Shown here: in pieces, positions 1 through 64,000 of the stretch
Position numbering within the stretch: position 1 is the first letter of the stretch
Layout: every line of letters begins with the position of its first letter
Assembly: GCF_022458985.1 (NCBI RefSeq)
Contig: NC_061774.1
Span: 11,088,616 to 11,152,615, forward strand
Direction: 5' to 3'
DNA length: 64,000 nucleotides
Source of the DNA: Mugil cephalus
Taxonomy: Eukaryota; Chordata; Actinopteri; Mugiliformes; Mugilidae
Notes under the pieces: generated by a model
Databases searched by the model: none
What the model saw: the letters and a program-made list of their open reading frames with translations, nothing else
What the model was told of the DNA's origin: nothing
Program-made: the position numbers and the translations under genes

Positions 1-1359
1 AGTCAGTCAACTCTGTTTACTCTAAATTTAATGCATAAATTTGTTGAATTAACACCAGGGTTCTCAGGAATAGCTGAAAAGTAAAACTGCAGCACACTAG
101 CCCACATCTGGGTGGACTGAAAGGTTCTACTAAGTAACTAACTAACTAAGGGACAACAACTGTGATCCACTTCAGAAATCTAGTTGACCTTTCACTTCAG
201 TTTTTACCTAAACTGCTGGATGGAAGTAAATCTGCAAATAAACTCTATTGTCTTCTTCCGACAGATGAGAAGGCAACAACTAAAAACAACACAGACAAAC
301 ATTTCACAAACTGCCCGTCTGTGAAAACCATGTAGCCCTGGGGGAAGAGCACACAACACACACAGACCGTCTTATCTGTCTGTTCTGACAAATGAGAGCA
401 GACATCTGGCTGGTAGAAAACGCAGCTCAGTTAACTCGTTAACATTTCCCTGAACTGTTTCCTCTCTGGAGACGAACTGACTCGCAAATGCGCACAGAGC
501 CTGTGTTTGGTTTTCCAAAGTCCTTTTTTTTTTTTTTTTTTTAAATCACACCTAGTTTAAAAAGTCTCTACAGATACTAGACCAGGACTAATCTCTGGGC
601 CACAATCTGAAGGACAGAGGAAGGTAATGTGTAAAACTCTCAGAAATTCTAGCAAGACATCAGCTTTTGTTGAGCTTTTGTTTTGTCTACAGTCTAGACG
701 TGAGAAAAAATGTGAATGGGAAAAATGAATTAAACATTTAACCCAAAAGTACTTCAATAGGACTGTAGGTATGCAAAACAACTGGATTCTTACAATGAAA
801 TGTCAGAGAGGGAGGAATTATGGCCTGAAAGGTGTGAGTTGAGGCAGACAGCGGCTAAATTATAGCACTAAATGTAATGTATAAACATCTCAAAGCCATC
901 GGTGTGTGCATGCGTGTGATAGTGAAGTGTTTATTGCAGTATGCGCCTCGGTCCAGTGGGTCCTTATGTAACAGAAGTTAAACGGAAGAAGTGCATCACG
1001 CCACCATTTAACATGTTTCATAAGTACAGCCCTGCCGCTGGATGTATTACTCACTGCATGGATACCCACAGCGTTAAACACACACACAGCTTAGAGATCT
1101 ACTTAAGACTTTAACGGTTTTTATTTGTCAAACTTAATTTCTTCCACATTTTTTGTGCAAACATCCTCCAGACCCAGGAAACAGTTACCATATCTGGCCG
1201 ACTCACTGCACTATTCCACTGGTTGTGATAAGTTGTGATGATTGTGTTGTGGGACTTTAAGCCGCCATCGTGTGATCATGTGGTAAACCTTCTCTACTCT
1301 GCACTGTCCAAACCGAGCCACATACGTGCAAAGAACTCGAATGAATTCAGTTTCCTCAC
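1..1359 (-). other. Intron 2 of the alpha-7-type gene (partial)
   Basis: Noncoding DNA downstream of the exon 2 donor at 1359-1358. I looked on the minus strand for the 45-bp exon 3 (DEKNQ...TTN) and found none. A run of about 20 T lies near 523-542. Nothing else is recognisable. Confidence 0.6.
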
Positions 1360-4300
1360 CACGTCTATGATCTGCAGCAGCGTGAGGCCCAGCTCCACCA
1401 GGATTGACGCTGAGTCATTGACCACAGGCCTCTCTAATCGATTGTAGTTCGCCAGCAGCTCCTTGTAAAGCCTCCGCTGGTACTCCCCCTGCAGGGAGCC
1501 TGGAGAGAAAGCAGAAAAAACAGATGTGGTTTGTGTGATACAGTATTTTATTAAATTAAATTTGCAACATCTGTATAAAAATTAAAAAAAAACAACAACC
1601 AATATTTAAGCACAGAGGTTTGTGTGACAAAATAAAGAATTGATATTACACTGTCTCCCACCCACGGTTAGCACATACTGTATGTGAGACCCTTCCAGCC
1701 ATAACCGTTTCTGAAGGTCAGTGCTTGACGTATGGACTGAGAATGGAGGTTTTCTTCTTTCATTTTAAACCGTAAATCTAGCTCCGGTGTTCCAGACAAG
1801 GTATTTTTAAAACGCCATCAGTGTATTGGCTTTCGCTATCCGTTTCCTTGGAACGTTTTCATGTATCCTTCTAATCCAGAGAGTAGCTTTAATGGTCTCC
1901 CTAACCTTTTACCCTTCCCTTGCTGGCACCAGCTGGTAGCCAGATTATAATTTACCTGGGAGAGTTTTAAGCACACGCACCGCACACTGCACACACTCCC
2001 TCTGCTGAGGCTGGCCCGAAAAGTTTCTACAGTTCACCCTGTAAAGTTCGGTATAAACACAGTATAATGTAAGGGGAAGGTGAGTATGTGTTGAGGCAGA
2101 AGTTTTGAAGAATAATGAATAAATAAACATGTGCTGACATCTGCGTATTCGTCTGCTGACTGTGACACACACACAGAAAGAGCAGCGGGACTGTGAATTG
2201 GTGTAGTTTTAAGGTCTTGGGTAATTAGGATAATGTGTTTGTTGGCCCAGCTCTCATCACCATTATTGATCCTCTACATCACTCGCAGCACACAGGTAGA
2301 ACGGTCCATTTATGCCAAAATGAAGGGACAGCTAAAGAGACAGAATCTCTGTCGCACTCCAGCGTTGAGAGTCTTTTGGACAAAGAGTGCAACAAGTTCA
2401 AACCGTCGCAGCACAAATCTGATGTCACAGCAGGTCATCTATGTCACGTTCTTAGCAGGTATTAAACAATCTTAATCTCCTGAGGAAATAGAGATGGCTC
2501 TGACCTATTTTTATGTACTGAGTCTATGTTAGCTGACCAGCTGTAGACCCAGGTACTACACACTCCCCGTTGATGGTTACAGGCTGCAGGCGGGGCAACA
2601 AAATGCAGGAAATTAACTTTAGCTCTTTAGCTGTAGCTATATTGAGCCTTCTTACCTCAACAAAACAAAAAAACACAAGCAAACGAATAAAAGGTATCAA
2701 TTTTTCGATTAAGTAAAATGTGATTAACAGACAAAAAATATATTGGATCATAAAGTTATTACATTTGCAACTTATGGTTTTCCATTTGCTTATTTGAAAT
2801 GCACATAGAGGCCAAGACAAACTGAATCCTTATGGACTAAATCAGCCAAATTAAAGGGTTTTTCTTAAAAAATTCATAGATTTTAGAAAGAGTTTCACAG
2901 GCTCAACAAGTCTTTTTAAACTTAAACTTCATTAAGTCATAAATTATAACAGAATGTTGTCACCTGTATGCTAATGTCTATAACAGAGCCGTTGGCATAT
3001 AGTGCCCCTGGAGCATCTGCGGTCGCGTTAATGCACACGAATTTAGCTGATAAAGTCACCTTCCACATTTAAACACTTAGTAAATAATCTACTGGGAAAT
3101 GATGGATCGAGGTAAGAATCGAAGATGTATAGTATGAATAAGAAATGAGAGGCGAGTATTACAGACACAGCCTTGTAAAGCTGTGAAGAGGAGAGGAGTA
3201 CGCCTTTGGCCTAGCGTGGTGCTGATTGGCCCATTAAGGCTGTAATGAGGAGAGTTATGGCAGGACTGAGCCCGAGGTCAGAGAAAGAGGAGTCGCAAGA
3301 AGCTGCTCAGCGCAGCAAAATACACGCACGCCTCCCGAGGAGCCACAAGCGCTCTGATTAATAGATCATTAGTTTATTCTCCCCACCAGTGCATCCACCC
3401 ATCCATCCTCCACGTCCTTCTGTGGACCACTGAGTGATTCACTGCTTTCCACAGACACATTCATATCCACAGACACATTTTGCACTATATTGTCTTTCTG
3501 TTTGTAAACAGACGTGAACGGACACGGTGTAAGTGTTGTAAAGGCTGTTTGTCCAATTGTTTCTACACAGTCTTAATAAATCAAGAGGCAGAACGGCCGA
3601 GCCGTAAATCTCATATTTGCACAAATATGGACGTGCACACAAACTGTGAGACAGCCTCTACTACAGCTTCTGCCCTGCCAGCCTCCCTCCTGCATCTTTC
3701 CTGCGTTTTATTACTGTGAAATGTGAACTGGGGCTGAACAAACACAACTAAACTAATAAAGTCAGTGAAGAAGAATTGAAAGCTCACTCTCTGTTGCTGC
3801 TCGTCTCATAAAACCGTGTTCAGAAGGAATCAGATACTCAAATGAAATAAACCACTGTGCCAACTTGAATTCATAAACAGACCGTGTGTGGCGTACGCTA
3901 GGGAAGGAGGGATGGATTCGTGAGTTGTTGATTTTTTTTTTAATCATCTCTCTAATGAAGCTAATATGAGAAGCTGGCATGAAGGTATCATCTTTCAAAC
4001 ACCACGGGAGGCACCATGAAGAAACTCCAGCAGGGGGAATGAAAAAGGGAATTAAAGGGAGTGGGACGAATACAAGATCTGTCATTTGTTCATCACAAAT
4101 TCGGTTTTTATCCCTGTTTTCCAAAAATGTCTTTTTATTCAAGGAACAGGATATAAAAGATGTTGGTAAAGCTCTGGTATACTTTGAAGAAGAAAAAAGT
4201 TTGCCTCTTGTTGATTGTTGTTTGTGAACTTATTTAGTAAGGGCTCAAATATAGCAGATGTTTATTTATAGTCCTACTCTTTACGCTGGATGTTTTAATT

Positions 4301-7300
4301 CAGGGTAAACACTTGCTGTTCCATTATTTTATTAGAATCGTCTTTCTTACCCATTCACTATACTGGCACCAACAGATGAACTGGGTAGAATCTAGAGCAC
4401 AGGTCTTCAACAGGAGGTCCGTGACCCCTACGGGGTCCGTGGAGGTAGTGCATTTTTTTTTTCTTTTTTTTTAAATTTCCCCCCACAATTTTAAATTACT
4501 TTAATCAACATGAACATGAATATGAACATATTTTAGTAAAGGGATAAATAGAGGTTGCACTTAATCCCTCCATCAGTTTGCGGGTCCTTGGCCTGAAAAA
4601 TGTTGATGACGTCTGGTCTAGAGGATTAATGATGTAGCTTCTCTGTCTTTTCCCATAGTTGCTGTTAATCTAAAGCACATTCACGCCAGTAGGATCAAAA
4701 ATATAAAACAATTATGTTGATTTTGACGCTAAACAAGAGGTGCCAAACATGCAGCCTGTGGACCAGTACCAGATCGCCAGAGTGTCCAACCCGGCCCCAT
4801 GGGAGGAATTTGAAATGGATAAGGGGAAGGAGGGAGACGTAGGAAGTGCGAAAACTACATTAAAAAAGCATTAACTGCAGTTTTTCAATAAAAGTAACTG
4901 CTGTTACTATTTTGTCCACTAGGGTTCACATTGTTTTAGTAAATGTTGAGGACATAATATAACGCAACATAGAGACCAGAACTAAACAGCAGATGGCAGC
5001 AAAGAGCTGAAATTGAGCTTATGCTTCTTAAAAAATGACGGGTTGTTCAAATAATGTTTTGTGAAATGACATTTTTATAATCTATGTTCTTCTTTGCGCT
5101 AAAATAAAGGGAAACATTCACAACTGTCGTTATTTATACGTTATTATGCCATTACGTTACTGGTGCGCTCCACTTGAGACCACTTCAGATGTATGTGACC
5201 CCTGAACTAAAACGAGTTTGACATCCTTGCACTAAACCGTATGTTTATTCTTAATGTCACTTTAGGCATTTCACCTTTCACCTGCAAACTTTGCTAGTAT
5301 TGATCTTAGTTTCCTGCTAAAGAGAAGAAAATTAGTGTGAATAACAGTGTAACATGTGTGTGCATGTTGAACTGACACGCTAATGAAGATTAACAAACAC
5401 AGATCAATACATCCAATTCTAACATAATGTGGGTCATTAGAGGAAATGTCAGAGGTCATCACTGTGTCCAGGTCAGGTGTGTTAGTGGAATTAAACAAAC
5501 TATTGATCAGCACTAAAAAAAAAAAAAAAACAGGTAAAACAGGGATTGTACTGTATACGTCTTCATGTGTTAAGGTCAAACATTTAAAGGTAATATCCAT
5601 AAATAGAGAGAAGGTCAAAGAACAATTCATCCTAATATGAGCTGCCCAACTCAAACTGGTATCTAACGCTGTGGGCATCATCAAAATAAAATACAGTAAA
5701 ATATGATTATCCAGCCTCCTTCAGAAGGTCACACAAAACACACAAACCAACAGCCCACACACAGCTCGAAGGCAGTGTCACAGTCCATAAATGTAGATGG
5801 TTGCAGATGACAGCATTGCTGGAAAAACAAAAAAAAAACAAAAGGAAAACAAAGAACTAAGTCATTCTCTCCAATTCAACCTTTTTTTCTTTATAAATCC
5901 TTCCTCACTCTTTATGTTCTGAAAGAATCCGATTAGCAGCACAGATTTTGTTGGGTATATGAAACGTCCCCTTGACAAACTCATCTGTGGTGACATTGCA
6001 ATAGATGATAGGGAGCACGCTGGGATCCAGTTATTTGGGTTCATCGGTAGTGAGTGAAACTTTAATGGCCTTGCTGTTCACCTGCAGATGGATTTGACTG
6101 GAGGTTAGGAGCTGAAAAGCGCGGAGCTGGTGAATGTGTCAGTTAAGCATGAATGAAAGAAGCTGACGCACTGAAGGCAAAGTTTTAATGTCACGCCTTA
6201 ACCTTTGCATCCATTAATTGCAGCCGGCCCATTAATATTCATGATTAAAAATAATCACTGTGACTTGCACTTTTTTACTCAGTGCAAATATGACTGGGGC
6301 TCGTACAAAACAGAGCCACAAACACGTACACAGTGTGAGAGAGGTCATCAGGAGAACCTGAAGTTTTGCTCAACGGGCCATTACACAAACTAAGCCAGCG
6401 GCTCAATGAGGAAAATAAAACATCAGCGTGAGATACTGAGATGGATAGGTGTGTTGTGATGATCAGACCCATCTCACAGGCTCAGGGGCCAGACTGGTTC
6501 TGTGTTTCATCTGTACCCCCTCCCAGCTAAATGTGTTCAGCTCTGTCCCATGGCTCTGACCACCTGCTTACCCTGTATGTGCCTTTACTACCATTTATAC
6601 ACTATACAATCTTTGCCACTGACGTTATTCACAGAAATAACAGCTTGGCTAAAAAGCTCAGACAAAAGATATTTTTAAAAAATGCTTCAAATAGTTGTGC
6701 ACCTCTATAAAAACGACAGACCTGTAAGTGGAGAGTAAGACCACAGCTCCCACACTAGCCGGTGTGCATAATAAAGGATGTGGCATTGCACACTCCTTTT
6801 TTTTCTAACAGGTCATTGAGAGTGTTTCCTCTCAAACTTCACGAGAACGTTGTTCTCCAGCAGGATCACAGGATGTCTGCATATAGAATTAGTCCTAGCT
6901 CACAGTAATAACCAGACCAAGGCTGCTTCTGTGCACCTCAGTGTCCCCGAGGGACTAAAATTAATACAGTTTACATATTCACAATGTCTCCTTTGAGATC
7001 GGGCTAATTCCATCTGTGTTTCCTTGACATCGTCATTTATCAGAAGAATATTGGACAGGTGCGCCATGTGGCAGATACTTGTGAATATGAATGGGCAGGA
7101 AATTAAAAAATGTGAGACACATACAGATGTAAATTTTGTCCGTATAATCTCGTCTTTGCATAAACTGGTGGAGAGACAGCCTGTCCACGAATGTGTCATC
7201 ATTTCAATCTGTAACGGGAGAAAGTCTAGACTAGGATGTAAAAGTTTTGAATGAATTCATGGAGAAAAATGTTAAATTTATGTGGACGGGACTCGTAGAT

Positions 7301-10300
7301 TTTTGTTGTACTGGAAGAACAATTAAGAATTGACAGCATCAGGACAGAGAGATGGTTTGAGAAACTGCCTGACAACAACAGTAATGCCTTCGTATCACGT
7401 AGATGTAGCTACCTAGGATAGGATTAGGGATAATTTTGCTCAGCATAATTGTCAAGGAAATTACTTAGTGTTTGCAAGGTAGGAAGAAAATGACACAGAC
7501 ACACCAGAGCTCTATATAAACCAGACAGAATCCCAGAAAATTTTGTATCACTCAAAGATTTCAAGTCCAACAAATTAGTCAACTCCCAAGCTTCTTTATT
7601 AGAGACAAACAGAGTTTTTTGTCAAATTGAAAAAAATCTGTTAAATAAATTAAATTCCATATTGGCAGAAGTATGACTGTAGAGCAGGTAGTCCAGGAGG
7701 ACAAACCGGTTAAATGTTCAACTTCACAGGTAAAACATGCACCTAAAACCATCATCGGTGTGGTCATAATAATCTGTAATCTGTGTGATGCAATTCATCA
7801 TCCTTTGTCAATGGGGAGGACAGAGCGTCATAGACACACTTACATGTTGCAAGGACAGAGGCAGTTTTAAATGTCATGTGCAAATCTATAAAGTGAAAGT
7901 CAAAAGTAGATCATTCCCATATTTCCTCCCTTTCAGCGTCTTTATTGCTGCACGCCTCTATCCTGCCTTTTTCTTCTCTGTATCGCTGCACCTCTTATCC
8001 TCAAATAATGCCTTTATCCCTTTACAAGCCTTTCCAAACCTCCACATATATTCTAGCCCCCCTCTTGTCTGCTACTTTCAGCATTTTGGTTCTGAGCTGC
8101 AGTGAAAGAGAGAATTGTAGAGAAATAAGTCTCAAAACTAACTCAGCTCTGAGTTGGTAAACAAATGGTGGGATTCGTGTAACTTTGGTAGAGGGCAAGT
8201 GAGGCCAAATAAACAGGTAGAAGGTGATTGGTGCAAACTGATCTGTTCCAACTGTGCAGCCCAAAATATATTTGTTTGGGCTGGCATCTAAGCACGTTTA
8301 CCTTCTTCTCTTTCGGCATCACACTCGGAATAATGAATGCTCGGAAATTTAGCTATGCAATGGTGCCCCATTTGAAGTAGCTTTACTGGGTCATTGCATT
8401 CAGATGAGACTATCCACAAAAAGACAGCCTGAGGTATCATCGTGACTCTCTCACACACACTTCTCAGACATCCACCCAAACAAAAAAAACAAAAACAAAA
8501 CAGGATTGCTATTTTTGGCCGAGCACTAAATGACCACCTCTTACATCAGGGTGTTTTAGTGCCCCTGACGTGGCCAGCTAAACCCGTCCAGGCTCAGCTG
8601 CTTCCCAGCTCACATATCAGAGGCGGAGGAACGATCACAGCTTTGTTCATCGGTCTCTTTCTGCCAAGGTAATCTGCCTTACTCGTTAAATCAAACATCG
8701 TCATAGTACTCCTGTGCTTTTGGGAAATCCAAAAATGATGTCACCACACATCGAATTGAGTGTAACAGGCTTCACCAACTGTTGTTCACACCAGTGATCT
8801 TGATGCTAGACATACTGCAGGAAGTGGATTCGCATTACGTAATTTAAAAGGGCCCCAGCTACACTGGAGGCTCTTCTGAATTACGTAATGCAAATCCCGA
8901 GGAATAAATAATGGGCAGTGGCGACAAAAGGACTGGGAATATTAGAACAGATGTGAAAAAGACAACCACTTCACTTTAACTGAACATTAAATAACATGCT
9001 GCCGGCTGGTTCTTTCTTTTGAGACTTGTATTTGAAAGAAAGAATTTAAAACGCTAATATTAGATTCCATTGCACTGAAATGGATCCTTCATTGCATAGC
9101 GTAATCTAATTTCATCCAAAATGCTATCATAATCTCTAAAAGCTAACTCTGTTGTCAGGTCTGAAACACAAAAAGGGCACTGATCCCGGAATGAGACAGA
9201 GAGACCAGAGTTATGAACCTGAGGGGGTACTGACTGAGCTGCACAAAGAAACCACAGACAGACCACCGCTCCCTGAAGGCCTGGAGAGTCAACACCACGA
9301 CAAGTCTAGGGCCTTTCTGATGCAGATCGAATGATATTGTACGGGGAGAACTATAATAGAGACAAATGTTTTCCCGATGCATTTGATGAGTTTAAACCTT
9401 GAGATTATAAACTAGAAAAGGCTGGGTGAAGAACAAGCATTCTGGTTACGAATTCTAACCGACTGTGATGAAATCAGGAAATAGTGCAAAAGCGCTGACA
9501 TAATGAAACAAAGCAAGATTAAAAAAACAACATAAATAAGCGACAACGATTCGGAAAAATGAATCCAGTCTGAGAAATACCAAGAAATTGACAACTAGGA
9601 CAACTTTTGGCTGGTTTCAAACCGTATCAATCCCCAAAGACCCCCATGCTTCACAGTTTGGTAAACAGTCTAGCACGACATTGCACCAACGCTCAAAGTG
9701 ATGCATAATTAATACGTGTGATTCGTTTTGTCACAGATTACCAGCAGTCTACCTGGGTGTTAACCACCGACTGCATATGGATTATCTAGGTGAAATCAGA
9801 CACTGCCACCATTCAGACCTTCAAAACTGCTCTTGTGTGGCTTCACTTCACCAGGAAGTAATTGTAGCAGTGCAAGGTCCAATTTATGCAGCACCGTAAT
9901 TTCAAGCAAGGGCGACAACATCTCCAACATAACATGCTGAGGTATTTGTTGATGACACACGCCATGGGTTCGACATCTCTGGTCAACAAGTCTCAGAAGA
10001 GCATTGCTGGTCAGGACCCAGGGGCCAATTCCCTATTTTTTCTTATTTCTTGTTTTGAAACTCAATAAAATTTCTGAAAGAAAGCATAAGCAGAATCGAT
10101 AATGGCGTTGGTATCAATCAAATCAGAGCCAATCCCCAATCGGCACTCTTCTGAATTTTCACTCGCCAAATGTCACGGTCAACAATAAATCTTTCAGATA
10201 TCGATCAATTACATGTGTCACAGCGACCTCACGTTGGTGTGTGCCAACAACTCCCTGCCAAATTCTAACACGTCCATGCGCTTGCAAATGGACGCCCGCA

Positions 10301-13300
10301 CGAGCACGGGCAATCTATCTCTCCTTTAGGTTACGGCCAACCTTGAAAACCCCACTGTGAAGAAATTACGAGCTCTGAGCACTATAATGTTTGAAGGGCT
10401 GCGACGAACAAAGTGTGTGACCGCGTGGACGGAAGTGAACATGTGCGTGAAAATGCACCGTCTTGTATTGATGCGCGTAGCGAGTGTCCTCCAAGAGGTG
10501 GCAGACTAGGACACTTAATCTTCAGTAAGCACCTCTTTAGTCTGGCCATGAAGTTATTGTGGATTAATTTCAATGTGCACTCACATGTGTGCACAGCTGA
10601 CACACAGTTCTGCCTCCAACACTAACCAAGTGTGTGAATTGATTTAAATTAAGGTCACATCTTCATTGGCAATGGTCTAGCGCCGCATTATTTCACCATC
10701 AATCATTTGGCAGTGGAACGAGTCAGTCGGGGGTGGGGGGATGGGTGGGGGGGGGGGCTCGGCAGTGAAGCATCCAGATGTTCAGCTGTTCTAAACCTAC
10801 ATCTTAACCCAGGTGGTTAGCCCATTACCTAACCTGTTTCAGAACACAGATGGAGAGACACAGAGAAGAGATTAGAGTCAGGGAAATGAGTGGAATTACT
10901 GGAGGCACAAAAAAAAAAGAGGGAGGCCAAACATTTAAGTAAGGATGGGTGGAAAAGTGGAGCTACACGGAGGTGAAAATGCTGCAAAGGGGGATGAAAT
11001 GTCTTATTTCTACGAAATGATTAAATTGACAGTAACTTTTTTATTTTGTTCTTTATTTTTTTCCGTGCTTCCAGTCAGTTTGACACAGAGACATGTTACT
11101 TTCTAAATATTTAGACACAATTTATCCTACTCTTGCAACATCTGTTATGTTCCCATTTGTAGTTATGCCGTCGACACAGTTCCAGTTGGCAATAAAAAAA
11201 AAAGAGTAGAATCTCCCAAACTTAAGCAGACAAACATGTGTAAGAAGGGCAATATGTCTGCAACAAGAAATAACGTGTAAAATGAGTAATGATGAGGATA
11301 ATGGTAGGGGTAGGAGAGAGGATGAAAACGGGACAAATGAGAAACTTTAAAGGATACACTTCCAAAGGGCATGAGCACGCGCTCAGTGTGTGAGATGCTT
11401 AAATCAACTGATGAACTCCTTCATTAACACATAATTTTCTTCATGTGACTGACCAGAGTTGTGAGCAGGGATCAGGGCGTGTCATGTTTCGAATGAACGG
11501 ATTCATATAGGAGAGATTTATAATCTATATTCGGAGGCTCCGAGTCCTATATCAGCCGGATGTTTAATCCTAATCCAAGGGCTAAGACTTCTGCTGGAGT
11601 GCATGTCTGCCATTTTTCAACCATGTTGAACACACAGCCCACTGGGATAGAACTGAAACTGCTTATTGTTTATACTGGTTTACAATTTGAATTAAAATCT
11701 CAAAACTTGTGAATTAACTTGAAGGCTGCACAACCTGTTGGGGCGCTGAAAGTCAGTTTTACATAAAGTCAGCAATTAAAGAGCATTAAGAAAATGTTGA
11801 TGATGCAAAAGACATGAGGAGAGAAATAAAGTGAAAGACATAGAGTGAGATTATTATTATTATTATTGTATTTTTAGTGGGTACTGTTAAACATAGGGCT
11901 AAAATGCTTTTAAATCTTTCAATTACTATAGAGTGAATTTATTCAGTCCCCCTTGCAACTTGCAGGAAAAAGAATAACCTGAGTGAGATCTGTCCTACGT
12001 CTCCACGCTACGTGTGGCTGCATGCAGTCGTAACAAACATCTCAAGGAAGCCAACAAGTTCTACATCCCCTATTTTGGCTGTTGTCTTGGGTTTCACTTG
12101 ACAAATTAAAGCTGCTTATCAGTGGCACAGTGAATGCTCACACACTGAGCTCAACAGCGGCTAGCTCGTTCTTTAATCTCCACGCACAAAGCCTCTATTC
12201 TGCTTCCAACAGTCAGCCGTGACACATCACGACACTAAATAATGAGGAAACCCAACAGATAACCCGTCTGAAAAGCTTGCAGTGGTGTGTGGCTGTCTGT
12301 GTCACTAGATCACAGTCTCAACATTAGAAAGTCCACAGTAATTAATTGACAGATGTTTGTTTTCAAAGACTACCAAGTTCTCGTCTTGTTGGTACATTTA
12401 TGAAAACTGTCAAATGGAGAAAGTTGGGCTCAACTTGTTTTATTTATAGTGGATCTTTGGTTTGTTATTTTTTATTTTATTTTTTGTCTGGAGACAGGAA
12501 ACACATTCAACACCAACAACAACAATGTCCATAAAAGACCGTGAAGGCCTCCTGTCATGGACCTGCATGTAATCCATCCTCTTCCTATCCATCCACTCAG
12601 TATTCCCATCCCCCCACCCATCCATTCTTCACTACAAGGTGACCATTGACTGATTCAGCATGGTGAGGTGAATGGGGAATGGAAGGTGGCAGGTTTGAGT
12701 ACAAGGCGGACATACACACATGTAGCTCATGCACATACACGCACGCAGACACACGCAGGAAGAGGGTTTGAAGGCTTCATTCATTGCACACGAATAGGCA
12801 AACATTAACGCGCGCACTGTTATCGTTATAACACATATACACATAAATGCATGCAGACATGTGCATGGTGTTTTAAGTATTTTGGTGATAAAGTGACGCA
12901 TTACATGTCAAGGAGAACACGGATGCACGACCATGATTGGAGTCTTTAAACCTCCTCATATTGGCCATTCAAAGATTAAGCAGCTAATTTATTGTCATCA
13001 AATAAATTACAGCTATTTACTCCACTTTTGTGAGCTTCACATAAAATTTATAAATAAAATATCAAAAAGTTCCATCTCTGTCATTCCACCGGGACATACA
13101 AACTGTAGTAAAGCATGAGAAAAAAAATCTCAAATTTAGGTTTAAATATTTGCATATGATGTGTCTAATGTTAGAGAACTTCTATGAAGGTAGAAATAAA
13201 TGTTTCCTAAACCTCCACAGTCTCTTTAGGAATATGAGATTTAAACTTTACGCTGTGACTCAGTTAATTAAATTATTCCTCCTTGCAGCCTTATCAACCC

Positions 13301-13456
13301 TCATCCTGTTCATTTATCATCTCGCTGAAGAAGCTGCAAAATAAATAAATAAACGAATAACTTGATCAAAAGGGACCCAAGCCTACCTCTGAAAAGAATA
13401 GCTGTCCAAATATAAAATCCAACCGACCACGGTCCCCAAAACTTGTGGCACCGCAT
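1360..13456 (-). CDS. Alpha-7-type nicotinic receptor subunit, 5' part (exons 1-2 only)
   Basis: This is the start of an alpha-7/alpha-8/alpha-11-type nAChR subunit, a ligand-gated cation channel that usually forms homopentamers. Exon 1 is 13456-13387 (70 bp): ATG, then a 23-residue leader beginning MRC with a hydrophobic stretch, ending in donor GTAGGC. Exon 2 is 1499-1360 (140 bp, the usual size for this family), between acceptor CTCTCCAG and donor GTGAGG. Both junctions are phase 1. The joined mature N-terminus reads [14 protein letters not shown], then [11 protein letters not shown] (a glycosylation sequon) and LTLLQIIDV, which is the alpha-7 N-terminal helix and first strand. Exon 3 (45 bp, usually DEKNQVLTTN) is not found in 1-1359, so the remainder lies off the left edge. 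The first intron is about 11.9 kb. Family assignment is firm; which alpha-7-type paralogue it is remains open because the diagnostic exons are missing. Confidence 0.87.
4399..4616. mobile_element. Short nonautonomous hAT-type element (MITE), copy 1
   Basis: A 218-bp insertion flanked by TCTAGAGC (4391-4398) and TCTAGAGG (4617-4624), an 8-bp target duplication matching at 7 of 8 positions, as expected for hAT transposons. The ends are imperfect inverted repeats: ACAGGTCTTCAAC on the left, and on the right CCAGACGTCATCAAC when read on the opposite strand. Subterminal GGTCCGTGACCCC and GGGTCCGTGG also pair. There is no coding capacity. The ends resemble the common fish elements starting CAGGGGTCTTCAAC. 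The family name is not assigned. Confidence 0.68.
4735..5229. mobile_element. Short nonautonomous hAT-type element (MITE), copy 2
   Basis: A 495-bp insertion flanked by CGCTAAAC (4727-4734) and CACTAAAC (5230-5237), an 8-bp target duplication with one mismatch. The left end AAGAGGTGCCAAACATG and the right end read in reverse, CAAGGATGTCAAACTCG, are imperfect terminal inverted repeats of the GTGTCAAAC type common in fish and mammalian hAT elements. It has no open frame of note. It lies only about 120 bp from copy 1 but has different ends, so the two are separate insertions. Confidence 0.66.
8826..8897. promoter_or_regulatory. 19-bp inverted repeat with two D-box (TTACGTAA) palindromes
   Basis: The arms are 8826-8844 (GGATTCGCATTACGTAATT) and 8879-8897 (AATTACGTAATGCAAATCC). 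They are inverted copies matching at 18 of 19 positions around a 34-bp spacer. Each arm contains ATTACGTAAT, itself palindromic and a perfect match to the PAR-bZIP/NFIL3 consensus RTTAYGTAAY. The right arm also contains ATGCAAAT, the POU octamer, which the one mismatch destroys in the left arm. It lies in the long alpha-7-type intron. It could be a paired enhancer element or the remains of a fold-back element; function is inferred only. Confidence 0.5.
10729..10757 (+). other. G-quadruplex-prone G-rich tract
   Basis: Four G-runs of 5, 6, 3 and 11 bases separated by single or double bases fit the usual quadruplex rule on the + strand. This is the strand opposite to transcription of the surrounding alpha-7-type intron, so the transcript would carry C-runs. 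Confidence 0.55.
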
Positions 13457-16254
13457 CCTGGCACCGCTCAGTGAACTCCGCCGGTGCCCGGCTGTGGGCT
13501 CTCAGTGTGGGCTAAAGACAGCGACTCTGCTCCGGCTCGGCGGCGGAATGAACATGAGGCTGGAGAGGGAAAGAGAGGAGGGGGGCAGCTGTGTGAGAGA
13601 TGAAAAGACAGACAGACAAGAGTTGAGATTGGCGCGTTCACGTATCACAATTCCCCCCTCTCTCTGTACCACACACACACACAGCGCTGCACGGAGGAGC
13701 ACGACTGAATCATGTCGGGTCTGGAGTGTCGACACGAATGGGGTTAATTTAGATGTGAATCCACTTAGATAAGTGCTTTAAATTTAATACTATATTGTAC
13801 TTATATTACATAGGACGTGAAAACACAGTCTCATTGTGGGGGCACCTAACTTTGGGGGACAAAAAAGTACAACTTCTTTCCTGAATCCTTGAGACTTGGT
13901 TTGATGCTAGGTTGAGAATGATGCCATGTTCATGGTTGGGGTCTGTGTTAGGTTTGCTTTCTCCAAAATCAGAACTCAGACGTACATTACTGAATGATAG
14001 CCTGATTTACTGAATATTTTATGGAGGTTGCAAGAGGGCGGCTGTTGGTAGGAGAGGCATATTCTGGACAGAGAAACTACATGTAAGCCAAAGTGCAGAC
14101 AACGCATGGAATCACAAAACAAACTGTGTACTGTACGTAGACTAGGATACTGCAGAAGCTGGAGTGATAGATGAGCCTCAGGTGTGCAGGTAGGATAGGC
14201 AACTGAGCCTCGTCCAGGCACACAAACAGAAACACAAGCACATGAACAAATAAAAGACAAAACATTGGGGAGGGAGAATCATGGCAAAACCATGGGAATA
14301 AGACTCTGTATGTAAGAAGATTGTCACCCCACGCACATTTATATCCAGTGGACGCTACAACATACTGATCTGTTCACAGACTACAGTGTGTCTCTTAGTG
14401 AGGAAAAAATCAGTGACAGTAAGTTTATCGACTTAAATCAGTAGTTTATTTATCAGTGCACTTGGCCATGAAATAGTCTGGTAGGTAACCGTAAGAAAAA
14501 TGTGTGTTTTTGTACTTCAATGCTCTGACAGAGTTAATAAATGACATGCGCGTTCATTAGTCCATTTAAGCTAAACTACCCAAATTGTTTGTAGCAGAAT
14601 CAGTATGTTCTCATGTAGCCTGCAAAAACAATAATAACAATTATAATGATTAAAAAAGTGTATTTCACATAATGTCAGGCTATTCTTTTAACAAACATCT
14701 CAAATGGTGCAGCTGCGTTTGTTTCCCTCAAGGGACTCAGCGATCACCGAAGTCTTAACAATACTTTCCAAATGGTTATGTCAACATTTCTAATCTAATC
14801 TAATCTATCTAATGTCTAATTTCTATGCACTACAAGAAGACTTGTTAGCTACCCCAGGAGGCCCAATAAAACTAGATTAGTGTAGGTTTAAATCAAAACC
14901 AGAGAGTTGCAGCTTTAAACACTCACGTCGTTCATCTCACCATTTGTCTCTGTGCTGGACAGGAGTAACTGCTCTGGGCCATAAAACAAGCGCAGATCAC
15001 CCTCCACTTCTCCAGCAGCTGTAGACTATCATTTATGAATGCGCCCTGTGTCACACTGCAATTTCCCCCTTCCCAGCACCACAAAGAGGTTCATCAACTG
15101 CATTTTGTCATATTTGTCTCCTCTTTGTGCCAGGCTGGCTCATAATCAAATGACCGATTTATTCCATGACATAAATGATTTCGTTTGGAAATGGAATCGG
15201 ACAGGCAATGAGGGGGGACACTGCTGCACATTTCCAAATATCCGTCCTGTGCCAACGGCGTTAGAGCAGCTTGTGCTCTTTTTCATGCTCCACGTGTGTT
15301 TGTCCCATGAAGCTTCTTCAGAGAAGATTATTCTGTCAGACTTGATACCTCGTTGCATATGTGTCAGTGATAGTGTGGGCTCCACAAAACCTCTGATTAT
15401 GCTCTTCATCCTCAGTTACGCTCCCACTGGAAAACTTCCAGTCACAGAAGACAGTGACATTTTGGCATAGAAATACTGAGCCAGCTGTGAACTTAGAACT
15501 AAAAGTGTTGCTATAGAGGTTTAGGGCAGAGCTGTCCAGAGTGCTGAAATAAACCAGCAGTGCCACTTGACCAACATGTGGCGTTTGGATGTTAAAATGT
15601 TAGTTCTCAAGTGACAATATTTCAGTAACAATAAAAACTTGTGATGAAAGTCGGCCTATTCGGGGCCGACCTTATCTGGCAGTTCATGGTTATAAGGATC
15701 TGATCTGTTTGATCTGTGCCACAAAATGACACCCGTAACAAGAAAACATCTAAGATAAATAACGCCAAATCCATTTCAAAGCTGAAAAAAAAAAGCCAGG
15801 AACTACAAAAGTCTGATAGCATGAAATATAAAAAGTTGTTCGTATTGTCTGAAGATGGATCTCAGTTGTACTTATATCTTAAATCCTATATCTTAAATAT
15901 CAATTATCTTGATATTTTTTCTTAGACCAGATCTGCACAAACAAACTGAGGGAGTCTGGCCCTCAGCAAACTTTTACCTGTTGAGACTCTTTTAGCAAAG
16001 CATTACAACGTCAGAAACAGGGACTTAAATCTTGGCCCCTGGCTCTTTATAAACACACCTGGCATTTATTAGTTAAAGCAAATGTCTCTTTTTTTTAGCA
16101 GCACCCTAGAGATTTATGACATTATTAGAACTTTGCTTCAGGAGTAAGGCCATAAATCCATTTGGCTCACCTACCTATACAGGTGTGTCTAACCCTACTC
16201 ACACTGATTGTCTCAATTGTTAACACTGTGCCACAATCTGCGCACGCAGATTTC

Positions 16255-16480
16255 TTTTTATAGGAAACAGATCTGGGCTCTGGCTGGGCCATTCTAAAAC
16301 ATTAATCTTTTATTGCTTAACCCATTCTTTTGTTGGTTTCAGATGTGCTCTCGGCTGCCGTCATGCTGAAAAGTCAAAGTTCTCTTCGTGTAGAAGACTC
16401 TTTATCAAACCTGACTGATACTTGGACCGATTCATGATCCCATCCCTTTCTTTCACTAAAGCACAGCTGAAGAAGATCTG
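16255..16480 (+). repeat. Decayed DNA-transposon-derived repeat
   Basis: Around 16270-16370 the words CAGATCTGGGCTCTGGCTGG, GCCATTCTAAAACATTAATC, TTAACCCATTC and GTCATGCTGAAA occur in the order seen in a very common fish and amphibian repeat family of DNA-transposon origin. The remainder to about 16480 is too diverged to place. No open frame and no clear termini remain. Confidence 0.42.
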
Positions 16481-17920
16481 TCACAAACCAACACTTTATT
16501 GTGGTTATGGTGTCTTATTGCTGATTTGAACAACAACCAAAAAAGGTTAAATCTGGATTTTTCCTGATATAATTGTATTTCTGCTTTGTCTGCGTTGGTG
16601 AAAGCATCTTTAGGACCCGAGACTTCAAGGCCCAACATTTAAATTTTGCAGGTTGAAGATCTCCAGGACTGTGAGGGCCGCTCAATGCACAAATCTCCCA
16701 GTAAGAGTTGAACGATTGAGAGGAAACGGTAAGCACAGAAAGGAGCGTTAAGGCCAGTGGGAGCTATTAATTCTCTATCTTTTATAAATGAGGAGTGTTC
16801 TGTTAATGGACTTAATGTTGTGCAGTCGCCTCTGCTTCTTCCTCCTCTCTTTGTCTTTTTCCCCCTGCCATATCTCCGTGGTATTTTTCTAGTACATAAA
16901 GCAAACCCAGCGTGGATAATTACCAGCAACAGAATCAGAGCTGCGGCACGTTATTCCGCTCATATGGCGATGTATGTGAACACCGCGGTGCAAAGCAAAA
17001 GCCTATAAAGTCAGAAACAGTAGACAGATGTTTTCTCATCTCAGTTGACGCTTTTAAATTATTACTTGCATGAAATTTTCAACAGAAGACTGCATTTTGT
17101 CCAACATTTGTCTCATCTATTTCCCCTGTTTTTAAATTAAATATTACAAATATCCCAGCACGGTGCTTGCATATGTGTGCATGTGTGTGATGGAATGAGG
17201 TCAGATGAGCTTTTTGTCTGAGTTGCTTCCTTTTTAAGCGCAGAAGACGCCAAGGTGTGCGAGTCCATGAAAGCGAGAGTGCACATGGTTGGTGCGTGTA
17301 ATTCTCTAACAATATATACATGACATGTACTAAAAGAACAATTATTGCAGTTTTTGAAATTGTTTTTGCACTGTGTTTTTGTGTGTGTGAACATCCATCC
17401 CACACAGCAAAGTGCGTCTTATCCCTCCTGGGACGACTTTTCCTCTGTTGTGCTGCTGCCAACTTGCCATGTATCTCTGTTACACTTTACTCATGGGCTC
17501 TTTATCATAGTATGTCACAGAAAGGTCAGAACTCTCACACACACTTGGGAGTTTACAGTGGAAAAGGTCAGCAGGGCACACAAGGTCAGATAGTCTGGAA
17601 AACAGCAAAAAGGCCTTCGAGGGTTTGAGCACTGTGTGGGAGAACAAAAATGAGGTATGATCAAAGAAAAACTTTAAAACATCGAGAGGGGCACAAACAA
17701 TTATGCACAAAAGTATTCTCACAGAAACGTAGAAGTGCTAGTGTTCATAAATGATTTAAATTATTAATGATTATTGATCTTTTTGTTCATTTTCTCTGGG
17801 AATAAGCCCCGCTTCAGCTTTTATGTGGTCATTTTTCACATGACTGCATCCGAGCAAGATCTATAACTTTTGTTGTCTGTTGTCTCTGTCCTATTTAATT
17901 TCTATTTGGTCACTAGTTTT

Positions 17921-18005
17921 CTTATCTTATCTTATCTTATCTTATCTTATCTTATCTTATCTTATCTTATCTTATCTTATCTTATCTTATCTTATCTTAT
18001 CTTAT
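17921..18005. repeat. Pentanucleotide microsatellite (CTTAT)17
   Basis: Seventeen perfect, uninterrupted copies of CTTAT over 85 bp. The lack of any interruption indicates a young, probably length-variable array. Confidence 0.97.
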
Positions 18006-19563
18006 TAAATATTACATCACTTTAAGAAATTCACTTGGAGTCTCCTGCTCATGCTATAAAGGATAAGAGGCCTCATGCAGCACCTTAACAATCAGGAGCT
18101 GAAATTAACACTCTAGAGGGCTGCTTTGAAATATTTGAGGACTCAGTCGACCTTTCTTCAATTCAGAAACTGGTTTAAATTACATTCCCTTAGGTAACTA
18201 TAATATTTCCCTTCTTGATGAATTGCATTGTTTAAGTTAGTTGTAACATTTTATTGTTTTATTCCTGATTTTATGTCATTGATTTACTGCATATGTGATC
18301 ACACGTTTTCATTATGTTCTTTTTTTTTTTTTTTTTGAAAAGTCCTGATGATGGCGCTTTCCTCTACTTATGATTTATTGAAACAGTTTGCATGAGTTAA
18401 ATAAGATACTTTTGAACATTTTGTTTCAAAAGAGGTCAATGCCTGGTTCCTAAACAGTGAACACACTTCTATTAAATCTTTAGTTAATTGTCTATCCAGG
18501 CTTAGGACTCCACCCAGTGGAAGTTATGTGGATGTACACTCAATTCATCTATTTAATAATACACATATTAAGATATAGTTTAACAAAACCACGTCATAAA
18601 ATCATGTGTTTATTAAAATGAAGAATTATTTTAAACCCATGCAATAAAACATGAAGAATTTATTAATAGAGTTTTATATGAATTTCACAGAAATATAGTC
18701 AGAGAAGTTTGCAACACAACACACTGTGTATATGTTAAAAATGCATTTTTTTAAAGTAATTTTTCTACAGTGTCAACAAAAACAGAATTCATTAACACAT
18801 TTCGTGTAGTCATGCTATTTTTTTGAACAATGTTCAACATACCCGTCCTCTCTCTTATATTTAAAGTATAAAATTACAAAGGTTATATCACAACAAAGCG
18901 CAAATTGCAACTCAAATCAATGGCACCCCAACAAAAACACATGAAAAAAGACACATTTCCAAATCTCCACATCATCAACCTAATTTATTTCAAATAAGGT
19001 CACAAGAAACCTAATGAAAGATTTAATAGCCTATCATGAGGCTGTCAGGGCTTTAAAATACTGAGTAGAACTTGGTTTGTGCAAATCAAGATCCTGCACT
19101 GCGTTTGTTTACTGACTATTAGTCCATACTGCAGCCTCCTTATGCCGAATCTCACAGCCTGACTGTGACCACAGTGTTTGCGCTTTACGTGTGTTTGGAT
19201 AGTCTGCTGCAGCGTCTGCATCCAGAAGAGTGGTTACTTTGACTGAGCGGTCTGGCTTGATTGAGTCTATTCATTCCTCTCTGGTTCCCAGGAAAAGGAA
19301 AAAAATAAATAAAGAAAATGTGAAAGAATCTCTTGTTCACTTTCACATTCGGATGAAAGATTCTGAGGTCTGAGGACAAACTTTCAGCTGATCAGCAATT
19401 CACCACTGGCTGCAGGTAAAGCTCACTTTCTGGCTGTTTTTAAGATTTCTTCTTTAGGTGTGCCGCTTTTTCACTGAGCTGAAACAAACTCAGGTAGTCA
19501 TACATTATGTGCACGTGTGTCAATATTTCTGCTAATTATTTACAGTGTAAACGTTTCATAGAC

Positions 19564-20276
19564 ATGCAGTTTCTGATTCTGTGGGCCCTTTTGAGCGGTG
19601 AGTCATTTCTTTTAATCTTGTAGTTCAACCAGGGAAGCGTGTTCCCTCTGCTTTAATAATAACTCTTTATTAATTTACATTGTTTTCAGGGGTTCTTGCC
19701 GCCCCTTTCACGCAGGAAGAGGAGGCAAAGCATTTCATCAGGCTGAAGAGACAGTCTGGATACTGGGATCCATACCACTCTCAGAACCAGTGGGGTTACA
19801 CCATTCAGGAACAGGTGACACTGTGGTCTGGTTTCAGAAAATATGGCAGTTTCAGCATAATCTCTTGAAAGCGATTCAAAAAAAAAAAAAGGTTTATCTT
19901 TTGTCTGCAGGCTAATGAATACTGGACAGCCATTCGAACAGATGCTCAGTACTATATGGACATGGGTAACCTGATGTTTGACCGTTCTGTGGCTGAGTAA
20001 GATAATCCACTTTTACATGAGGTGTATGACATTAGAATGTTTTATTTTGCCATATTCACACTAACATGGGAGAGTTTCCACCTAGTTCATTACTCATACC
20101 TTGTATTTATCATTTATCAAAAATGTTTATGTCCCCAAATGTCAAATGTTATATAAATTGTTTTCAAGTCATCTTCTTTTATCTGGTTATGTTACAGTGA
20201 AAACAACAGGCTCTACATGGAGATGCTGCGTAATGCACGGGCTCACCTGGACAGTCAAACGGGTCAACGCAGGTAG
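19564..20276 (+). CDS. Small secreted protein with furin-type site (C3orf85-like?)
   Basis: Four coding exons: 19564-19597, 19690-19814, 19911-19996 and 20198-20276, all with GT-AG borders and matching phases (1, 0, 2), giving 107 residues. Residues 1-16 are a signal peptide (MQFLILWALL... LAA). A basic RLKR at 29-32 fits the furin-type R-X-K-R rule, and cleavage would leave Gln33, which can become pyroglutamate. The mature part has SGYWDPYHSQ, then EYWTAIRTDAQYYMDM and a helical C-terminus ending GQRR. There are no cysteines and no membrane segment. The LKR...YWDP...H pattern followed by AQYY.DM resembles, from memory, the uncharacterised vertebrate secreted protein C3orf85; that identity is tentative and the function unknown. 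It is convergent with chrnb3, with about 1.5 kb between stop codons. A 5' noncoding exon ending near 19414 (TGCAG/GTAAAG) spliced to 19541 is possible. Confidence 0.78.
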
Positions 20277-21766
20277 AAGACAGAGACGATTAAGACCTGA
20301 AGGATATTAGATCAAGAAAAAGTAATACTACAGCCAAGCTCAGACATTTATCATTATATATCCTAAAATGATTTATATGTTGACCAGGTTCACATTGTGT
20401 CCAATTGAACTTGAAATGTGTTAGCTTTGCAATTACATAAGATCCTATAACTGTATAATCTAAGTGTTTCTAAACAATGTGCAGATAATGAGGCCTTGAT
20501 AGAACATAAAAATCACTTCTACTGTATGTCATGATGTTAAAATAATGCTGAAGATTTATGAAGAGAGTGTATAATAATGATATAAAGGATTAATAAACTT
20601 ATAATACAATTAATACAAAATATATAACAGTGTAATAAGGATCCACACAGAAGTAGCCTTTATTACAGATTTTATTGCTTTTACTGCTCTATTGCTTTTG
20701 GTAAACTGATTGAAATGACAGTTATTTAATGCATGGATTTCAGAAATTGCTGTGGAAAATAAAAAAGTGTTCTCTCAAGTTTACCACTGGGTGGTGCTGT
20801 CAGCTGCATATATTCCTTTATGGATCTCATTTCCTCCATATATTTGTAGCACTTGCTATGCAAAATCTGTAACTGGTTTTTGTATAATATTATGCACAAT
20901 TACAGTAAAGATAAGTAGTAGCATATCATCATTTATGACTGTGAAGAAGCATGGCTGAACAATGCAAATATCGTAGTTTTGAGACACTTTGTAATTTAAC
21001 TTTAAATTTCGCATTTGCAAAGGATGACTAATGTGTATTCTTCAGATATTTTGCAAACGATTTCTAATAAAAGTGTCAGGTAGTTTGAAACCTGTTGGTA
21101 CCTTTAGAGGTACTTCATTGGAGAATATTTAGACACTTCGAAAAAGTGATTACAATAAGTTGCATGTGTGCTTCATTTAAATGGCAGGTGATAGGGACAG
21201 AATAATTATATAAACATATTGTAACAGTTGAGACAATGGGATTATTTTGCAGCACTGTGATTTTCTAAAAAACAACATGCATCAAAATAAAGTTAGAAAA
21301 TGTCAAAAAAACAAACAGTAATGAGGACTTCGACTTAGTAAAGTCTGTAGTGTGTTCATAGTCTGATTGGACGCTGAAAAAGCTGGTTGTTTTTTATGCT
21401 TTACTTCCAAGTTTCATTTAGTTTCAGATTGAATACGACAAGCATGTGCACTCTGAGCTCGCTGCTATTTTCTGTAGAATTCTAAATTTAGACATTTGTA
21501 TTTCTTTGATGCCAACTTTCACCGAGACTGTCTCCTGGCCCACAAACCAAATGGTATGTCGTGAAGACAATCTGAAACATTATATGCACAGAAATATACA
21601 TGTAATGGTGTGACTTGATGTACACAACATTTTACACAGTGAATCGAGAGAAGAAGACAAAGTGCTCCAGTCAAACGCACATGGCGTGATGGCGTCCTCC
21701 TGCTCCGTGGTAACGTGTTTTACAGGCAGGCCATTGATTGCCTGTGAAAGCGTCTGGGTTTGGCTC
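20277..21766. other. Convergent intergenic gap, 3' ends of two genes
   Basis: AT-rich DNA between the stop of the plus-strand gene and the stop of minus-strand chrnb3. It must hold both 3' UTRs. Minus-strand AATAAA (TTTATT on +) occurs near 20659 and 20670, inside the opposite gene's probable 3' region, so the transcripts may overlap. No coding exon seen. Confidence 0.5.
20592..20597 (+). terminator. Candidate polyadenylation signal of the small secreted-protein gene
   Basis: AATAAA lies 316 bp after the TAG at 20274-20276. Another AATAAA at about 21066 is an alternative. Chosen by position only. Confidence 0.4.
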
Positions 21767-24700
21767 CTAGTTTGATGGTGGATCCTCGCTAGTAGTTGGT
21801 GGAGGGATTTTCAGGAACATGTGCAGAGCTGGGGTGAAGATCAGGATGGTGCCTAGTACTGAGACGGTGAGGAAAGCCCACAGGAAGATCCTGTCTAACA
21901 CCTGCGCCACAAACTTCCAGTCTTGTACCACCTGGTAAGAAGCAGAAACGAGATGTCACGACAGATTGTGATAATTTCTTGCGAATCTTTTGTTAGTTAA
22001 TGCTATACACACCTCGCGGATGAAGTGCTCTTTGCGGATATGTCTGCTGATGTAGCGCACTGAATAGATAGCTTTCTCCAGCATGGTGGCCCAGGCCTCG
22101 TCCTCCTTCCCCTCAGAAGTCATTTGCCCATGGGCTCCACTGTTTGTCCTCTGGCCTCCTCCTCTCCTACCTCCAGAGCGAGACTTCAGCTCGGGGCTTT
22201 CGGGAGCCAGCTCCGGGTAGTGGTAGCGGTCGATGTGTCCTCGCATGCACAGCAATCTAGGCAGCGTCTGAAGGAAAAGGTTCCGGACCCACGGCGACAT
22301 GGGGTGGTAGGTGGCCGACGAGCGGTGGTGCACGTTTATGACAAAGACGGTCACGATGATGGAGAGGGTGACGAAGATCATGATGAAGAGCAGGTACTCT
22401 CCGATGAGCGGGATCACCTTGGAAGAAGAGGGAATGATTTCTTCAATGACCAGGAGGAACACAGTGAGCGACACGAGTACGGAGGTGGAGAGCGACAGCT
22501 TCTCTCCCTCATCAGACGGGAGGTAAAACACCAGGACGGTCAGGAAGGACAAACCCAGACATGGGATGATCAGGAAGAGCGTGTAGAACAACGGCAGCCT
22601 CTTCAGGATGAAGGAGTATGTGATGAAGGGGTAGGAATACAAGCCATCCTTCCTGTTTCCCTTTGCGCCCGTGGCACTGAGTATTTCCCACTCTCCGTTA
22701 TCGAAGAAGTCTTTCCGATCAACCTGATTGTCCATCAGAACCAAATCCACCATGTTGCCGTCGTAGGTCCAGGACCCAAACTTCATGGAGCAGTTCTGGC
22801 GGTCGAAGGGGAAAAAGGTGACGTCCATGGTGCAAGCGGATTTGTAACTGGCAGGCGGCGTCCAGGTGATGGCACCATTGAACTTGACAATAGCTTTGGT
22901 CATCAGGGATCCTTCAAACCGCCCGTCAGCGCTGGAGAAAGAGACAAAGTTAGACCGATCACAACGGCATTCACAGAATAGTAATTTAATAACTTTTGAT
23001 CATAGCTCGACATTTCATAACTGCAACTAGCTACTCAGATTAACGTACTAAACTCTGGTTACACATTGAATTCTAAAATCCACACAAAATCAGATAAAGA
23101 TCATATAAATATTTACTTTTTCTTAGTGCAGTTTTTGAGTGTCTAAGCTTCACGTGAAGTAACATAAGTCAGCTGGCATGCTGAACACATGATCAGTCTT
23201 ACTTCTCATACAGGACGATGTCTGGGAGCCAGATGTTCTCTGAGGGAACTCTGATGGAGGTGATTCCTCCATATTTATCTGGATTCCATCGCAGCTTGTA
23301 ATCAATCCACTCCTGGTCGACATAAATGCACAGGACACATTGTCAGCAGCTTCTTTTTTTATTTTTTTTATTTATAGAACTTGAAGAGATCCTCTTTAAG
23401 ACCTAGAACTAGTGTTTGATTTACAATATTTACAATACTACAGTATTTCTTTGATACAAGATGCCAGTGTTAGGAATAATAACATTCACGGTGGGCATGT
23501 AACTTTCATTTTTGTGTCTTACCTGGCACAGCCACACATTAGTTGTCATTAGTTGGTTTTTCTCATCCTAAAACACACACAGCAGAAACAGAGAAAATAT
23601 TGATATGAAGAAAGGGAAAAAAGCGAATAAGTGCTAACATTCCATATTTGTTCATTTGTGATCATTTGTGTAATGTTGTTCATTGTTTGCACACTAAAGA
23701 TATTCAGGACCACGTTTAGACTTATTTGTTGAGGTTAAATGTCCAGACTTTGTGTCATACTTTTCTGATTCAAGTCAACATCTGTGAAATATAAACTCTC
23801 TAGTCTGGCCATCGCATCATGTAAGCTAAATTAAAGAGCAGACTACCCGAGAAACTTAATGGAACGTAAACTAAGCCATAGATTCACTTTAAGCTACTTA
23901 ACAAACTAGAAAAATAAACATAAACCTAAAGGTGGGTCCAGTGGACCAAGACAGGGCTGTATATAAATACATCAACAGTTAAGTAGAAGAAGACCAGAAT
24001 AGATAGAGGGAGCAATTAACTTATTTCCACATCACCGGAGGCAAGTTTGAAAGAAAAATGAACAGAAAAGACAAAAATAAACGCACCAACAAAGAAAGAG
24101 ACGTATTCGGAGCTGCAGCCGTTCAATGTTTCCAGCCAGGCCTCAGCTGTCAGAGTGAATTGGATGTTTTGGTGATCACATAGACCAGAGGTGAACAATA
24201 ATCTAATATAGAGCCATGCAGCAGCCCAGAAAGACTCAGGAGACATGCACAGAGGCTGTTTTGTTTACAGTTAGCTCTGTTTCTCTTTTCCGAAATCCAA
24301 CGGATCGAGGTAAGTCTTTCTGCTGGACAAAAATATGAAGGGGACTTATTTAATTATTTCTTATTTGTCTTTGGCAGAGAGAGGAGAGATGAAGACGAAA
24401 TCTAAACAGGTTGAAATGAATATTTCACGACGTGAAGAGCGGCCCGTCCATTAGCATCCTCAGTGTTCCCCTCCTGAACACCTAAACCATCTCAACCTAT
24501 CACAGTCAGCCTCTGAAATATTAAAGGAACACTCCAGAGAGGGGCAGTGTAGTTGTAGATATGAGCAGAGTGGTTCAGATCTATTTAAGGGCCATGGAAA
24601 GCTCCACGCTGAGTAGCGGCCAGTGGTTCGTTTGGCTGCAGCACCATGGACAGCGACAACGCTCAACCAAGCTAAGACAGGGCTACATTTAGATTGGTAC

Positions 24701-26761
24701 AGTATATTTCAGGTGTTAATTTGTTCTCTTCGTTTGAATGAAACTCTTCTGTTCATTGAATTCATGACAAACTAAATATAGAATTAGTTTTCAAAAATAA
24801 CACTTAAAGCCATGGACTTGGTCCCTAAGTGATTAGTCTTTTGCTGTGAAGTACACAAGTTACAAGATCATGTCATCAAGTGTGACATCTTTCACGTGAT
24901 TCTGCTAATTCGAAGCTTTAAAATACTTAGAAAACAACAACCTTTGACCTTGACAAAAAATAACTTTGATATGTGGAGTTTTGTTGAAAGTTCATGTGGC
25001 GAATGTTTGAATTTGGTTTAGATTAAGTTAAGGCCGAAGCCTCAGAAAAAATAAGATGAGGCAAACAGAAAATATGTTTGTTTGTGCAGGCGTCATCTCA
25101 CCACGTCAACCAGCTGAGAGATCTTGAGTCCAAAGCGCACTCTTATGGTGTCGTTGGCACGCTGGATGGGCCTCACCCAGCGCTGGTATCCTTGGAAAAG
25201 GTTCTTGAGCAGGGCGTCCTCCATCTCCGCCAAGGACACGAACTCATTCTGAGCTGGAACAATGAGGAACAAAAAGGATTAACAACTGTCCTTCCTCCAT
25301 AAATCTCCTCCAGCACGTCCACTGTGCCGTATCAATAGATGAGTAGAAAGTAGATAATTACAACTGTCTCTGTAATTCCAGTAAAATCATGATTTCTATC
25401 ATAATTTAAAATGATAAACATCATATAAACAAAAATTATAATGCTGCTGCAATTTACATTAAGTTGCTGTTTGGAGACATTTTTCAGCTTGAAAGACACT
25501 GCACTGACGGCAGCATCCTGTGAAAGCTCAAATGAATTTCACTTTAAAATAATTTTGCTGGACACCACACCACTGGAATATAACAAGATTTGATTGATGA
25601 TTTGTTGTAGTAATGAAATGTTCACACTCAGGATGGCACAGAGAGGTCTAACAAGTATCATTAACTTAGGAAAGCTTGGAAAATATACAGTGTATTATGT
25701 TATATCTGTAACATGAGCTTCCTTTGGGAAATCAGAGAACACTTTATACGGAGTTGGGTTTCTCAGGAACATTCAAACAGAATGACAAGTGAATAATAAA
25801 GCTTCAGGTTTGTCAGAAAATAGAGACAAATCATGGATAATACAGTATGGAGGACAGAAACTGGGCAGCCAGCACATCAGTTAGACTGAGCTGATATGAC
25901 AGGAGAGAGACAGAGACAGTAACGCCGATAAGAGACAGCTATGATGTTAGACACATGTCATGTTTGTGCTGAGGGAGAGGGAGGAGGATTGTTCGCCTCT
26001 GACCTGCATTCACCCTCTCACCAGATCTCATATCTGTCTGACTGTCTGACTACCACCCAGCGAGCAAACATAAAACACCGCTAGACTGTTCAATGTCACA
26101 AGCTGTGGTTGTACTTCCAAGGGCAGGTGCGACAAAGAGAGATGGACACTGATATCCAACACCTGTGTTCCTGTTCTCTGATGACCAATCAAGTTCAGCA
26201 GACACAGAGCTGTGAGGCCAATACATCACGGTTATGAGCAGGAGTGTAGGAGAATAACTCACTCTGCAAATATGACTCATTGTATCTTTTAATCTCCGAA
26301 TAAATATCGCAATTTAATTACCGTCACTCTACAACTGTATACCCAGGAAAACTGAAATGATTTTCTCTGTAACTGTTGAGCTAAAGTTGAGCAGCACACT
26401 GAACTCTTTAAATCTACATCCCAGAGTCAGTTTCCATGAAGCAAACGTTAAATATTTTAACAGTTGCCGTAGAGAGACATTAAAGGAAATCGTAAACTTG
26501 TTTTTCGTTTAGGTCATCAGAGGCGTTGATGTAAACCTTCACCGGCAGATGTTGAACCACATGGGCCCTTTGTCATGTCGTTAACCTCGCTAACATTCTC
26601 TGCATAAACGATACACATGCGTCGGGTGTTTATCCAAATAAATATTTAGAAAAAAAAAAAAAAAACACACACACACGAAGAGTTTTCTCACCGGCGATGC
26701 TGAAGTCGGACAGCGGACAAGACACCGACAGGAAGAGGAGGAGGTGGACGGACAACTTCAT
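21767..26761 (-). CDS. chrnb3: Neuronal nicotinic receptor subunit beta-3, complete
   Basis: Accessory, non-agonist-binding subunit of heteropentameric neuronal nAChRs, typically with alpha-6. Six exons: 26761-26692, 25253-25102, 23567-23523, 23312-23203, 22931-22013 and 21931-21767, coding 486 residues (human about 458). In order: signal peptide (1 to about 20); extracellular domain with [12 protein letters not shown] and ISQLVDV; Cys-loop Cys159-Cys173 with 13 residues between; loop C reading [12 protein letters not shown] without vicinal cysteines, so not an alpha subunit; M1 about 240-263; M2 about 271-291; M3 about 301-324; cytoplasmic loop; M4 about 445-470. M2 ([15 protein letters not shown]) has Val at 9' instead of the usual Leu, a known beta-3 trait. 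The last exon begins [18 protein letters not shown], as in beta-3. Alpha-5, its close relative, is excluded by the missing Cys pair. The start is fixed by the signal peptide and phase; the CTCAG-proximal acceptor 5 bp further in would break the frame. Confidence 0.95.
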
Positions 26762-27018
26762 GGTGTTGTCCCGCTTCTTGCAGCCTCCCGTTACTAAGTG
26801 CTGCTCAGCTGGAGAGGACTATAAACACACAAGGATTTGGTAAAGACACCCAGGAGCCCATCAACGGCGGTGGTCGACACGGTGCGTAAAACAACAACAC
26901 TGCTGCCGTTTTCCAGGGGGCATGGGCACGATGTGAGAGCGCATGTGGCCGGTTTTCGCGTACTGTGATTCCGGTCGAGGCGTCACGGGGAGCGTCGGTC
27001 AGGTTGGGGAGGCTCTCT

Positions 27019-27082
27019 GGAAGAGGAGGGGGAAGAGGGGGAGTGAGGGGAGGAGGAGGAGGAGGAGAAGGAGGAGGAGGGA
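27019..27082. promoter_or_regulatory. Homopurine/homopyrimidine tract upstream of chrnb3
   Basis: About 64 bp of almost pure G and A on the + strand (GAGGAG-type repeats, one T at 27044), 258 bp or more upstream of the chrnb3 ATG at 26761. Read in the gene's direction it is a CT-rich tract of the kind seen in many promoters, prone to triplex or quadruplex structure. The whole block 26690-27100 is GC-rich and is the likely chrnb3 promoter and 5' UTR. Confidence 0.5.
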
Positions 27083-27429
27083 TGCCCGGGAAGTGAAGCC
27101 GAGAAGTGTGGTTCAGGAATAGTCTTCATGAGGCAGTGACTGTACGACAGTATTTGCTCAATTTCTGAACATTTGTAACCTCCATCTGCTTTAACTTTTA
27201 TGATAAGACTGGGTTGTGCAGTAATTACGTGAAAAGATAGGATGTTTTGCTACCTTGTATGCCCCCAGTTATTTTTAAAATACAAAATGTATCTTGTTAC
27301 GACTTCTTCTTAAACTAACATCTATTCATTCTCACCCACTGGACAGTTAATAGTTTAACTAGATGTCTCCTTCACTTAAAACTCAATTCAGTATTTCATT
27401 CTAAATTACAGTGAACATTTTATTTACAC

Positions 27430-27860
27430 GTCAAGTGTGTTTTTTTGAGTTTTGAATGTTTTGTGTTACCATGTTTGGTTTTTCTGGTGTTTTATTTTGT
27501 TGGATTTAACTTGTACCGTCTGTTCCTGCCTCCTGCCCTCATTGTTCTCACCTGTCTCTCATTTATTCCATCAGCTCCTTTATGTGTGAGTGTGTATATA
27601 ATGAGTGTATATATAATCCTGCCTCTCACTTTGTTCTTTGTCAAGTTGTCTTTGATGTTATTCTTGTCAAGTCGCCTGTTATTTTTCCCCCGTGTTGTTG
27701 GCTCATTGGATTTTTCCATGTGGTTTGTCTTTGGTTTTCACCAGTTTCTTTTGGATTTGTGTGTTTGGTGCCAGTGCCTTAAGTTTTGTTTATTGAGTTT
27801 TTACTAAAGTCATTGTGTTCCTTGCCTCCCTTGCCTCGTATTTATGTCCTCCCTCCTTTC
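27430..27860 (+). mobile_element. Probable decayed retrotransposon LTR (solo)
   Basis: A stretch very poor in A and rich in T and G, containing CCTGCCCTCATTGTTCTCAC, CTGTCTCTCATT, TATATAATCCTGCCTCTCAC, TTTGTTCTTTGTCA and later TTTTTACTAAAGTC. This order and composition resemble fish gypsy-type LTRs. I could not find matching flanking duplications or an internal coding part, so this would be a solo LTR with worn ends. Boundaries are approximate. Confidence 0.42.
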
Positions 27861-29658
27861 TTGACAGTGTAGGTGTCTCCATTGTTGGAAGCCTGGTTAT
27901 TTCAGCAAAGCAGCCGAGCTGACAGTTTCTTACTCCGATTGAACACATGGAGACTCAGACATTACGCACAAAGTTGTGTGTTATTTTCAGGTCTTTCCAG
28001 TGTCAGACTGTCATCCAGAGTGGCTTTGTCCTCACAAGATGTTTGTATGTGTGCGTTGCACATGTGTAGACAGACCAACGGTAGTAAGGGTGACCAGCGG
28101 GTTGCCTGACCTTCAGGGATCATCAGTGAAAAAGAGAGTTTGAAGGAAAGAACGAAATATAAAGGACAAGAAAACCAGAACAGAAGGTCTGTTTCACACA
28201 CTAAGAAAGAGACATAGAATAAAAATAGAAGATGGGAATAAGAGTGAGAGAATAAACTCATTAGCACAGAACACTTTCCTAATAAACACTGATGGTGAGA
28301 TGGTTTGTGAACCACAGTGGAGGGCAACAACAAAGAAATTCATGAAGAAATGAAGTGTGATATGAAATATGTGCTTCGCCAGCTGACGTCTAGAAGGGAA
28401 TAATATATTTAAAGATGAGAAATTAGCTGTTTTGATATCTCAAAATCTGGACAAGTAAAACCAAAATTGCTGTATCTACACGACTAAGGATATAGAGTCA
28501 GGGGAGAAGACAATAAAGAAACAGGATCAAGGGATTTTTCACTCCACCACTCACTCACAGAGACGCCTGTGTAGTCACCAGCTAACCAGGCATGAAGCAT
28601 GTATTTTAATTCCTTCCTCTCCATCCTGTCCGTCTCTGTTTATAGATCACTCACGCTCACACCCTCTCCCTCGCCCCCCCTCCTCTTTACTCTTCCACGG
28701 GTGACAGTGACAGGGATAACGCGAGGCTGATTATCACAATGAAATTATCCCGATTTTCTGCTCCACTTGGAGCCGCCGGGCGGGCAGCTGCTGCCTCCAA
28801 AACCGTCCCGTCCGCCTGGCCTCTAATCATTTGGAAGCAGAAATTCTCATGGGCTTGGAACCTGCCGGTCTCTTCCCAGATGACTGTGGGCAGCTGATGA
28901 CTCTGAGTGTGTGTGTGTGTCCAAAGCGAATACATTTGCTGTGTGTTTACCGAAATCTCGGAGCTTCTTCGTGTGCCTGTGTGTTCTCCTCTCGCCTCCA
29001 TTTGGTGTTGTTCTTGTTTTCTCAGCCGTTGTTGAGCTCATAATTAAAGTCTGCATAAATTCACTTGATGCAGAAATATTTAATATATACAGCGAAAAAG
29101 CTCTGTCTCTCAAGGCCTGAGGGGGTTTAATCTTAATCTGTTTGTTATTTTAAGGCTTTTTTTTTTAAAGTACTGGAGATGGAGGCAGGAAGGAGAAACA
29201 GCAAAGATAATCAAACATCACACGAGCTTAGAAGGAAAACACAACGTCAGTGTTCTCACACATGCTAATACTATAAGCGCACATGTGCTAGCACCAGCAC
29301 TTTCAATTTGAACCTGATAATCTCATACATTTTGCTTTATCGGTGGAACGCACACCCTTTTGAAAACTTTTGTCGGCCAATCTTTAAAAAGATCTCGATT
29401 AAGTGATAAATAAATAATGAGTAAATTTAATATTTTAATCTTCTGAAGAACCAAGTGACTGCAGATCTGCAATGATTGCTAACTTTATGTTAAAACTCCC
29501 AATGGAGGAGAAAAAAAAAGTGAAAGGATTAATTAAGGACATTTCCCACTGCATTCTGGGATAGACGCAGGACTTTGTGCTCCAGTGTGAACAAGTTCAA
29601 CAAGTTCAACAATCAGCCCGGAAAAGATTAGCAGCAGGGTGAGCTTTCTCAATCAGTA

Positions 29659-29692
29659 GACACACACACACACACACACGCACACACACACA
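29659..29692. repeat. CA dinucleotide microsatellite
   Basis: Seventeen dinucleotide units of CA type with a single CG interruption near 29679. Confidence 0.9.
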
Positions 29693-30298
29693 CTAAATAT
29701 TCATTGACCTTGAACACGATACTTCAGTCCAGAAAGCTCACACTGATTTTCCTTTTGTTTTCATCTGAGTGACGTGAAAAAAAAAAAAAAAAGAAAAGGC
29801 CGCTGACTGTTTGAAACCCAAGCCTGTCAGACTGTGTTACAATACTGTCTCCTTCAGATAACTTGTAATGGAGCAATAATCATGAGCAGCACAAAGGTGA
29901 AATATTTATTGGGACGTGTGTGTCCATGTGTGCTCTAGTCACATGGTCATCTTGGAAGGACCTCAGCCCCTTCTGGAGAACAATATTGTGACCCTGTTAA
30001 ATAAATCATTACATTTTAGGGTGACACCTTAAGGTCAAAGCTAAACGAGGTGGCAGTTACGTTTTTGGTCTCTTGAATCTGCTGCTTCACACTGAAATAC
30101 ATCAGTGAGTGCACGGCCCTGAATACATCCATAGTCTCCACTGGATGAATCCCAGTGACAGTGGAGATCCTTAAAGCACTGCCATGATAAAATATGATCT
30201 GAGTGAAACATAACTGGATGGATGCTGGCAATAAAATGGAAATTAAGTTATTTAAGCTTTGAAAAATCCCTTTAAGTTTTAACAGAATGTTTGATCCC

Positions 30299-31090
30299 AG
30301 AATTCAGAGTCTGAAACAGAACGATCACTTTAAACTTAGTTTAAACATTTTAAATCAAATATCATCTGAATAATTTGGATAATGTGTTTAAACTTTAAAT
30401 GGACTTATATGGGCTATAGAAGGCTTTGCTGCAGATAAAACAAAGAGTGTTGTTTAGAATTTAAATAGAAAGTTCAGAGTCCAGATTTAAACTAAAGAGC
30501 TGAACATGTTTAAAATGTTCAGAGTTTAAATACAGTGTTTGGACTTGATGTTCACATTAAAATATTATGAATGCGGTGAGTTTGGGTGTAATCTGTAATG
30601 TTAAAATTGAATGTTGAGATTTAAAATATTAAGAATGTTTAAAATGTGGTTCTAATGTTAAATGTAATGAGTCTAATGTTTTCTTTTAGTAAATATAAAG
30701 GTTTGCGACCTGTCTGGGGTCGTACCCTGCCTCTCGCCCAGTGACAGCTGGAATAGGCTCCCGCAACCCTCACAAGCCTAGTATCGAGGTAGAAGTAGAA
30801 GATGAGATGAGATGAAGATTTGCTGTGTCTGGCAGAAATATTCAGAGCTTTAGACATAATCAGGTTTCATACGTATGGAATGAATGAGTTGAGAAAGTTG
30901 AAGGTTTAAACTAATTTGCTTTTTCAGTATCAAGTATTTCAGTATATTCAGTATATTCAGTATCTTTTTTTTTTCTGTATCAAAAATGAGGATTCAGAGT
31001 TTAGATGGGATCTTGAAATCTGAAGGAAGTTTGACAGATGTTCAGAATTTAAACGGGATAATTAGAGCCTGATTTTAAACTGAACGTTTG
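30299..31090. repeat. Decayed array of TTCAGAGTTTAAA-like motif
   Basis: The word TTCAGAGTTTAAAT or close variants recurs near 30301, 30471, 30520, 30840, 30992 and 31043, with many nearby single TTTAAA or TTTAAAC words. Spacing is uneven (about 50-320 bp). It looks like an old minisatellite or repeated element eroded by mutation and broken by the insertion at 30704-30815. Confidence 0.4.
30704..30815 (+). mobile_element. Fragment of a fish retroelement 3' tail
   Basis: The words GCGACCTGTCTGGGGTCGTA, CCTGCCTCTCGCCCAGTGAC and AGCTGGAATAGGCTCC, followed by GTAGAAGTAGAAGATGAGAT and another GATGA, match the well-known fish repeat tail (GCGACCTGTCCAGGGTGTAC type) ending in short GATGA-type tandem repeats. 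The orientation is set by this 3' repeat tail. Only about 110 bp survive; no coding part. Confidence 0.62.
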
Positions 31091-32490
31091 AATCAAACAG
31101 TCAAATGTACTTCAGCCCTGACACTGATGATGGTAATTTAACTGTGACATTTTAATGTATATTTACACCTTTAAATACCATGCCTCAGGAGGCGCGTCCA
31201 TCCAGAACCAGTTGGAGAAGAGTAAATTAACACTTGCTGTCATCCAATGTGAGTCAGATTTGTGTATTTGTGCATGCTTCTCACCTGTATTTATACATAG
31301 ATGTATGACTTTAAGAGAGCGTGCGTGTGTGTATATACATGTGTGTGCCCACCTGTGTTGGTGTGAGTGTCAGAATGCATGTGTGCAAATCTGAATTTCC
31401 AAATATTCTTGTCAGTGTTTGCTTCATGAGCCTCCACATGCTGTGAAATCATGAATGTGTGTGTCTGTATCTTTCCATGGCTTTTGTGTATCTGTACAGC
31501 ACATGTTCTCCCCTGACGCAGTTACTCCTCAGGGTTCAGCACCTTGGGGAGTCAGAACAGAGAGGGCGTCTGGGTTTCGCCACTCCGTGTGCCAATGATG
31601 AGTTCACAGTGCCTGCTGTCCTGGGAAAAAATCAATCTCCATTTCTCATCTGGAGTTGCAGAAATGTGGCGCAACCTTCAGTTGACTCTGGACAAGATGG
31701 GAAAATAATGAGGAGTCTTCTGTCACGCGGCCACATATGCGGTGTGTCACACTCACAGAAACTCTAAGTGATGGCGTCACAGGAGCCTTGACTTGTCTGA
31801 GTTTGTGACAGAGGAGCTGACATTGTGTGCACATCCTCAAAGCTTGAAATATTGTGCGCCAGTGGATATCTTAATGGCACAGAGCCATAAATCTGAATTA
31901 AAATGCCAACGAATCCTGTTTATCACTGTCAATCTCTCCCAGTTCACAAAGCATGAAATCCACTGTGCAATAAATTAGAAATGCACTTGAATTCCAGCTG
32001 ATCACAGCAGAGACCTTTGAAAAGGAAACAGCTTGATACGCCTTTAACATAATCACACAAACAACTCAGATGTGCCAAAAGTCTCAAGTCGTGTGTGTGT
32101 CGGTGAGAGGTGTGATATCAATAGTGGTTTCCTGTACCGAAGCTGCCCTCACAGAGTGCCATTTATAGTGAAGCAGCTGTGACAAAGTTCTCACAAGTGA
32201 AATGTCAAGGTTATGCTACTCTTTACAGTGTGAGGGGCTGAAATGGCAGTTAGAGCTGCTGCTGTCCAAGGTGCTTATTCCTTAAGCTTTTCCCTTTCTT
32301 AAGGTTTTCACAGTAAATGTTATCTTTCCCTTTGCTTTATTTTAATATTATTTTGCAGGCTGGTCCCCCATGGGTCTGTGAATGCTTAAGGCATCCTTAT
32401 ATTTAACTAAACTTAATAAAAAGGGGAGGAAAAAAAATCTAAATTTCCTCCCTCCATATTGTTAGTATCATTGTTATTACTATTAATATT

Positions 32491-32539
32491 GCTGCTGTTG
32501 TTGTTAATAATAATAATAACAACAACAACAACAACAACA
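32491..32539. repeat. Compound trinucleotide tract (GCT/GTT/AAT/AAC)
   Basis: GCTGCTGTTGTTGTT is followed by (AAT)n and then seven or more AAC units, a compound microsatellite that changes unit along its length. Confidence 0.85.
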
Positions 32540-35500
32540 TAAAAAGGGCCAGTATTATTAAAATTAGTTTATATTGTCTTCTTTCTCTTCTTATTCTTTC
32601 TGACAAAAGTTCAAAAGTTTTAAAAAATGGCTTAGGGAATTATGCTATCAGGCTAATGATATGCACCATTAATTCAATGGCAAAACCTCAAACAGTCCTT
32701 TTAAAAATCCAGTCTTTCTGTCTTTCCTCCTTCTGTTTCACCCGTGTTGTCAAATATCGGAGCCTACAGGTGGGTGCTCGTCTATCTGGTTGTGTTTAAT
32801 TGCCTCAGCTCTCAGCAGGTACATCTCCCACAGCCATGAGGATCCTTCTTTGACGGTAGAGTCATGAAAAGCAGTTCACTATTTTCTGTTGCTGTAAATA
32901 ACTCCTGTTAAAAAAGAAAAAAAAAACACAAGGTGGAATAAATGCATAAGAATCCCACTAACAACTATTTTAGGACGATGAAGGCAGGTGTTTTTGCTTA
33001 TTTATCAAACTATTGTATGCATTTCTCTTACATTTTTAATGTTTTCCAGTTCGCTAAGAGGCACTCTTTTAATTCCAAGGCAGTGTTTCTTCTACCATGT
33101 ATAAATATTCATCAAAGAGTAAAATTAGAACTCTGTTCTTTGCGAGCATATGTGAGTGTGTGTAGTATTCTACTTCGAGAAGCAGCCACTTGTGTGTGAG
33201 AGAGGGACCCTCATTGTGTGTGTTTGTGTGCGTTCAGAAGGCTCCCTTTGGAATGAATTATTTAGCAAAGAGTCTCCTTTAGTTATCCATGGTCGACTGG
33301 CTGCAGGCGTGTACCGTTCTGCTCCCGACGACACAAGAGACAACCCTAATTCACCATCTGCAGCATGACCCAATCTCACCCTTCAACTCCACCCTAACTT
33401 TCCCCAGCAAGAAGCTCGATGGGTCTGCTGCAGATGTCCCCCTCCTCAAGTCCATGCAACTCCGCGGACAACGTTCCCAAAACTGACTGTAAAAAAAGCC
33501 AGACACGGATGAAACGACAAAGAAGACAATATGAGACTTACGTGGAGTAAGACTTTTCACCATAGAGTAAAAAAAAAAAAAAAAAGGAAAACAAACCATG
33601 TTAGAGCAGCGTTTTTTATTTTTCAAGGGTTTAATGCCTAAAAAGAAGACAACTGTCCCATCCTGGAGTCTTGCTATCCAGGAGCTGGATGCTAACATTC
33701 TGCATCAACGGAGAAAAACCACGTAAAATATTCATCCGTGAGGCCAGCTTAATAATGTATTATCCCTCAATTTGCCACCCGGAGCTTTGCTGTGCTTTGC
33801 TTTGCTCTGACTGCCACCAAGTCCTTGAAGTCCAATCATTCAAGAAAGATCCTCAGCTTTAAAACATCAAACTTACACCATTAGGCCTCTTTCTCGAAGC
33901 AGGCAATTAGTGAGTCTTTCTCAAAATGTCATCCAACAGAAGCATGTTTGTTTGGGAGCAAAGGGAGTCATATAATATGAAACTGATTATTAAGGAACAC
34001 AGCGTTGTCAGGCTTATTTACTGGTCCGCTCCTTATTAAAAGTTTGAAAGGGCAATTTATTACGTTCAAGTTAGGGAAATTGCATTCCTCACACAAATAG
34101 TATCCAAGTATAGCTGGAGTGGATATTGAGCTCGTCTCTTCATTCTGTGGCTGCCAGGCAATGATGTGACCCTGTCAAGCTGCAGCCTGAGAATGAAGGG
34201 ATACTGTGTATCTGTGGTAGAGCTGCTGCTGCTGCTGCAAACTCCCCATATTTATAGCTAGTCTCCATCTAGTCTATAATCCGCATGTAGTGACAGCAGT
34301 GCTGCTGAGCGCATGTATGGAGCCACGGATTCGCACACACTGTCACGACTACATCAACCTCTCCCTCGCTCTCACTTCCTCAGGTGACATGTGCAATCGC
34401 CGTCCTCTCGTCATCGTGGACACACTCGTGAACAAACACAAGTGCGTATGCGCTCCTTGAGCGCGAACAAGAAGGGATTAAGTGTGAGCGGCTGAGTAGC
34501 TGGGAGCCACAGAGAGGGCCGACTCAAAGCCACAGCCTCACTCCGATTCGACTCGAGGGAGGAAGGGCTGTATGTTGTGCCTTACGTTGACAGGCACATT
34601 CACACTCGCCCATGCCCTTTGATAGAGGGAGGCAAAGGGGGATGAGTTGAGGGAAGAGGGAGCTTCAAAGGAAAGTCCCATGCTGTTTTCCGTGGTTATA
34701 CTTTACCATATCAGACCCGACGCCTGTTTGTGGAAATAACTCTCACCTCATTACCTCGCCGGCCTGGATTCACACAGAAACTGCAGGAATAGTCACACAA
34801 AGTCAAGTTGCCTCAAATATTTCCATATATCTTTCTGACACCTGTTTTTTTTCTGCCTTTTTTTTAATCCAATCCTCCATTCCTGCTTCTCTGCGAACAC
34901 ATAGTTTAGTGTCTAGCATCAACAAACTCGTTGAGTTGCACCTAATGCAAAATCCTCCTGTGGTCTCGCAACTAGAAATATGTGTGAGTCCCTCATATAA
35001 AATTTTGTAGGACTCGTAGGAGAGCAAAGAAGTAGAAAAGCTCATTAAAACATGCAGAAATTAAACAACGTCAAATTTCAATCCACAAATATTTTCTGTT
35101 TTTCTACGAGAATATGATTTCTTGGGTTATATCACCAGCTTCACTTAGGTGCAATAATCTTTGCAGACATTCGTTGTCTTAGGAACATTTTCATTGTCCA
35201 CACAGTCATCAGTTATTTGTATTTATTTATTTATTTTAAGAGCTGAAGGTCACTGTACTGTAAAAGTTGTTTGGTACATCTTGCTGCCAGTCAATGTTAA
35301 CACTATGCATACAGTTGGCTGGAAGTTTGGCTTTAAATTGAAAGTTGATAGGAAGGGGCGCAAAAGAAAATTAAAATAAGAAAACTCACAAGAGTCACAG
35401 ACAATGATCTTAAACATCTTAAAACTCTGTCGCAGGGTCAAAACTAAAAGACCGACAACAGCACGAACGTGGACAGAGAGTCGCCTTCATTTCCAGTTGT

Positions 35501-35947
35501 TCTGCATATTTATTGACACTGTTACCAAGTGGCAGTGGACAGCTACAACAGATGGCCGTGCCTCTGCAAACCTCTGCGCAGTAAATTGTAAATTGCTGGC
35601 AGTGATAGTGTGCCAGAAATGAAAAGAGGCATTATCTTGTTTAGCTTAATCTACGTTGTGTGCTCAGAAGTGTTTCTACACATTGTTAGCTTACACTGAT
35701 GTGGATGTACAGTTTGTGTGGTGCATAGTATTTTAAGACACACATGATCTGTAAGGATGCGCCGGCATAGCCAGCGTCCTTCTTAGAAGCCATGCTTATA
35801 TTTTACAAATGTATTTACAAGGAGACAAACAGATAACTGATGACAACGAAACACACAGTCGGCGTCAGCTTTCAAAAACTGCTGGGTTTTATACGTCGTT
35901 AACCTCAAAAAGACAGACTGTGCTACAGCTCTCCAAAGTGCACTGTT

Positions 35948-35953
35948 TTTATT
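35948..35953 (-). terminator. Candidate polyadenylation signal of chrna6
   Basis: TTTATT on + (AATAAA on -) 633 bp after the chrna6 stop at 36588-36586. Selected by position only; transcript data are needed to tell it from other AT-rich matches. Confidence 0.33.
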
Positions 35954-36585
35954 GCACTGACTTACAATGACAATGTGCTTCTTTAAAGTTATTCATGTTC
36001 TTCTTCTTTAGTGACTTGTTTATTTTAAGAGCTTCTTCTACTGTACAACTGAAACAAGAGCCCGACAGCGTTAACACACAGTGGCCGAGTCAACATCTTC
36101 AGTTAAAACACACACACAAAGGAAATTAAGCCACAATGGCAAGACAACTCTTAAAAGATATGCTTTCAGCAGTGGTGGGTCAGACCATGGCGCAGACTTG
36201 GAAAAAAAAAAAAAAACAAAGAAAAGAGAACAGATGTGATAACGAGATCTGAAAAAAAAAAAAAAAAACATTGACAGAGTGAAGGAGACAGGCTAACAGC
36301 ATTGCTTGCACATTGATGGAGAGGAACGAGGAAATCTGGGTGAGTCACATGAGAAAAACAGACAGCTGAAGGCTGCGAGTGATGGCTGATGATGGAGTCC
36401 CACAGAAGAGCAAAAGACAGATATAGGGGACAAGAAAGCCAAGAAAGCAGGACAACTAGACTCTGGTGTTTGACGTGAAGGAGCGGCAAGATGGATAATT
36501 CCCACAGTAAGTCGCGTGGAGTGCAGGGGGAGACGGATGCAGACGAAAAGACAGGGAGGAAGAGTGAGGACAAAGACAAAAGGCG

Positions 36586-39500
36586 TCATTTGAAGAAGCT
36601 GATGAGCGGCTGGAGGAAGAGTCCCAGAGTCCCCAGCACGCACACTGTCACAAAAACCCACAGGAAAATCCTGTCGATGACCATGGCGACGTACTTCCAG
36701 TCGTCCTCCACCTGAGGAGAGAGAAGACGGGAATTTTGGTTTGTGCATCCATAAACAATCCTCCACAAAACCTTCTGGAGAATTTTGCTGAATGATAATT
36801 GCATGTCATTGTGTCAACACTTTGGCTGTATGGCTAAGTGTGTTTCTGTAAGAGAGGTTCAAAGGTTTAATGCTGGAAGTAGTTTCTGCAACAAAAACAT
36901 AATGCTGTGCAAATATTTAAGCTCTTCAGATGTTTAGAAACTTAACAGTCATGGAGGTTTGTGACCAGCCAGCAATGATAAATCTGCAGGGAACAACCAT
37001 AATAATAAAACCAGGGCTTCATTTTAATTTATGAATAATAACTAGTCATGTCATTGGTTTGAAAGCACCCATTCATCCTAATAGTTCCAAAACCACACAC
37101 ACTGTACAGTATGAGTGTTCCTTGATCAGTCAGGTGTGGACAATGGCTGCAGTGACCATTATGCTACTGTGCACACAGAGGAGGCGGCGGGGCTGTTCTG
37201 CACGCACCAAGATCCAAGCGTTGCTAAGAAAAGATGGAGGCAAAAGCAACAAACATATCAGGACCATCCAGAGTGTGGGAGTGAGGGGAGTACACAAAGC
37301 CCTCCGTCTGTGGCAAACAAGCAGCTTTACACTCCCTTTATAGCCCCGTGTGAATGGCTTCTATGGCACCGACGAGACCCTGGTGGAAATTCACCTACTC
37401 TGCAGAGATAACACGTGCACTGCAGCTTTGTTACGTGTGCATGCTGATTTGTGCGCCAGCTATAATGTGAGGACAAGATCTTTTCACCAAATTAAATGTG
37501 TTTTGTGGATTAAGGCTTTGTTTTGGGATGAGGATGTGATTAAGTTTGGATAAGGTAAGGCTGCAATCTAACACGGTTTAGTGAACATTTGTGTGAGCCT
37601 CTGCAATAGCACTGTGTCTGGTTATGCCATTTGCCAGGAGATGGTGCCTCATTACCCTCATTATGTGCTCGTGTTTGCATTTCCCTGAAGGTGCTCTCAG
37701 TACTCTGTATTAGTTACACATAGCCAGTATGTGCATAAATGCCCCCTTAGGTGTAACTGTCTAAAGCTCCATTCTTTCATTCCTCAATTGGCTCTGCCAG
37801 TTGCTTTTGTTTGGTTGTGTTTAGGTTATCTGCACTTGTATGTTCATTTTAGTACACGTCCTTTGGGGAAAACAGACTCAGTTTTTGTGCCAGACATTGT
37901 TAATCCAAGTCTGTACAATGTCTTCACAACTAAAGCGGGTTTGTGTTTCTGCAGTTTGAAAGACAACTTGGTGCCTGTAATGCCAACCATGAAACACAAA
38001 CACTGACATGTTGGTCAGAGATTCAGTGGGGATCGTATTAGGTGTAGTAGTGAGTAGTGGTGCTATAAGAACCGCAGGCAAAGAGACATGAAGCGCGGAC
38101 GACAGACATTCACTTTTTTCTGACTCACCCCACCAGATTATTTTTATTTTTAAACCTGTGGCCCTAAACCAAGTTTCCTCAAGAGAAGTCGCTTAAAGCA
38201 ATCCAGATATAGCGCAGCTCTTTCTAAAGTCACAAACCATTTCTCCCATTTAATGTGCTAAACCCAAAGACCTGTAAATAGACTGCAGAGTCTGTGGAGT
38301 TGGGGATGAGGTCTTTCATGGTCGTTTTTTATTACATAACGAAAAAGTGTGCAAAATGAGTTTATTTCCCATTACACACACGCGAGTCTTTTCAGTGAGA
38401 TACTGAATCATTCTTCAACGGCATTCAACCATGTGCTGAAAAATATCTTAAACCTAAAGTGAAGATGCAATTTAAAGCTTCACCAAATAATTGACCTTTA
38501 CACAGTCTGCTTTTTACAAGCCTCCATAAATCATTCATTCTTCAACAAATACTTTATTACAGCACTAACACACAACACAGAGTGTATGCTTGCTTATATA
38601 CCTCTTTGGCCTTGTTCCGTGTCCTCATGTTCTCTGCGATGTACTTCACGCTCTCTATGGCCTGCTTTATCTCCGGGGACACCACGGAAAAAGCGACGAC
38701 GGCATTGACTGGGGACGAAGCATTGAGGGGTCTGGGCAGCTTGGGAAGCTCTGACTCCTGGGGCCCTTGGGTCGGAGGAGCCGGGGGAGGAGGTGGCGGT
38801 GGCGGTGGCGGCGGCACCATTGGGGGAGGAACAGGAGTTGGCACCTCCTTGCCTCTGTAGGGACACCTCCTGTTTATGTCCCTGTTCAAGTCACGATTCA
38901 TCTCGCCATACTCCACACAGTTCATGGAGCCACCAGCCGAGGAGGTCCCTCCTCCTCCCGCACCGCTCTCCAGCGGCGGACATGCCACGCCTCCAGTTAT
39001 GCCTCCAATACTTACGCTTCCTGACCCACTTCCTATGCTGTTCTTCCTCTTCTTGTTTCCTCCAGCGCTCCCTCCCACCATGCCTCCTGTAATACTAGGA
39101 GGCGAGGAGCAGCCCTGGTCAATAGGCCTCCTCATCAGCATGACCCTGGGCAACACCCCGAGGAACACGGACCTCACCCACTCTGGCATTGTGTGAGTCA
39201 TCGGGGTGCGGTAGTGGACATTAAGCACAAAGACCGTGATGACAATGCTGAGCGTGACAAATATCATAGTGAAGAGGAGATACTCGCCGATCAGAGGGAT
39301 GACGAGCGACGTCGACGGGATGGTCTCAGTGATGACCAGGAGGAACACAGTGAGGGAGAGGAGGACAGAGATGCACAGGGTGACCTTTTCCCCGCAGTCA
39401 GATGGAAGGTAGAAGACCAGCACCGTGAGGAAGGATATGAGGAGGCAGGGGATGATTAGGTTGATGGTGTAGAAGAGGGGCAGGCGGCGGATGTAGAAGG

Positions 39501-42500
39501 AGTAGGTGATGTCAGGGTAGATCTCCTCACAGCAGTTATACTTGATGTCGTGCTTGTAGCCCGGTGCGTCAATGATCTCCCACTCGCCGCTTTCCCAGAA
39601 GTCTTTTAGGTTGACCTGATGAAGAGAAAAGTTATTTTTAGTGCGTGAAATTTAAAATCCAGGCAGTTTAAAAATACAAACCTGGTTGTAAATTATTCTT
39701 GATAGTTAAAAGACTCTGTTTTAAAAAATTAATCAGGGACCCATTTTAACCAGGATAAGTTTACAACCTTCAAAAAAGATGCGCTCTATAAATATTTCAA
39801 AGTATAGTAAAAAAAAAAAAAAAAAAAAAAATGCCATGTGCTACAAAGCAGACAGCCAGAATCTCTCTTTATCTGACCTTTGAGCCAATGAGCACCAGGT
39901 CGATTTTGGCTTTGTCATAGGTCCAGGAGCCAAACTTCATGGAGCAGTTCTGGTAGTCAAAGGGGAAGTAGGTGATGTCCATGGGGCAGGAGGATTTGAA
40001 GATAGCTGGAGGAACCCAAGTGATTGTACCATCAAACTTCAGCAGAGCCTTGGTCTTGTCCTCTACAAGGAAATCTCCCACAGCACTGTGATAGGTCGAA
40101 TGTTAGGAGAGAATTAATAATGATAGGTTAAGAGTTAGTAAGATAGGAGAGTCATCAGATGGCTAATTACAGCAAACTATGTTAGAGAAATATGCAGAGC
40201 ACACATGATGCAATATTTTAAGTGTATAAATAGCCTCTCAGGCAAAAGAGAAAGCAGAAAATAAATTGTCACTTTAATTATCTTAGAATTAAGCTTGAAG
40301 AAGAGCTCAGCATCAGGGAAGCTCAACATGGACTCCAACAGATCACAATTTGCTCACAAGCTACGTATGTAGCATCCAGAACTGTGACAGGATGTGTCTA
40401 TCCTGTTAACACACCAACTTTGATGCTTTGGTAAGCCTTTAAAGTTTCAGGTTCAATTTTATGCATCAGTCAAAAGCCTCTTTTACACGCACTGACTTCC
40501 TCAAATAGACCTGGAAACAATCCGAAGCTAAAACTCTGTGGTGTTAACTTCTTCTTCTAAAGTTTAAATTATCCCTTTACTTTCTCCTTGTAAAAGTGAC
40601 AGGACCACATAATCCTTCAAATTCTTGCAGATTTTTGCAACAAACAGAGAAATAAAATGCACTGGACTGTGAAAGGTTTCTTTGCATGTGACTGTTATGC
40701 TGAGTTGTTGTGCAAACACCTTTAGCTTTTACACACTAAACCTTACTTGTTGTACAGGACGATATCTGGTCTCCAGATCTTGTTGGACGGGACTCGTATG
40801 AACTCAATCCCATCATACTCAACAGGAGCCCATCTCAGTTTGTAGTCGTTCCATACCTAAAACAATCAGATATTACTTTACATTTATTATGAACATGTTA
40901 TAAAACACAACTCAAGAAAGAAGACGTGACCAGCACTCACATGTCTCAGCCACAGGTTGGTTTCCATAATCTGATTCACCTCATCCTGAAAACGTCAGAC
41001 AGGACCAGTCATCTCAGAATAATGAATATTTTCTTTATTTAAACACAGATATTAATGACACTGTTTCCCTCTTCTTACCACTTTGACGAGCTGAGATATG
41101 GACACCTCAAACTCCACAGTAACCGGATCAGAAACATTCTCCACTGGTCGGATGAACTGGTTGTACCTTCGGAACAACCTCCGAAATAATCTGTCCTCGC
41201 CCTTCGATGAAAAACAACCTGATGAAATAGAGGAGAAAGGGTACGACGTATTAGAGGAAAATAAGCCAATACAATGACATAACACACTGAGAGTATGGAA
41301 AACTATGTGCATTTATTACATTGAAATATGTAGGCCTTGGTAAGTCCTCCAAGATAATAAATGGTGGTAAATTGAATTTAACTCCAATATTACTACAAGT
41401 AGCAGTCATTCAACATTAGTGTCTGTTAGAGCAAATATTTCAGGGACACAGTTCTGAATGTTGGAGCCACGTTTACCAGCAAATAAGAACGTAATATAGA
41501 CAAATATGAAGCCAAACTGAATTCGCTTTACTCTGCTTTTAATTTTTCATTGAGCATACTTTGTTAGAAAGCTATCAACACAATGAAGCAACAAAGAATG
41601 ATGTGTCTTCGGCCAGCGTGACTGCAGAAGTGTAAGATTTGACTCAAGGTTATGTTGGGGAAAATGCCACTAGTAACTCCAGTGCCTACGGTCACGTGCA
41701 GATCCACGCCTGTCCAAGCAGAAAATGTTGCCTCACATGCGACAGCAGACGCTCACGCCACCAGCCTCAGAAACACCACTGTAGTGACTTTAATGAGCTC
41801 CATATCCTCTGCACGTAATGGAAATGGACCTAATCTCTTATTTTTACTTTCTTTATTCCAGTTTTTTCCATTGGATCCTAACTAAACACGAATCGTTTCT
41901 GTTCTCTCAGATTTCACTGTGACTGATTCGTTTTGTTCCAGCTCCAGCGCTGAGGCAAATAGCTGCAAAAGAGCAGAAGCAAATGTCTTCCATCCCAGCT
42001 TTTAAAGTCAAGAAGTGACGTTATTCGATAGTATGAAACCATCAAACCTGCACTTAGTGAGCCGCGTCTTAGAGCGGATGTGCATCAAAAAAAAGGGCAA
42101 GTTGAACACAGTCCATACGAACACAAAAAAAGCCACATTTGCTGAAAAAGGTTTGTTTCCTTGACAACAATAAATAAAACATGGACCCTTAATGGATGGA
42201 TGGATCAAGTCAGTGAACCCCCTGCTAACCAAAAGGCACCGGAAACTGGTTCACTTTTAGATAAGACACTTTTTATCCTTTCAGTTTGTCCTTTTTTCTT
42301 CACTGTCTCAGAAAATATATATATAAAAAATATTATATATACATTATGTTACAGTCCAGTATACTGACACGTTACATGCATTCCTACCAACAAGGTGGAG
42401 ATTTATCTGTTTGCTTTGTTGATCAAAAGGTTTTTTGCAATAAAGAGGTGAGTTTTCTGACCGCCCCTCCTTTTCCCAATGGTGTCAACTTTATTATTTT

Positions 42501-45500
42501 TGTACGTCTAATATAAACTTGGATATTATGAATGATGTTTTCAACTGTCACAAGACACAAAACACATTCATTTTGTAAAGATTTGCTTTCAGTGAGGCTG
42601 GTACTTTAATAAACACTTTTTTAATAAGCTACATATTGAAACAAATATCTCATATTCACTGTTCATACAGCACAGTCATGTAGCTGTTCCATTTATTACC
42701 ATTGAGAGTAAACTTTAATGAGTGTCTTCCAGACATTCCAGCTCACAGTCTGCCTGAATTCTCATTTTGGGAGACTAATACGTTTACTCAAGCTCACAAG
42801 ATTTATTTAGGCACGTCAGGGCACTTATTTTGATGCCAAGTTAATTTATCTGAGGCCTTATTCGAATCTAAAAACTATATTTTAGAAACACGGTGAACAC
42901 AGTGCTTAAGCCAGACATTTTAAATTTAGTTTTAACCTCAAAGAGGACTAGTACAACTACGGTAAAGACAGTCGATTGAGCTTTCAGATTTCAGTCACTA
43001 AAACACAACACTTATGTAATCACAACATCTGGTGCACGGAGTGACAGGACACAAAGGTTAAAATGCGCATGCTGCAGCAAAAATGGGGCATGCGCCACGA
43101 CTGGATGTGTTCCCATAATTTACACACAACACTGAATTTACATAATTCCACTCAGATTGTGGTGAGGTATCATCCTTTCTAAACTTTAGGTAAAGTACAC
43201 GCAGCGATGTGTGAAAGACACACAAGGTAACGAGCTTGTGAGACGTTTGGCAATAGCAAGTGACTCTACTTTCATATACGTTGGCTCGTGCTTCACAAGT
43301 TTCGTTTTAAAAGGTGGACTCTGGAGGATAAGAGGACGCAGGACACTCCTTCTAGGATTTGAACAGCGGCATACATGAAATGCATCCTGGGATACCTGGC
43401 AGCACCAAGGCCACACAAGTTACCTCCCAATGCATCCTTGATAAAACAGGTGGGGCAAGTACACATCCAGGTATTTATACTGTACTTGGTCAGTTGCGTA
43501 CTTTAAATTGGAAGAGGACTCTGGCAGCAGGTGATGATTTTTTCACAAAAGTCCACAAGAAGCAAGTACAGACAAGAACACAGATTAAACTGAGAGCCAA
43601 CAGGGAAACTAGGAACAGGTGAAATCAATAAGGACAGACAAATAGGCAAAGAAATTAAATATTACATATTATTAAGTAACTCCATAAATTTGAACCAAGG
43701 CGACAAAACTCAACACTGCTACAAATCTGCAACACAACTACATCTACAAGTTCCAGTGCAGAGGAGGTTCCTTTATGTAGCGACTTCAAAACTCTTAAGA
43801 AATTTCCTGAGGTCACCGAGTCTTAAAGCTTAATGAAAAGGCTTTTCTCTAGAGACACTTGTGTAATTTCAGCTCTTGGTACCTGCCTTTAAAACCGCGT
43901 CTGCTGAATGATTCACTGCGCGGTCAGAACCTTGTTTAAGCCTCTAATTGGCCGAGGGAAAACCAGGGCAATTATAATCAGTCAATTAATTGGACCTTTT
44001 GTTCATTGTGACCAAAAAAAAAATAATTAATTGAGACAATATTTTTTTCTTCCTCTGTTGGAACAGTGACTCACTTCATTTTTTTTTTGTTATGCCACTG
44101 AAGATTTTAAGCAGCCTCAGTTTAAGGGAACTTAATTATAACCTTTGCACCTTCACCTCAGTTTATTCCACTTCTGCTGCTCGCCACACACCCTCGGTAT
44201 TTAACTTAAGGACTTAATTTGCGTGCTGCCACGGTTAATTTGTAAGTGCGCACGTGAATCTAAAGGCAGGGCTTATCAAGAAACATTCATTAAGACCTCT
44301 CCTCAAGAAGTAAATAAGCGGCGTGTCTCGTATAGAGATCGAGTTAAAATGAAAATCCAGAGCACATGTAGTTCTGACTCAAACTGATTCGACTGTAAAA
44401 TTAAATTTTCAACATAATATGTTTGCGAAATTTGATCACTTATAGGTTTCAGATCAAACTAAATATTAAAATGATGCATCAGCTAGCAAACAGTCCTCTG
44501 TAGTTATGCGTGCACACCGGTGCTTTTGAGCTAAATGCTTATGTCAGCATGCTAACATGCCACGGAAAAAATGCTGACTAGTTGACAGTTGCCATGTTCA
44601 TCATCTCAGTTTAGCACGTTAGCATGCTAAGAATTACGCACCATTGGGATTGCATTAGGTGTCATGTTTCAACCCACACAGAGAAAGTAAGAGCGCTGCA
44701 TGCCATTGTGTCGTCCTATATCCAGTCAGAGCCATTTTGTTGTTAATAAACTCAAGTCCACAGTGCTCGGATAATGTGGATGACTACATCGCTACTACAC
44801 TCAAACAATTTGATTGTTCATCATTTATTCGCCAGAGTTGCCGTAGCAAATCATGACTATTCAGCAGTAAATTCAAAGTACGGCTGAAAATGGCATTGGT
44901 TTCATCAGGTGCTTGATGATAAATTTTGATTGGAACCTACTGATCAAATAATGGTGGAGTTAAAATGACGAGGTGAGACAAAAAATCACCACAGTCACTG
45001 GGAGGCATCATCTAGGAAACAAAAATGTCTGTGTAAAATCTTTGGCATGGCCATACTTACCATCATAAAAAAATATTTTTACCAGGACTCATCACCTTCA
45101 AAATATACCCCCGTCTTTTACCAGCACACATACAACTTTAAAGGAAAGAATCTAATCAAAGCAGACAAAACTGTCTCGGCCCCTGATGATGAAAATCACG
45201 GGAAATCAGCTTCACAGTCGTGTTTCATTTTACCAGGCATGTGCTCCTCTGTTCCCCCGTCTTTGTGACGTGGCATCAAAGTGACAAGCCTTTGTACTGA
45301 TGCAGATGAAGCCAAGTCAAGCAGTCATTTCCCCCTTAAAAAGCCACATTGATTTAGAATTAGCAAGCCAAACAGTGAATCGGTCCCTCGTGACTACAGG
45401 AGCCTGAAGCTGCAGAAAGAACCTTGGCCTGTGGGAGAGCTCTTTGATCAGACATGTGCTTAACACGCTGAGCCTGGGAGCCAGTGGTGGACACTCTGAA

Positions 45501-48500
45501 GGAACTAATTACCCTCCAAAAATACACCACTGACAGTGTGCGAGTGCATCGAAAAGAGACACAAAGAAAGAGAGAGAGAGACGGGGGGAGAGAAGAGATA
45601 GGGGGAGGAAAACTGACAGTAGGAACGAGCGGAGAAAAGCTAGATAAAGTGTCTTTGCTCTCCAGGGTTTGTGATGGCCCGACTGTGACACGCTGAATGA
45701 CGCACAAGAGGATCCGCAGTGATTACTGCGTTGGCCGTGACCATCCCATTAAGCAAATTTGCCTTAACCTACATATATGTGTCTTCATGTATGAGCCTTC
45801 ACCGTACATGTAGCCATGCGTTCCCATGTGTAGGAACATGTTCCTATTTATATACAGTATGTCCATTCACCTTTGATTTGACTCACTCTGTGCAGCATAT
45901 GATTTGTTTTCCACTGGTGCGTGAAATTCAGTGGCGCTTTCATAGGAGAAGATGTGTTAAATTTGAGGTCAGATTCTCCGCAGATATTTGGAGACATTTG
46001 TTCACATTTTTACACAAAGGACTGCATAGATAATCTAACAAGTCGACAATACATTTAAGTGAATCAGTCCAATACTACGTTTACAATCAATGCTCAGAAC
46101 AAAGCTCGGTAAACAGACACGGATCGTTGGCAATGAAAATGAGCTTCAGGCAAATAACCAGCTCAATTTATTTTGTGTGATCGCGTGGCGTGAGTGGAAA
46201 GCCGCCCTGACTCCTTTTTGACATCTTCCAGGACTTGTTCTGGGATGAGGAGCATGGAACACTTCAGTGACACAGAGGTTTAAAAGAGAAGAAGGAATGA
46301 TCTCTGAATGCATCCCTGAGTCCAGATGAATGTTGAAGTCGGACAGGAAACTATGACTGATATAAACCACTTCTATCAACCAGGTCTCAGTTGGTGGCTG
46401 GAGCTGCCAGACAGACTGGAAAAGGGTGTCGAGTAACAGCGTACCGTCTGGAGCAGGAGGTCTGTGGCGTGTTTGTTTGCAGCACTGCAGATACAGCTTC
46501 AGATAACTGAGTAATCAGTACTACGTTCTTCTGCAGTTATACTGGAGCAGTCCTGTCTATCATGCACAATTTACAACTGATGAAATGAATCAAAGAACTT
46601 AAGGGCTTCAAAGCCAAATTTCCATTCAGAGTACCTACTGCAACTGCTGCTTCTATGTGTCTCCCCGTCCACAGTGTGGATTTCCAAGCCTTAGACGTGA
46701 ATAAGTGAATGGAAAATGAATGAATAGCTGGATGTCAAGGCATATATCAAGGACATGAAGTTTAAAGAAGAGAAAATTTGATATCTGCAGACAACTAAAG
46801 GACCATCATGTCACGAGATGCTGAAACAATATTACTTAGAATGAGATGAACATATTTGTAGTTTGCAAACTCATTTAAGTTGCTAATCCTACACATCTGT
46901 TGATAATGCAGGCAACAGATGCGCTGAGCATCCAATTTAACATCTTGAGATCCTTAAAATATAGAATGAAATACATTGTTGTGACCTGTAAAAGCTCACG
47001 GGTCATGTGCTCTCACCTTCACCTCCGCATAGTTCATGAAAACACCAAATCACAAGAGAGACAGAGGCCGGTCACTGGAAAACAGTGAGCCATCGCCAAT
47101 CTCTTGCTCAACCTCACCTCTTACATTTTGTTTCTCACCCTTTCTACCACCATCCTGAAGTGTGACTAAGTTCATTGCCAGCTCAGAAGCCTGGAATATC
47201 CCAGAGGGATCAAGCAGCAGGGCTGTGTGGACCGTGTGTACAAGGGGAATAAGACCTATGAATGTGGTGGTTACACAGCTGGTTGAAGTCAGTTGAAATA
47301 ATCACATGACAATCACGTCAAATGATCCTCAGGCTTCCACACATTTCATAAGCCACAAAGCAACACACACACGCATAGTGTATAGAGTGGCTGTCAGGCT
47401 TTAATACAACCGTATTGCCTCTAGGAACGAAACCAGAGAGCTACGATCCAGTTCTGAGCAAATCTCAGATAAGCGTTTAAGTCTGGAAGAGGGGCAAATA
47501 TGCTTCATGATGCTGCAGTGACAACTCCATCCATGCAGACTTAGATAACGCCAACAGCTTAATATAAACCATTTCTCATGCTGCTCATGGAAAAAAATGA
47601 GTTGATTGTTGCCACACTACAACTTCTATTGATCTGAGACATAGTTGGGCTAACTTTTGGTGTTTTTTGACATATTACCAGCCTGCTATTGAACATCATC
47701 ACACGGCCATCACACAGCTGCAGCCCATTAAAACGCACCATGAAGTGAAACAAAGGGTCAAAGCTGACACATAATGCAGATCAGATCAGTGTGATGCAGG
47801 CTTGGCGGGACATTTCTGCTAGAGATGGTGCAGGCAGGTTGCTGCGAGGAAATGCATCGTGCACTCTTTCCCTCCCCTTATCTTTCCTAAAATATGCTCA
47901 CGTGCACTGCAATCTGTTCCACAGGGTTTGGACTTCATTTTGAATGTCACATCTAAAAACCCCCATGCTGTACAGATCTCTCAATCCTTACCTCCAAGCT
48001 ACTCCAACCAGATTCTATTTTGGACTGAAATACCCCAATCCCATGAACTGCAGGATCAGCATTTCCTCAGTTATGGGCACAAATCGTCCAATCCTGGATG
48101 GCAGGAGACAATACCTTCTGAAGCCCACTAATCGGACCACCACTGGGAGTGTGGGTGTATTTCCGTGTGCGTGTGTGTGTGTTATCTGCATGCACAGCCC
48201 CTGTTCGAAATCATGCAAATGCAGTTAACGGAGGGATTGAGAAATGGAGGGGATGAGGGGAGAGAGTGGGGGTAAAAGAAGAAGGTAAGAGCAAAATCCT
48301 CTCCTTTTTCAGTTTCCCCCCCCTAAAGAGCCAAGCTGACCACATCTAACCAGAAAAAACCCAGACTGGATTTCCTCTCACTAAAATCTGTTCTGCTGTG
48401 AGAGCGCTCACACTCAGCCTTTCAAGTCACAGTTTCCTTTTGAAATTCCCCCCAGTTCAAGGGCAAAGCAGTTGGCTGTAGCAAATCTCTCCAGCTGAAG

Positions 48501-50789
48501 AGAATGACAGAGAACTGAGGGGTGTCCATGCGCCCACGTGTTGTACAGAAACACATCATCGCTTCCCCTCGACTCTGACTCTGTGTCAGGTTTCAGGATG
48601 ATCGAAGGCTGTGTCTTTCACATGATGACTGGAGTGTGACAGTACAAAGGCACTTAGTGCAGCGTGCTAAGTACCACATAAGGGAAGCACTCTCTGTTTC
48701 ACTCAAGGTTTGTGTGAAAGTAATCACAACATTGGTTTAACCCATAGATCGTTTAATTTCTCCTTCTACAGTCTTACCAGTCGGGCGTTTCCAGGAAAAC
48801 ATTTGGTTTATTTGGGATAAACCAAAGGAGAGTTGGGTTGGGTGTTCATGACTGAACAAACTCAACTAAACCTCCCTAAAAAATGCAAACACAGTATCTA
48901 GCCTTCATATTACTATTAAAGACATTACATCTGACTTTCTGAAATGTAAAATGTTTCCCCCTTTTCCTTTGATATTTATTAAATATGTTGATAGTTCAGT
49001 TTGTTATTCCACTGAACACCAAATTTAATGAGGCAGTAATTTGAAAAGAAAGCTAAATTACGTTTGTAACACACTGAGCTGTCATAGTTCATGACTCAAA
49101 TGGAACTGATTTGGTTTGGTTAGCAAAGCTACCATTAAAATGTTCATATTTAATTGTGTCCTATGGTAAATTGATTCATTAATTAATTTTATTATAAAAA
49201 GGAAAATGGACCAGGAAACTGCAAAGCAAAAATACATTTAATTTAAATTATGGCCTGTAAACAAAGCAACTAGTTAATCAACTCGTTCAAATGAACAGCA
49301 GTCACAAAAAAATAGATGCTTAAATTATAAGCATACGCTATATTTAACCAAATGTTGAATACTGCTGTTGTGGTGGGCCTGCCTTTTATACCAATAGCCA
49401 TATTGTGCAGTGAGTTTTGTGCATCGTAGCTGCCTCTGTAGTTACTGATCTCTCCATCATGATATGGCGGGAAAGGGTTAAACTTCAGAATATCCATTAA
49501 AAAAGGATGCAACAGCACATTTTGAAATGTTGAACTGACAGGCGTTAAAGAGCAAAACCACCAGCAAGCACTTAGAGCAAAGTGGATGCCAAAATATATA
49601 TTTACACTTTGAAGGGAGTTATTTTGTCCTGCACGAACTCAAGACGCCAAGAAACCTGTGTTGTCTGTGTCTGTGCAGGTGAGTGAGATGAAAATGGGGA
49701 TTAAAATAAGCATGCGGATAAGGGCATGCAGCACAAAGTTAAGTTTTAAAGAATTTGGCTTTGTCTTGTTGTGAATCACTAGGGAGGCACTTTTATAAAG
49801 GACTTTTATTATTATCTTAACAACTTGCACTCATTTTTCCTACAGCACCTCTGCTCACTAGGTGGTAGATACTGTGCTGTAAACACCTGCTTGCTGAGTT
49901 GTACAGCCTCAGGTCTACCATGATCAAATGTACCTAACCCTGACCTCTGACCTAAGGATGAACGATGCCAGACTTCCACACCTGGTGAACTCAAGGGTGA
50001 AATCACAACTGGCATTTATTGAGCTGCGAAATGTAGAAACGTATGTCATTCATGCGTTGGCTCTTTTTTTCTCTCCATATATAACAGCCTCGCAGAAGCT
50101 CCAGAGCTGATGCACCAGGAATAGTGCAACATGTCATGATCCAGATCATAATCACCTGGGGAAACTAAATCCATCGTGCATGTCAGATAATCACAACTGA
50201 ATTATTTCGTGCGCCAAGATCCCACTGGGAGCTCTGTACTGCGTAACAACGGGTCTATAAGTTTGGGGAGCGAATAAGATATTATGTTTCACGCGCATGT
50301 TGCTATTAGCTGTCTCTCTCACTTTAACGTAATGCAGATTCTGGGATATTGTTACAGTGAAATGTCGAGAACAGCCCTGCTGCTGGATGTGCGCACTTTA
50401 ACTCCCAGAGTAATTTGAAAAGACAAATGTGTTTGGTTTTTTTTTCCATCAACTGTCATATTTGTCATCGTCTCAAATGCACTAAATCGGTACAATCCAT
50501 CTCGCATAATAAAATAAAACAAAGTTTAACCTCCTCTCTCTTGATGGAAATATATCGACATTATTTGCAGTTCGGAAATAAAAGCGCACAAAGGACTTAA
50601 CTTGAGCTGGAGTTTGGATGTGCTTAAAGCTGTAGTGACAACCAAGGTACACTGATGGTTAACACAAGTAATGTAACGGTACATTTTGTGTTGCGGGCTG
50701 CAGGCACCAGTTCAAGCGCGCTGCGCCTTACCTTGCGCTGCGAGGAGCACCAGCAGGAGGACGTTCGTTAGTTTCCCGGCGAAATTCAT
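36586..50789 (-). CDS. chrna6: Neuronal nicotinic receptor subunit alpha-6, complete
   Basis: Agonist-binding alpha subunit of heteropentameric nAChRs found in catecholamine and retinal neurons of vertebrates. Seven exons: 50789-50732, 41218-41079, 40985-40941, 40856-40747, 40085-39878, 39615-38602, 36711-36586; 566 residues (human 494). Signal peptide 1 to about 19; N47VS sequon; [17 protein letters not shown] and SSCPMDIT are alpha-6 rather than alpha-3 signatures. Cys-loop Cys151-Cys165; vicinal Cys215-Cys216 (YNCCEEIY) mark an alpha subunit. M1 about 234-257, M2 about 265-284 (Glu20'), M3 about 295-318, M4 about 537-558 ([14 protein letters not shown]). The M3-M4 loop is enlarged by Gly/Ser runs, a basic NKKRK and a proline run coded by 38770-38850. 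An intron splits the normally single large exon between Lys187 and Val188. Intron 1 is 9.5 kb. Symbol certain at family level; a teleost duplicate suffix cannot be set. Confidence 0.94.
39809..39831. repeat. A23 tract inside the extra chrna6 intron
   Basis: Twenty-three A on + (T on the transcribed sense strand) in the 262-bp intron 39616-39877, which separates the two halves of the usual exon 5. In the sense direction it is an oligo-T tract about 50-70 nt after the donor, not at the acceptor. Confidence 0.9.
41219..50731 (-). other. Intron 1 of chrna6
   Basis: 9.5 kb between the signal-peptide exon and exon 2. It contains a decayed interspersed repeat (about 44510-44960). No internal exon or nested gene was recognised on either strand. 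Long first introns are usual sites of enhancers in this family. Confidence 0.6.
44510..44960. repeat. Decayed common fish interspersed repeat
   Basis: TCAGCATGCTAACATGCC and TTTAGCACGTTAGCATGCTA (partly inverted to each other) followed by AAAGTACGGCTGAAAATGG and ATTGGTTTCATCAGG match the order of words in an abundant fish repeat (GCATGCTAAC ... AAAGTACAGCTGAGGCTGATGG). Ends are not sharp. The family name is not assigned. Confidence 0.5.
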
Positions 50790-50797
50790 CGATACAT
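50786..50797 (-). promoter_or_regulatory. Three-codon upstream ORF overlapping the chrna6 start
   Basis: On the minus strand ATGTATCGATGA reads Met-Tyr-Arg-stop, and its TGA overlaps the chrna6 ATG as ATGA. If the transcript starts upstream of 50797, ribosomes would meet this minimal ORF first and would have to reinitiate or leak past it. Chrna6 Met1 at 50789 is retained because its frame leads into the signal peptide and a phase-1 donor. Confidence 0.55.
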
Positions 50798-51019
50798 CGG
50801 CGCCTGGCGTTGCTTTCGGTGGACAAAAGTTGATTCTTAATGCTTGAGCAATAAATTCTTTTCGGCAACCCGCTGCAGACGTTTACGGGGTCGCAAAATT
50901 AGATCGACATTGTCATTTGCGCTCCCGAGATTGGAGAGGTTGGAGTCGCGGTGCGCTCTGCCGACATGAACAACTTCTGCACGTCCCGCCTCCCCTAGAC
51001 ATCCCCCACTCCCTGTGTC

Positions 51020-51046
51020 CCACACACACACACATACACACACGCA
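51020..51046. repeat. Short CA microsatellite in the chrna6 upstream region
   Basis: CACACACACACACATACACACACGCAC, slightly interrupted, about 230-260 bp upstream of the chrna6 ATG. Confidence 0.8.
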
Positions 51047-51069
51047 CCCAAAGGCCAAACCTGACGACC

Positions 51070-51086
51070 TGACTCACGGTGACTCA
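51070..51086. promoter_or_regulatory. Paired AP-1-type sites upstream of chrna6
   Basis: TGACTCACGGTGACTCA contains two perfect TGACTCA (AP-1/TRE; also the core of NF-E2/Nrf sites) whose starts are exactly 10 bp apart, about one helical turn, some 280 bp upstream of the chrna6 ATG. Binding on one DNA face is plausible; activity is inferred. Confidence 0.5.
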
Positions 51087-53706
51087 GAGGTTATAGGTTG
51101 TGAATAATTACATGGTTTTCAAATATGGCTCTTGCATGTCTCTCTGCAAAAAAAAAAAATATCAATATTAACAATCCATTTGTACTCTAATTTGTCTGTC
51201 TATGTGTCTGAACACTGAGGTGGATTCATCTAAAACTGTCAACATATTTCTGGAATGAAAAGAAAATGAAAGGACAAACGTCTCCACGCACACAGTTATT
51301 CAAACATTTATTCATGCAGCTCTGGAGGAAGATGTAGCACACAAACCTTCACACACACAGTCAGATGGCGTATTTTCAGTAGTGAGTTGTAAATGACCTA
51401 TTTAGGCACTTAATTGATTTTGTACGCATAACAATGACCATGCAGCTTAAAGCATTAGCTGCTCTATAATAGAGCCTTGAAGGCTGCAGAGTCTACCTAA
51501 TTCACATAATGGAAAGCTATTAATGCTCAGCAGCACTGCATGGAACTGCACCGGAGCTTTCAGGACGTCCAGGCTGCATGACTACTGACTCATCTTAAAG
51601 GGATTTCAGATAGAAAGTGAACCTCGAAATGAATTAACTTTTACTGAAAGATGTTTAATTTATGTTTTACTTAAATCTTTCAACTTCATCTGTGAGAACA
51701 CTAGTTACTCTGACACTGAAAATAACACACAACAGACACGCATCTAAAGTATTTTTGTTGTGTGGGTGCATATTTGAGAAGATTAGGACGTTTTTAACAT
51801 TTTTTTTAATGCAATGTGATGCAACTTAATGTGTGGCTGTTAGTTGCAAAGCAAAAAAACTACCTCACATGTTGGAAGCTTGCAGGTCAAGAGCCACAAG
51901 GCTGAAGACAAGCAGAACCCTTCAATTTTAAGCTCAATTAGCTTTGTCGTTGGGAAGTCAACTGAGGTTGTTCTTGGGGCTTTGAGGGGTAAAGCATGGA
52001 TTGATTAAATGTCTTACATGGAAGCCCTTAAAATAAAATAAAAAAAAACAACAACATGAGAAATGAAAAAGCTCCTCATGACTGACATTTAGTGGTGAGG
52101 GAGAACAGAACAGAAAAGCTACTTGATGTTCTTCAGTTTGACAGAGCCAGTGAATCTATTTGCAGAAATTCTTTTTTTTATTATTTATTTTTTTTTATTC
52201 TGAATTAGCAAGCTGCAGAGGAAAAACTGAGGAGGAGTCTCCACCCACCGGCCCAGGGTGGGGAGAAACACCACTTTATTCTTTCAGTCCTCTTCTTTGT
52301 TTTCCAGATTTGTTTTTAACAAGTCTGTTCTTCTGCGACAACAGCCTTTTCACTGACAGCTTAAAATGCAGTAAGTTCATTCCCAGAGACGTGCCGTGAG
52401 CAAGACGCGAGCATTTGAAACGGCCATGACATTTAAAGTGAGGAAACAAACATTTGTCTTATTTTCCTATGGCGCTCAGCTTTAAAGACAAAAGGTCAAC
52501 TTTTGGCCTTTCTCAATTATTGAATATTGATTATTTTTCCTGCAATTACCTTTAACTGTGTGTTTTAAAGGAGGGAGTAATGAAGGTGTAGGTTTTCAGT
52601 AATGATCTAGGTCCTTACTTTAGAAGCATTTAATGAAAGAGATGCTGAGAATGTGCCATGATCACAATTGATTGTGTCTAAAGCATAGACACATCTGCGT
52701 CTTATCTGCTTCCTACCTTTGAGATTAGTTTGAGATTAGTTTCCAATTAAAAACTTTCAAATCCCTTAAAGGAAAAGAGCAAGTGACTAAGAATGTGTAT
52801 CATCTACAGCAGTCGGGAAATGTTTAGGATGTTTTGCACTTATATGCAAATAATAATAATAATATGAACACTAACAACAGTATTAAAATAAGCAACAGCA
52901 AAACAATACCAATCTGAACCACCACCACGCCGTTATAAGATAAATAAGCGCTTGATCACACAAAGATTTTATATTCACTTGCAGTGGCTTAGATCCAGCA
53001 GGGAGGAAACGTCGGATGGAGAGAAGGAAAGAAAAAAATCAAAGAGACAGAAAATCTCCAGTGATGCAGGAATTAGTCAGGTTCACAAGAGGAGACTATT
53101 GCCCCACAGTGTTGGTGTTTGGGTACCGTCTCAAACCAAAGGGACATGCCTGTGTTATCCCCCCACAAAAAGGAAAGCAAACAATGGAAACATTCTCGTC
53201 CTGTTTCTGAGTACCACTTTTAATCACTGTGTGACTTTTTTTTGTGTTTCTGAAAGGGAAAAGAAAAAGGAAAGGCTGAATCCATCACCCAGAGTCGACC
53301 AGTACGCAGAATGCACAGAAAAACAGATAATCATCTACATGAGAAACCAGCACAGACGACATTAAACTACAAATCCTTCCTCCTTCATCAGCCACTGGCT
53401 GTCTAGTTCAGCCTATTCACATTTTCTGTGAAACCTTGATGATGTAGGTGACGATGAAAAAGAGAGAATGTTTTCAGATCTCAAAGTGGCTCTGAGTACA
53501 GCTGGCCCATAAGTGAAGTCCAAACATTTGTATTCAGCCAAAAGGAAAAGTGTAGTACCGGTGTGTGTATCAGACAGGACTGTCCCAGCTCATTCACATC
53601 AACTTTCCACTGTTTCTTTCTCCTTGGCTGAATATATCTGGTTTTGTTGCTTTCCACACCCATCTGTGGTTTTCAGGTTCACACATCCCTCCAGCTCAGA
53701 CTCTGC

Positions 53707-53731
53707 TTTTTTTTTTTTTTTTTTTTTTTTT
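53707..53731. repeat. T25 tract
   Basis: Homopolymer run of 25 T. No adjacent retroelement body or target duplication was recognised. Confidence 0.85.
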
Positions 53732-56700
53732 GAAAGTGCTGCTTTTGCCTCATGCCTTTTTCACAACTGACTAAAATGACAAACACAAGTGTAAGTAATA
53801 ATATTATTAACTGCTGCACAAACTGCTGTTACAGCCCTGTTGTTCATGTAATTGGTTCAGTCTTTTTACTGGTGTGTTTACAAGTGAACGGTAAAAAGGC
53901 CACTAAGGCGCGTGAGGCAAAGCTCATGACAGAGTGGATCTACTGGGAGAGGTTAAGACCGAGGGACATAAGAGACGAGGACACAAGTGGCTTCCCATGC
54001 CTAATTGAGTGCATTGTTAGTTCTCGCCCTTAGCTGGTCACTGTCCCATTTCATTACCTGTCAGTCACTTTAACGAGGCGTCTACATTTAAACAACCTGC
54101 AGTCTGATGTTACAGCACGTCTGATTCCAAACCTGTATTATTGATCAGGTTGTGTCTGAGGCAAATTTAGCTTCCACTTGGATTACACTTGTAATCAGCT
54201 GTACAGTAACTACATTTAGAGATGCACCAACAAATGCAAACTGAAATTCAAGTGAAATATCTAAATTCAAATAAACATAACTATACGACTTGGAAGAAAA
54301 GGACAGCACTGCACAGTTAAATTTTTACACATTTTTGCATGTATTAAAAATGATGTATTAAAACAGTTACTTTTAGTTTATTTATTTATTTTATTAGTCC
54401 TCAATCCCACTCAGCACTTAGCAGCTTTCAGCTCAGCCCTTCAGTTTCAGTTTACAGTTTTGGTTTACTCCCACAGGCTGAAAGCACTGAAGCAGGCTGC
54501 TGTTCCTGCTCTCATATAAAAGACCAAGAGAAAAAGCAAAAAGTGGGCAAACTTTCTACATTTTGACAACATAACATTAACTCTAATACAATCCTACTGG
54601 CAATATTTCTCTTTTCAACCTCTTTTAACTACAACACACCCATTCATCTTTTTATGTGCCACTCATCAGGTACATACGGTGAATGTTTCCGCTGTGTCTT
54701 GATATACAAACAGTGATATGCATGTTCGATATCTAGCCAAAAGCTTCCACTTTTCATCTATTTATAACATTTAAAAAGAATAAATATGATATAAATAAGA
54801 TTTCAAATCTCATCATTTTCCCCCCGCACCCTTCAACCCTACTCTAAAAAGTTTAGCCATCTTCCCATAATCCCCTTCTTCCTTGTGCTCTGTCTAATCC
54901 CAGGGCTCCACTATCACCACCCTCTGACAGATCATTTTTAAGAGCATCCCCCCCATTCTCTCCCGCAGCTCATCCTGATGTGCCAGTCACGCTACACTCC
55001 GTGACCCCTCTCATCCTCGCAGCATCCTCCAGCCCCTCTTAACCACTGCTCCCTCCTCCTCCTCCTCCTCCCCCCTTTGCTCCCAACCCATCAACGCCAC
55101 AGAGTTTACGTCTTATTTCTCACTCATCCACCGACCACTGTGTGCAGCCTGCTTGGTCATGTTGTGGCCAGTGCCAGCCATCAGCAACTAATTAAAGTCC
55201 CTTCACTGGTCAAATCACATTTGTCCTTTGCTGCTAATTAAACTGCCATCTCCCTGCCATTTCTTTCCCACAAACCCTCCCTTCTTTACTCTTCTGTTTT
55301 TTTTCTCACATATACACCGTGGGATAAATTAAAGGATTATTTTATGTTATCTCACAATAAGTTAATTTCCTCCATCCTCCATCTGACTTCCTGTTGTGTC
55401 GTCTCTGCCCCTCCCGTTCTCTGATTGACCAACAGTGTCATTTTCAGCTAAACAGCTGCAGCCAGAGGGGTTAAACAGTGTCATGCCAAGCTTACTCATT
55501 ATACCATGCACTCATATTTGTCCTGAGATGAAATCTGAACTCTTACTTTTCCCCGCTTCCGCAGATGATGTCCTCATCGTGGCTGCAAGTGATGCCCAAG
55601 CAGTTTGAAATGCGCAGCGAGCATTTTAATTACAAGCTTTTGGAGTCCAGCTTGCTGATCAAATTAACTGTTATGACTCTTATCAGCATTGCAAGGCTCC
55701 TGGAGCCATTTCCTGGCACAAACTTGTTGTATTGTGACCAGGCTGTTGTAAAAAGTGTACATTGTCCTGACCTTTTTATTCTTGTTTAAAATATGTGTGT
55801 TATTTTAGACTTTAAGCGTGACCTGAGAAGCTCCGCTGAGTCGAACGCTGAACTCTGCAGTGTCTCTTTTGGCCACTAGCAAGCAGCAGCACGCACTCTA
55901 TCTGTCAGCAGGTTACAGACTTGAGGAGATATTTATTTCTCTGGCTGGGACATCACAGAGCGACCCCTGAGCCCAGTTTAAAACCCTGTAAAGCGCTCCT
56001 GTGTTTTTCCCTCTGCCCAGGTGCTCAGCAGCTCAGGGATGAGGATCGATGCCCCCCCTCCTTCCCCCTCCCCCCTGACTCAACTGCACGGCAGCTACAG
56101 ATTCTGTAATGGTGTAATGTAGTTCATAAATATCGACCACTGGGCTGGTATGGCAGGTATAAATCCTAGAGGAATGTCCTGTGCAGGATAATGGGGGAGA
56201 TGGAAGGCGACGGGCAGCTACAGGAAAGAGATCAAACTGCTGACGCTCACCACCGTGCTGCATCAAAGTAGAGTCAGATTGAGACTCGGTTAAATCGGTC
56301 AATCATGATGATGCTCAAAAAGCTTGTACCTACAATCAAATATAAAAAAAACGAACCACAAGGTGAAATACATACAGTGTGCGTATGCATATTATCTGTG
56401 TGTGGGTTTGTCTCGCAAAGAAGAATAAATGCTTATTGATTGTTGACTGCAGCATGAAATGCTCTTTACTGTTGGCTCCCTGCCGGTCTAACAGACTGCA
56501 AAAGTCTTGTGTCTCTTGTTTATGGCCGAGATTTGTCATCTCTGTCATCTTCCGTTGTACCTCCCCTTCTCCTTTTCCCTCTCACCCTGCTTGTTACTCC
56601 TCTTTCCTCCCGCTCTACACACCCATCCAGTTTTATCTCTTTTGTCAGACATGGAGAGTGACCTGCTCTCCTTTTTTAATCCATCAGTGTTCAACCTCTG

Positions 56701-57280
56701 ACATTTGACATTTTTGCTTTGCTTATACAATAAAACCTGCTGTGTAACTATTATTGGAGACACCTGCAACCATATGCAAACACCTCGGTGGGATTAATCT
56801 TCACGCTTGAGTTTTTATTCAGATAATGCAATTATAAATTGGCACCTATCCATGTTCTTCTAATGTTTTGCGTTATTTTTGCTGCACACACGGAGGGACA
56901 AATCGTGTGCAACATTGGCTCACAAGAAAACGAAGAAGAAGAAATAATATAATATACCAAAAAAGCAACAAAAAAAAGCAATAAAGGTCAAGTGACGTTT
57001 AGAACCCACAATATGATGCGACAGTCTTGCCCTGCAGCGATATGGCCCAACAACACAACACCTAGTCACCCCTCAGTCCCTCCATCCCAGCCACACTCAT
57101 GTGGCTGCTCTCCTAATGGAAATTGATGCAGATGTCAAGTATCTAATTTATGTGTCAAACAGGGCGAGGATGGTTGAACAAATACGAGCTATAATTGCTG
57201 AGCCCAATTCCAGTTCAGTGGCTGTCACTACATCTGCAGGATTACGACGCTGTGCGTGTGTCTGTGCCTCTCTTTTTGTG

Positions 57281-57300
57281 TTTTTTTTTTTTTTTTTTTT
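57281..57300. repeat. T20 tract
   Basis: Homopolymer run of 20 T next to GTGTGT-type sequence; no flanking element recognised. Confidence 0.85.
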
Positions 57301-59527
57301 GCATGCACAGTTTTTAATTACAAACCAGAGTTGTGCACCGAGGGGGATTTGGGCTTGCCCGCACGACTTCGCAAGAGCTGTCGCCTGATTTTAGGGTCGG
57401 GGATAGAATCAGGTTTATGTTCGCGTTAGACTAAATAATGTACTGACGTGTAGATCTAATAAAGCAATGGTTGGGCAAGGGGTGTTTACACACAGGGTTG
57501 GAGTAAGCCTCCAGGAAGTGAAGGCAAGTCAATGTAATGTCCTCTGAAGTGAACACAACCGTGTGCGTGTGTGTGGCCGACAAGATGTTTGCTGGAGAAT
57601 TAGTTGGAAGCACCGTCAGTCGCTGGAAAACAGAAGCGTGTGTTCTTGTCCGTTATGGGGTGTCTTTCAGACACTGTAGACACTTCTCATTTGAAAAAAA
57701 AGTATTAAAAGAGCTTAACAAGAGCTTTTTTTAAATTGATTGACATAGCACCAACAGTCAGTCAGCTCTACTTATTCTTTTTTAGTGCTACATCATAATT
57801 CAGCTGTTATGAGATAAGGAGGGGAAGCATCTCAACACACACTTCCAGATTTATGATTGTGTGCATGCACATTTTTATTCGCAGGCTGCTCTTCAGCAAC
57901 CGCACAACCTCGCTGTCGTCTTCAGCGAACGGAAGGTGAAGCTGGACGCCTCGAGGGTGTCAGACTGTCAGCAGCTGCAATTAAGAAACTTAACTTTAAA
58001 GCACATTTCACTTTGCCATGACCTCAACAAAATGATACAGTGTCCTTGACCACACCGAAAAAAAAGAGAAGAGATGCGACTGATCAAGTCTGATGGTTGC
58101 TTTCAATTTATTTCACGATCAACTTAGCAGGATGCCAGGTCTCATCACCGTCCCCTCCTCAAAGACAAGATTCAACAAGTCACGCAACAAGACTGGCAAG
58201 TGGGAAGAAAAAGAAAAGGCGTGTTTAATTCTATCAACCGCCGAGAAAACAAAGATGGAAGAAATCAGTTCATACACTGTTCCGCCGTTGGCAGCAGTGA
58301 CAGATGAGTGCATCATGACAGTGACACCTCTCAGAAATAATTACTGGACACAGATTCAAGTAAGATCTCAGATAACAAATCGCGATAATCGAGGGTACAG
58401 CATAACGGAATATAATGCGAGTGAAGAGATGGTCGGTTTGTTTCAGCTTAGTGCATATAAAATACTATACAATATTATTTCTGCTGGTTTCCTTGGTGAT
58501 GGATGCTATCAAGCATTGGTTTGACAAAGCCAGCATACTGTACCTCTAAAAAAAAAAGCACAGTGAGCAGCAACAGCTGTATTTTTAGCACTACCCTCAT
58601 TCACTTAAAGCAAATCTGCTTTTAAACTTCACAAAAGTCATAGATTTAATTTGTCTATGAAATAAATCAGGCCACAGTCCGAGTGAGCATAAAAACAGAC
58701 TCCAACTCCCCCGCGCTCCATTTTTTCATTTGAGCAGTCCAGCTGTCGGCCGTTCTGCGTCCTCTCTCAGTCTCATTTTCAAGGCAAATATCAAAAAGTT
58801 CTTGCAGCATGTGTGGCCAAAAGGGGGGAGTGATCTTCCATGCGTCTGCCACAGAAGAGATTCGTCTTCTTCTCTTCAGGGCCAGTGATGGCGATGTGAG
58901 GCCCTTATTGACGCGATGAGCCTGCTTGTGAGAGTCAGTGGTTCTGTTCGTCTTTGGGCTACGTCTGTCCTTGAGTAAACAAAAATCAGATGTAATGCTG
59001 TGTCCATGCTAGCCCCAATTATGTCATGTTTTACCCATTAGACTTGAAAGTCCTGCACAGGAAAAAATTACGGTCCTGAGTTGCTGCTGGTCAGGTTAAT
59101 CTTAACAGTGATAAAGGTCAATACACTTTCAGGTTTCACTTCATGTTTTGAATTCAGATGTAAATATGGTTAACTATGGCTTGCCCAGGAGTTCCTGAAA
59201 AAAAAAAAAAAGAAATATAGTAGTAAATATTGCGACTGATGCTATAACAAAAACCTTCCTTTATCTTCCTCACTGAAATAAGTTAAGCAAATTTGAGGTT
59301 TTCAGGTTCGTTAAAATGCACGATTCCCAGCTCCTGTTGTAAATAACATGCAGAGGATGACGATGGCAGACGGGGAGCAGGTGTTGGAAGTACGCTGAAG
59401 TGCACTGATATAAATTCCCAGTCAGAGTGCGGTGAGAGGCGGACGTGTGAGTTCATGTGAGAAAATGTTTTGCAGAGCTCTGTTTCTAGGAGGGGGGAGT
59501 AAAAAGTTCAGGAGCGAAGCTCGGACT

Positions 59528-62500
59528 TCAGTTATGCTCCACGTCGTCGAGGATGGGGGTGGTGTAGTTCTGGAACAGAGGCTGCATGAAGAGGCCCAAT
59601 GTCCCGACCACACACACGCACACAAAGATCCACAGGAAGAGGCGGTCGATCACCATGGCCACATACTTCCAATCTTCAATGATCTGCAGGGAGAGAGAGA
59701 AACTAGATGTGCAATGCAGCCTCTGTTTTGTGAATGTGTTTGAACTGAACCATTATCTTTTATAATATATTATTGTCTCTGGTTCTTATTTTTTATATAT
59801 AGCATAGGTCTTCAGCAACTCGCAACTCACTGAATTAAACCTACCAAAGACCTGCTCTGATAAATGAATGCTTTATTTCGAACATGTAATACCAAAAAAC
59901 AAAACAAAGAATAGAACATTTGAACAATATTTGCTGAAAAGGAGTAGGAAGAAGCCTTATTTAATCCTACCCTGTTGTTATTTTGTCTACAGACACTCAC
60001 CCCCTCATCATCATCCTCGCTCTTCATTTTCTCTGCAATGTAGCGCACTCCATCCACTGCATCCTCCACGTCAATGTTGCTCTTGAGCGTCATCCTCTTC
60101 CTGAACTCCGTGTTCTCCGACAAGTCGCTGACCTTCCAGCCGTAGCGCTTGGCGGACTCCTCGTTGACGTAGAAGGACGAGGAGGAATCCGCCATCCCTG
60201 CGCCGCTTCCAGCCCCGCCCTCCGCGCCGCGCAGCTTCTGCTCCGAGTACTTTTGTTTCTGGTGTTTTTTTCGGAACCTTTCACGGATGTTGGAGCTGCC
60301 GGGCCTCCGCATGAAGAGGAAGGAGGGGAGCCGGTACAGGAAGACGCGCTTGACCCAGAGGGGCATGGTGTGCGTGCTTGGGGATCGGTGGTGCACGTTG
60401 AGCACGCAAACACTGGTGACGATGGAGAAGGTGACCAGCACCATCGCAAACATTAGGTACTTCCCAATCAGAGGCACTGCTAAAGACGTGGGTGGCACAA
60501 TCTTAGAGATTAGGAGTAGAAACACAGTCAGGGCCAGGAGGACAGAGATGCAAAGAGTCATCTTCTCGCCACAGTCTGACGGGAGGTAGAACACCAGAAT
60601 AGCTAGAGATGTGATGAGGATGCAGGGGATGATGAGGTTGATGGTGTAGAACAGAGGTTTCCTCTTTATGATAAAGTCATAGGTGATATCCAGGTATCGG
60701 ATATCATTGGGGTCTTCATTCTTGCGCCCAGGCAGTGACACAATATCCCACTCACCACTGGGTTTGAAGTCGTCGCGTGAGGCATAGTCACTGAGGAGGA
60801 TGAGGTCGATCTCCGTGTGGTCGTAGGTCCAAGAACGGAATTTGAGGGTGCAGTTCTGCTGGTCAAAGGGGAAATCGCGGACCTCGATTTTGCAGGCTGA
60901 CTTGTAGATGGCTGGTGGGAGCCAAGTCACCTCGCCATTGTTGGAGACCAGAGCGTTTGAGTAGAAAGAGACTTCATAGGTGCCATCGGCACTGAGGAAA
61001 AAATGTAGGGATCAAAAGAAAAGAGGAAGAAAAGTTAAGCTGTGAAATAAAGGATGATAACGGCAAGGAGCATGGCAAATCATATTGAGGCTATCTAATA
61101 ATTCATTCCAACCTATCTACACTTCAAACACAGATGATACTGTAGAAGATAATAGTGATAGTATTGATAATGCTTATTTGCTTTTAAGGCAGGTGCTTCA
61201 AACAGGCCTTATATACATACCTTGTCTAGCCTGGGTAAATCTTCAAAAAAAAATAGGTTAATCAAAAACCACTGATTATTCTGCTTAGCTTGTTAAAATC
61301 TAACCAACCCCTTGAGATATGTCAATAATGAACACTTTTCTGTATAAGATTATGGAAAGTAAGACTCTGTCTGAGGGAGTTTTCAAATAATCTGAACACA
61401 TATTCCTCTGGGAAACCTTACAACCCTTATCACACGTTAATGTGATGTGGTCGGGGTAGCGCTGATGTAATAGAGGTGTTGAACTACAGTTAAACCTGAC
61501 CCTGTATTTGCCTCAATACTACCTCACCCAGCCGCCAACCCTGGCAGATGATTTATACCATTAGCTATGCTTTTATTTATTCATATCAAATATTCCTGCC
61601 ATGGCTGCAAATTGACACTCTGCTTCATCAGACTGCTCATTGACAGATTCTTCCACACCTTTAACCTTTAACGACGATGTGTTCATCATCTCCAGAGAAG
61701 AGCAACATCGAACCTGCTGAGACTTTTCTTCGTCCCACCAAGTCTGCAGTTGATGCATTATGAATACAGCGCACATCAATTATAAAGCAACTTAGGAATT
61801 CAACCATCACACTTGACCTCTTTGGTGCTGCAGCGTAGGCTAATTAAAAATGCAGAGACCACACCTGCTCACTGTGACCTGTCAGACTTGGTCAGAAAGC
61901 TCAACCTGAAGGTATAAAGTAGTGCTGATCATCTCTTATCATTTTGTGTAGGCAAAATCATTACACTTTTGTAATGTGTTCCTTAGCTGACCAGCAATCT
62001 ATGTTCATAAAAGTTTAACGCCTTCACGGCCTGTTAACGGTGCAATGACTTCGCTGACCCAAACACAAAAGCTACAAGTCCAAACAACTGTGAGTCACCT
62101 CAGCCTCAGGCTGAGAGCATAGATGGCATTCAATGCACAGTTTAAGGAAACAATATGACAGCTTTCTCAGGTCTCAGCAGATGTGATAGTGTGTGAAGTG
62201 ATGATAATATAAGGTAGGTGAAACTTCACAGAAAACAAAAAACATAAAAAACAGTACAGTCAAAACTAGATTGAACTCTGATCATAAGACTAAAGGCTTC
62301 ATGGATACATCAAGGTTTAAATGAGCAGTTAATGTTATACAACACATCAACATCAGACCAATGTGTTCATCTGTATGTATGACAGATGAAGTGAGGTCCA
62401 AAAGCCTTCGTATCTGTTACCATACCATAATACTCCAGTGAATATGGGCAGCATGACTAATTTGTCCTTGACTCAACTCACAACAGCACCGAGTTTCTCC

Positions 62501-63889
62501 TGTATTGATCTTCTGTAACAATTTTATGCAGATTTTAGATGTGAACACAACATGAAAATGATCTTCGATCAATATTTTGTGCTGCTCAGTAAGAAGAAAC
62601 ACGCACGAAATTGCACAGGGATTTGTCCTGTTTCAGTCCTGTTCAGCTTGTAACCGTATTAGTCGGTAAGTTAGTGTAAGTGTGTTATAGCACACTGATT
62701 TTTGTCAAAACATTAATGGCCAGTGAAGGCCATGATGTGGTCCTGTGTATATATTGTATTGATCCACCTCCAGGTCTGTAGTGTGCAGTACAAATACACA
62801 AGAATACTTTTTTTTAATTTAAGGTATTTCACTCTGTATGTGTGGGAAAATAAACCCTGTCATGTGTGATCGTCTGGTGGCCTTATTCTGGTTAAAATTA
62901 TCTCAAGCACGATTAGAAGCTAAACATTATAATATATAGCCTTCACAGCAGCAGTAATCATGGGCTATAATATTATGTGTTCAGGGTGTCCTTTGGTTTG
63001 TTCATCTTGACATCTCTCGAGTGGCTTGAAGAAATTTCTACAGATTTGTTCCAAACACTTGGAGTCATGGATGAACCGATTTAAATTAAGTGTTCAAAGG
63101 TCAAATCTCTGGTCCCTGTATCCTCAGAAAACACATTTTTGGTCATATGCTAATAAGGATCAAATTTCCCACACATGTCTAACAGGATAAAATTATTTAG
63201 TGATAACATTTTATGTGTAAAAAGTCAAAGATCAACCCTACTGGGACATCAGGAGAATCCCTTGATTGGTTAATGGAGTTAAAGTGGCTGCAAGGCAGAT
63301 ATTTTTGATGCCATGTGTATTACAGTTAATGCTAAAGTCAATTGCTATTGCTAGCTACTAGTTTCTTGACAAGGACACTAATAATTAAAATGTGACCAAA
63401 TTCACTAGAACCGTTAATCTTCAGGATTAATACTTAACAATGTCTACTATGGCCCTACTTGTTTAAGCTTTTCACCAGATTTTTAATCTCACTCTCTCCC
63501 AATCTCACTTTGTGTCATCACAAGGTTCCCAGTGGTGTTAAATAAATGTATTTGGTGGAATTCATTATGTCAAAAGATCTGACAAGTGGGTTTAAAAGGG
63601 ACACGTACGAGGATGGATGGCATAAGAGGATAAAATAATAAAAACAAAACAAAAACAAACCTTTTAGGAAAATGGGGGATTTTGTAACTATTGCAATGAA
63701 GTTGCTCAGTCTTTGTTCCCACTTTCATTACTTAGTTTTACACACACACGCGCGCGCGCTCATTATGTCGGTCACATACTTGTTATAGAGGACGATGTCT
63801 GGCAGCCAGATGTGCTGCGACGGGAGCCTGATTTTCTTGATTCCCTCATACTCTTCAGGGTCCCACATTAATCTGTAGTCGTTCCACCC
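59528..63889 (-). CDS. Neuronal nicotinic receptor beta-2/beta-4-type subunit, 3' part
   Basis: Structural beta subunit supplying the complementary face of the agonist site in neuronal nAChRs. Three exons are in the window: 63889-63780 (110 bp), 60991-60001 (991 bp) and 59683-59528 (156 bp), all with consistent phases, giving the last 418 residues; exons 1-3 are off the right edge. Visible are [20 protein letters not shown], the Cys-loop KSACKIEV...FPFDQQNC, a loop C without paired cysteines ([14 protein letters not shown]), M1-M3 with M2 [20 protein letters not shown], a basic cytoplasmic loop, and M4 in [16 protein letters not shown]. It mixes beta-2-like ([28 protein letters not shown]) and beta-4-like ([23 protein letters not shown]) segments. 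Its place upstream of chrna6 mirrors CHRNB4 upstream of CHRNA3. It may be the fish beta-5 gene (chrnb5) rather than chrnb2 or chrnb4; the sequence here cannot settle it. Confidence 0.9.
63010..63290. repeat. Decayed copy of an abundant fish interspersed repeat
   Basis: In order it contains GAAATTTCTACAGATTTGTT, CACTTGGAGTCATGGATGAA, TTCAAAGGTCAAATCTCTGG, TTTTTGGTCATATGCTAAT, TGTCTAACAGGATAAAATTA and TAACATTTTATGTGTAAAAA, then GTCAAAGATCAACCCTACTG. This order is typical of a repeat very common in percomorph fish (GTCAAAGGTCAAGGTCAC type). Ends are approximate and the class is not assigned. Confidence 0.62.
63741..63759. repeat. Alternating CA/CG (Z-DNA-prone) tract beside a splice donor
   Basis: CACACACACGCGCGCGCGC, strictly alternating pyrimidine and purine over 19 bp, about 20 bp inside the intron from the donor GT at 63779-63778 of the beta-2/beta-4-type gene. 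In the transcript it reads as a GC/GU alternation. Confidence 0.8.
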
Positions 63890-64000
63890 CTAACATAAAA
63901 GTGGACAACACATGTAGAAGCACATCAATGCGTTCAGTGGTCCCGCGCTCAAATAGGAACAACGATTAGGATTCATTTGCACCCAAACACAAGAACACAT

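Follow-up and report, generated by a model that had tools for sequence, protein, structure and literature searches.

A row of four nicotinic receptor subunit genes in Mugil cephalus is very probably the fish copy of an old vertebrate block

The stretch of Mugil cephalus DNA analysed here (the window, 64,000 bases) carries four different nicotinic receptor (nAChR) subunit genes on its minus strand between positions 1360 and 63889, as found by translation and motif scans of the whole window. From right to left these are a beta-2/4/5-type gene, an alpha-3/6-type gene, chrnb3, and an alpha-7-type gene. With a probability of roughly 0.88, we read the window as the fish copy of an old vertebrate block, chrna8-chrnb3-chrna6-chrnb5, in which the linkage is ancestral. 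The genes and exons on one strand are seen here, and the regional linkage and the losses in other lineages are taken from the text of PMC6354393. The row of four is already accounted for by the known vertebrate block and is ordinary except for the direction of one gene.

The exon models were built by hand, and frame and splice sites were checked by script. All 15 verified exons are open, with AG/GT at the internal junctions, and the predicted first exon of chrnb3 brings the count to 16. The models are as follows:

63780..63889, minus strand: probable chrnb5 exon 4, 110 bp (exon model; exons 1-3 are to the right, outside the window)
60001..60991, minus strand: probable chrnb5 exon 5, without the vicinal cysteine pair (exon model)
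59528..59683, minus strand: probable chrnb5 exon 6, M4 and stop (exon model)
41079..41218, minus strand: chrna6 exon 2, 140 bp (exon model)
40941..40985, minus strand: chrna6 exon 3, 45 bp (exon model)
40747..40856, minus strand: chrna6 exon 4, 110 bp (exon model)
39878..40085, minus strand: chrna6 exon 5, first half, Cys-loop (exon model)
39616..39877, minus strand: extra phase-0 intron, 262 bp, splitting chrna6 exon 5 (donor GTCAGA, acceptor CATCAG)
38602..39615, minus strand: chrna6 exon 5, second half, with the CC pair, M1-M3 and a long low-complexity loop (exon model)
36586..36711, minus strand: chrna6 exon 6, M4 and stop (exon model)
26692..26761, minus strand: chrnb3 exon 1, predicted signal peptide (one of seven candidates, with a GTGAGA donor in the right phase)
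25102..25253, minus strand: chrnb3 exon 2 (exon model)
23523..23567, minus strand: chrnb3 exon 3, 45 bp (exon model)
23203..23312, minus strand: chrnb3 exon 4, 110 bp (exon model)
22013..22931, minus strand: chrnb3 exon 5, Cys-loop to intracellular loop, without the vicinal cysteine pair (exon model)
21767..21931, minus strand: chrnb3 exon 6, M4 and stop (exon model)
1360..1499, minus strand: alpha-7/8/11-type gene exon 2, 140 bp (open; AG acceptor and GTGAGG donor; matches PDB alpha-7 and PF02931)

Three of the spliced models contain both PF02931 and PF02932 (Pfam), with E values no higher than 2.9e-52. The fourth, the alpha-7-type gene, of which the window holds exon 2 only, matches PF02931, and so belongs with the Cys-loop receptors as well. 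These four minus-strand models with channel-domain matches bear out the claim of the first-pass annotation that four nAChR subunit genes share one strand within 1360-63889. The genes at the two ends are incomplete. On the left, alpha-7-type exon 2 has its 3' end at position 1360, and the remaining downstream exons of that gene lie outside the window; on the right, exon 4 of the beta gene has its 5' end at 63889, and the gene is cut off before that exon.

A tblastn search for duplicate or pseudo-exons with the models (E 1e-3) returned nothing beyond the exons already modelled and the similarity among them. The window has 35 stop-to-stop frames of at least 110 residues; 20 were run against Pfam for further genes at E 0.01, and none of these 20 gave a match. 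Among the other 15, three hold the large receptor exons, nine run across receptor exons in a different frame or on the opposite strand, and three on the minus strand (36169-36585, 6903-7256, and 3765-4229) were left out of the scan. Rfam gave no match in the window at gathering thresholds, and this includes an imperfect 72-base inverted repeat at 8826-8897 (81% over 74 aligned positions). The repeat could be a short mobile element, and 8821-8903 folds as a single long hairpin (-43.3 kcal/mol). At 17920-18005 lies a perfect tandem array of the pentanucleotide TCTTA (17.2 copies).

The whole chrnb3 model spans 21767-26761 in six exons, the first of them predicted only. Its spliced extracellular part scores 408 bits with the PDB beta-3 extracellular domain, and the next chain, alpha-2, scores 295; 19 sequences were listed in this comparison, with no alpha-5 chain among them. 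Identity to PDB beta-3 is 167/208 (80%). The model has no CC pair before M1, and CHRNB3 is described in the text of PMC6354393 as lacking the vicinal cysteine pair. By sequence, the beta-3 identity of this gene is unambiguous among the PDB chains compared, which did not include alpha-5.

For the alpha-3/6-type gene, alpha-6 and alpha-3 cannot be told apart by sequence alone. Exons 2 to 6 span 36586-41218, with exon 5 in two pieces, and a signal-peptide and donor scan for exon 1 gave nine candidates, none of which was taken. The CC pair is present. Identity is 275/333 to PDB alpha-6 versus 276/329 to PDB alpha-3. At the 73 columns where these two chains differ, the gene agrees with alpha-6 in 27, with alpha-3 in 30, and with neither in 16; polarised by alpha-4, the tally is 4 with alpha-6 versus 3 with alpha-3. 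A tree groups the gene with alpha-6, with a support of only 49. In the PDB search, its long stretch favours alpha-6 by a 6-bit margin (650.7 versus 644.5 bits for alpha-3), and the transmembrane exon by itself scores better with alpha-3 (359.6 versus 337.4). We use the name chrna6 because the neighbouring gene is beta-3, together with the 6-bit margin. The intracellular loop, within 38602-39615, is long and of low complexity, containing stretches rich in glycine and eleven consecutive prolines.

The beta gene had been labelled beta-2/beta-4-type in the first-pass annotation. The type fits, but the gene is better read as CHRNB5, since it is equidistant from beta-2 and beta-4: 217/267 residues are identical to PDB beta-2 (81.3%) and 193/237 to PDB beta-4 (81.4%), with 195/234 (83.3%) identical between those two chains. 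At the 39 columns where beta-2 and beta-4 differ, the gene agrees with beta-2 in 13, with beta-4 in 12, and with neither in 14. When these states are polarised by alpha-3, it has one derived state in common with beta-2 and three with beta-4. A tree of nine sequences places it outside the beta-2 and beta-4 pair (support 78), and the model has no CC pair. Equidistance and a position outside the pair are the pattern due of a third ohnolog. The gene is thus probably CHRNB5, by exclusion through comparison with beta-2 and beta-4.

At the left end, a 49-residue stretch of alpha-7-type exon 2 matches PDB alpha-7 at E 2.7e-13, with 31/46 residues identical, and the exon scores 27.2 bits with PF02931 against a cut-off of 26. 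Together, these two scores indicate more than a chance match. The exon is equal in length to chrna6 exon 2 (140 bp) and lies 20 kb from chrnb3. Two alpha-7-type exons had been claimed for the stretch; the one at 1360-1499 was verified, but the second was not confirmed. For exon 3, the search found nothing in the window, the best candidate on the minus strand left of 21000 agreeing at 5/13 scored positions. For exon 1, scans for a signal peptide and donor turned up 26 weak candidates with no clear choice among them, and an earlier, stricter scan of the window gave none. Genes of the CHRNA7/8/11 subfamily have nine introns, of which four are found in this subfamily only. An identity of 31/46 to PDB alpha-7 is compatible with alpha-8 or alpha-11.

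The published history of these genes provides the context for the block. According to the text of Pedersen, Bergqvist and Larhammar 2019 (PMC6354393), ten ancestral nAChR genes became 19 through 1R and 2R, including the triplets CHRNA7/CHRNA8/CHRNA11 and CHRNB2/CHRNB4/CHRNB5, and mammals are without CHRNA8, CHRNA11, and CHRNB5 through loss. In spotted gar, CHRNA6/CHRNA8/CHRNB5/CHRNB3 are treated there as one region, which forms paralogon 1 with the regions CHRNA11/CHRNB2 and CHRNA3/CHRNA7/CHRNB4/CHRNA5. CHRNA11 is placed with CHRNB2 and not with the CHRNA6 region (PMC6354393, text). Because of this gar region, the alpha-7-type gene expected beside chrnb3-chrna6 is chrna8. From one 46-residue exon and its position, the gene is probably chrna8.

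The first-pass annotation had found the alpha-7-type gene unexpected by comparison with mammals, and had offered an ancestral arrangement or a fish translocation as explanations. The first is supported, as CHRNA8 shares the gar region with CHRNA6, CHRNB5, and CHRNB3 (PMC6354393, text). A fish-specific translocation that brought a true chrna7 beside chrnb3-chrna6 is improbable. The exon is indeed alpha-7-type by its PDB match, and mammalian CHRNA7 (chromosome 15) is unlinked to CHRNA6/CHRNB3 (8p11), as given in the texts of PMC6354393 and PMC5575130. However, the text of PMC6354393 already places the CHRNA7 ohnolog CHRNA8 in the gar CHRNA6 region, and 31/46 identity to PDB alpha-7 does not demand chrna7. 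The contrast with mammals itself is correct, but it is a surprise only if the alpha-7-type gene is CHRNA7. The oddity is only apparent: mammalian CHRNA7 is an ohnolog of the gene expected here, mammals having lost CHRNA8 and CHRNB5.

Slightly less probable again is that the genes are misnamed and the window corresponds to the sister block, chrna7, chrna5, chrna3, and chrnb4. The alpha-3/6-type gene is equally close to PDB alpha-3 and alpha-6, and alpha-3 gives the higher score for its transmembrane exon taken by itself. Against this, the third gene is 80% identical to PDB beta-3 (in a comparison of 19 listed chains without alpha-5) and likewise has no cysteine pair, and the beta gene is not nearer beta-4 than beta-2. 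The least probable alternative is that the left end is an assembly misjoin or an alpha-7-type pseudogene. The window holds a single verified alpha-7-type exon, 20 kb from chrnb3, but the exon is open, with proper splice sites and the 140-bp length of chrna6 exon 2, although a lesion could lie further left. The window has an N count of zero, and GC is steady at 0.378 to 0.456 in 4-kb steps, values that a misjoin could also leave.

If the window is the chrna8-chrnb3-chrna6-chrnb5 block, then alpha-7-like, alpha-5/beta-3-like, alpha-3/6-like, and beta-2/4/5-like ancestors would have been linked ahead of 1R and 2R. One of the resulting blocks would have retained CHRNA7, CHRNA5, CHRNA3, and CHRNB4, and the other CHRNA8, CHRNB3, CHRNA6, and CHRNB5; the loss of CHRNA8 and CHRNB5 in mammals would then leave CHRNB3 and CHRNA6 alone there. 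Each gene here would encode an ordinary subunit of pentameric acetylcholine-gated channels. From general knowledge of the nAChR family, alpha-6, with its CC pair, would give the principal face of the agonist site and beta-5 the complementary face, while beta-3, without the pair, would act as an accessory subunit and alpha-8 would be an alpha-7-like subunit.

The extra intron inside chrna6 exon 5 belongs to a kind already described. Neuronal genes of the chrna6 group have one very large exon 5 in common, and intron gains in CHRNA6, CHRNB5, and CHRNB3 are reported in medaka, stickleback, and fugu (PMC6354393, text). Many of the teleost gains described there are in the intracellular part, whereas the intron here sits in the extracellular part, and neither chrnb3 nor the visible part of chrnb5 has an extra intron here. 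Consequently, the chrna6 intron is not to be equated with the published gains. Its GTCAGA donor is the only one with C in third place among 13 donors. The exon that follows the intron also begins with GTCA; GTCA at both sites would fit intron birth via duplication of an AGGTCA site.

Orientation is the one point on which the row departs from a described arrangement. Here, chrnb3 and chrna6 are head-to-tail, both on the minus strand, whereas human CHRNB3 and CHRNA6 are tail-to-tail in the text of PMC5575130. Human CHRNA3 and CHRNA5 are also described as tail-to-tail (PMC4769750, text). The convergence is probably ancestral because these two pairs, CHRNB3/CHRNA6 and CHRNA5/CHRNA3, are ohnologs, and in that case chrnb3 probably turned in the Mugil cephalus lineage or in fish generally. 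By this comparison, there is an even chance that a single-gene inversion of chrnb3 took place in this fish lineage and that the head-to-tail row of four is derived. If true, the inversion may alter shared 3' or enhancer control. Gene orientation and the chrna6 intron gain each provide a small testable point, and neither alters the reading of the block.

In humans, CHRNA7 lies far from CHRNA5-CHRNA3-CHRNB4 on chromosome 15. That trio is the ohnologous set of the genes described here, with CHRNA5 corresponding to CHRNB3, CHRNA3 to CHRNA6, and CHRNB4 to CHRNB5 (texts of PMC6354393 and PMC4769750). CHRNA7 is on the same chromosome as the trio (PMC6354393, text), and an alpha-7-type gene is likewise present in the block here. 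Human CHRNB3-CHRNA6 at 8p11 are the two inner genes of the block and are also adjacent (PMC5575130, text); unlike the block here, mammals have lost CHRNA8 and CHRNB5. Spotted gar has the same four subunit types in one region. The block here is tight (within 64 kb, with open ends) and on one strand, while the regions in PMC6354393 extend 10 Mb to each side, and its text gives neither distances nor strand for the gar genes. The row in Mugil cephalus can be viewed as the ancestral nAChR block in compact form, for which mammals are a misleading yardstick.
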